Both the position numbers and the translations under genes were made by a program. 36,603 nucleotides of DNA from Planobispora longispora. GTDB lineage: Bacteria > Actinomycetota > Actinomycetes > Streptosporangiales > Streptosporangiaceae. The stretch spans positions 1-36,603 of the forward strand of contig NZ_BOOH01000072.1 of assembly GCF_016863135.1 (NCBI RefSeq), given 5' to 3'. The notes beneath the pieces are model-generated. The model was not told the DNA's origin and made no database searches. It was given only the letters and a program-made list of their open reading frames with translations. Position 1 is the stretch's first letter, and each line of letters starts with the position of its first letter. Positions 1-36,603 of the stretch are shown here, in pieces.

Positions 1-96
1 CTGGTGATCGGCCGGACGCCTGAGCGGGCGGGCTGGTGATCGGCCGGACGCCTGAGCGGGCGGGCTGGTGATCGGCCGGACGCCTGAGCGGGCGCG
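1..96. repeat. 32-bp tandem repeat, three copies
   Basis: Three head-to-tail copies of a 32-bp unit occupy 1-32, 33-64 and 65-96. They are identical except for one base near the end of the third copy (GGCGGG becomes GGCGCG). The array starts at the first base of the window, so it probably extends to the left. It lies downstream of the TetR gene that ends at 145. Each unit contains GATCGGCCGGACGCC and could form small hairpins, but no function is evident. Confidence 0.9.
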
Positions 97-144
97 CCCC
101 TCCCCCGGCCGCGCCGCCGCAAGCCGCCGTCGGCACCCCGTTCG

Positions 145-753
145 TCAATCGCCGGCGGCGAGCCGTCGAGCGAGCGCCTGCGCCGCGGCCGCCTGCCCGG
201 GCGGGAACCCCAGTCGCTGCATGGCGGCGTTGTGTTCGGCCAGACAGACGATCTGGTAGGCGATCTGTTCAGCCGGGGCGTCGGGCGGCAGGTCGGGACG
301 GTCGAGCCGGATGCCCGCGGCCAGCAGCTCCACCAGCAGGTCGTAGGCGCCGCGCAGCCGGTCGCGGAGGGCGGGGTCGCGTGCGGCCTCGTGGAAGAGC
401 TCGTCGAAGGCGCGGTCCGGGAAGTCCGCGTCGGCCGTCCATTCACGGCTGAACAGGTAGCGGATGATCTCTCGCGCGCCCGGCCGTTCCCCGACCGCAC
501 CCCGGATCAGTTCGCTGTAGCGCTCGATGAGGGTCGCGGCGGCGTCGTGCACGAGCTGCGCCCGGTTGCCCATGTAGTGGCGGATGACGGAGCGCTGCAC
601 CCCCGAGGCGGCCGCGACGTCGTCCAGGCTCACCGATTCCAGGCCCCTCTCGCAGATCAGGGCGAGGAAGGCGTTCACGATCTGCTGCCGCCGGACCACG
701 GCCATGTCGGGCCGGCCACGGCGGCTGTTGCGAACGGCAGGTTTGTCTTCCAC
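145..753 (-). CDS. TetR-family transcriptional regulator
   Basis: A one-component repressor of the TetR type. The N-terminus has the RRGRP element that often precedes the helix-turn-helix, followed by a helix set (AFLALICERGLESVSLDDVA, then GVQRSVIRHYMGNRAQLV) typical of the TetR DNA-binding domain. The remaining ~130 residues form the ligand-binding helices, with no recognisable ligand specificity. The start is uncertain. An ATG at 780/777 would overlap the divergent gene. A GTG at 753 lies 8 nt after a TAAACT -10-like hexamer and would give a leaderless message. The ATG at 705 would cut off RRGRP, so it is less likely. It is divergent from the FAD amine oxidase at 779 and shares an operator with it, so it probably represses that gene and itself. 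Confidence 0.85.
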   Translation of the reverse strand: MEDKPAVRNSRRGRPDMAVVRRQQIVNAFLALICERGLESVSLDDVAAASGVQRSVIRHYMGNRAQLVHDAAATLIERYSELIRGAVGERPGAREIIRYLFSREWTADADFPDRAFDELFHEAARDPALRDRLRGAYDLLVELLAAGIRLDRPDLPPDAPAEQIAYQIVCLAEHNAAMQRLGFPPGQAAAAQALARRLAAGD

Positions 754-793
754 AACACAGTAGTTTATTTTAATCATCATGATGATGAAAAAA
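743..793. promoter_or_regulatory. Divergent leaderless promoter with palindromic operator
   Basis: On the plus strand TTGTCT (743-748), a 17-bp spacer and TATTTT (766-771) form a good sigma-70-type promoter whose start would fall on or next to the ATG at 779. On the minus strand TAAACT (762-767) sits 8 nt before the GTG at 753. Between them lies a perfect 14-bp palindrome at 773-786 (ATCATCA/TGATGAT). It continues imperfectly outward, with TTTT on the left mirrored by AAAA on the right, to roughly 766-793. The segment is AT-rich in a very GC-rich region. The palindrome covers the plus-strand start point, as expected for a TetR repressor site. The promoter calls are inference; the palindrome is directly visible. 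Confidence 0.7.
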
Positions 794-2281
794 TGCTGGG
801 GCAGATCGCTCGGACGACGGACGCTGCTGGCGGGCCTTCTCTCGACGGCGGGGCTGGGAGCGACGGGGTGCGAGTCACAGCCGGTCTCGACGGACACACC
901 GCCGACCGGCCCCGGCGGCCGTGACCTGGTCCTGGACGACGGCACCTCGCGCGTGCCCGCCGCGCCTCCCGGAAGGGTCACCAAGGTGGCGGTCGTCGGC
1001 GCGGGGATCGCCGGCCTGATCGCCGCCAGGGCGCTGCACCAGGCGGGCGTGGAGGTCACCGTCCTCGAGGCCCGGGACAGGGTCGGCGGCCGCCTGCACA
1101 CGGCCGACCTGGACGGGGTGCCGGTCGACCTCGGCGCGGCGTGGGTGCACGACGGCACCGGATCACCGCTGCTGCCGGTGTTCGACGCACTCGGGACGCC
1201 GCTGCTGCCCGCGGTCGTCGACCACCTGCTGGGCTCCGCGAGCGTGCTGAACCGCGCCACCGGGCGGTTCCCCGATCCGCGCCTGGCGGACGGGCTCACC
1301 GGCCTCATGGGCGCCCTCGAACGTGATCTTCCCCGCCTGGCGCGCCGGAAGGGGAACCGCATGTCCCTGCGGGAGGCGATCGACAGCCTCGCCGGCGGCG
1401 TCCCCCCGCAGGCGGCGACCACCGTGGAGGCCCTGCTCAGCCTGTACGACGGTGTCGACGCCGACCGGCTCGGCCTGGGGAACGCCGCGGAGTTCCTCAG
1501 CGGCGGGGCCATGGGAGACCGGGACAGGTTCCCCCGGGGCGGTTACGGGCCCCTGGTCGAGGCCCTGGCCGCCGGGCTCGACATCCGGACGGGCACGCCG
1601 GTACGGCGGATCCGCCAGCGCGCCGACGGCGTGACCGTCGTCCACGACCACGGCGAGCTGCAGGCCGGCCACGTCCTGATCACCGTGCCGCTCGGGGTGC
1701 TCAAAGCCGATGCGATCGCCTTCGACCCGGTCCTGCCCGCCCCCAAGGCGACGGCGATCCGGCGGATGGGCTTCGGCGCCTTCGAGAAGGTCGCCCTCGC
1801 CTACCCGCGTCCGCTGTGGCGGGACGGGAAGCCACAGCACATCGTCGTCGCCGGCCCCGACCGCGCCTGGCCGCTGATCCTCGATCTGTCCGCGTGGTAC
1901 GAGCGGCCCGTGATGGTGGCCCTGAACCCCGGCTCGCGGGCCGCGGCCACCGCCGCCCTCCCCGAACACGAGCGGATCGCCCAGGTCCGCCAGATCATCG
2001 ACCAGGCCACCGGGGGGAAGGCCCCGGAACCGACCGCGGCGGCGGCCACGGACTGGGCCGTCGATCCGTACATCCGCGGCTGCTACTCCAGCCTCGCCCG
2101 CGACAGCGACGCCCGGGAGGGCATCGCCGACCTGGCCGCGATGGAGGCGCCCCACGGACGCGTCCTGTTCGCCGGCGAAGCCACGCATCCCCGTTTCGCC
2201 GTGGTCGACGGCGCCTGGCTCAGCGGGCTCCGGGAGGCCAAACGACTTCTGCAGCGGCCCCGGTTGAACCTGACCCTCTGA
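779..2281 (+). CDS. FAD-dependent amine oxidase, predicted Tat lipoprotein
   Basis: A flavin monoamine/polyamine oxidase family protein (500 aa). The N-terminus has a twin-arginine type signal (SLGRRTLLAGLL) ending in a lipobox-like GATGC, so it is probably exported folded and lipid-anchored. The FAD-binding Rossmann motif VAVVGAGIAGLIAARALH begins near residue 68. It is followed by the LEARDRVGGR flavin motif and DLGAAWVHDGTGSPL, a typical amine-oxidase segment. The C-terminus has the second FAD motif (GRVLFAGEATHPRFAVVDGA). The likely reaction is oxidative deamination of an amine, giving aldehyde and H2O2; the substrate is unknown. Start codons at 779, 782 and 785 are all possible. No Shine-Dalgarno sequence is present, which fits a leaderless start. 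Control by the divergent TetR gene is likely. Confidence 0.88.
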   Translation: MMMKKCWGRSLGRRTLLAGLLSTAGLGATGCESQPVSTDTPPTGPGGRDLVLDDGTSRVPAAPPGRVTKVAVVGAGIAGLIAARALHQAGVEVTVLEARDRVGGRLHTADLDGVPVDLGAAWVHDGTGSPLLPVFDALGTPLLPAVVDHLLGSASVLNRATGRFPDPRLADGLTGLMGALERDLPRLARRKGNRMSLREAIDSLAGGVPPQAATTVEALLSLYDGVDADRLGLGNAAEFLSGGAMGDRDRFPRGGYGPLVEALAAGLDIRTGTPVRRIRQRADGVTVVHDHGELQAGHVLITVPLGVLKADAIAFDPVLPAPKATAIRRMGFGAFEKVALAYPRPLWRDGKPQHIVVAGPDRAWPLILDLSAWYERPVMVALNPGSRAAATAALPEHERIAQVRQIIDQATGGKAPEPTAAAATDWAVDPYIRGCYSSLARDSDAREGIADLAAMEAPHGRVLFAGEATHPRFAVVDGAWLSGLREAKRLLQRPRLNLTL

Positions 2282-2315
2282 ACGGAGGACCACCGGCGCC
2301 AGAAGAGGCGGTCTC

Positions 2316-2687
2316 TCAGACCTCGAGTTTCTCCTCGATGGCGCGCAGATGGTGCCGCGCCAGGGCCAGGTTGGCCCGGGTGCGGTCGAGCGCGAGGTAG
2401 AGGAAGAGCCCCTTGCCGCTCCGGCCGGTGATCGGCCGGATCACGTGGTACTGCCGGGTGAGGGTGATGAGGATGTCCTCGATGGTGTCCTTCAGGCCCA
2501 GGGACTCCATCGTGCGGAGCTTGGCCTTGACGACCTCGGTGTTCCCCGCCGCGGCGACCTGGAGGTCCAGGTCCTTGGAGCCGCCGAGCGAGCCCAGCGC
2601 CATCCCGCTGTTGTAGTCCACGACCACCGCGCCGAGGGCGCCGTCGATCGCCATCATCTCCTTGAGGGAGACCTCCATGCTGGCCAT
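2316..2687 (-). CDS. Roadblock/LC7-like small protein
   Basis: A 123-residue protein starting MASMEVSLKEMMAIDGALGA. The start at 2687 is chosen because GGAGAAGG lies just upstream; the longer open frame to 2837 has no ribosome site and an atypical composition. The alternating beta/alpha pattern (AVVVDYNSGMALGSLGG, then a helix, then ILITLTRQYHVIRPI and KGLFLYLALDRTRANLALAR) resembles small actinobacterial proteins with a roadblock/LC7 fold. Some of these work with GTPases of the MglA type in conservon-like modules. No GTPase or kinase partner lies next to it here, so its role is unknown. It is convergent with the amine oxidase gene, 34 bp away. Confidence 0.7.
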   Translation of the reverse strand: MASMEVSLKEMMAIDGALGAVVVDYNSGMALGSLGGSKDLDLQVAAAGNTEVVKAKLRTMESLGLKDTIEDILITLTRQYHVIRPITGRSGKGLFLYLALDRTRANLALARHHLRAIEEKLEV

Positions 2688-3073
2688 TGCCTTCTCCGAT
2701 TCCGTGAGGGATTGACATGCGGACGGGGGCGGCGGCCGGATCCACCGCCGCCGTGCGCCCCTGCCGGCGCAGGGACGCGGGCACCTCGACCAGAAAAGCG
2801 TTATCGGCCAGCGTAGAGATTCACCGACGGATGCCACGGGGACCTGTTACACCGGATATACGACAAGAAGAAGAATTCAACTCCCGGGTAGAAAAATATG
2901 CATCCCGGATGGATTGTCAGTGCAGGTCATCGGCGATATCCGTATTTTCTCGCCCGACAGGACAGGGCGACCGATCCCTTTGCACGGAAATTGCGAACCG
3001 CATTTCTGGAATCCTTCTTCATTGCTTATGTTCCGGCGATCCGGCCGGGCGGCCGGGCTGCCAAGCGGAAGCC
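2688..3073. other. Intergenic stretch without a convincing gene
   Basis: This stretch lies between the end of the ATP-grasp gene and the start of the roadblock-like gene. Positions about 2790-3040 are clearly poorer in GC than the surroundings, with runs such as AAGAAGAAGAATTC and AGAAAAATATGC. It presumably holds the promoter of the minus-strand small gene. Open frames crossing it on the plus strand have non-coding composition and run antisense into the ATP-grasp gene. I see no clear terminator or RNA gene. Confidence 0.5.
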
Positions 3074-3940
3074 TTACCCCTTGGCCGTGAGCAGCGCATC
3101 GGCCAGCACCCCGGGGTCGGCCGCGGACGGCCAGTCGCTCACCTGCCCGTCGCCCGCCTCGATGACCCGCCAGACCCCGTCGGCCCGCCGTACGAGATCG
3201 GTCGTGACGAACCGGACGCCGAGGTTCCGCACCGCCTCGCGCACCTCGTCCAGGATCTCGGGCCGCCCGACGACGTCTTCGGGACTGTCGGGGTGCGGCC
3301 CGGCGAACACCGCTTCCCCGTCCACCCACCACACCCGCACCTGCGCCCCGGTGAAGCGCTCGAACTGCCGGATCACCAGGCCACCGGTCAGGTCCTCCCC
3401 CTGCAACTCGACGAACCGGGCCGCCACCCGCTCCAACGCCTCCGGGTCCGGCGCGTGACACGCCTCCGCCCATTCGTGCTTGCGTGACTTCACGTAGTCC
3501 TTGACCACGAAGCCCGTCTCCCCCAGTCCGCCCGCCAGCCGGGCCAGCCGCTGCCCGCGCGGCGCGCGCTCGCCCGGCGCCATCGGCACCACGGCCGTGC
3601 GCGGCGTCAGCTCCCGGAAGCAGTGCAGCCAGCCGGGCAGCTCATGGGCGCGGCGGTAGCGGCCGGCGTCGGTGAGCAGGCGGCAGCCCCTGGCCCGCAG
3701 CGCCTCCTCCAGCTCCGCGTACTGCCCGGACCGGAGCATCCAGCCGCGGTACCACACCGGGCCGAACCCCTCGGGCACCCGCGCCACCGCCTCCTCGGCC
3801 CGGCCGGCCACCAGCGCATCGTGATCGATCAGCGCCAGGGGCCCGTCCCTGTCCCGTACGGCCAGCATCTGCGCGGCGAAGTGCGGATCGACCCGCCGGG
3901 GCCGGAGCGGATCGGCACAGAACAGAAAGCCCACGGTCAT
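3074..3940 (-). CDS. ATP-grasp domain protein (R2K-like)
   Basis: A 288-residue protein ending at a TAA. The N-terminal half is a pre-ATP-grasp type alpha/beta region (VGFLFCADPLRPRRVDPHFA, then VWYRGWMLRSGQY). The C-terminal half carries ATP-grasp features: GFVVKDYVKSRKHEW with candidate nucleotide-binding lysines, GLVIRQFERF, RVWWVDGEAVFAGPH, and a metal-binding type end (WRVIEAGDGQVSDWP). This layout matches the small R2K clade of ATP-grasp proteins. They are predicted to ligate an amino acid or peptide carboxylate to an amine, often in peptide-modifying or phage-related contexts. The substrate cannot be read from the sequence. It is divergent from the rifampicin monooxygenase locus; the 17-bp repeats lie upstream of its start. 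No good Shine-Dalgarno precedes the ATG at 3940. Confidence 0.8.
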   Translation of the reverse strand: MTVGFLFCADPLRPRRVDPHFAAQMLAVRDRDGPLALIDHDALVAGRAEEAVARVPEGFGPVWYRGWMLRSGQYAELEEALRARGCRLLTDAGRYRRAHELPGWLHCFRELTPRTAVVPMAPGERAPRGQRLARLAGGLGETGFVVKDYVKSRKHEWAEACHAPDPEALERVAARFVELQGEDLTGGLVIRQFERFTGAQVRVWWVDGEAVFAGPHPDSPEDVVGRPEILDEVREAVRNLGVRFVTTDLVRRADGVWRVIEAGDGQVSDWPSAADPGVLADALLTAKG

Positions 3941-3988
3941 GGTCCATGAGGATATGAGCCCCGCGCACCGCCCTCATCCGGATATCCG

Positions 3989-4056
3989 TTCACCTCGCGC
4001 GGAAAGTCACCTCGCATGGAAAGTCACCTCGCATGGAAAGTCACCTCGCACGGAAA
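3989..4056. repeat. 17-bp tandem repeat, four copies
   Basis: Four adjacent 17-bp units run at 3989-4005, 4006-4022, 4023-4039 and 4040-4056. Units two and three are identical (GTCACCTCGCATGGAAA); the first and fourth differ by one to three bases. The array sits in the divergent region between the ATP-grasp gene and rox, directly before the promoter-like and rifamycin-element-like sequence. Read on the minus strand, each unit has GAGGTGA, and the next unit supplies an ATG 9 nt after GAGG. Confidence 0.95.
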
Positions 4057-4060
4057 GGGG

Positions 4061-4100
4061 TGGACGGGATGATCCCCGGGCTTGTAACTTGCAGCTGACC
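4061..4100 (+). promoter_or_regulatory. Candidate rifamycin-associated element and promoter of rox
   Basis: GGGCTTGTAACTTGCAGCTG (4078-4097) is an imperfect inverted repeat centred on the C of TAACTT, upstream of a Rox-type gene. Actinomycete rifamycin-inactivating genes are known to carry a conserved ~19-bp inverted-repeat element (RAE) at this kind of position. I could not compare with the published consensus base by base, so the assignment is tentative. TAACTT (4085-4090) could be a -10 hexamer, with TGGACG (4061-4066) as a weak -35 18 bp upstream. Confidence 0.5.
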
Positions 4101-4127
4101 GTGACACCGCCCGAGGAGGTGAGCCCC

Positions 4128-4187
4128 ATGAACGCTGTATCGATGTGGGTGCTCCCCCTTCCCGTCGCGGTCGGGCGATCGACGTAG
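4128..4187 (+). CDS. 19-residue leader ORF upstream of rox
   Basis: A short frame encoding MNAVSMWVLPLPVAVGRST, ending in TAG at 4185-4187. It is preceded by an almost ideal ribosome site, GAGGAGGTGA, with 5 nt before the ATG. This is far better than the site of the large gene 50 nt downstream. It lies between the candidate rifamycin element and the rox start, so it should be on the same message. The likely role is a translated leader or attenuator, possibly linking ribosome movement or transcription elongation to expression of the resistance gene. A product in its own right cannot be excluded. The peptide is hydrophobic in the middle, and I do not recognise a family. Confidence 0.55.
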   Translation: MNAVSMWVLPLPVAVGRST

Positions 4188-4224
4188 GCGTCGCCGGGAG
4201 CGCCTCGCCACAAGGCACTCCTGA

Positions 4225-5784
<1,560 letters not shown>

Positions 5785-5833
5785 TCCCGCCTGAGCACGA
5801 CCGATCCCGCCCGGGCGGCGGCCGTCCCGCCGC

Positions 5834-5867
5834 CGGGCCCCGCGCGGGTGCGCCCGCGCGGGGCCCG
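5834..5867. terminator. Bidirectional hairpin terminator
   Basis: Perfect 15-bp GC-only stem (5834-5848 with 5853-5867) closed by the tetraloop TGCG, between the convergent rox and DHFR-like genes. There is no T-run, as is usual in high-GC actinobacteria. It can serve both strands. Confidence 0.85.
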
Positions 5868-5878
5868 CTCCCGGCCGG

Positions 5879-6433
5879 TCAGGGGCGCACGTAGCGCCGG
5901 AACACGATCCCCGAGGCGAAGGAACGGTGCTCGACCAGGCGCAGCCGCAGTTCTTCCCCCACGGGCAGGTACGGCTTGCCGCCCCCGATGATCACCGGGA
6001 ACGCGTACACCCAGAACTCGTCGATCAGGTCCAGCAGGGAGGCGGCCAGCTCGGGGCCGCCGAGCTGGAGAGTGCCGTCGATCTCCTGCTTGAGGCGCGT
6101 CACCGCGGACACGGCGTCCTTGCGGCGGACGATCGTGAGCCCTTCGGGGACGGTCTGGAGGGTGTCGGAGAAGACGTACCGCGGCGTCTCCCTGTAGAAC
6201 CGGGCGAACTCCCGCTCGAGGGCCGGGGCGCCTTCCTTGCCGAGCTCCTGCGTCCAGGGCTTTTCCATCGCCTCATACAGCCGCCGCCCGAACAGGAACG
6301 CCGCGGTCCGGCGGACATGGTCGTTCGCCGCCTGCCGGAAGTCCTCGCCCGGGTCCATGAAGTCCATGCCACCGCGGGAGTCCTCGATGTAGCCGTCGAT
6401 CGAGGTGTTCATCCAGTAGATGACCCTGCCCAT
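5879..6433 (-). CDS. Dihydrofolate reductase family protein (RibD C-terminal domain)
   Basis: A 184-residue protein of the RibD-C/DHFR-like superfamily. It starts GRVIYWMNTSIDGYIEDSRG, the first strand and loop typical of these stand-alone reductases. It continues with FLFGRRLYEAM, YVFSDTLQTVPEGLTIVRR, LQLGGPELAASLLDLIDEFW (the nucleotide-binding glycine segment) and AFPVIIGGGKPYLP near the end. Members use NAD(P)H, but most have no known substrate and are not true folate enzymes. The ATG at 6433 has AAGGAGG 6 nt upstream. It is convergent with rox and divergent from csoR. Confidence 0.88.
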   Translation of the reverse strand: MGRVIYWMNTSIDGYIEDSRGGMDFMDPGEDFRQAANDHVRRTAAFLFGRRLYEAMEKPWTQELGKEGAPALEREFARFYRETPRYVFSDTLQTVPEGLTIVRRKDAVSAVTRLKQEIDGTLQLGGPELAASLLDLIDEFWVYAFPVIIGGGKPYLPVGEELRLRLVEHRSFASGIVFRRYVRP

Positions 6434-6537
6434 GAACCCCTCCTTGGTCCCGGCCCGCGAGCGGAGATCACATCGCGATCCTACGTCCGTTTCCCCCGGC
6501 CGCCCTCATCCGGTGACGACGAATCCCGCAATCCGAA

Positions 6538-6557
6538 ATACCGTAGGGGGGTATAGT
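6538..6557 (+). promoter_or_regulatory. CsoR operator and -10 element
   Basis: ATACC (6538-6542) and GGTAT (6550-6554) form an inverted repeat with a G-rich spacer, matching the general pattern of CsoR-type operators (TACC...GGTA). It overlaps TATAGT (6552-6557), a good -10 hexamer for the csoR gene starting at 6596. This supports autoregulation. Confidence 0.7.
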
Positions 6558-6595
6558 GTTATGGAGGGGGAACGAGGACGACCGGAGGCGGGCAC

Positions 6596-6877
6596 ATGGC
6601 CGGATACAGCCACGACAAGCAGGACCACCTCAAGCGGCTGCGCCGCGTCGAGGGGCAGGTGCGCGGCCTGCAGCGGATGGTCGAAGAAGACAAGTACTGC
6701 ATCGACATCCTGACCCAGGTCTCCGCGGCCAACCGGGCCCTGCAGTCCTTCGCCCTGTCCCTGCTGGAGGAGCACATGGCGCACTGCGTGGCCGACGCCA
6801 CCGCCAAGGGCGGCGCCGAGGCCGAGGCCAAGGTCAAGGAGGCCGCCGACGCCATCGCCCGCCTCGTCCGCTCCTGA
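6596..6877 (+). CDS. csoR: CsoR-family copper-sensing repressor
   Basis: A 93-residue all-helical regulator of the CsoR/RcnR/FrmR family. The copper ligands are in register with the family: Cys35 (EDKYCIDIL), His60 and Cys64 (LLEEHMAHC). The DNA-contacting HLKRLRRVEGQVRGLQRMVE segment is present near the N-terminus. Cu(I) binding would release the repressor from DNA. The ATG follows GGAGG by 7 nt. The operator-like site upstream suggests autoregulation. It ends 15 bp from the end of the convergent narI. No copper exporter gene is visible, so the other targets may lie elsewhere or include copper enzymes such as the NirK here. Confidence 0.93.
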   Translation: MAGYSHDKQDHLKRLRRVEGQVRGLQRMVEEDKYCIDILTQVSAANRALQSFALSLLEEHMAHCVADATAKGGAEAEAKVKEAADAIARLVRS

Positions 6878-6892
6878 GCAGTCCGCTCCCGT

Positions 6893-7627
6893 TCACCGGG
6901 AGGTCGGCTCCCAGCCCCGGCGGGGCGCGCGGGTCCCGGCCCGCTGTTCGTCGCGGCTGCGGTAGACGACGTAGGGCCGGGTCAGATAGCCGACCGGGGC
7001 GGTCAGCATGTGCACCAGCCGGGTGAACGGCCAGATCGCGAACAGCAGCAGCGCGCTGAGCGCGTGCAGCTGGAACAGCAGCGGCGCGCCCGCCATCAGC
7101 GCCGGGTCCGGCTGGAAGTAGAAGATCGACCTGAACCACGGGGAGATGGTCGTGCGGTAGTCGTAGCCGCCGCCGACGATGTTGGCCATCACGGTGGCGA
7201 CCAGGCCGAGCACGATCGTCACGGCCAGGACGGCGTACATCAGCTTGTCGTTGCGGGTGGTGGCGGTGAACACCGGGCCGACGGTGCGCCGCCGGTAGAT
7301 CAGGATCGCGATGCCGCCCAGGGTCGCCACGCCCGCGATCGTGCCCAGCACCACCGCGACCAGATGGTAGGCCTCCTCGCTGATCCCGGCCGCCTCGGTC
7401 CAGCTCTTGGGGATCACCAGGCCGCCGATGTGGCCCAGCGCCACCACCAGGATGCCGAAGTGGAACAGCGGGCTGCCGATGCGCAGCAGCCTCGATTCGT
7501 ACATCTGCGACGAGCGGGTGGTCCAGCCGAACTTGTCGTAGCGGTAGCGCCACACGTGGCCCAGGACGAACACCGTCAGCGCCACGTACGGCGCCACCAC
7601 CCACAGCAGCACATCGAGTGCGTTCAC
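6893..7627 (-). CDS. narI: Respiratory nitrate reductase gamma subunit, cytochrome b
   Basis: A 244-residue integral membrane protein with about five transmembrane helices. It anchors NarGH and passes electrons from menaquinol through two b hemes. The heme ligand histidines are in FVLGHVWRYR, RIGSPLFHFGIL / ALGHIGG and LHALSALLLF...RLVHMLTAP, as in the NarI family. SPWFRSIFYFQPDPALM is the typical periplasmic loop. The GTG start at 7627 overlaps the narJ stop by 4 bp (GTGA), which fixes the start and implies translational coupling. It is the last gene of the narGHJI operon. Confidence 0.96.
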   Translation of the reverse strand: MNALDVLLWVVAPYVALTVFVLGHVWRYRYDKFGWTTRSSQMYESRLLRIGSPLFHFGILVVALGHIGGLVIPKSWTEAAGISEEAYHLVAVVLGTIAGVATLGGIAILIYRRRTVGPVFTATTRNDKLMYAVLAVTIVLGLVATVMANIVGGGYDYRTTISPWFRSIFYFQPDPALMAGAPLLFQLHALSALLLFAIWPFTRLVHMLTAPVGYLTRPYVVYRSRDEQRAGTRAPRRGWEPTSR

Positions 7628-8250
7628 CGGCTTGCCTCCATCACGGCGTAGGGTTCCAGGCCGACTTCCTCGGCCGGCGGCCCCGAGGCCGCCAGGCGCA
7701 GCGCGGCCTCTTTCTCGCGCGGGCCGGCCGGCGGCAACGTCGCCAGCACCGCCGCCACGACGTCGGCGTACGGCGAGTCCTCCGTCTCCAGCGCCGTGCG
7801 CAGCAGCTCCAGGCCGGCCCGGTTCTCCAGCAGCAGCCGCCGCCCCTCGCGGACCGCGCCGCGGGCGAGGAGCTCGCACACCACGGCCAGGTGGTCGGGA
7901 AGCTCTCCGTCGGCGAGCTCGAAGCCCGCCGCGCGGAAGGCGTGCTTGAACCGCAGCAGCGCCGCGCCCCGTTTGCGGGTGTCGCCGTAGCCGTAGTAGG
8001 TCAGGTACAGGCAGCAGCGCCGCTTGAGGTCGAAGGTCGCCACGTAGTGGGCGGCCAGCTCGGTGCGGGGTGTGGCCTCGACGTGGGACAGGAACGCCTC
8101 CAGGTGGGTGCGGACCCGCCCCGCGGGCAGGGCGGCCACCGAGGAGGCCAGCACCCGCCGCCCGCCGTACAACGTGTCGTCGGGGTAGCCGAGCAGCACC
8201 GAGGCCGCCATGTGGGCGGTGCGCAGCTCGCCTTCGCTCAGCGCGCTCAT
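7624..8250 (-). CDS. narJ: Nitrate reductase assembly chaperone
   Basis: A 208-residue NarJ/TorD-family chaperone that helps insert the molybdenum cofactor into NarG before the enzyme binds the membrane. It begins MSALSEGELRTAHMAASVLL, followed by the family segment FDLKRRCCLYLTYYGYGDTRKRG, which is very typical of actinobacterial NarJ. LPDHLAVVCELLA is the usual conserved helix. Its start overlaps the narH stop by ATGA. It is cytoplasmic and not part of the final complex. Confidence 0.95.
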   Translation of the reverse strand: MSALSEGELRTAHMAASVLLGYPDDTLYGGRRVLASSVAALPAGRVRTHLEAFLSHVEATPRTELAAHYVATFDLKRRCCLYLTYYGYGDTRKRGAALLRFKHAFRAAGFELADGELPDHLAVVCELLARGAVREGRRLLLENRAGLELLRTALETEDSPYADVVAAVLATLPPAGPREKEAALRLAASGPPAEEVGLEPYAVMEASR

Positions 8251-9902
8251 GACTCCTTCTTCCCGTTCTTCGGGAACAGCCCGTCCGGGGTGCCCTTGCC
8301 GTCCCAGTTGAGCAGGTTGACCCGGCCGCGCAGTTCGTGGGCGTCGTCGATGTCGTCGCCGGCCTGCCGCTCCCGCAGCGCGTGGAAGTTCTCCACCGCG
8401 ATCGGCGCGGGCCGCCCCGACGCCTCGCCGAAGGGGCCGCCCATGCCGGGCCCGCCGTCGTAGTCGAGGCTGCACCCGGTGGCCAGCTCCTCCAGCTGCG
8501 CGCCCTGCTCGGCGTGGGCCTTGGGGATGACGTACCGCTCGCCGTAGGGGGCGATGGCCAGCAGCCGGTGCATCGCCTCGATGCCCTCGCCCGTCATGCC
8601 GACCGCCGCCGCGATCGACTCGTCGGCTTTCTGCCCGAGGTTGAGGCGGCGCATGTAGGAGCGCATCGCCGCCAGGCGGCGCAGCACGCCGCGCACCGGC
8701 TCGGGGTCCCCGGCGGTGAACAGCTCGGCCAGATAGCCGATCGGGATGCGCAGCGCGTCGATCGCGCCGAACAGGTTCCCGGCGTCCTCGCCGTCGTGCC
8801 CGGTCTCGGCCAGCACGTCCACCACCGGCGACAGCGGCGGGATGTACCAGACCATCGGCATCGTCCGGTACTCCGGATGCAGCGGCAGCGCCACCCCGAA
8901 CTCGAAGATCAGCTTGTGGATGGGGGAACGGCGCGCCGCCTCCAGCCAGTCCTCCGGGATGCCCTCGGCCCGCGCGGCGGCGATCACCGCCGGGTCGTGC
9001 GGATCCAGCATCACGCTTTTCTGCGCCTCGTACAGCGCCCTGTCGTCGGCCACCGAGGCGGCCTCCGTCACCCGGTCGGCGTCGTACAGGATGATCCCGA
9101 TGTAGCGCAGCCGGCCCACGCACGTCTCCGAGCAGACGGTGGGCAGGCCGACCTCCACCCGCGGGAAGCAGAACGTGCACTTCTCGGCCTTGCCGGTGCG
9201 GTGGTTGAAGTACACCTTCTTGTACGGGCAGCCCGTCACGCACATCCGCCAGCCGCGGCAGCGGTCCTGGTCCACCAGCACGATCCCGTCCTCCGAGCGC
9301 TTGTACATCGCCCCCGACGGGCACGACGACACGCACGAGGGGTTGAGGCAGTGCTCGCAGATCCGCGGCAGGTAGAACATGAACGCCTGCTCGAAGGAGA
9401 GCGTGACCTGGTCCGACACCTTGCGCAGCACCGGGTCGGAAGGAGCCAGCTCCGGCGCCCCGGCCAGGTTGTCGTCCCAGTTCGCGCTCCAGCTGATCTT
9501 CGTGGGCTCACCGGTGATCAGCGAGCGGGGCCGCGCCACCGGCGTGTCGGCCTGCATCGGCGCGGAGAACAGCCGGTCGTAGTCGTAGGTCCAGGGCTCG
9601 TAGTAGTCCTGGATCGACGGCATCAGCGGGTTGGCGAAGATCGAGAACAGTTTCTTCAGCCGCCCCCCGGCCTTCAGCTTCAGCCGGCCGCGGGCGTTGA
9701 GCTCCCAGCCGCCCTTCCACTTCTCCTGATCCTGGTAGGTGCGGGGATATCCCTGCCCGGGCCGGGTCTCGACGTTGTTGAACCACACGTACTCGGTGCC
9801 GGCCCGGTTGGTCCACGCCTGCTTGCAGGTGACCGAACAGGTGTGGCAGCCGATGCACTTGTCCAGGTTCATGACCATGGCCAGCTGTGCCATGACGCGC
9901 AT
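8247..9902 (-). CDS. narH: Respiratory nitrate reductase beta subunit
   Basis: A 551-residue iron-sulfur electron-transfer subunit. Four cysteine groups are visible: CIGCHTCSVTC near residue 16, CEHCLNPSCVSSCP, CRGWRMCVTGCP and CTFC...CSETC. The tryptophan in CRGWRMC replaces a cysteine, the known signature of the [3Fe-4S] cluster in NarH; the other groups hold [4Fe-4S] clusters. AWTNRAGTEYVWFNNVETRP and the closing NLLNWDGKGTPDGLFP are family-typical. The ATG at 9902 shares a base with the narG stop. Met4 is an alternative start. It transfers electrons from NarI hemes to NarG. Confidence 0.97.
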   Translation of the reverse strand: MRVMAQLAMVMNLDKCIGCHTCSVTCKQAWTNRAGTEYVWFNNVETRPGQGYPRTYQDQEKWKGGWELNARGRLKLKAGGRLKKLFSIFANPLMPSIQDYYEPWTYDYDRLFSAPMQADTPVARPRSLITGEPTKISWSANWDDNLAGAPELAPSDPVLRKVSDQVTLSFEQAFMFYLPRICEHCLNPSCVSSCPSGAMYKRSEDGIVLVDQDRCRGWRMCVTGCPYKKVYFNHRTGKAEKCTFCFPRVEVGLPTVCSETCVGRLRYIGIILYDADRVTEAASVADDRALYEAQKSVMLDPHDPAVIAAARAEGIPEDWLEAARRSPIHKLIFEFGVALPLHPEYRTMPMVWYIPPLSPVVDVLAETGHDGEDAGNLFGAIDALRIPIGYLAELFTAGDPEPVRGVLRRLAAMRSYMRRLNLGQKADESIAAAVGMTGEGIEAMHRLLAIAPYGERYVIPKAHAEQGAQLEELATGCSLDYDGGPGMGGPFGEASGRPAPIAVENFHALRERQAGDDIDDAHELRGRVNLLNWDGKGTPDGLFPKNGKKES

Positions 9903-12900
9903 CAGTAGTCGACCTCCTGGCTGCGGCGGCGGATCACGGTGACCTCGTCGCGCTGGTTACCGGTCGGCCCCAGGTAGTTGAACGCGAACGACAACTGGGC
10001 GTAGCCGCCGATCAGATGGGTTGGTTTGATCATCAGCCGGGTGAGGGAGTTGTGGATGCCGCCCCGCTTGCCGGAGATCTCGCTCTTGGGCACGTCCACC
10101 ACCCTTTCTTGGGCGTGGTACATGTACACCGTCCCGGTCGGCATGCGGTGCGAGACGATGGCGCGCGCCACCACGACGCCGTTGCGGTTGACCGCCTCCA
10201 CCCAGTCGTTGTCGCGGATCCCGGCCCGCCCGGCGTCGGCCGGGCTCATCCAGATGTTCGGCCCGCCCCGCGACAGGGTGAGCATCAGCAGGTTGTCCTG
10301 GTACTCGGAGTGGATCGACCACTTCGAATGCGGTGTCAGGTAGCGCACGGTGATCCCGTCGACGCCCTGCTCACCGCCCTCGCCGATGCCCGGCTCGCCG
10401 AACAGCACCGTCATGTTCAGCGGCGGCCGGTAGACCGGCAGCGCCTCCCCCGCCTCGTGGATCCAGTCGTGGTCCAGGAAGAAGTGCTGGCGGCCGGTGA
10501 GGGTGTGCCACGGCTTGCGGTGCTCGACGTTGATGGTGAACGCCGAGTACCGGCGCCCGCCGGTCTCGCTGCCCGACCACTCCGGCGAGGTGGTCACCGG
10601 GACGGGGCGCGCCTGGGTGTCGGCGAAGGTGATCTGCTTGTGCGAATCGGCCAGGCCGTCGAAGCTGGTGCCGGTACGGCGGCCCAGGGTGGCGAAGCCC
10701 TGGTCGGCCAAGTGCCCGTTGGTGGTGCCCGACAGCGCCAGGATCGCCTCGCACATGTCGACGTCGCGCGCCAGGCTGGGCCGTCCGTCGGCCACGCCGC
10801 CGCGCACCGTGCCGTTCATCCGGCCCAGCCGCTCCACCTCGGCCGTCACCTGGTAGGTCAGGCCCTTGGTGGTGGTGCCGAGGGTGTCCAGCAGCGGTCC
10901 GAGCGCGGCCATCTTCTCGGCGATCGCGCCGTAGTCCCGCTCCACCACCGTGATCTTCGGGAAGTTCCTGCCGGGGACGGGCACCGTGCCCGCGGCCCGC
11001 CAGTCGTCCACCACGCCGTGGGGGTTGGCGTACTCGTCGGGGGTGTCGTGCAGCAGCGGAACCGCCACCACGTCCTTGCGCACGCCCAGGTGCGTCTTGG
11101 CCAGCGCGCTGAACGCCTTGGCGACGGCGTGGAAGGCGGCGAAGTCGGTGCGGGTCTGCCAGGGCGGGTCGATCGCCGGGCTGAAGGCGTGCACGAACGG
11201 GTGCATGTCGGTCGAGGACAGGTCGTGCTTCTCGTACCAGGTGGCGGCCGGCAGCACGATGTCGGAGAACAGCGTCGTCGACGTCATCCGGAAGTCCAGC
11301 GACAGCAGCAGGTCCAGCTTGCCCTGCGGCGCCTGCTCGTGCCACGTCACGTCGGCGGGCCGCTGCTCGGGTGCGGCCTCGTGCGCGCGCACCGCCCCCT
11401 CGGCGCCCAGCAGGTGCTTGAGGAAGTACTCGTTGCCCTTGGCCGACGATCCCAGCAGGTTGGCCCGCCACACCGTCAGCACCCGCGGCCAGTTGGCCGG
11501 CGCGTCCGGATCCTCGCAGGCGAAGCCCAGCTCGCCGGAGGCCGCCTTGGCCGCGACGTACGGCCCCGCCTCCTGCCCGGAGGCCGCCACCTCGTCCGCC
11601 AGCTCCAGGCTGTTTCGGTTGAAGGTGGGATAGGAGGGCATCCAGCCCATCCGCGCCGACTGCGAGAGCAGGTCCGCCGTCGCCTTGCCGGCGAACGCCC
11701 CGCGCGAGGCCAGCGGCGAGGCCACCACGTCGGCGCTGTAGGTGTCGTAGCGCCACTGGTCGGTGTGCAGGTACCAGAACGCGGTGCCGATCATCTGCCG
11801 GGGCGGGCGCGACCAGTCGGTGCCGAACGCCATGTGCGCCCACCCGGTGACCGGCCGGCACTTCTCCTGGCCGACGTAGTGGGCCCAGCCGCCGCCGTTG
11901 ACGCCCTGGCAGCCGGTCAGCGTGGTCAGCGCCAGCATCGCCCGGTAGATGGTGTCGGAGTGGAACCAGTGGTTCGTCCCCGCCCCCATGATGATCATCG
12001 AGCGGCCGTGCGACTCCTCGGCGTTGCGCGCGAACTCCCGCGCGATCCTCACCACCTGCGCCGCCGGCACTCCCGTGATCCGTTCCTGCCAGGCCGGGGT
12101 GTACGGCGCCTGCGCGTCGTCGTACGACGCCGGCCACTGACCGGGAAGATTCTCACGTCCTACGCCGTACTGGGCGAGCATCAGGTCGAACACCGTCGTC
12201 ACCGGATGGCCGGCGACCTGCCGGACCGGCACGTCGCGCAGTATCACGCCGTCGGCGCCGCCGGAGGCGCCGTCCTGGTCGAAGCGGGGCAACGCCACCG
12301 CCGTGGTGGACCCGCCCTCGCCGTCGTCGAGCGTCAGCGCCGGGTCGACGCCCTGCAGGTCCAGGTTCCAGCGGCCCTCGCCCTCGGGACCGTAGCGGAA
12401 GCCGAGCGAGCCGTTGGGCACCACCGGCTCGCCGGTCGCCGCATCCAGCAGCACCGTCTTGAACGCCGCCTGCTCGCTCTCCTCGCCCAGGTCGGCGGCG
12501 GTGAGGAACTTGTCCGGCACGTACGCCCCGGTTTCGGGGTGTTCGCGGAGCCGTACCAGGAACGGCAGGTCGGTGTGGCGCTTGACGTAGTCGGTGAAGT
12601 ACGGCACCCGCCGCTCGACGAAGAACTCCCGCAGGATCACATGCCCCATGGCCATGGCCAGCGCCCCGTCGGTGCCCGGGTGCGGCGCCATCCACTCGTC
12701 GGCGAACTTGGTCGCGTCGTTGTAGTCGGGGGCCACCACCACGACCTTCTGGCCCCGGTAGCGGGCCTCGGTCATGTAGTGCGCGTCCGGCGTGCGCGTC
12801 ACCGGCACGTTGGAGCCCCACAACATCAGGTAGGCCGCGTCCCACCAGTCGGCCGACTCCGGCACGTCGGTCTGGTCGCCGAACATCTGCGGGGAGGCCA

Positions 12901-13597
12901 CCGGCAGGTCGGCGTACCAGTCGTAGAACGACAACATGGTGCCGCCCAGCAGCGACACGAACCGGGCGCCGGAGGCGTGCGAGACCATCGACATGGCCGG
13001 GATCGGGGAGAATCCGGCGACCCGGTCCGGGCCGTAGGTCTTGATCGTGTGCACGTGCGCGGCGGCGATCATCTCGGTCGCCTCGTCCCAGGTGACGCGC
13101 ACCAGCCCGCCCTTGCCCCGCGCCGACTGGTAGCGGCGCCGCTTGTCCGGGTCGCCGGTGATCTCGGCCCAGGCCGCCACCGGGTCGCCCAGCCGCGCCC
13201 TGGCCTCCCGGTACATCTCCACCAGCACTCCGCGCGCGTACGGGAACCGCACCCGGGTGGGCGAGTAGGTGTACCAGGAGAACGCCGCGCCGCGCGGGCA
13301 GCCCCGCGGCTCGTACTCCGGCCGGTCCGGCCCCACGCTGGGGTAGTCGGTCTGCTGCGCCTCCCAGGTGATGATCCCGTCCTTGACGTAGACCTTCCAG
13401 GAGCACGAACCGGTGCAGTTCACCCCGTGCGTGGAACGCACCACCTTGTCGTGGCTCCACCGGTCCCGGTAGAAGGCGTCGGCCTGGCGGCCGCCGATCT
13501 GGTGCAGCGTCCGCAGGTCGTCGGAGACCGTCCCGGCGCGCAGATGCCGGCCCAGCCGCAGCAGGGCGTCGTTGACCGGCCCGTCCATGCCCGCCAT
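9902..13597 (-). CDS. narG: Respiratory nitrate reductase alpha subunit
   Basis: The ~1231-residue molybdenum catalytic subunit that reduces nitrate to nitrite at the cytoplasmic side. The N-terminal FS0 cluster motif (THGVNCTGSCSWKVYVKDG), DYPSVGPDRPEYEPRGCPRG, and the cofactor region MLWGSNVPVTRTPDAHYMTE are all present. ETGGRRYSAFTINVEHRKPW and SIHSEYQDNLLMLTLSRGGP are typical C-terminal NarG segments. The start at 13597 (MAGMDGPVNDALL) is chosen because GAGG lies 7 nt upstream; an in-frame ATG at 13648 lacks a site. It is the first gene of narGHJI and follows two DosR-like boxes. It appears intact. Confidence 0.97.
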   Translation of the reverse strand: MAGMDGPVNDALLRLGRHLRAGTVSDDLRTLHQIGGRQADAFYRDRWSHDKVVRSTHGVNCTGSCSWKVYVKDGIITWEAQQTDYPSVGPDRPEYEPRGCPRGAAFSWYTYSPTRVRFPYARGVLVEMYREARARLGDPVAAWAEITGDPDKRRRYQSARGKGGLVRVTWDEATEMIAAAHVHTIKTYGPDRVAGFSPIPAMSMVSHASGARFVSLLGGTMLSFYDWYADLPVASPQMFGDQTDVPESADWWDAAYLMLWGSNVPVTRTPDAHYMTEARYRGQKVVVVAPDYNDATKFADEWMAPHPGTDGALAMAMGHVILREFFVERRVPYFTDYVKRHTDLPFLVRLREHPETGAYVPDKFLTAADLGEESEQAAFKTVLLDAATGEPVVPNGSLGFRYGPEGEGRWNLDLQGVDPALTLDDGEGGSTTAVALPRFDQDGASGGADGVILRDVPVRQVAGHPVTTVFDLMLAQYGVGRENLPGQWPASYDDAQAPYTPAWQERITGVPAAQVVRIAREFARNAEESHGRSMIIMGAGTNHWFHSDTIYRAMLALTTLTGCQGVNGGGWAHYVGQEKCRPVTGWAHMAFGTDWSRPPRQMIGTAFWYLHTDQWRYDTYSADVVASPLASRGAFAGKATADLLSQSARMGWMPSYPTFNRNSLELADEVAASGQEAGPYVAAKAASGELGFACEDPDAPANWPRVLTVWRANLLGSSAKGNEYFLKHLLGAEGAVRAHEAAPEQRPADVTWHEQAPQGKLDLLLSLDFRMTSTTLFSDIVLPAATWYEKHDLSSTDMHPFVHAFSPAIDPPWQTRTDFAAFHAVAKAFSALAKTHLGVRKDVVAVPLLHDTPDEYANPHGVVDDWRAAGTVPVPGRNFPKITVVERDYGAIAEKMAALGPLLDTLGTTTKGLTYQVTAEVERLGRMNGTVRGGVADGRPSLARDVDMCEAILALSGTTNGHLADQGFATLGRRTGTSFDGLADSHKQITFADTQARPVPVTTSPEWSGSETGGRRYSAFTINVEHRKPWHTLTGRQHFFLDHDWIHEAGEALPVYRPPLNMTVLFGEPGIGEGGEQGVDGITVRYLTPHSKWSIHSEYQDNLLMLTLSRGGPNIWMSPADAGRAGIRDNDWVEAVNRNGVVVARAIVSHRMPTGTVYMYHAQERVVDVPKSEISGKRGGIHNSLTRLMIKPTHLIGGYAQLSFAFNYLGPTGNQRDEVTVIRRRSQEVDY

Positions 13598-13758
13598 ATG
13601 TGATCCTCTATCTCTCATCACAGATCGGACATCCCCATCTGTTCGCATTGATCACCACATCCGCCGGGAAATCCGTCGATGCCACCCGGTTCCGGTGCCT
13701 CACGGCATCGGCTGCCTGATGCGGTTAACTTCATCCTGGCCATGGCCATATCCCGCAC

Positions 13759-13799
13759 TTAGGGTCTTTAGTCCCTCGTAACTGGTTCAAAGGCCCCAA
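13759..13799. promoter_or_regulatory. Paired DosR/DevR-like boxes upstream of narG
   Basis: The site at 13759-13778 contains GGGTCTTTAGTCCC and matches 15 of 20 positions of the DosR consensus TTSGGGACTWWAGTCCCSAA. A second, weaker site at 13780-13799 (right half AAGGCCCCAA) matches 13 of 20. The two are 21 bp apart, two helical turns, as in many DosR promoters. They are about 160 bp before the narG start, with nothing else between the nirK-unit terminator and narG that would explain them. Confidence 0.75.
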
Positions 13800-13803
13800 A
13801 AGA

Positions 13804-13831
13804 TCGGCCACCGGCCGGAGCCGGTGGCCGG
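13804..13831. terminator. Hairpin terminator of the nirK unit
   Basis: GGCCACCGGC (13806-13815) and GCCGGTGGCC (13820-13829) form a perfect 10-bp stem with loop CGGA, plus one further C-G pair (13805-13830). It lies 40 bp after the last gene of the nirK unit on the minus strand and just before the nar control region, so it would insulate the two. Confidence 0.75.
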
Positions 13832-13871
13832 AATCGGCACCCTCGGACTCCAGCGACTCGGGGCCGGAGGA

Positions 13872-14309
13872 TCAGGTGGCGGGCAGCGCGGTCGCCAGCA
13901 GCACCACGCCGACCGATCCCACCAGCGCGGTCACCGCCATGGCCCGTGCCAGGGCGGGCCGTCCGGCGCCGGTCGCCCACCCGTGCAGGCCCGCCGCGAC
14001 CATGACCGCGCAGAACAACGCCAGCTTCGCCGCCAGGATCCGCCCGTAGCCCGGATCGCCCAGCGACTCCCAGGTCACCCCCTTGCGCCAGGCCAGCGCC
14101 ACGCCGGTGCCCAGTTGCACCGGCAGGAAGACCGCCCCGGTGAAGACGCCGAACCGGCGCCCGACCGCGCGCATCACCTGCGCGCGCCGCTGCTCGTCCA
14201 GCAGCCGCCGCGCCAGCGGCAGCACCACCAGCGACACCGTCAGCTGCCCGCCGACCCACAACGCCGCCGACAGCACATGCGCGAAGCGCACCACCGCCCA
14301 CCAGGTCAC
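13872..14309 (-). CDS. Four-helix membrane protein (CopD/DUF-type), nirK-linked
   Basis: A 145-residue protein with four predicted membrane helices (WWAVVRFAHVLSAALWVGGQ; AVFLPVQLGTGVALAW; ILAAKLALFCAVMVAAGLHG; AVTALVGSVGVVLLATALPA). A histidine in helix 1 (RFAHVLSAALWVGG) and one in helix 3 (GLHGWATG) resemble CopD-like or heme-binding small membrane proteins, but the family is not certain. The GTG start has GGAGAAG upstream. It is the third gene after the large membrane protein and the NirK fusion, with 31 bp between, and ends before a terminator. It may pass electrons or copper to NirK; this is inference from position. Confidence 0.75.
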   Translation of the reverse strand: MTWWAVVRFAHVLSAALWVGGQLTVSLVVLPLARRLLDEQRRAQVMRAVGRRFGVFTGAVFLPVQLGTGVALAWRKGVTWESLGDPGYGRILAAKLALFCAVMVAAGLHGWATGAGRPALARAMAVTALVGSVGVVLLATALPAT

Positions 14310-14340
14310 GGCGCTTCTCCCTCCACCGCCGCCCGGCCTG

Positions 14341-17016
14341 TCACGGCGCGCTCACCTCGAACAGGCCGTGCGCCCCGCCCTCGGCCTGACGCATCGTGTG
14401 GTCCACCACCGGATAGGTGCCCGGCTCGGGGAAGACCAGTTCGGCGAAACCGCCTTGGGCCGGGGCCAGGTCCAGCACCTGCGCGCCGCCCGGATCACCG
14501 GCGCGCAGCAGGTAGGCGCCCTCCTTGTAGACCGTGTCGAACGGCGCGCCGACCACGTGCAGCGCGGTGCCCGAGCTCGGCCCGGCGGCCACCGCCCAGA
14601 TCCGCACCCGCTCCCCCGCTCTCGCCTTCAGCGGTGCGTGATCGTACCCGGCGGCGGTCCCGTTGAACATCCACCCGTCGGGGCGGCCTTCGCGGATCTT
14701 GGCGACCTGCGCGTCACCGCCCGGCTCGCCCAGGTGCAGTTCGCCCTGGACCAGCAGGAACTCCCGGTCCGCCCTCGCCAGATCCGGCGGATCGATCACC
14801 ACCGCCCCGTACATGCCGCCTGCGATGTGCTGGGTCATCGGCATGGTCGAGCAGTGGTACAGCCACGCCCCGGCGTGCTCGGCGCGGAAGCGGTAGGTCA
14901 GCCGCTCGCCCGGCGCGATGGTTCGCATCACCCCGTCGGGGGCGTTGGCCCCGGCGTGGAAGTCGATGCCGTGGCTCATCGTGCCTCCGTTGACGAACGT
15001 CACCGTGAACACGTCCCCGATCTTTCCGCGCAGCACCGGCCCGGGCACGGTCCCGTCGAACGTCCACACCCGCTGCCGCACCCCGGGCGCGACCTCCCGC
15101 ACGACGCTGTCGTCCACCCGGATCTCCACCGCGTGCTCGGCGCCGCCGGGCGCGGGCTCCAGGGTCGCGTCGTACGGCTTCCACCCCGGCGAGAAGGGCG
15201 CCGCCAGGTCGAGGCGGACGGGGGCGGCGGCCGCCGGATCCGGGGATGCCGCCCGCGCGTCCCCGTCCTCCGCACTGTGCCCGGTGTGCCCGGTTCCAGG
15301 GGCCGCCGCGTCCATCGGCCCGTCCGTGGACCGGGCGAGGGCTCCGGCCGGGACGATGCGCATCGTCATGCCCGCGGCGCGGTGCCCGGCCACGGTGCAC
15401 CAGCCCTCGACCGTCTCCCCCAGCGGCGCCAGCGTCAGCGTCGCGCTCTGCCCGGCGGCCAGCATCGGCGTGCGCTCACCCGTGGCCAGGCGCAGGTCGT
15501 GCCGCTGGGCGTCGGCGTTGGTCACCCGCAGCGTCAGCACCGTGCCCGCCGGGGCCTCGATCACCGCCGGGCGGATGCTCATCCCCGACAGCGTCACCTC
15601 TACCGTCCGGGAGCCCGTGGCCGTCACCGTCGTCGCCGGCCCGGACCCGCCCGTGGCCGCCACGACGACCGCGGCGGCCGTCAGCACGCACCCGGCGGCC
15701 ACCCCGGCCAGCGCGGGCCGGCCCGCCGTACGGCCCGGCCCGCCGTCCCCGGGCTCCGCCGCCCCGTCCCGTGGGACGGCGAGTGCACGCGAGCGGACCA
15801 GCGCGGCCACCGCCAGGATCACGAACGCCGCCACCGAGGCCGCCACCAGTGCCCACCCCAGCAGGAGCAGCGGCGCGGGGACCCGCAGCGCCAGCAGCAC
15901 CACCCCGGCGTTCAGCGCCGCCAGCCGGACGGCCCAGCCGCGCTCCAGCAGCGCCGCGTTCTCCTTGAACCGGGCCGGTCCGCCGCCCAGCACCGCGGGC
16001 AGCAGGTGCAGCAGCGACCCCAGCAGCACCTGCGCGACGAATCCCACCAGCACCAGCGGGATCAGCGGCTCCAGTGCGGCGGCCACCTCGCCCGGCGGGC
16101 GGGTGGCCACGACCACCAGGTCGACGGCCAGCGCCACCTCGAACCAGACGATCGCCGCCCCCAGCGTCCAGGCCGCCCCGGTGTGCGGGCGGCGCGCCCG
16201 CACCGCCTCGGCCAGCGGCGCCGCCGCGGCCAGTGCTCCGGCCGCGTACGCCGCCAGCCCGGCCGCCGCCACCCATCTCAGGTCCGCCAGCAGGCCCGCC
16301 ACGGCCACCGCCAGGCCCGGCGCCGCCAGCCGCAACCCGGCCCGCGACGCCTTACGGGTGCCCTCCGGCATCCGGGTGCGCAGCACCGTCGGCCACAGCG
16401 TGAACAGCGTGCCGAGCACGGTCAGGCCCACCCAGCCCAGCAGGTTCACCTCGGCGTGCGCGGCGTGCAGCCGCTCGTGCGCCGCGCCGTGGCCGACATG
16501 CGCGGCCAGCAGCCCGCCCAGCGTCCCGCCGGCCGCCAGCGCCCCGGCCGCGGCCACGTACCAGCCGATGACGTGGCCGAACCGGCCGGGCAGCGCCCGC
16601 CGTACCAGCATCACCAGCACCGCCGCGTGCCACAGCACGACCCCCACGACCGCGCCCGCGCCGACCGCCGCCACCGGCCACGGGCCGACGGCCACCCCGG
16701 CCAGCACCGCCACCGTCCCGGCGTTCAGCACCGCCAGCCGGGTCAGGCTCCATCGCGGCTCCGGCGTGCGGGCCCGCAGCAGCGCGACGGTGAAATGCTC
16801 GCTCCAGATCAGGATCGCGGTGCTGACCGCCCCCAGCAGGAACACGTGGATCAGCAGCCAGCGCGGCGCGGGCAGCGCCTCACCGGCCAGCGCCACGACC
16901 ACCGTCAGGGCCAGCCAGCCCACCACGATCGCGTTGGCCCGCAGATGCCACGACGCGCGGCGCGGCGGGGCCGCCGTCGGGGGCCCCTTCTCGATGCGTA
17001 TCCCGACCGAGGTCAC
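14341..17016 (-). CDS. nirK: Copper nitrite reductase fused to a polytopic membrane domain
   Basis: An 891-residue three-part protein. Residues ~20-460 form about a dozen hydrophobic helices (e.g. GWLALTVVVALAGEALP, LLGWVGLTVLGTLFTLWPTV). Residues ~470-555 are a cupredoxin with type-1 ligands RHDL...GWCTVAGHRAAGM. Residues ~618-891 are a two-domain NirK core: SHGIDFH (type-1 His, catalytic Asp, type-2 His), WLYHCSTMPM...HIAGGM (type-2 His, then Cys, His, Met of type 1), TALHVVG (catalytic His) and VVDHTMRQA (third type-2 His). All active-site residues are present, so it should reduce nitrite to NO outside the membrane. A usual NirK has ~350 residues. The GTG start follows GGAGG and overlaps the upstream stop. 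Confidence 0.92.
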   Translation of the reverse strand: MTSVGIRIEKGPPTAAPPRRASWHLRANAIVVGWLALTVVVALAGEALPAPRWLLIHVFLLGAVSTAILIWSEHFTVALLRARTPEPRWSLTRLAVLNAGTVAVLAGVAVGPWPVAAVGAGAVVGVVLWHAAVLVMLVRRALPGRFGHVIGWYVAAAGALAAGGTLGGLLAAHVGHGAAHERLHAAHAEVNLLGWVGLTVLGTLFTLWPTVLRTRMPEGTRKASRAGLRLAAPGLAVAVAGLLADLRWVAAAGLAAYAAGALAAAAPLAEAVRARRPHTGAAWTLGAAIVWFEVALAVDLVVVATRPPGEVAAALEPLIPLVLVGFVAQVLLGSLLHLLPAVLGGGPARFKENAALLERGWAVRLAALNAGVVLLALRVPAPLLLLGWALVAASVAAFVILAVAALVRSRALAVPRDGAAEPGDGGPGRTAGRPALAGVAAGCVLTAAAVVVAATGGSGPATTVTATGSRTVEVTLSGMSIRPAVIEAPAGTVLTLRVTNADAQRHDLRLATGERTPMLAAGQSATLTLAPLGETVEGWCTVAGHRAAGMTMRIVPAGALARSTDGPMDAAAPGTGHTGHSAEDGDARAASPDPAAAAPVRLDLAAPFSPGWKPYDATLEPAPGGAEHAVEIRVDDSVVREVAPGVRQRVWTFDGTVPGPVLRGKIGDVFTVTFVNGGTMSHGIDFHAGANAPDGVMRTIAPGERLTYRFRAEHAGAWLYHCSTMPMTQHIAGGMYGAVVIDPPDLARADREFLLVQGELHLGEPGGDAQVAKIREGRPDGWMFNGTAAGYDHAPLKARAGERVRIWAVAAGPSSGTALHVVGAPFDTVYKEGAYLLRAGDPGGAQVLDLAPAQGGFAELVFPEPGTYPVVDHTMRQAEGGAHGLFEVSAP

Positions 17017-18251
17017 CCCGGCCACCTCCCTATCGACGACCCGGTGCGCGAGCGCGCCACCGCGACCGCGCACCCGGCGAACATGAACAGAGCGACCTCC
17101 GCGAGCACCCCGCCCGCCGTGCGCATCCCACCGGCACCGGCCAGGTCCCCTGCGACGCGGACCGCCACCGCGGCGTGCAGCACCGTCAGCGGCAGGTACA
17201 GCACCGGCCGGTACGGCAGGCGCACCCGCAGCACCGCCGGCAGGATCACCGGCGCGTGCCCGAACACCATGGACATCACGAACCCGAGGAACAGCGCGTG
17301 CAGCGCCGCGTCGTACAGGTACGACCCGGCCGCCGGCCCGCCCGCCGCCCACAGCACCCCGGCCGCCGCCAGCCAGCCGTACCCGGCCAGCAGGCACACG
17401 GCCGCATACCGGGGCAGGCCGCGCCCGCGCACCGTGCGGCGGGCGACATCGTGCCAGGCCAGCCAGGCCGCCACCGCCGTCATCGCCGCACCGGCGATCC
17501 GCGTCCCCGCGCCCGGCTGCCACACCGAGGCCAGTGCCCCGGCGCCCAGCACCGCGCAGGCCGCCAGCAGCCCGTCCGAGGCCCCGCGCCGCAGGAACGC
17601 CACATGCGCCAGTTCCAGCCGCTCCCCGGCGATGGTCAGCACGTGGAAGGCGGCGAACCACACCACCAGGTCCGGCACCGGCCGTCCGCCCAGCCACAAC
17701 AGCCCGCCCGCGTACCAGGCCAGCGCCCCGCCCGACTGCACGAGCGTCTCGCGGCTCACCCGCCGGCCCAGCAACGCCGCATACACCCCGACCAGCCAGC
17801 CGCCGCCGGCCGTCAGCATCAGCCGGCCCACCTGCTCGGCCCCGGCCGCCAGCGCCACGGCGCCCAGCGCCGACAGCGCCGGAGCGGCATACCCCCACCG
17901 GCTCCGCAGCGCGACCGCCCGCTCCAAACTGATCAGCGTGCCCAGGAAGCCCAGGGCCATCAGCGGCCCGTGCTGCTCGGTGAACGCCACCGGCGCGGGG
18001 ATCTCGGCGACCAATAGCGCCAGCCCCCCGTACAGGCCGGCCAGCAGGGCGACGGCGGCACCGGCCAGCAGAGGAAGCCGTGCGAGGGCCGGGCGGGCGC
18101 GGACGCCGGATCCGGGCGTCGGGCGCGCAGCGGCCGGGGGCTCGGGAGCCGAGGGCTCGAAGGCCGGGACGTCCTGCGGGGGCGGGCGGCGCCCGCAGGA
18201 CGGTGCCGTCATCGGTTCTGTGGCCACGACTGGGTTCTCTCCGCTGGTCAT
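17013..18251 (-). CDS. Large polytopic membrane protein, NnrS-like by context
   Basis: About 412 residues with some 11-12 membrane helices after a Pro-rich cytoplasmic start. Conserved-looking histidines occur in FTEQHGPLMALGFLGTLISL, WFAAFHVLTIAGERLELAHV and LHALFLGFVMSMVFGHAPVI. These recall NnrS-type or heme-copper-oxidase-like membrane proteins linked to nitrite and NO metabolism, but the family is not firmly identified. Its stop overlaps the GTG of the NirK fusion, so the two are coupled. The start is uncertain: ATG at 18251, a GTG near 18230 with GGAGAG upstream, or ATG at 18212. Likely roles are electron supply to NirK or NO handling. Confidence 0.7.
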   Translation of the reverse strand: MTSGENPVVATEPMTAPSCGRRPPPQDVPAFEPSAPEPPAAARPTPGSGVRARPALARLPLLAGAAVALLAGLYGGLALLVAEIPAPVAFTEQHGPLMALGFLGTLISLERAVALRSRWGYAAPALSALGAVALAAGAEQVGRLMLTAGGGWLVGVYAALLGRRVSRETLVQSGGALAWYAGGLLWLGGRPVPDLVVWFAAFHVLTIAGERLELAHVAFLRRGASDGLLAACAVLGAGALASVWQPGAGTRIAGAAMTAVAAWLAWHDVARRTVRGRGLPRYAAVCLLAGYGWLAAAGVLWAAGGPAAGSYLYDAALHALFLGFVMSMVFGHAPVILPAVLRVRLPYRPVLYLPLTVLHAAVAVRVAGDLAGAGGMRTAGGVLAEVALFMFAGCAVAVARSRTGSSIGRWPG

Positions 18252-18349
18252 CACGAGGGCGCGCCACGTGGGAGGCGCGTGGGCGAAGGCGTCGTCCTTC
18301 ACGCTAGTCCGCACCGCTGCTGAGCGGATCAGGCTCAAAGACCGCTGTC

Positions 18350-18369
18350 CCGGGGACCAAAGTCCTTCG
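18350..18369. promoter_or_regulatory. DosR/DevR-like box, nirK side
   Basis: GGGACCAAAGTCC within this 20-bp site; 13 of 20 positions fit TTSGGGACTWWAGTCCCSAA. It lies about 100 bp before the start of the minus-strand nirK unit and 69 bp from the box that serves the divergent PNPOx gene. Confidence 0.65.
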
Positions 18370-18418
18370 TCGCCCCCGCGCGGGCCGGACCGCGCGGAAG
18401 GGACATCGGCGCAGGCAG

Positions 18419-18438
18419 GAGAGGACTTTAGTCCCTGC
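18419..18438. promoter_or_regulatory. DosR/DevR-like box before PNPOx gene
   Basis: The core AGGACTTTAGTCCC fits 14 of 20 consensus positions, including a perfect CTTTAG centre. Its centre is 44 bp before the ATG at 18473. If that gene is leaderless, this equals the usual activator position near -44. Confidence 0.75.
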
Positions 18439-18472
18439 CCGCGCATGTGGACGATCAGCGATCCTGGAAGGT

Positions 18473-18892
18473 ATGAAACTTGACTCTGCCGGTCTGCAGG
18501 TGCTCTCCCACGGGGAGTGCATGGCCCTGCTGGCGACGACGCCGATCGGGCGGATCGTCTTCACCGACCGCGCCCTGCCGGCGGTGCAGCCGGTCAACTT
18601 CGTGCTGGACGGCATGGATATCGTCATCCGCACCACGGCCGGCTCCAAGCTGGCCGCCGCGACCCGCCGCGCCATCGTGGCCTTCGAAGCCGACGAATTC
18701 GACCCGCAGGGCCGGACCGGCTGGTCGGTGACCGTGGTGGGACACGCGCGGGCGGTGGACGACCCGGTGGAGACCGAGCGGTTGGCGGGGCTGCCGCTGA
18801 CGCCGTGGGCGCCGGGCAGCCGGGAGCATTTCATCGTCATCGCGGCCGAGCAGGTCTCCGGCCGCCGCATCGCCGACGCTGCCGGCGGCTGA
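18473..18892 (+). CDS. Pyridoxamine 5'-phosphate oxidase-like flavin protein
   Basis: A 139-residue split-barrel protein of the Pyridox_ox_2 type. It shows LSHGECMALLATTPIGRIVF (first helix and strand), PAVQPVNFVLDGMDIVIRTT (cofactor-binding strands) and GWSVTVVGHARAVDD. Related actinobacterial proteins bind FMN, F420 or heme and often lack PNPOx activity; some belong to the mycobacterial DosR regulon. GGAAGG lies only 1 nt before the ATG, too close to act as a normal ribosome site. A leaderless start fits the DosR-like box centred 44 bp upstream. It is the only plus-strand gene inside the hypoxia island, divergent from the nirK unit and convergent with the radical SAM gene. Confidence 0.85.
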   Translation: MKLDSAGLQVLSHGECMALLATTPIGRIVFTDRALPAVQPVNFVLDGMDIVIRTTAGSKLAAATRRAIVAFEADEFDPQGRTGWSVTVVGHARAVDDPVETERLAGLPLTPWAPGSREHFIVIAAEQVSGRRIADAAGG

Positions 18893-18898
18893 AGCCGC

Positions 18899-18919
18899 GC
18901 ACGGCTCCCCGGGCCGTGC
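18899..18919. terminator. Hairpin between convergent genes
   Basis: GCACGGC (18899-18905) pairs with GCCGTGC (18913-18919), loop of 7 nt. It lies 6 bp after the PNPOx stop and 54 bp beyond the end of the convergent radical SAM gene. Confidence 0.55.
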
Positions 18920-18973
18920 CGCCACGCCGGCCGCGGAGCGGGACGTCCGGGGCCGGCGTCGCGTCCCGGCCTC

Positions 18974-20263
18974 TCACGCTCCGGCGGCCGTGCCGAGGTG
19001 ACCCGCCAGCTCGTCCTGGTAGGGGAAGGTCCCGGGCGTATACGAGCACCAGGGCTCCTCGGCGAAGACGTCACCGCCGGTGGCGTAGGCCCGGGAGCGG
19101 GAGCCGCCGCACACGGTGCGGAACTCGCAGGCTCCGCACCGGCCGGTCAGCCGGTCGGGGTCGCGCAGCGCGGTGAACACCGGGGAGGCCCGGTAGATCT
19201 CGGTCAGTGGCCGCTCCCGGACGTTGCCGGCGGGCAGCGGCAGGAACCCCGAAGGGGAGACCTCTCCGGTGTGGGAGACGAACACCAGGCCGCGGCCGGC
19301 GCCGACGTCGATCGGCGGGCGGCGGGTGCGGGTGGCGCGGACCAGGCCGGAGCGTACGGCGCGCCGCCGCAGGCTCCGGTAGAGCGGCCCCAGGCCGAGC
19401 GCGGCGACGTGGTCGGCGCCGCGCTCGTGCAGGATGTGCCGTTGGATGGCGACGCGACGGAAGTGGTGGGCCTCGGTGGCCTTGACCGGGACGGCGGCTC
19501 CGATGTCGTAGGCGAAGTTCAGCACGTCCTCGGTCTCGGCGGCGGTCAGCGAGGTCAGGTTGCGGCCCCGGCCGGTGGGGACGAGCAGGAACAGGCTCCA
19601 CAACAGCGCTCCGCGGTCGCGGATCAGCCGGGCGATGTCGGGCAGGTCCATCAGGTTGGTGCGGGTGACGGTGGTGTTGATCTGCACTTTGAGGCCGGCC
19701 TCGCGGGCCCGCTGCCAGGCGTCGAGGGTCCGGCCGAACACGCCGCCGAAGCCGCGGAAGTCGTCGTGACGGGCGGCGGTGGCTCCGTCCAGGCTCAGGG
19801 AGATGACGTTCGTGCCGGCCTGACGCAGGCGGGTGAGGCTGTCGGCGGTGAGGGCGGGGGTGGCCGACGGGGAGACCGACGGGGACAGGCCGAGCTCGCG
19901 GGCACGGCGGACCAGGTCGTACAGGTCGGGCCGCTCGAAGGGGTCGCCCCCGGTGATGACGAACAGCGGGGCGGAGCGGCCGAAGGAGGTGATCTGCCGC
20001 ATCAGGCCGACGGCCTCGGCGGTGGTCAGTTCGCCGGGGTCGCGGTCGGGCCGGGCCTCGGCCCTGCAGTGCAGGCAGGCCAGCGGGCAGGCGCGGGTGG
20101 CCTCCCAGATGACGATGAACGGGGCGGTGGCGACGTCGCGGTGGACGTGCCGGACCGGGCGCGGGCGCCGTTCCCCCGCGTCCGGCGCGTCTGCCGCGTC
20201 CGTCATACCAGGGACGGCGGTCTCCCGTCCGGAGGGGGCCGCTGGGTTCGCCGGTGGGTTCAC
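18974..20263 (-). CDS. Radical SAM/SPASM protein
   Basis: A 429-residue radical SAM enzyme. The AdoMet cluster motif is CPLACLHC in IWEATRACPLACLHCRAEAR, followed by the GGDPF motif (FVITGGDPFERPDLYD). The C-terminus has a SPASM-type cysteine set: CGACEFRTVCGGSRSRAY then EPWC, able to hold extra [4Fe-4S] clusters. The overall shape resembles the NirJ/AhbD/PqqE group and the unassigned actinobacterial radical SAM/SPASM proteins found near denitrification genes. Either porphyrin or peptide modification is possible; no precursor peptide is seen nearby. The GTG start at 20263 overlaps the stop of the nitronate-monooxygenase-like gene (GTGA), so the two are coupled and likely act together. Confidence 0.88.
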   Translation of the reverse strand: MNPPANPAAPSGRETAVPGMTDAADAPDAGERRPRPVRHVHRDVATAPFIVIWEATRACPLACLHCRAEARPDRDPGELTTAEAVGLMRQITSFGRSAPLFVITGGDPFERPDLYDLVRRARELGLSPSVSPSATPALTADSLTRLRQAGTNVISLSLDGATAARHDDFRGFGGVFGRTLDAWQRAREAGLKVQINTTVTRTNLMDLPDIARLIRDRGALLWSLFLLVPTGRGRNLTSLTAAETEDVLNFAYDIGAAVPVKATEAHHFRRVAIQRHILHERGADHVAALGLGPLYRSLRRRAVRSGLVRATRTRRPPIDVGAGRGLVFVSHTGEVSPSGFLPLPAGNVRERPLTEIYRASPVFTALRDPDRLTGRCGACEFRTVCGGSRSRAYATGGDVFAEEPWCSYTPGTFPYQDELAGHLGTAAGA

Positions 20264-21744
20264 GGTGCGGTCCCTTCGCCGCGGCCGGTGCCGAGCAGGT
20301 GCTCGACGACGTCGGCGGCGGTGTGGTCGTCAGGCAGGTCGGTGAGGAAGTCGAGGTCGGTGCCGAGGGTGAGCAGCGGCGGCTCGGTGCGGCCGTCGGG
20401 CCGGTGCTGGCCCAGGCCGACGGCGCTGACCAGGCCGTTGCACAGGCAGCGGCGCCCCTCGGTGTCGGCCGGGGTGCGGCCCTTGCGCAGATGCGTGCCG
20501 ACGGGTTCGGCCGGGCAGCGGTAACCGAGCGCGCCGTCTGGTTTGAGGTACGGCGTGCGCAGGTGCCCCAGGTCGCACAGACGCGGGCGATCGGCGTAGA
20601 CGGCGGCGTCGGACAGAGTGCCGGGGACGTCGGCGACTTTGAAGGGGAACCCGGCCGGTGAGGCGTGCGGGTCGTTGCGCACGGTCAGGACGCCGTCGGC
20701 GGCGCGGCGCAGCAGGGTGCGCCTGAGGGTGTCGTCCAGGCCGGATTCGCGGCACAGTGCGAAGGCGGTTCCGACCTGGACGCCGGTGGCGCCGCACAGC
20801 AGCGCCCGGGCCAGGCCGCGGGGACCGGCGTAGCCGCCGGCCAGCCAGAACGGCAGACCGAGCGCGGCGATCTTGGCGGTGTCGGGACGGTCCCGGGGCC
20901 CGTACACGGGTTCACCGCTCTCCCCCAGGCGCATCCGGCCGCGTGGAGGCGCGCTGTGGCCGCCGGCGGCGGGGCCTTCCAGGACGAAGCCGTCGGGCCG
21001 GGTCTCGGGCCGGCGCGCCAGGTAGGCGGCCAGGACGTCGGAGGAGACGATGGCCAGCAGCCGGGGCCGTTTCAGTGCGGGCAGCCGGGTCCCCGCCAGC
21101 AGGGAGGCCGGGTCGAGGCCGGTGGCGTACCGGTCGGATGAGGCGGCCTCGGCGACGGTGACCGACACCTCGGCCGGGCGATGGGCGGCGAGCGCGTCGA
21201 GCAGCCGGGGGATCTCCGAGGGGATGCCCGCGCCCATGAGCACGTAGTCGGCTCCGGCCAGCAGCGCGCCGTAGGTCGCGGCGGGCGTCGCCATCTGGAT
21301 CTTCTCCAGGTAGTTGACGCCGACGGGGCCGTCGTGTCCTTCGCGGGCGAGGAACACCTCGGCGAAGTTGGCTGCGACGGTGAGTTCGGTGCGGTCGCGG
21401 TTCGGGCGCAGGCCGAGGCGGGGCACGGGCCGGTACGGCGTGCCGGGGGCGATGCCGCCTTCGACGTGGTAGCGGGCCAGGACGCGGTCGGCGACGCCGG
21501 GCAGGGGCAGGGCGGCCAGCGCGCGGCGCAGCTCGCCGCCGGGATCGCCCTGCTGCAGGCGGCGGGCGAGCATGACGTCCAGGGCGACGCCCGAGACCAC
21601 GCCGAGCTGGCCGGTGCGGGCCACGGCCCGGGCCAGGCGCCATCCGGACACGCCCACCCCCATGCCGCCCTGGATGATCCGGGGAAGCCTGTCCGGGAAC
21701 GCGGCGCCGGTGGGCGACTCGGCGGACGGTTCGGCGATCGTCAC
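20260..21744 (-). CDS. Nitronate monooxygenase-like FMN protein
   Basis: About 494 residues of the nitronate monooxygenase/2-nitropropane dioxygenase TIM-barrel type. It begins PRIIQGGMGVGVSGWRLARA, and has FVLEGPAAGGHSAPPRG (the histidine motif of the family) and PFWLAGGYAGPRGLARALLC with GATGVQVGTAFALC (FMN phosphate binding). After the barrel there is an unusual ~120-residue end with RPRLCDLGHLRTPY, GYRCPAEP and GRRCLCNGL. Its four cysteines (CDLGH, YRC, RCLC) could bind metal. The GTG start at 21744 follows AGGAGG by 7 nt; the longer frame to 21885 has no such site. It is coupled to the radical SAM gene and preceded by a DosR-like box. Confidence 0.87.
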   Translation of the reverse strand: MTIAEPSAESPTGAAFPDRLPRIIQGGMGVGVSGWRLARAVARTGQLGVVSGVALDVMLARRLQQGDPGGELRRALAALPLPGVADRVLARYHVEGGIAPGTPYRPVPRLGLRPNRDRTELTVAANFAEVFLAREGHDGPVGVNYLEKIQMATPAATYGALLAGADYVLMGAGIPSEIPRLLDALAAHRPAEVSVTVAEAASSDRYATGLDPASLLAGTRLPALKRPRLLAIVSSDVLAAYLARRPETRPDGFVLEGPAAGGHSAPPRGRMRLGESGEPVYGPRDRPDTAKIAALGLPFWLAGGYAGPRGLARALLCGATGVQVGTAFALCRESGLDDTLRRTLLRRAADGVLTVRNDPHASPAGFPFKVADVPGTLSDAAVYADRPRLCDLGHLRTPYLKPDGALGYRCPAEPVGTHLRKGRTPADTEGRRCLCNGLVSAVGLGQHRPDGRTEPPLLTLGTDLDFLTDLPDDHTAADVVEHLLGTGRGEGTAP

Positions 21745-21846
21745 GGGGAAACCTCCTGCTCGGCGGCGGGTCGGCCGACGCGGCACCGGCCGCTCCGGCC
21801 GGATGCGGGCGCGAGAAAGAGTCAACCGGGCCGGTGCACGGGCGGC

Positions 21847-21866
21847 GTAGTGACCAAAGTCCCGAA
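21847..21866. promoter_or_regulatory. DosR/DevR-like box before the NMO-radical SAM pair
   Basis: The best scoring box in the window: GTAGTGACCAAAGTCCCGAA fits 16 of 20 consensus positions, with a complete right half. It is 103 bp upstream of the GTG at 21744. Confidence 0.8.
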
Positions 21867-21977
21867 GGCGGAGGCCCCCGGTCACCTGCCGATGTCTGCT
21901 GCGGCGAAGGGCGCCGAGCCGTCGGCGATGCCGGCACGCGATCCACCGTGAAACGGATGCCGCCCTGCGGTGGATCG

Positions 21978-22472
21978 TTACTGCGCCGCGGACAGGACGG
22001 TGCCCGCCGCGACGAGCGCGGCGCCGCTGCCCATCAGCACCGCGCCCAGGCCGATCGCCAGGGAGGTGACCTGCCAGGCCTGGTAGGCGCTCATCAGCGA
22101 GGCACGCAGCGTCTCACCCATGAACGCGGTCTGGCGCAGTTCCGCGAGTTTCTCGTCCTTGCCGCCGGCGGCGTGCAGGTCGGCGCTGATCTCCGAGTAG
22201 CTGCGCCCGCCGGTGGCCTTGCGCACGTTGCCTCCGATCATCTCGGAGAAGACGCGGGCATGGGTGCCGTTCTCCACCCGGCGTCCGGCGTAGCGGCCGT
22301 GCTCGGCGGGCAGGCCCTTCTCCGGGAAGGTGATCTTCTGACGGATGAGCTCGTCGCGGATCTCCTCCTTGCCCCGCATGCCGCGCACCGTCATCACGGC
22401 GCCGGCCGTCAGCATCCCGACGCCGACGCCACCCAGCAGCAGCATCAGCGTCAGCCCTCGTACGTTGTCCAC
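21978..22472 (-). CDS. Two-helix membrane protein of unknown function
   Basis: A 164-residue protein. The N-terminus is a membrane helix (RGLTLMLLLGGVGVGMLTAGA), then a basic/acidic soluble section of ~85 residues (RGKEEIRDELIRQKITFPEK...GGRSYSEISADLHAAGG). A second hydrophobic segment follows near the end (VTSLAIGLGAVLMGSGAALV). The GTG at 22472 is chosen because GAGGAGA lies 7 nt upstream; an ATG at 22508 has no site. I recognise no family with a known function. A DosR-like box 150 bp upstream places it in the same response. Confidence 0.7.
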   Translation of the reverse strand: MDNVRGLTLMLLLGGVGVGMLTAGAVMTVRGMRGKEEIRDELIRQKITFPEKGLPAEHGRYAGRRVENGTHARVFSEMIGGNVRKATGGRSYSEISADLHAAGGKDEKLAELRQTAFMGETLRASLMSAYQAWQVTSLAIGLGAVLMGSGAALVAAGTVLSAAQ

Positions 22473-22616
22473 CGGTCGTTCTCCTCGCCGATTCACGATG
22501 AAAGTCATGGGACGGCCGGCCTGCGGCCGGTCCGACGCAGGATCCTCTTCGAGAGGTCCGCAAGGAAAGGATGCGGTCTCAGTACGTGCGGCGGGCAGGG
22601 CCGCCGGTCCCCGATG

Positions 22617-22636
22617 TTCGGGCTGAAAGTCCCATC
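22617..22636. promoter_or_regulatory. DosR/DevR-like box before the two-helix protein
   Basis: TTCGGGCTGAAAGTCCCATC fits 14 of 20 consensus positions. It lies in the gene-free stretch 22473-22800, which otherwise contains a 16-bp duplication and no convincing reading frame. Confidence 0.65.
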
Positions 22637-22722
22637 GACGGACTCGGGCGGCCGGGGAAGGGAGATTTCCGGCAGCGGACGGAGGACCGCCGACCCCCTC
22701 ACCGCAACTGCACGGTGCGCGC

Positions 22723-22754
22723 GTTCGGAGGGGCTCAGGTTCGGAGGGGCTCAG
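22723..22754. repeat. 16-bp tandem duplication
   Basis: Two perfect adjacent copies of GTTCGGAGGGGCTCAG (22723-22738 and 22739-22754), 47 bp after the end of the Ddn-like gene, in intergenic DNA. Confidence 0.95.
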
Positions 22755-22800
22755 GCGTGCCCCACTGGAACAGCCGACGCAGGAGCAGACGAGGGGAAGG

Positions 22801-23379
22801 TCACGACGGCGGGCCGACGGAGGAACCCTCTGCCGTGGGAGCGGTGTCCCCTCGAAGATCCCGGTCCCGCTCTTCCAGGCGGATCCGGATCGCGACGGCG
22901 TCGCCGGCCCAGGCCGACTGCGCGGCCCCGGCGGGACGACCGGGCATCGCCGACATCGCCAGCAGAACCTGAGTGACCTGCCCGATGTCCGTGAAGACCC
23001 GGGCGGTCCCCCACCGCTCACGCCCGCGCAGGAGCACACGGACCGGCGCCCCGCCGACCAGGTTGCGCCACCACCGGCGTCCCGTACGGCTGACCAGCAG
23101 CAGCTCACCGTCCTGCTCGGCGTAGCCGACGGGCACCGTGATCTCCCTGCCGCTCCTGCGGCCCCGCACGGTCAGCAGCACCACCGCATCGTCCAGCAGC
23201 ACGTGCAGCGGCGAGCGGGCCAACCTCCGCACGACCGGGTTGACCAGACGGTTCCGGAGCCGGTCCGTCAGACGTCGCCGCACCGCCACCCGGCCGAGGT
23301 CACCCCCGGTCAGGGGCCTCCCGAACGGCAGCGCCGTACCGCCCGCCCCCACCGCGTGTTCCGTCGTATGCGCCGTCAT
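22801..23379 (-). CDS. Ddn-like deazaflavin (F420)-dependent oxidoreductase
   Basis: A 192-residue protein of the nitroreductase/DUF385 family. The core is VVLLTVRGRRSGREITVPVG, EQDGELLLVSRTGRRWWRNL and APVRVLLRGRERWGTA, the split-barrel pattern of F420-binding Ddn-type enzymes, which often detoxify quinones. The ends are disordered (GTALPFGRPLTGG at the start; a charged tail). The ATG at 23379 has GGAGG 7 nt upstream. Two DosR-like boxes lie 57-98 bp before the start. Its cofactor, F420H2, is common in actinobacteria; the natural substrate is unknown. Confidence 0.82.
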   Translation of the reverse strand: MTAHTTEHAVGAGGTALPFGRPLTGGDLGRVAVRRRLTDRLRNRLVNPVVRRLARSPLHVLLDDAVVLLTVRGRRSGREITVPVGYAEQDGELLLVSRTGRRWWRNLVGGAPVRVLLRGRERWGTARVFTDIGQVTQVLLAMSAMPGRPAGAAQSAWAGDAVAIRIRLEERDRDLRGDTAPTAEGSSVGPPS

Positions 23380-23435
23380 GTCCGCACCTCCTTGAGGGTC
23401 CTCCTGTGATTCGACCCTCCCGGCGGCCCGGCGCG

Positions 23436-23477
23436 CTGCGGCCCAAAGGCCCTGCCGCGAGGGACCTCCGTCCTCTG
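23436..23477. promoter_or_regulatory. Paired weak DosR/DevR-like boxes before the Ddn-like gene
   Basis: The site at 23436-23455 (12 of 20; core GGCCCAAAGGCCC) and the site at 23458-23477 (11 of 20; core GGGACCTCCGTCC) are 22 bp apart. Each is weak alone; their phase and place match the pairs at narG, the small ORF and dsbA. Confidence 0.5.
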
Positions 23478-23499
23478 ACCGCCCTGACCTCTCCCGCGT

Positions 23500-25194
23500 T
23501 CATCCCCGCCGCAGGGGCACCCGCCAGCGCAGGCGGCTCCCGCCGCCCTCGGCCCGCTCTGCGGTGAACGCGCCGCCCAGGCGCTCGGCCCGCTCGGCGA
23601 GGTTGCGCAGCCCGCTGCGCCGTCCGCCCTCGGGGATGCCGACGCCGTCGTCGGTCACCTCCAGCAGCAGCGTGCCCTCGCTGACCCCCACCAGCACCTG
23701 GACCCGGCTCGCCCGGGCGTGGCGGGCGACATTCGACAGCGCCTCGCGCAGCACCGCGCGCAACTGCTCCCCCACCTCGTCGGGCACCGTGTTGTCCAGG
23801 GGGCCCTCCATCCGGATGCCCGGCATGAAGCCGAGCTGCTCCCGCGACGCCTCCACCAGCTCCGTCACCTGGCCGCGCAGGCTGCGGACCTGACCGGCCT
23901 GCGGCGGCGTCTGCAGCGCGAAGATCGTGGAGCGGATCTCCTTGATGGTCTGGTCCAGCTCGTCCACCGCGTGCCGCATCCGGGCCGACGCGGTGGGGTC
24001 GTCCACCATCTTGACCGTGCTCATCAAGGTCATGGCGACCGCGAACAGCCGCTGGATGACCACGTCGTGCAGGTCCTTGGCGATACGGTCCCGGTCTTCC
24101 AGCAGGCCCAGCCGCTCGGCGTCACGACGCGCGTCGGCCAGCTCCAGCGCGACCGCCGCCTGCCCGCCCAGTGCCTCGGCCGTACGCAGGTCCATCTCGC
24201 TGAACGGCGGCGCCCCGGCCCGCTTGGCCAGGCTGAGCACCCCGCGGACCGCCTCCGGCTGACCCAGCGGCACGGCGATCGCCGGCCCCAGGGGCACCTG
24301 CTCCAGGTGCGCCGGATACGCCATGCGCTCTTTCACGTCCGGTGCGGTCTGCGAGTGCCCGGTGTGCGCCACGGCGGCGGCGAGAGAATCCTCCCGCGGC
24401 ACCGCACAGCCGCGCAGGCGCTCGGCGCCGAGCCCTTCGGCGATCTCGATGCGCATGGTCTCCGCCAGGGGAAAGCTCACCGTGACCGTGTCGGCGCCGG
24501 TGAGCTCCATGGCGCGCCGGGCCATGACGGTGAGCACCTCACCCGGGTCCTCCCCCGACAGCAGGCCGGCGGTCACCTCCGCGGATATCCGCAGCCAGCC
24601 CTCCCGGCGCCGGCTCTCGTCGTACAGCCGGGCGTTCTCGATCGCGACGCCCGCGGCCGTGGCCAGCGCGCTGACCACGATCTCGTCCTCTTCGTCGAAG
24701 GGGGCGCCGCCGGCCTTCTCGGTCAGATACAGGTTGCCGAACACCTCATCCCGCACCGTGATCGGCACGCCCAGGAAACTGCGCATCGGCGGATGCCCCT
24801 CGGGAAAGCCGTAGGAGCGGGGATGCTCGGCCAGATCCGCCATCCGCAGCGTCCCCGGCTCCTTGATCAGCAGCCCGAGCAGGCCCTTGCCGTGCGGCCA
24901 GTGGTCGACTCGCGCGATCTCCTCCTCGGTCATCCCCACGGGGATGAACCGCTCCAGCGTGCCGCCCTCGCCGATCACGCCGAGCGCTCCGTAGCGGGCG
25001 TCGACCAGCGTGGTGGCCGCCTCGGTGATCCGCCGCAGCACGGTCTCCAGATCCAGATCGCCGCCGATCGAGACCACGGCCTCCAGCAGGGCGTGCACCC
25101 GGTCCCGGGTGGCCAGCACCGCCGCCAGCCGGCCCTGCAGCTCCGACAGCAGGTCATCCAGCCTCATGCTCGGCAGCAACGACTTCTCCCCCAT
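23500..25194 (-). CDS. devS: DevS/DosT-like GAF-GAF sensor histidine kinase
   Basis: A 564-residue cytoplasmic kinase. GAF-A (~45-195) contains YGFPEGHPPMRSFLGVPITV; the histidine near residue 134 corresponds to the proximal heme ligand of DevS (His149) and DosT (His147). GAF-B spans ~215-355. The HisKA_3 phospho-acceptor is in DRIAKDLHDVVIQRLFAVAM (His ~373). The HATPase end has REALSNVARHARASRVQV, VTDDGVGIPEG and RRSGLRNLAERAERLGG. By homology it would bind O2, NO or CO through heme and phosphorylate a NarL/DosR-type regulator. That regulator is not encoded here. The surrounding genes carry DosR-like boxes, which supports the role. The start has GGAG 5 nt upstream. Confidence 0.88.
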   Translation of the reverse strand: MGEKSLLPSMRLDDLLSELQGRLAAVLATRDRVHALLEAVVSIGGDLDLETVLRRITEAATTLVDARYGALGVIGEGGTLERFIPVGMTEEEIARVDHWPHGKGLLGLLIKEPGTLRMADLAEHPRSYGFPEGHPPMRSFLGVPITVRDEVFGNLYLTEKAGGAPFDEEDEIVVSALATAAGVAIENARLYDESRRREGWLRISAEVTAGLLSGEDPGEVLTVMARRAMELTGADTVTVSFPLAETMRIEIAEGLGAERLRGCAVPREDSLAAAVAHTGHSQTAPDVKERMAYPAHLEQVPLGPAIAVPLGQPEAVRGVLSLAKRAGAPPFSEMDLRTAEALGGQAAVALELADARRDAERLGLLEDRDRIAKDLHDVVIQRLFAVAMTLMSTVKMVDDPTASARMRHAVDELDQTIKEIRSTIFALQTPPQAGQVRSLRGQVTELVEASREQLGFMPGIRMEGPLDNTVPDEVGEQLRAVLREALSNVARHARASRVQVLVGVSEGTLLLEVTDDGVGIPEGGRRSGLRNLAERAERLGGAFTAERAEGGGSRLRWRVPLRRG

Positions 25195-25379
25195 CCCGGC
25201 TCCTTCTCCCCACCGCGTGAAGCTGGGCTTTCCCCTCCGGAGTCAGTCTTCCATCCGCCCGCGGCGGCGCGGAAAGCACCGTCGGTCCCGGCCCCCGTCG
25301 ATGCCGGGCAGGCCGGGCCGCTGCCCGGGGAAGGCGACCGGCGGGCGCACCCGATCCCTCACCGGCGGGGACACGGGAC

Positions 25380-26624
25380 TCAGCGCGGAGAGCGCTCCGC
25401 CGCTGCGCTCGCGCGCGGCCGGGCCGCGGCCCGCACCACGGTCATCGTCAGTACCAGCGTCATGAGCGACACCGCCGACAGCAGCGCCAGGCCCAGCCCG
25501 TAGGAGCCGAACCGGCCGTAGATGAAGCCCATCACCAGCGGCGGGACGAACCCGCCCAGGCCGCCCGCGGCGCCGACCAGGCCGGTCACCGAGCCCACCT
25601 TGTCGGCCGGTGCGACCTGCGCGACCAGCGCGAAGGTGGCGCCGCTGCCGGCTCCCAGCGCCGCCGCCATGGTCAGGAACGCGATCGTCCCCACCGGCAT
25701 CAGGCCCGGCGTGAGAGCCTGCACCGCCGCGCAGACGGCGACCACGGCGAAGACGGCCGCCAGCACGGGCAGCGGCCCCATCCGGTCCGACAGCCAGCCC
25801 CCCACCGGGCGCATCACGACCGCCAGGAGCACGAAGCCGGCCATCCGGTTGGCGGCGTCGGCCTGCTCCAGCCCGTAGGCGCTCTGCAGATAGGCCGGCA
25901 GGTAGACGGAGAAGGCGACGTAGCCGCCGAAGGCCACCGCGTACAGCACGCACGCCTGCCAGGTGATCGGCAGCTTGGCGGTGGCGGCCAGGCGCGCCAT
26001 CAGCGGCTGGGTCGGAACCGTACGGCCCGGCGCGTCCCTCAGCAGCGACCACGCCACGACGGCGTAGACGGCCAGGACCACGGCTGTCAGCAGGAACGGG
26101 GTGGCCGAGCCGCCGGTCTTGACCAGCGGCACCGTGGTCAGGGCGCTGATCGCGGTGCCGCCCATGCCCGCGCCGAAGACGCCGATGGCCAGGCCGCGCC
26201 GCTCGGGCGGGAACCAGGCGTTGACGAACGGCACGCCGACGGCGAAGGCCGTGCCGCCGATGCCCAGGAAGAACCCGCCCGCCAGCAGCGCCGCCAGCGA
26301 GCCCTGCCCGGCCACGCCGATGAACAGCACGGGGACGATGGTGGCGGCGGAGATCAGCGGGAACATCACCCGGCCGCCGAAACGGTCGGTCAGCGCCCCG
26401 ACGGGGATGCGGCCCAGCGAGCCGACGATCACCGGGACCGCCACCAGCAGCGCCTGCTGGGAGGCCGACAGGCTCAGCAGCTCCTTGAACCGCGGCCCCA
26501 GCGGGCTCAGCAGCGCCCACGCCCAGAAGTTCACCGCGAATCCCACGGTGGCCAAGGTCAGCATCAGCGCCGGCCCGCGCGGAGGCCCGGCGGGAGCGGT
26601 GTGATGGGTGATGTCGGTGCTCAT
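25380..26624 (-). CDS. narK: Nitrate/nitrite transporter, MFS
   Basis: A 414-residue major facilitator with 12 membrane helices. It shows FAVNFWAWALLSPLGPRFKE in helix 1, the MFS loop GRIPVGALTDRFGGRV, FGAGMGGTAISALTTVPL, and a glycine-rich nitrate-signature segment (TGLVGAAGGLGGFVPPLVMG) in the C-terminal half. It would bring in nitrate and/or export nitrite for NarGHI. The ATG at 26624 has AAGGA 8 nt upstream; the longer upstream frame is not coding. It ends 186 bp before devS on the same strand. A DosR-like box lies ~280 bp upstream. Confidence 0.93.
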   Translation of the reverse strand: MSTDITHHTAPAGPPRGPALMLTLATVGFAVNFWAWALLSPLGPRFKELLSLSASQQALLVAVPVIVGSLGRIPVGALTDRFGGRVMFPLISAATIVPVLFIGVAGQGSLAALLAGGFFLGIGGTAFAVGVPFVNAWFPPERRGLAIGVFGAGMGGTAISALTTVPLVKTGGSATPFLLTAVVLAVYAVVAWSLLRDAPGRTVPTQPLMARLAATAKLPITWQACVLYAVAFGGYVAFSVYLPAYLQSAYGLEQADAANRMAGFVLLAVVMRPVGGWLSDRMGPLPVLAAVFAVVAVCAAVQALTPGLMPVGTIAFLTMAAALGAGSGATFALVAQVAPADKVGSVTGLVGAAGGLGGFVPPLVMGFIYGRFGSYGLGLALLSAVSLMTLVLTMTVVRAAARPRASAAAERSPR

Positions 26625-27076
26625 GGTGTTCGTCCTTGTCGTACTGGTGGATGTGCCCGGGGCACCGCGGCGGTTCCCGCTCTGCCCGGCGTGGATGCAG
26701 GTGGACGGGGCCTCGCGGGACTCGTCGTGTCGGCCGACTCTGCCGGGTGCGGAAAAGGGCGGGGGCCGTGCGGTGAGCCGCCGACCACGTGAGGAAGATG
26801 GCCGCCAGAGGTGATGTGCCGCCTCGGGCGCCGCTTCCATAGCCGTTTTCGTGGTGGCTGTTTTCGTCTTTCCGATTCCACCGCAGAGATCTGGACTTGG
26901 GCAGGGACGAAGGTCCTGCTTGTCGAGGTCTTTCCGCATGTGATCACTGATCGCCGTGCCCCGTCGATGCGGAGTCACACGCCTTGTCCTCCTTGCCGCT
27001 CTCCACCGGATGGGCCCGGATACGGCGGCCCCGGTCCCGATCCACCGACGCGTCGGCCGCCCTCGGCCGCCGGCGG
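26625..27076. other. Intergenic region upstream of narK
   Basis: About 450 bp with no convincing gene. Positions ~26810-26900 are relatively AT-rich (GTTTTCGTGGTGGCTGTTTT), as for a promoter region. A DosR-like box lies at 26901-26920. The region starts just past the hemerythrin-DUF2249 stop; I see no strong terminator there. Confidence 0.55.
26901..26920. promoter_or_regulatory. DosR/DevR-like box upstream of narK
   Basis: GCAGGGACGAAGGTCCTGCT fits 12 of 20 consensus positions and is itself an inverted repeat (GCAGG...CCTGC). It is 277 bp before the narK start in the only gene-free region of that gene. Confidence 0.6.
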
Positions 27077-27889
27077 TCAGGGGCGGCCGATGCGCACCCG
27101 CCACACCTGCGGACCGGACTCGGTGTACTCCCAGGTGAACTCACCGGGGTGCTCGGCGGCGAACTGGTAGTACAGGGGCTTCGGGTCATGGTCGTTGACC
27201 AGTACGAACGCCATGCCGGCGGGCAGTTCCCCGAAGGTGGCGAAGATCTGCGCGTGCCGCTGCGCCGGGACCAGGCGGCGCACGTCGAGCTCGCCGACGA
27301 CGAGCCCCGAACCGCCGCCTGCGCCTTCCGCATCCTCCGCAGCCAGGTCCCGGGCACCGCACCCGCAGCCGCCGCACCCGCAGCCCTGCGGCTCGGCCGG
27401 CTCGGCCGACTCGGCCGACTCGCCGAGAATTTCGTGCATGCCCTCCAGCAGGACGGCGAGATCGACGCCGGCGTCGGCGAGCGCGGGCAACAGCAGCTCG
27501 TTCTCCTTGTTCAGATGCGCCTGGAACAGGGCGTTCAGCGCCGCCGCGGCGGCGACGATCTCTCCCCACGTGTCCGCCTGCTCCAGCTCACCGACCCGCT
27601 CGCGCAGCAGGATGTGCTCGTCGCGCATGGCCCGCACGAGCAGCCGGGTCGCGGGCAGCGTGTCGGCGACCCGGTACAGCGTCTCCTCCTCTGCCGCGGC
27701 GTGCGGAAGCACCTCCTCGGCGCAGAAGGCCACCAGCACCGCCTGGCGGGCGGACGGGGACTGCAGCTTGTCGATGGAGCGCGCGATGGTCACGGCGTGG
27801 TCGGAGACCGTCCGGCCGAGCCGGCCGTGGTGGGTGTGGATCGCCGCCAGGACGGCGTCCTGCGGGCCTGCTGTCGTCTGCGTGGTCAT
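27077..27889 (-). CDS. Hemerythrin-like domain fused to DUF2249
   Basis: A 270-residue cytoplasmic protein. The hemerythrin HHE domain (residues ~15-155) offers candidate di-iron ligands in AIHTHHGRLG, EEVLPHAAAEEETLYR, MRDEHILLRERV and FQAHLNKENELLLP. A linker with GCGCGGCGCGA (four Cys) connects it to a C-terminal DUF2249 domain (ELDVRRLVPAQRHAQIFATF, then AFVLVNDHDPKPLYYQF). Such fusions are common beside denitrification genes and are thought to sense or trap O2 or NO. The ATG at 27889 has AAGGAG 5 nt upstream. It precedes narK and follows cysK on the same strand. Confidence 0.88.
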   Translation of the reverse strand: MTTQTTAGPQDAVLAAIHTHHGRLGRTVSDHAVTIARSIDKLQSPSARQAVLVAFCAEEVLPHAAAEEETLYRVADTLPATRLLVRAMRDEHILLRERVGELEQADTWGEIVAAAAALNALFQAHLNKENELLLPALADAGVDLAVLLEGMHEILGESAESAEPAEPQGCGCGGCGCGARDLAAEDAEGAGGGSGLVVGELDVRRLVPAQRHAQIFATFGELPAGMAFVLVNDHDPKPLYYQFAAEHPGEFTWEYTESGPQVWRVRIGRP

Positions 27890-27999
27890 GGGGACTCCTT
27901 GTCCTGTTCGTTCTCCGGCCGGTGGGCCGGAGGTCATCGCGGGTGCCGGTGATGTCGCCGGCTTTCTCCGGGGCCGCCCGGAGATGGCGGGCAGACGCC

Positions 28000-28932
28000 C
28001 TACACGGTGAACAGCGGGGTGCTGAGGTAACGCTCGCCGGTGTCGGGCAGGACCACCACGACGAGGCGGCCCTCGTTCTCCGGCCGCGCCGCGACGACGG
28101 CGGCGGCGTGCAGGGCCGCGCCGCCGGACACCCCCGCGAGGATGCCCTCGGTCCGGGCCAGCCGCCGGGCGACCTCCCGGGCGCCGTCCACGTCGGTACG
28201 GAGCACCTCGTCGTAGACGCCCGTGTCCAGCACCTCGGGTACGAAGCCCGCGCCCAGGCCTTGGATGCCGTGCGGTCCCGGCTCGCCGCCGGACAGCACC
28301 GGGGACTCGGCGGGTTCGACCGCGACCACGTGCACGTCCGGTTTCTTCGCCTTCAGGAAGCGGCCCGCCCCGGTGACGGTGCCGCCGGTGCCGACGCCGC
28401 AGACGAGGATGTCGACCCGGCCGTCGGTGTCGTCCCAGATCTCCTGGGCCGTGGTGCGCAGGTGCACGTCGGGGTTCGCCGGATTGGCGAACTGCTGGGG
28501 CATGAACCAGCCGTGCTCGGCGGCCAGCCCGGTGGCCGCGGCGACCGCGCCCTTCATCCCGGCGGCGGCCGGGGTGAGGACGAGCTCGGCGCCGTAGGCG
28601 GCGAGCAGGGCCCGGCGCTCGACGCTCATGCTCTCCGGCATGGTGAGCGTCAGCCGGTAGCCCTTGGCCGCTGCCGCCATGGCCAGGCCGATGCCGGTGT
28701 TACCGCTGGTGGGCTCGACGATGTGCGCCCCGGGAGTGAGGCGGCCCGCATCCTCGGCCGCCTCGATCATCGCGCGGGCGATGCGGTCCTTGACGCTGCC
28801 GCCCGGGTTGGCGGACTCCAGCTTGGCGACGAGGTCGCCGGGCAGGTCCGCGCCGAAGCGCGACAGCCGGACCAGCGGGGTGCGGCCGATGAGGGACAGG
28901 ACGCCGGGGTGGATCGCGGACACGGCGGTCAT
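28000..28932 (-). CDS. cysK: Cysteine synthase A
   Basis: A 310-residue PLP enzyme making cysteine from O-acetylserine and sulfide. The PLP lysine is in [40 protein letters not shown] is the substrate-loop motif, [17 protein letters not shown] binds the PLP phosphate, and [16 protein letters not shown] is the usual C-terminal segment. The ATG at 28932 overlaps the cysE stop (ATGA). A GTG at 28923 with AGGAG 9 nt upstream is also possible. With cysE it forms a two-step cysteine operon. Its presence inside the hypoxia island suggests supply of cysteine for iron-sulfur clusters or thiols under stress (inference). Confidence 0.95.
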
Positions 28933-29501
28933 CTCCTGATGGTCGTGCGGGGAAGCGGGAGCGGGCGGATGTTCGAGGCGGCGGTGGTGACGGTGGTGAC
29001 GGCAGAGGGCGGGGCCGAGACCCGGGCTCCGGCCGGCACGTCGGTCAAAACCAGGGCGTGGGCGCCGATGGAGGCGTCGTCGCCGATGTGCACGCGTCCG
29101 AGGATCGACGCGCCGACGCCGACGGTGACCCGGTCGCCGAGGACCGGGTGGCGGGCGGCGCCCTTGGCGTCGGAGTGGAAGCCCCGGCCGCCGAGGGTGA
29201 CGTGGTGGTAGAGCGTGACGTCGTCGCCGACGACGGCGGTCTCGCCGATGACGACACCGGCCCCGTGGTCGATGAAGAGCCCGCGCCCGATGCGGGCGCC
29301 GGGGTGGATCTCCACGCCGGTCAGGGCGCGGGCGAGCTGGGCGATCAGGCGGGGTGCGAACGGCACGCCACGCCGGTGCAACCGGTGGGCCAGGCGGTGG
29401 GCCCACACCGCCCACAGGCCCGGATACAGCACGGCTTCGAGCACGCGGGCGCCGTACAGGGCGGGGTCGCGACGGCAGGCGGTACGGAGGTCTTCGAGCA
29501 T
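28929..29501 (-). CDS. cysE: Serine O-acetyltransferase
   Basis: A 190-residue left-handed beta-helix acetyltransferase that makes O-acetylserine from serine and acetyl-CoA. The hexapeptide region is clear: [40 protein letters not shown] and [20 protein letters not shown]. The catalytic histidines are in FIDHG and YHHVTLGG. It is the short form of CysE, as in many actinobacteria. It is translationally coupled to cysK. Upstream lie a hairpin (29555-29589) and a small leaderless ORF. Confidence 0.95.
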
Positions 29502-29554
29502 GGGGGACGTCCTCGACGAGGTATCAGGTGATCGGCGCCGACCGGTCGCCGCAG

Positions 29555-29589
29555 GAGGGCCGGCATCGCAGGAGGCGGTGCCGGCCCTC
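29555..29589 (-). promoter_or_regulatory. Strong hairpin in the cysE leader
   Basis: GAGGGCCGGCA (29555-29565) and TGCCGGCCCTC (29579-29589) form a perfect 11-bp stem with a 13-nt loop. It lies between the small ORF and cysE on the transcribed minus strand, 54 bp before cysE. It may act as an attenuator or a weak terminator; no T-run follows. Confidence 0.55.
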
Positions 29590-29658
29590 AGAAGGGTCCT
29601 GTGCCGGAGAGGCGTTCGGCGCCGGACACGGGGGGACAGCCTGCGCCCGGAGGCGGCG

Positions 29659-29766
29659 TCAGGCCGTGGGACAGCGTTCGTCGAAGACCCGGCGGATGTG
29701 GAAGCCGGTCATGGGCGTCGCGAACCGCGAGCCGGCCAGGCGGCGGAGCGGAGGCGCATCGGACAT
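29659..29766 (-). CDS. 35-residue small protein, DosR-box promoter
   Basis: A short frame starting MSDAPPLRRLAGSRF and ending DERCPTA, with strong third-position G/C like its neighbours. There is no ribosome site. Instead TAGCGT (29774-29779) lies exactly 7 nt before the ATG, the layout of leaderless actinobacterial genes. Two DosR-like boxes lie 57-99 bp upstream. Downstream come a strong hairpin and cysE-cysK. It may be a small hypoxia-induced protein or a leader peptide; it has one cysteine codon (TGT) four codons before the stop. I do not recognise a family. Confidence 0.5.
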   Translation of the reverse strand: MSDAPPLRRLAGSRFATPMTGFHIRRVFDERCPTA

Positions 29767-29822
29767 GGCTGAAACGCTAGGTCCTGCCTGTCGGGCGGTG
29801 TCACCGCCGCAGGTCACCGCGG

Positions 29823-29865
29823 GCAGGGACCTTGGTCCCGGGGGCGGCGGGACCTTCGGCCCCCG
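29823..29865. promoter_or_regulatory. Paired DosR/DevR-like boxes
   Basis: The site at 29823-29842 contains GGGACCTTGGTCCC (13 of 20). The site at 29846-29865 contains GGGACCTTCGGCCCC (13 of 20). They are 23 bp apart and lie upstream of the small ORF at 29766 on the minus strand, after a terminator. Confidence 0.7.
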
Positions 29866-29898
29866 GGTGGCCGCGGGCGGCCACCCCACGCCCGGGGC

Positions 29899-29962
29899 GG
29901 CCGCCCTCCGGGAGGCGCACGGCCTGCGGGGGCGAAGACCGTGCGTCTCCCGGAGGGCGGCC
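29899..29962. terminator. Long hairpin terminator after the hemerythrin gene
   Basis: A 24-bp inverted repeat (29899-29922 with 29939-29962) with one mismatch and a 16-nt loop. It starts 4 bp beyond the stop of the minus-strand hemerythrin gene and separates it from the next DosR-box promoter. Confidence 0.9.
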
Positions 29963-29966
29963 GTCT

Positions 29967-30413
29967 CTACCTCCCGACCGCGGGCTGCTGCGGGGTGATG
30001 CGGTCCCAGGCCTCGATCGACAGCATGATCACCGAGGCGGGGAACAGGCCGTGCTCCTCGCTGTCGATGTGCCGGTGCAGCTTCGTGAGCGCCTCCAGCA
30101 CGGCCGTCCAGTCCGGAGCCGTACGGTCGATCGCACCGAACACCCCGTGGATCTCGTCATGCTCGGCGCAGAGCCGATCCACCGCCTCGGTCAGCGACCC
30201 CTCGGCGCGCAACTCGGCGAACAGCCCGTTCTCCTCGGTGGCGGTGTGCGGCAGCAGCCGGGCGAGCAACTCATCAAGGAGGGAGGTGGCCTCGCCGCAC
30301 CGATCGTCGTTGATGGCCCGGCGCAGCGCCCCGGCGGTCTCCTCGATCTGCCAGTGCTCCTCGGAGAGCCTGCCGATCAGCGGGAAGTCCCGGCAGCCGC
30401 AGTAATTGCACAT
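29967..30413 (-). CDS. Hemerythrin domain protein
   Basis: A 148-residue single-domain hemerythrin. It begins with a small cysteine cluster, MCNYCGCRDFPLIGRLSEEH. Candidate di-iron ligands occur in LSEEHWQIEE, LLPHTATEENGLF, AEHDEIHGVF and LHRHIDSEEHGLFP, matching the four-helix bundle. It could bind O2 or NO in the cytoplasm; the CNYCGC head may add a redox or metal function. It ends at a long terminator. A DosR-like box lies ~80-100 bp upstream of the start. Confidence 0.9.
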   Translation of the reverse strand: MCNYCGCRDFPLIGRLSEEHWQIEETAGALRRAINDDRCGEATSLLDELLARLLPHTATEENGLFAELRAEGSLTEAVDRLCAEHDEIHGVFGAIDRTAPDWTAVLEALTKLHRHIDSEEHGLFPASVIMLSIEAWDRITPQQPAVGR

Positions 30414-30495
30414 GGTGTGACCTCTCGATGTCCGTCAGCGATTCCAGGGTGCCCGGCGGCGGCCTGTTGAAGGCAGGGGAAGCCGACCTTTCCGG

Positions 30496-30515
30496 ATAGG
30501 GCCGTTGGTCCCGGC
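30496..30515. promoter_or_regulatory. DosR/DevR-like box before the hemerythrin gene
   Basis: Contains GGGCCGTTGGTCCC; 13 of 20 consensus positions. It lies in the only gap upstream of the ATG at 30413. Confidence 0.65.
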
Positions 30516-30583
30516 GTCATGCCGCCGGCGCGTGAGCCTCAGGCCGGTCCCGAGGATGGAAGCCGCCCCACCAAGCCGGTCGG

Positions 30584-30949
30584 CTACCTCAGCGTGGACA
30601 TATGGCCGCAGGACCATCCGCTGACGTCCGCGATCCGGATACGCCACCAGCCGCCCTCTTCCCCGGGAACCTCAGCACCCGTGACCAGGTGCGCGTTCCG
30701 CAGGTGCAGGAACTCCCCGCGAGCGGCCTCGCCCAGGTGCTCGAAGAGGAGGTTGAATCCCTTGACGTCCTCGGAGGCGAAGTCGTGTGCCCGGCTGATC
30801 TGCTGGGCGACGTTGGTGGCGAACTCCTCTGCGGAGATGAGTATCCCGGTGATGGGTGCGCCGTTGGCCGTCACGGTGATGCTGATACCGGATTGGGTGT
30901 GGGTCACGACATCTACGAGGGTCTGGAGTGCGACGTCTGATTTTGACAT
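30584..30949 (-). CDS. Hypothetical protein, 121 aa
   Basis: A cytoplasmic-looking protein starting MSKSDVALQTLVDVVTHTQS. The pattern GISITVTANGAPITGILISA followed by EEFATNVAQQISRAHDF suggests a small beta-barrel or Sm-like N-terminal half. This is loosely reminiscent of gas-vesicle accessory (GvpU-like) proteins, but I cannot assign it. The C-terminal half has EFLHLRNAHLVTGAEVPGEE and GGWWRIRIADVSGW. There is no ribosome site; TAATAT ends 6 nt before the ATG, so a leaderless message is likely. The codon choice is less extreme in GC than that of the neighbours. Confidence 0.7.
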   Translation of the reverse strand: MSKSDVALQTLVDVVTHTQSGISITVTANGAPITGILISAEEFATNVAQQISRAHDFASEDVKGFNLLFEHLGEAARGEFLHLRNAHLVTGAEVPGEEGGWWRIRIADVSGWSCGHMSTLR

Positions 30950-30961
30950 GAAGGAATATTA
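30949..30961 (-). promoter_or_regulatory. -10 element of a leaderless promoter
   Basis: On the minus strand TAATAT (30956-30961) stands 6 nt before the ATG at 30949, inside an AT-rich island (30941-30995). No convincing -35 was found. The rest of the gap 30962-31144 holds nothing I can assign. Confidence 0.5.
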
Positions 30962-31144
30962 CGCAACGTCACAGATGGAATACGTAAAGCCACCTCGATC
31001 CCCTCTCAGGAGCCGTGCGTCAGATCCCACGGTCTGCGCGACAGGCCATGACGGCACGAACCCGATCCCCGGCTCCGCGCAGGCGGGCAGGACTTCGCGC
31101 TCGGGAGCAGGGATCCACAACGAGTACTCCGGCTGCCGGCCCGG

Positions 31145-31765
31145 CTACCCGAACAGGGCGGAGCCGTACTTCGTCACCACCGCCAGGATCAGGACCAGGA
31201 GCCAGATGGTGACGGCGATGGCGTCCAGGTCGGCCTCGACGAACCGCGCGGCCGCCGCCTGCGCGCGGGGCGGCAGGAACAGGTTGCCGTCGCGGATGTT
31301 GACGTGGGTGAGCGTGGTGAACACCAGCGTCGTGGAGACGGTCACCAGCAGGCACCACGGGCACAGCGCGCCGATGACGAGCATCGACTGGGAGAACAGC
31401 CAGTAGGCGAAGATCACACCGAGGGTGTAGACCGCCTGGGCGGCGAACATGAACCAGCGCGGGAAGCGCACCCCGCCCAGACTCGCCACGGCGATGGTGA
31501 TCACGACGGGTTCGGCCACCAGGCCCAGGAAGGCGTTGGGGAAGCCGAACAGCTGCGCCTGCCAGGAGGTGGCGACCGTCCCGCAGCTGATGACGGCGTT
31601 GATGTCGCACGACAGGCTGGTGCCGGGGTCGGCCGCCAGACGCAGCGCGTCGGCCGAGAGCACGAAGGAGGCGGCCAGGCTCAGGCACGCCGACACCAGC
31701 ATGGTCCCGAACAGCCAGGCGTTCGAGTGCCGCAGCCCGTGCAGGCGGGCCAGGAGCACGGCCAT
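31145..31765 (-). CDS. Vitamin K epoxide reductase family protein
   Basis: About 206 residues with five membrane helices. The redox centre is CPWC in LVIGALCPWCLLVTVSTTL, with a second cysteine pair in SLSCDINAVISCGTVATSWQ, as in bacterial VKOR. It reoxidises a DsbA-type partner and passes electrons to menaquinone. The partner gene overlaps directly upstream: the DsbA-like stop overlaps this start (ATG 31765, or GTG 31768). The pair matches the DsbA-VKOR arrangement of mycobacteria. It makes disulfide bonds in exported proteins without oxygen. Confidence 0.93.
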   Translation of the reverse strand: MAVLLARLHGLRHSNAWLFGTMLVSACLSLAASFVLSADALRLAADPGTSLSCDINAVISCGTVATSWQAQLFGFPNAFLGLVAEPVVITIAVASLGGVRFPRWFMFAAQAVYTLGVIFAYWLFSQSMLVIGALCPWCLLVTVSTTLVFTTLTHVNIRDGNLFLPPRAQAAAARFVEADLDAIAVTIWLLVLILAVVTKYGSALFG

Positions 31766-32532
31766 CACTCGCCCTCGGCGGCGGTGACGGCCGCCGTCAG
31801 CGGCCCGGTCGTGTACAGGTCACCGGTGAACACCTCACCGTTGATCTTCACGGTGGGCGTGCCCTGGATGCCCGTCTGGAACACCGCGGCCGTCGAGGCC
31901 TCGACCCACGGCTGGAAGACCCGGCCGGCGAAGAGGTTCACGACGTCCTGCGGCACTCCGGCGTCGCGGGCCAGCTCGGCGATCTCGTCGTCGGACAGGC
32001 CGTCGCCGCCCTCGGCGGGCTGGTGGGCGAACAGCGCGGTGTTGAAGGCCAGGAGCTTGCCGGGCGCGTGGTCGGCCACCGTGGCGACGGCGTTGGCGGC
32101 CCGCGTGGAGTAGTCCGTCCCGTTGGACATCCGGTCCAGGAACGACAGCGGATACAGCTCCAGGCGCACCGTGCCGTCGGCGACCAGGCGGTCCAGCTCG
32201 CCGCTGTTGGCCCGCTCGAAGCGCCCGCAGAACGGGCACATGTAGTCGAGGTAGACCTCCAGCTTCACCGGGGCGGCGGCGTCGCCGACGGCGAGGGCTC
32301 CCCCGGCCGTGGCGATCGCCGGGGTGGCGCCCTCGCCCTGCGATGCCGCGGCGGTCCGGGAGTTCCCGCTCCCCGCCGCGTTGATCAGACTGATCACGAT
32401 GGCCACCAGGAGACAGCCGATGATCACTCCGCCGCCTGCGACGATCGCGCGGCCGCGCTTCTTGCGGCGGCGTTCGGTGGCGGCCCGGGCGTCGCGTAGT
32501 TCCCGGGACTTGGTGCGTGTCTGCGTGCTCAT
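31765..32532 (-). CDS. DsbA-family membrane-anchored thiol oxidase
   Basis: A 255-residue protein. A basic cytoplasmic start (ERRRKKRGR) is followed by one membrane helix (GVIIGCLLVAIVISLINAAG), then a thioredoxin-fold domain outside. The active site is CPFC in EVYLDYMCPFCGRFERANSG. The cis-proline loop is GIQGTPTVKING. It introduces disulfides in exported proteins and is recycled by the overlapping VKOR gene. The ATG at 32532 has AGGGAG upstream. Two DosR-like boxes lie 150-195 bp upstream. Confidence 0.92.
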   Translation of the reverse strand: MSTQTRTKSRELRDARAATERRRKKRGRAIVAGGGVIIGCLLVAIVISLINAAGSGNSRTAAASQGEGATPAIATAGGALAVGDAAAPVKLEVYLDYMCPFCGRFERANSGELDRLVADGTVRLELYPLSFLDRMSNGTDYSTRAANAVATVADHAPGKLLAFNTALFAHQPAEGGDGLSDDEIAELARDAGVPQDVVNLFAGRVFQPWVEASTAAVFQTGIQGTPTVKINGEVFTGDLYTTGPLTAAVTAAEGE

Positions 32533-32685
32533 GCGCTGTTCTCCCTTGGTCCTGCCGGGGTGGACGAAGGGCCGGGCGGCGTGCGGCCGCGGCGTCGTCC
32601 ACATCCTCGATCGGCGCCGGTCGCGGTCTGAAGTCCGCTCCCTCGGGCGCTCACCGTCAACCTTCGTCAGGTCGCCGGTGATCCG

Positions 32686-32727
32686 CTGGGGCCGAAGGTC
32701 CTTTACCGGCGCGACCTCCGTCCCGGA
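32686..32727. promoter_or_regulatory. Paired DosR/DevR-like boxes before dsbA-VKOR
   Basis: The site at 32686-32705 (core GGGCCGAAGGTCC, 13 of 20) and the site at 32708-32727 (core GCGACCTCCGTCCC, 13 of 20) are 22 bp apart in the gap between the CBS-BON gene and the DsbA gene, both on the minus strand. Confidence 0.65.
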
Positions 32728-32762
32728 TCGGGCGCCCGGGCCCCGGGCGGCGCCCCCGATCC
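32725..32762 (-). terminator. Bulged hairpin terminator after the CBS-BON gene
   Basis: GGATCGGG (32725-32732) pairs with CCCGATCC (32755-32762); an inner CGCCC/GGGCG stem continues it, with a 5-nt bulge. It lies 26 bp past the CBS-BON stop on the minus strand. Confidence 0.6.
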
Positions 32763-32788
32763 TGCGGGGCCTTCGCCCCTGCCGGTGT

Positions 32789-33454
32789 TCAGTAGAAGAT
32801 CGGAGCGACGACGGTGCCGTCGCGGGTGACCTCCAGCTCCGACACGACGCCGACGACGCCCTCCACCCGGCGGACCGCCTCCACCAGCGGTGTGACCTGG
32901 GAGGCGTGCCCGACCCGGCCGCCGACCGTCACCACCCCGTCCCGCACGTCGATCGTGAACCCCACGGGGTCGAGTCCGCACTCCTCCCGCACCGCCTGCT
33001 CGACTTCGGTGCGCAGTTCCTCCGCCGGACGGGTGAAAACGCGCAGCAGGTCGCCCTGGTGCACGGTGCCGACCATCCGGCCGGTGACCGGATCGATCAC
33101 CGGCAACTGCTTGATCCGCCGCTCGTGCATCAACCGGGCCGCCTCCCGCACCGGCGTGCCCGGCGTCACGGTGATCGCCGGAGCGCTCATCAGCTCGGCG
33201 GCGACCACGCCCGCCGCCTTGCGCAGTTCCTGGCGCCGCCGCTCACCCGCGAAGAAGGCGTGCCGTACCCGGCCCGTCTCCTTCAGCAGCAGATCGTCCT
33301 GCGACACCACGCCCACCGGCCGGCGGTCGGCGTCCAGCACCGCCACCGCCCCGACCGCGAAGCGCCGCATCACCGCGACGATCTCCGCGAAGGTCGCCTC
33401 CAGCCGCACCGCGATCGCCACCCGGCCCATCACGTCCCCGACCTGAGTGCTCAT
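32789..33454 (-). CDS. CBS-pair and BON domain protein
   Basis: A 221-residue cytoplasmic protein. Two CBS motifs form a Bateman module (DVMGRVAIAVRLEATFAEIV...VGVVSQDDLLL and ELMSAPAITVTPGTPVREAA...VGTVHQGDLL), which usually binds adenine nucleotides. A C-terminal BON domain follows (EVEQAVREECGLDPVGFTID then VVTVGGRV). CBS-only proteins such as mycobacterial Hrp1 belong to the DosR regulon; proteins of this two-part type are frequent in such dormancy islands. The start has GGAG 7 nt upstream. I did not find a clear DosR-like box in its own upstream region. Confidence 0.9.
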   Translation of the reverse strand: MSTQVGDVMGRVAIAVRLEATFAEIVAVMRRFAVGAVAVLDADRRPVGVVSQDDLLLKETGRVRHAFFAGERRRQELRKAAGVVAAELMSAPAITVTPGTPVREAARLMHERRIKQLPVIDPVTGRMVGTVHQGDLLRVFTRPAEELRTEVEQAVREECGLDPVGFTIDVRDGVVTVGGRVGHASQVTPLVEAVRRVEGVVGVVSELEVTRDGTVVAPIFY

Positions 33455-33689
33455 GACCGCTCTCCTCTCGTCCGGCGCGGCCCTGGCCTGTTCTCGCCGT
33501 CCGCCCGGAACCCGCCGGACGGTTCCCCGGAGCCGTCATCATCGGTGACGCTTCAAGGCCGCTCACCTGCCAGCATCCCGGCCCGGCATCGCCGGGCGGC
33601 AGAGCGGAACGTCCCTTCCGTGATGGACTTCCGGTCCTCATCCGCATGGTCTACGGACCAGGGGGACCGGAGCACCGGGCCCTGCGCCA

Positions 33690-33925
33690 AAGTGAAGAAG
33701 GTCACCAAGGCCGTGCGCCACCGCACCGGCACCGAGACCGGCGAGCAGAGCCGAGGGACCCCTCTACGTGATCATCGATCCGATCAGCCGGCAGGCGTCC
33801 CCGGAACGCATCGCGACGATCTTGAGGGCGCACTGGATGATCGAAGACAGGCTCCGCTCCGTCCAGGACGCCGCTTTCCGCGAGGACGCCTCCGAGATCC
33901 GCACGCCGACACCATGGGACGGCCT
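33690..33925 (+). pseudogene. ISAs1-family transposase remnant (C-terminal part)
   Basis: The translated pieces KVKKVTKAVRHRTGTETGEQ and, in another frame, LYVIIDPISRQASPERIATI, LRAHWMIEDRLRSVQDAAF and REDASEIRT match the C-terminal block of ISAs1-family DDE transposases (RxHWxIEDRLHxVRDxxFxEDxSxxRT). A frame change near 33750 separates them, and the 5' two-thirds and both IS ends are missing. It runs up to the stop of the WYL regulator gene. It is a relic of a past insertion at the right border of the hypoxia island. Confidence 0.75.
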
Positions 33926-34872
33926 CAGCCGTATCGCTCGACGAGCGCGTTGCCGATCGAGGCCAGGCGGTCTCGCACACCCGGGGGGCCGGTCACTTCG
34001 AGCCATTCGACCAGCCCGGCGAGTTCGCCGGCGAGGGTGTAGTCGTCGTGGCCGCGGATCACGACGTCGATGCGTCCGTCGGTCGTGGTGCCTCCGACTT
34101 CGAGTCGGTCGCCGAACCCGATCCGGAGAATGCCTACGGCGTGGGGCACGCATACCGCCTGGACCTCCAGAGGTGTTCGTTTGCGGTCGATCTCGTCGGC
34201 GATCTCGCGCCAGCTCTCGGCGAGGTCGAAGTCCTCGGGCCGGTGCACGGGATCGCCGGTCGGGTCGGCGGACGACACGCGGTCGATCCGGAAGGTCCGC
34301 CGGCCGGTCTCGGTGTGGGAGACGAGATACCACGCCGGGCCTTTGGCGACGATGCCCAGCGGGTGGACGGTCCTCTCAGTTTCGACGCCTTTGCGGTCGA
34401 CGTAGCCGAGCCGCACCTGGACGCCGCGGATCACCGCGTCCTGGAGTTCGTCGAGGAAGCGAGGCGGTCGGTGCTCGATCCGGCTCGACCCCCAGCGTTG
34501 CGGGTCCGTGACCAGCGACGACGCCGCCGCTTCGGCCTGCACCCGGAAGGGCTCCGGCAGGGCGTGGACGAGCTTGCGCAGAGCCGCTTTCACGGCCGGC
34601 GTCGCGGCCGAGGCCGGGCCGGCGACCAGGAACAGGGCGCGGGCCTCACCCGCGGTCAACCCGGACAGGTCGGTACGGGCGCCGCCCACCAGGCGCCAGC
34701 CGCCACCCCGCCCTTGCATGGAGTACACGGGCACCCCGGCCATGGCCAGGGCGTCGAGGTCGCGGCGGGCGGTGCGCTCGGAGACCTCCAGCTCCCGGGC
34801 GACCTCTGCCGCTGTCACCTGCTGGCGCCGTTGCAGCAAGAGGAGGACGGCCACCAGCCGGTCGGTTCGCAC
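33925..34872 (-). CDS. WYL-domain transcriptional regulator (YafY type)
   Basis: A 315-residue regulator. The winged HTH at the start (RLVAVLLLLQRRQQVTAAEV then ELEVSERTARRDLDALAMAG) is followed by YSMQGRGGGWRL, the usual wing. The WYL domain begins near residue 145 with VQVRLGYVDRKGVETERTVH and contains PLGIVAKGPAWYLVSH, the motif that names it, and a WCX-type C-terminal part (VRDRLASIGNALVERYG). It starts with GTG at 34872. It is divergent from the hydrolase gene at 35062, and a perfect inverted repeat lies between them; it likely controls itself and the hydrolase. Confidence 0.9.
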   Translation of the reverse strand: MRTDRLVAVLLLLQRRQQVTAAEVARELEVSERTARRDLDALAMAGVPVYSMQGRGGGWRLVGGARTDLSGLTAGEARALFLVAGPASAATPAVKAALRKLVHALPEPFRVQAEAAASSLVTDPQRWGSSRIEHRPPRFLDELQDAVIRGVQVRLGYVDRKGVETERTVHPLGIVAKGPAWYLVSHTETGRRTFRIDRVSSADPTGDPVHRPEDFDLAESWREIADEIDRKRTPLEVQAVCVPHAVGILRIGFGDRLEVGGTTTDGRIDVVIRGHDDYTLAGELAGLVEWLEVTGPPGVRDRLASIGNALVERYG

Positions 34873-34891
34873 GCCGGCAACACTTTCACAT

Positions 34892-34918
34892 GAAACCGGT
34901 CATGGGGTGACCGGTTTC
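34892..34918. promoter_or_regulatory. Inverted-repeat operator, 11-bp arms
   Basis: GAAACCGGTCA (34892-34902) and TGACCGGTTTC (34908-34918) are perfect inverted repeats with a 5-bp spacer. The site is 20 bp upstream of the WYL regulator start and 144 bp before the divergent hydrolase gene. Confidence 0.85.
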
Positions 34919-35061
34919 GGTCGGCAGGATGGCGACATCACCTCACCGACGAGTCCCACTGCCCACGGCCGTATCGCCCCTCGACCCATCAGGGGTGCGC
35001 CGACGCCGTCTCCGGGAACCTTCGTCGCCCGAGCACGCCGAAAAGATGGAGAGGAAACACA

Positions 35062-36006
35062 ATGTTCACCCCAGCCGATTTTCCCAAGCCCACCTTTATT
35101 TCAGTCAACGGTGTGGAACTCGAAGTCTTCGAGGCCGGACAGCGAAGTACGGAAAGGCCCATCGTTCTCTGTCACGGCTGGCCGGAGCACGCCTTTTCCT
35201 GGCGCCATCAGATGTCCGCCCTCGCCGCAGCCGGCTACCACCTCATCGTCCCGAACCAACGGGGCTACGGCAATTCATCCCGTCCCAGCGAAGTCACCGA
35301 CTACGACCTCGAACATCTGGCGGGCGATCTCATCGCACTTCTCGATCACTATGGGTACGAAGACGCCACCTTCGTAGGTCATGACTGGGGGGCGTTCGTG
35401 GTGTGGGGACTGACCCTCCTGCACCCAGACAGGGTGAACAAAGTGGTCGCGCTCAGCGTGCCCTATCCCGAACGTGGAGAGCGGCCGTGGATCGAATCCA
35501 TGGAGGCCACGCTGGGCGGCGACTTCTACTTCGTCCACTTCAACCGGCGGCCGGGCGTCGCGGACGCGGTGCTCGAAGAAAACACGTTCCAGTTCCTTCG
35601 CAACCTGTTCCGGAAGAACGAGCCCGCGAGCGAGCCTCAGCCGGGAATGGCGATGATCAACCTCGCCAGAGCGGGGACACCGCTCGGCGAGCCTCTCATG
35701 AGCGACAGCGAGCTGGCCGTCTTCGTCTCGGCCTTCGAATCGACAGGATTCACGGCGAGCATCAACTGGTACCGGAACGCCGACCGCAACTGGCACCTTC
35801 TGGCGGACGTGGACCCGATCATCCGACAGCCCGCGCTCATGATCTATGGCGACAGGGATCTGGTCTCACGGGGCGAGAACCTGGCGGAGCTCGTGCCCAA
35901 CGTGGAGGTGGTCAATCTGGATTGCGGTCACTGGAGCCAGCAAGAGAAGCCGGAAGAAACGAACCAAGCGATTCTGAAGTGGCTGGAACAGCAGGATGCC
36001 ACCTAG
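35062..36006 (+). CDS. Alpha/beta hydrolase, epoxide hydrolase-like
   Basis: A 314-residue soluble hydrolase. HGWPEHAFSWRHQ gives the oxyanion HGxP motif. FVGHDWGAFVVWGLTLLHPD carries the nucleophilic aspartate (GHDWG), as in epoxide hydrolases and related dehalogenases. The acid is probably Asp in MIYGDRDLVSRGE, and the base is His in NLDCGHWSQQEKPEETNQ. A tyrosine for ring opening is likely in SINWYRNADRNW. It would turn an epoxide into a diol; the substrate is unknown. GGAGAGGAAACACA precedes the ATG. It shares a control region with the WYL regulator. Codon choice is noticeably less GC-biased than in most genes here, which hints at separate acquisition. Confidence 0.9.
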   Translation: MFTPADFPKPTFISVNGVELEVFEAGQRSTERPIVLCHGWPEHAFSWRHQMSALAAAGYHLIVPNQRGYGNSSRPSEVTDYDLEHLAGDLIALLDHYGYEDATFVGHDWGAFVVWGLTLLHPDRVNKVVALSVPYPERGERPWIESMEATLGGDFYFVHFNRRPGVADAVLEENTFQFLRNLFRKNEPASEPQPGMAMINLARAGTPLGEPLMSDSELAVFVSAFESTGFTASINWYRNADRNWHLLADVDPIIRQPALMIYGDRDLVSRGENLAELVPNVEVVNLDCGHWSQQEKPEETNQAILKWLEQQDAT

Positions 36007-36063
36007 GCCCTGCATCACAGCCCGCTGCGGCGTCCTCGCCGTTCTGAAGCTCGTGTGCGCGTA

Positions 36064-36137
36064 GGAGACCGACAACGAACGAGGTCTCCGGTAAGAGGGC
36101 TGATCGGCCGAGAACAACCCGAATACCGGAGACCTCG
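36064..36137. repeat. Competing inverted repeats after the hydrolase gene
   Basis: A perfect 14-bp inverted repeat (CGAGGTCTCCGGTA 36080-36093 with TACCGGAGACCTCG 36124-36137, 30-nt loop) overlaps a second possible hairpin using GGAGACC at 36064-36070 with GGTCTCC at 36083-36089. The two stems exclude each other. It may be a terminator region or the end of a lost mobile element. Confidence 0.7.
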
Positions 36138-36145
36138 CGGCCACC

Positions 36146-36603
36146 TCAGCGGTGAGCAGGCGGTTCGACCCGGCCGATGCGCGGTGGGCGGTGCGCGTGG
36201 TGCAGCAGCGAGTGGCTGACCGAGCCGAGCAGCAACCCGGTCAGGTCGCCGCGCCCGCGAGATCCCACCACCAGCAGACCCGCTCCGGCCGAGGTCTCCT
36301 TGAGCACATCCACCGGGTGACCGTTGACGGCCTGCGCGACCACCTTGACGTCCGGATAGCGCTCGCCCCGCCCGGCCAGCGCCTCGGCCGGCACCCGCTG
36401 CTCGCCGCCCTTCCGCCTCGACACGGGCGAAGAAGAGCCCGCAGGACCTCGGTCTCCGCCTGGAGGGACCGGCTTCCCCTCAGAGGGCGGGGAACCTCCG
36501 CTCACGGGACCGGAAGCGATTCCCGCTCCCCCGCTCCGGCGCAGCCTGCGCTGAAGGAAGGCACCGGAGACGTCCACGGAGCGATGATCACACCGACGGG
36601 ACC
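36146..36603 (-). pseudogene. Degenerate universal stress protein
   Basis: The C-terminal part is clearly UspA-like: RYPDVKVVAQAVNGHPVDVL, then LLVVGSRGRGDLTGLLLGSV and SHSLLHHAHRPP, which has the ATP-binding GxxGxGxxG...GS(V)S motif. The usual end (HHAHCPVAVVR) is altered to HHAHRPPRIGR, and the part in front is not USP-like: a Pro/Gly/Ser-rich stretch replaces the expected VGVDGS start and first helices. A weak echo of the start (VDVSGA) is at the right edge. Either frameshifts and deletions have damaged the gene or it is a C-terminal fragment. Intact USPs are common in DosR-type regulons. Confidence 0.55.

Follow-up and report, generated by a model that had tools for sequence, protein, structure and literature searches.

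We analysed a stretch of 36,603 nt (hereafter, the window) from contig NZ_BOOH01000072.1 of the 120-contig draft genome of the soil actinomycete Planobispora longispora (GCF_016863135.1). The features of the window, including those of an island of ~20 kb (13597-33454), are listed in Table 1. The narGHJI products matched the NCBIfam equivalogs TIGR01580, TIGR01660, TIGR00684 and TIGR00351 above cut-off. The NirK fusion aligned with copper nitrite reductases of the PDB (E 6e-42), copper-ligand positions included; in the alignment with 1kbv, the His/Cys/His/Met positions of the type 1 copper and the His positions of the type 2 copper are all in place. Neither the NnrS-like protein nor the small membrane protein encoded at 21978..22472 had any family match in Pfam or NCBIfam. 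The radical SAM-NMO pair was considered as a possible rarity and rejected as such: the NMO is widespread, with at least 421 relatives confirmed, and a radical SAM relative is present in 15 of the 80 retained NMO loci.

Table 1. Genes and DosR-type boxes of the window, with the supporting matches
Feature	Coordinates	Strand	Evidence and remarks
narGHJI operon	6893..13597	-	narI 6893-7612, narJ 7624-8250, narH 8247-9902, narG 9902-13597
CopD/DUF2269-like membrane protein	13872..14309	-	weak sub-cut-off Pfam/NCBIfam matches
NirK fused to N-terminal multi-helix membrane part and cupredoxin domain	14341..17025	-	TIGR02376 E 1e-40, below cut-off
NnrS-like membrane protein	17013..18251	-	reading of translation; likely start 18251
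PPOX-family flavin/F420 oxidoreductase	18473..18892	+	Pfam PF12900 E 2e-30
Radical SAM/SPASM protein TIGR04053 (AhbD/NirJ-like)	18974..20206	-	477 bits, cut-off 395
NMO-like flavoenzyme	20260..21744	-	PF03060 E 1e-17
Small membrane protein without family	21978..22472	-	90% in two Planobispora loci
F420H2-dependent (Ddn-like) reductase	22801..23379	-	PF04075 E 2e-9; TIGR00026 below cut-off
DevS/DosT-like haem GAF-GAF-HisKA_3-HATPase kinase	23500..25194	-	Pfam
NarK-type nitrate/nitrite transporter	25380..26624	-	TIGR00886 E 8e-60, below cut-off; likely start 26624
Hemerythrin-DUF2249 fusion	27077..27889	-	PF01814, PF10006
cysK (28000-28932) and cysE-like gene (28929-29501)	28000..29501	-	PF00291 E 5e-75; hexapeptide transferase repeats PF00132
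Hemerythrin	29967..30413	-	PF01814 E 6e-16
VKOR (31145-31765) and DsbA/thioredoxin-like protein (31765-32532)	31145..32532	-	PF07884 E 2e-34; PF13462 E 3e-18
CBS-BON protein	32789..33454	-	PF00571 E 2e-23, PF04972 E 3e-9
Box, strong, upstream of narG	13759..13778	.	20.7-21.4 bits across both relatives' matrices; two Planomonospora loci share 19 and 17 of its 20 positions
Weak companion box, 21 bp from 13759 box	13780..13799	.	1.6-3.6 bits
Box, strong, between nnrS-like/nirK and ppox	18350..18369	.	17.6 bits; 16/20 in Planomonospora L103
Box, strong, 45 bp upstream of ppox	18419..18438	.	21.2 bits; 18/20 in P. siamensis, P. takensis
Box, strong, upstream of NMO gene	21847..21866	.	21.5 bits; fully conserved (20/20) in P. 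siamensis, P. takensis, Planomonospora L103
Box, marginal	22617..22636	.	8.6-10.7 bits; 16-19/20 in three relatives
Box upstream of Ddn-like gene	23436..23455	.	11.4 bits
Tandem box, 22 bp from 23436 box	23458..23477	.	10.5 bits
Box, strong, upstream of narK	26901..26920	.	18.4 bits
Box, strong, upstream of cysE	29823..29842	.	20.5 bits; top match of genome-wide model search
Tandem box, 23 bp from 29823 box	29846..29865	.	10.4 bits
Box, strong, upstream of hemerythrin gene	30496..30515	.	17.5 bits; window's top S. coelicolor-matrix match
Box, strong, upstream of dsbA-vkor	32686..32705	.	16.2 bits; 18/20 in two relatives
Weak tandem box, 22 bp from 32686 box	32708..32727	.	5.8 bits; 17-18/20 in two relatives
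Additional box, absent from first-pass annotation	32763..32782	.	9.7-11.0 bits
Possible box, 155 bp upstream of CBS-BON gene, absent from first-pass annotation	33599..33618	.	9.8-10.7 bits

A cluster of DosR-type boxes

A first-pass annotation of this DNA had listed 14 boxes with 11-16 of 20 consensus matches, and we found all 14 in place. The consensus, AGGGACYWWNGTCCCT, is palindromic; the boxes lie ~45-355 bp ahead of genes and score, in coordinate order, 15, 13, 13, 14, 16, 14, 12, 11, 12, 13, 13, 13, 13 and 13 of 20. Under a strict matrix, built from relatives outside the genera Planobispora and Planomonospora, 11 of the 14 reach at least 10 bits, the exceptions being 22617 (8.6), 32708 (5.8) and 13780 (1.6). 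Two boxes (13780 and 32708) are thus near background and one (22617) is marginal. Boxes 23436, 23458, 26901, 32763 and 33599 had no alignable counterpart in the four nearest loci.

The S. coelicolor matrix, made from 25 published OsdR sites and independent of this genome, yielded 7 sites of at least 8 bits in the 3.65 kb of island gaps versus 16 across the 106.9 kb of gaps sampled elsewhere in the genome, a 13-fold enrichment (p 2e-6). This background comprised 32 hand-picked 20-kb stretches, two of them with matches of a simple pattern, and was complemented by genome-wide pattern and model searches. The relatives' matrices, trained in part on orthologous promoters, gave at 10 bits or more 11 island-gap sites against 0.31 expected with the strict version (all 11 within the first-pass 14) and 13 with a wider version, for which dinucleotide shuffles of the island gaps (n=300), the check proposed at the outset, produced at most 2. 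By plain 20-mer count, 50 of the 3,645 positions in island gaps scored at least 11/20, as did 305 of the 32,939 positions in the rest of the window; the weakest boxes by this measure are noise, and counts below 13/20 are weak. At 13/20 or more there were 12 positions in island gaps and 9 in the rest of the window, and those 12 compare with 1.98 expected from other genome gaps (Poisson p 1e-6). The simple pattern was derived from the window's own sites and gave 53 strand matches in the genome versus 187 for the commoner backward control word, which may be a composition effect, so we put weight on the matrices; allowing one mismatch (199 versus 173) brought no discrimination. The island boxes are confirmed as a genuine cluster of predicted DosR-type sites ahead of nitrate-respiration, nitrite-reduction and redox-repair genes.

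The expectation of boxes in nearly every promoter gap of the island held for nine of the 15 gaps of at least 30 bp, as delimited by a simple in-house gene caller, which carry a 10-bit site. The remaining six are empty, among them two of 31 and 53 bp and one convergent gap; with the wider relatives' matrix there was no box in the gaps ahead of the kinase gene and the hemerythrin-DUF2249 gene. Rarity outside the island applies to the window, where no other gap has a 12-bit site, but not to the genome, in which contigs C79, C38, C86 and C55 are box-rich. Companion sites favour a distance of 21-23 bp: of the 158 flanking positions at offset 22, 17 held a site of at least 3 bits, against 6 at offset 21 and 5 at 23, and no other offset between 12 and 89 exceeded 5. 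Boxes 13780 and 32708 each lie at this preferred tandem spacing, 21-22 bp from a strong box; 13780 agrees at 16/20 and 13/20 positions in two Planomonospora loci, beyond which the spacing is its sole support. As predicted from spacing, this tandem layout would be suited to cooperative binding, which is known at tandem sites for DosR/DevR of M. tuberculosis (PMC4973870).

The genome-wide model search, with 150 of 3,082 candidates scored, gave 17 distinct sites, 6 of them in the window, 9 on the four box-rich contigs and 2 elsewhere. Boxes outside the island precede genes for pyruvate formate-lyase (PFL), AdhE, universal stress proteins and CBS proteins and an operon with arginine deiminase genes. 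Quinol NO reductase genes were identified in the genome along with PFL, AdhE and the arginine deiminase set; the gap ahead of the quinol NO reductase gene has no box. A search for NosZ gave no match, but it was silent in the control genomes as well.

Among related genomes, the NMO gene is preceded within 400 bp by a 12-bit box (strict matrix) in 9 of 23 loci of Streptosporangiales type; for other actinobacteria the figure is 5 of 47, and for loci that are non-actinobacterial or unassigned it is 0 of 10. Loci were assigned manually by record title, and L105-L123 had also served in matrix training. In Planomonospora genome G018, dosR and nmo lie on one contig, ~82 kb apart.

Kinase, regulator and rival readings

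The DevS/DosT-like kinase gene reported among the boxes was recovered by comparison with the PDB (DevS 2y8h, E 2.5e-49; DosT 2vzw, E 4.5e-49). Equivalents of His149 and Tyr171, described as key residues of the DevS/DosT haem GAF domain (PMC4082495), both align with these structures. The kinase has a 65% relative on contig C86. The picture of an island with its own regulator gene had to be corrected: a close DosR orthologue is encoded outside the window, on contig C38, which has 16 gap sites of 10 bits. This protein matches DevR 3c3w at E 5e-78 and, by hand-counted numbering in that alignment, keeps the Asp54, Thr82, Lys179, Lys182 and Asn183 positions, the last three of which we take to be recognition-helix DNA-contact residues. 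Thr82 has a described role in a DosR-family regulator (PMC4973870). The C38 protein is the single close DosR orthologue of the genome; of the matches at E ≤1e-40 (8 in all), the remaining ones reach at most 49% identity. A box of 11.2 bits lies 76 bp ahead of the called start of dosR, and one small ORF separates dosR from a universal stress protein gene (L033:3355-4224).

The cis sites, the haem-type kinase within the island, the one close DosR orthologue and the recurrence of boxes in related genera are concordant and, at the level of sequence, support a regulon. We put at roughly 85% the probability that the island is one large part of a DosR/DevR (OsdR)-type regulon with a haem GAF kinase and a single close DosR orthologue. 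That the boxes are chance palindromes is virtually inconceivable to us, even in DNA of 66-77% GC in which the weakest sites (11-12/20) are frequent by chance; shuffles, other genome gaps, the independent S. coelicolor matrix and conservation contradict it, and for the strong sites it is refuted. Real boxes might also be read by another LuxR-type response regulator, alone or jointly with DosR. GerE-domain matches number 97 in the genome, the regulator on contig C58 is 49% identical to DosR and adjoins a GAF-type histidine kinase, and Planomonospora venezuelensis keeps the island and kinase with a best DosR match of 43% identity. However, the island boxes match published DosR/OsdR sites, dosR carries a box of its own and no site of 10 bits occurs in the 14.1 kb of gaps from the parts of C58 examined, so we regard this explanation as quite improbable.

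A restricted version of the regulon hypothesis, which we hold to be unlikely, keeps DosR as the reader of the sites but lets only part of the island respond, with the cysteine, VKOR/DsbA and NMO genes mainly under other regulators, such as a cysteine-responsive leader at cysE. It draws on a 35-residue leader ORF between box and cysE, conserved in three relatives, and on the distance of the cysE boxes from the start codon (>330 bp). Against it, the strict matrix places the cysE and NMO boxes within the window's top four, and three relatives carry an identical NMO box.

Relation to known regulons and a proposed anaerobic programme

The island is an extension of a known type of control (DosR/DevR/OsdR), not a new control system. 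It has its box type (e.g., AGGGACCTTCGGCCCC; PMC5069765 Table 1) and its kinase and regulator families in common with the OsdR/OsdK (DevR/DevS) regulon of S. coelicolor, SCO0198-SCO0219, although the regulator gene lies within the island there and outside it in Planobispora. The gene set had been said to differ from the S. coelicolor version, which is true in part. The predicted OsdR regulon already includes narG2HJI, narK, hemerythrin and PPOX genes (PMC5069765 Table 1), and NO-dependent control of narG2 has been described (PMC10552308). Compared with that table, Planobispora adds NirK and its NnrS-like partner, the radical SAM-NMO pair, CysEK, VKOR/DsbA, an F420-type enzyme and the boxes before PFL, AdhE and the arginine-deiminase operon; the table does list an alcohol dehydrogenase, but not AdhE by name. 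No DosR regulon with NirK in Streptosporangiales was recognised, by title or abstract opening, among the open-access papers listed in literature searches. The M. tuberculosis DosR/DevR dormancy regulon uses the same regulator and kinase families; the denitrification and fermentation genes present in Planobispora are not known from it. Nitrate respiration, PFL and AdhE are targets of Fnr/NarL-type anaerobic control in enterobacteria, which uses boxes and sensors different from those of DosR. The target functions are alike in the Planobispora set, where DosR would fill the role of Fnr/NarL.

In the circuit we propose, the haem GAF kinase would sense low oxygen or NO/CO and phosphorylate the DosR orthologue from contig C38. 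Phospho-DosR would then bind the palindromic boxes, often tandem pairs ~22 bp apart, and activate nitrate reductase, nitrate/nitrite transport and the copper nitrite reductase with its NnrS-like partner, and also hemerythrin, the F420/FMN enzymes, cysteine synthesis and VKOR/DsbA. Feedback on the kinase is likely, because NirK would make NO, a signal sensed by the DevS/DosT kinase family. The first-pass idea of a hypoxia-NO regulon uniting nitrate respiration, NirK, NarK, hemerythrins, F420/FMN enzymes, cysteine synthesis and disulfide formation is supported at the level of sequence, with the response of the island genes to hypoxia or NO as a prediction.

Since boxes also precede dosR, PFL, AdhE, the arginine deiminase operon and universal stress and CBS protein genes, the regulon resembles a general programme of anoxic life or survival. 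The PFL, AdhE and arginine-deiminase boxes, together with the genes added to the island, make DosR a possible Fnr-like anaerobic regulator. We suggest tentatively, at somewhat less than even odds, that in Planobispora and its relatives DosR is a global regulator of this kind, governing the path from nitrate through nitrite to NO, mixed-acid fermentation (PFL, AdhE), arginine deiminase energy supply and thiol/disulfide repair, with feedback of NirK-derived NO on the kinase, and that dormancy is a derived mycobacterial use.

These results provide a testable and well-supported map of the predicted targets of the tuberculosis dormancy regulator's relatives in free-living actinomycetes. They predict that an NO-responsive circuit governs an NO-making enzyme. 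They are also relevant to what has been named the 'anaerobic paradox' of Streptomyces (PMC5069765), as some relatives may put a full anaerobic programme under DosR.

Enrichment and tandem spacing of DosR-type boxes

All 14 DosR-type boxes (20-bp palindromic sites) that the first-pass annotation had placed by eye in a 20-kb island of the window (13597-33454) were found at the positions it assigned, each matching at 11 to 16 of 20 bases. We compared them with the rest of the sequence within gaps delimited by our own simple gene caller, independently of any annotation. At a threshold of 11/20 matches the island gaps were only mildly enriched; at 13/20 they held 12 positions against 1.98 expected. 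Since bare match counting is a weak test, we used weight matrices. The first was built from 25 OsdR site sequences of Streptomyces coelicolor (PMC5069765, Table 1), where OsdR/OsdK is the DevR/DevS (DosR-type) system, and is independent of the window. Its three top matches in the window (30498, 32688 and 29848) all coincided, in register, with boxes of the original 14, and at 8 bits or more it recovered 7 sites in 3.65 kb of island gaps, compared with 16 in the 106.9 kb of gap sequence sampled from 32 other stretches of this genome. A second matrix, from 75 sites in gaps of relatives' loci (L103-L123), found 13 island-gap sites of at least 10 bits, compared with a maximum of 2 across 300 dinucleotide shuffles, so that the matrix-against-shuffle comparison proposed with the original boxes came out in their favor. 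A strict version, restricted to the 56 of these sites in L105-L123 and leaving out Planobispora and Planomonospora, gave 11 island-gap sites of at least 10 bits against 0.31 expected. The relatives' matrices draw on promoters orthologous to those of the window, which makes the S. coelicolor matrix the cleaner control. The box set is real and non-random.

Eleven of the 14 boxes exceeded 10 bits with the strict matrix; the remaining three are weak or marginal (22617, 8.6 bits; 32708, 5.8; 13780, 1.6). Two further sites, 32763 (9.7 bits) and 33599 (10.7 bits), lay beyond the original list. A 10-bit site occurred in 9 of the 15 island gaps of at least 30 bp, and no site reached even 5 bits in the gaps that precede the genes for the kinase and the hemerythrin-DUF2249 protein. 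In a simple search with a word drawn from the window's own sites, the backward control word was commoner than the pattern.

Secondary sites tended to lie 21-23 bp away from a strong one. At 22 bp, 17 of the 158 flanking positions carried a site of at least 3 bits, compared with 6 at 21 bp, 5 at 23 bp and at most 5 at every other offset from 12 to 89, in counts that include orthologous promoters and reciprocal pairs more than once. Four pairs of the original boxes show this spacing (13759/13780, 23436/23458, 29823/29846 and 32686/32708), and in Mycobacterium tuberculosis DevR is described as binding tandem sites cooperatively (PMC4973870). Spacing and partial conservation are the sole support for 13780 and 32708. 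On contig C79, three box-like sites stand in a row at 27970, 27992 and 28015 (27970-28036; L034:12970-13036), spaced by 22 and 23 bp and scoring 7.7, 3.1 and 8.3 bits.

Sensor kinase, DosR orthologue and conservation in relatives

The island kinase, previously called DevS/DosT-like, contains two GAF domains, HisKA_3 and HATPase. Its first GAF aligned to the structures of DevS (E 2.5e-49) and DosT (E 4.5e-49), with equivalents of the heme ligand His149 and the distal Tyr171 (roles from PMC4082495) at the aligned positions. Elsewhere in the genome, C86 carries a kinase of 65% identity and C38 a partial match of 68%. A DosR orthologue, without linkage to the island in the present assembly, retains the positions of Asp54, Thr82, Lys179, Lys182 and Asn183; none of the other DosR matches at E 1e-40 or better exceeded 49% identity. 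An 11.2-bit box stands 76 bp ahead of the called start of its gene, and a universal stress protein is encoded close by. In Planobispora siamensis there are two close copies of DosR (90% and 87%). Planomonospora venezuelensis carries the island and the kinase but no close DosR (best match 43% identical), which may reflect an assembly gap or loss.

The NMO-like gene shares 90-91% identity with its counterparts in P. siamensis and P. takensis, which points to a host within or close to Planobispora. Its box is identical at 20/20 bases in both species and in one Planomonospora locus (L103), and at 16/20 in L104; for the narG box, two Planomonospora loci agree at 19 and 17 bases. Five of the 16 sites tested (23436, 23458, 26901, 32763 and 33599) lacked an alignment among four loci. 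Of 80 NMO loci, those with a 12-bit box in the 400 bp upstream of NMO numbered 9 of the 23 of Streptosporangiales type, 5 of the 47 from other actinobacteria and none of the 10 that were non-actinobacterial or unassigned. Loci were grouped by hand according to record titles, with Nocardiopsis (L122) among the 'other', and L105-L123 had served in training the matrix as well. Five of the 14 box-negative Streptosporangiales-type loci (L107, L110, L111, L114 and L121) have NMO directly after narI, where it would not require a promoter of its own. Boxes also precede nar, nirK, ppox and hemerythrin genes in Nonomuraea, Actinomadura and Planomonospora loci.

Sites on other contigs and further genes of the window

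The host genome comprises 8.84 Mb in 120 contigs, the window being C72. A model of 35 sites from other genera, with 150 of 3,082 first-look candidates scored, yielded at least 24 strand matches representing at least 17 distinct sites: six in the window, five on C79, two on C38 and one each on C86, C55, C21 and C35. The C79 transporter gene behind one box heads arginine deiminase, ornithine carbamoyltransferase and carbamate kinase genes. This contig also encodes phosphoketolase and a quinol NO reductase, whose gene gap contains no box. On C29, a 21-bit box containing GGGACTAAAGTCC (C29:11873; L020:6874) precedes a gene whose product, on our reading, resembles a membrane subunit of succinate dehydrogenase/fumarate reductase, with no Pfam match at E 1e-6.

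Within the window, the short ORF before cysE is 80-91% identical in three relatives' loci (L101, L102 and L103); it resembles a leader peptide and may mediate cysteine-responsive attenuation. The NMO-like protein has a Cys-bearing tail, and in 15 of the 80 loci a radical SAM relative occurs close to the NMO gene; our guess for the pair is a hypoxic heme-related role. For the small membrane protein, identity is 68-90% among Planobispora and Planomonospora loci and falls to 50-59% in a further two, more distant loci. P. siamensis and P. takensis, too, have a CsoR relative close to the island.

Features of the window and of other contigs of the host genome
Feature	Location	Strand	Remarks
FAD monooxygenase	window 4237-5784	+	above curated cut-off, rifampin monooxygenase family NF033145
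CsoR-type metal-sensing repressor gene	window 6596-6877	+	PF02583; adjoins narI
Membrane half of NirK fusion	window 16006-16566	-	faint sub-threshold match, heme-copper oxidase family (20.9 bits)
Radical SAM protein TIGR04053 and adjoining NMO-like protein	window 18974-21744		radical SAM protein akin to AhbD/NirJ heme enzymes
Small membrane protein, no known family	window 21978-22472	-	behind marginal box
35-residue ORF ending DERCPTA	window 29662-29766	-	between DosR box and cysE
DosR orthologue	C38:49723-50358		best PDB match DevR 3c3w, 5e-78
Pyruvate formate-lyase and its activating enzyme	L034:2076-5241 (C79)
Quinol NO reductase	L034:7072-9435 (C79)		PDB 3ayf, E 4e-152
Box	C79		before AdhP-type dehydrogenase
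Box	C79		between GAPDH and CBS-BON gene
Box	C79		before AdhE
Box	C79		before S30AE-type ribosome protein gene
Box	C79		340 bp before called start of transporter gene
Box, 14.4 bits	C79		~90 bp before likely start of pyruvate formate-lyase

Known core, additions and proposed control

The nitrate core is already known, since narG2HJI, narK and hemerythrin, PPOX, nitroreductase and stress proteins are predicted OsdR targets in S. coelicolor (PMC5069765, Table 1) and activation of narG2 by DevR, with NO sensing, has been described (PMC10552308). In contrast, Table 1 of PMC5069765 does not include NirK, the radical SAM-NMO pair, cysteine synthesis, VKOR/DsbA, pyruvate formate-lyase or arginine deiminase; it has an alcohol dehydrogenase, but not AdhE by name. 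A long membrane fusion has NirK as its C-terminal part; the copper-ligand positions of NirK align with those of known enzymes, and the faint match of the membrane half would fit an NnrS-like protein. The predicted regulon is a variant of the DosR/OsdR regulon, and an unusually broad one. The original proposal of one DosR-type regulon appears in the main correct, as sites, kinase, regulator and conservation agree at the sequence level.

We infer that low oxygen or NO would alter the heme state of the kinase, which would then phosphorylate DosR; DosR would bind the tandem boxes and turn on nitrate respiration, nitrite reduction, hemerythrin and redox repair, with fermentation genes elsewhere in the genome probably co-activated. 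As NO is both the product of NirK and a signal for this kinase family, feedback through NO is expected; it may be of either sign, since both activation and inactivation, depending on NO level, are reported in S. coelicolor (PMC10552308).
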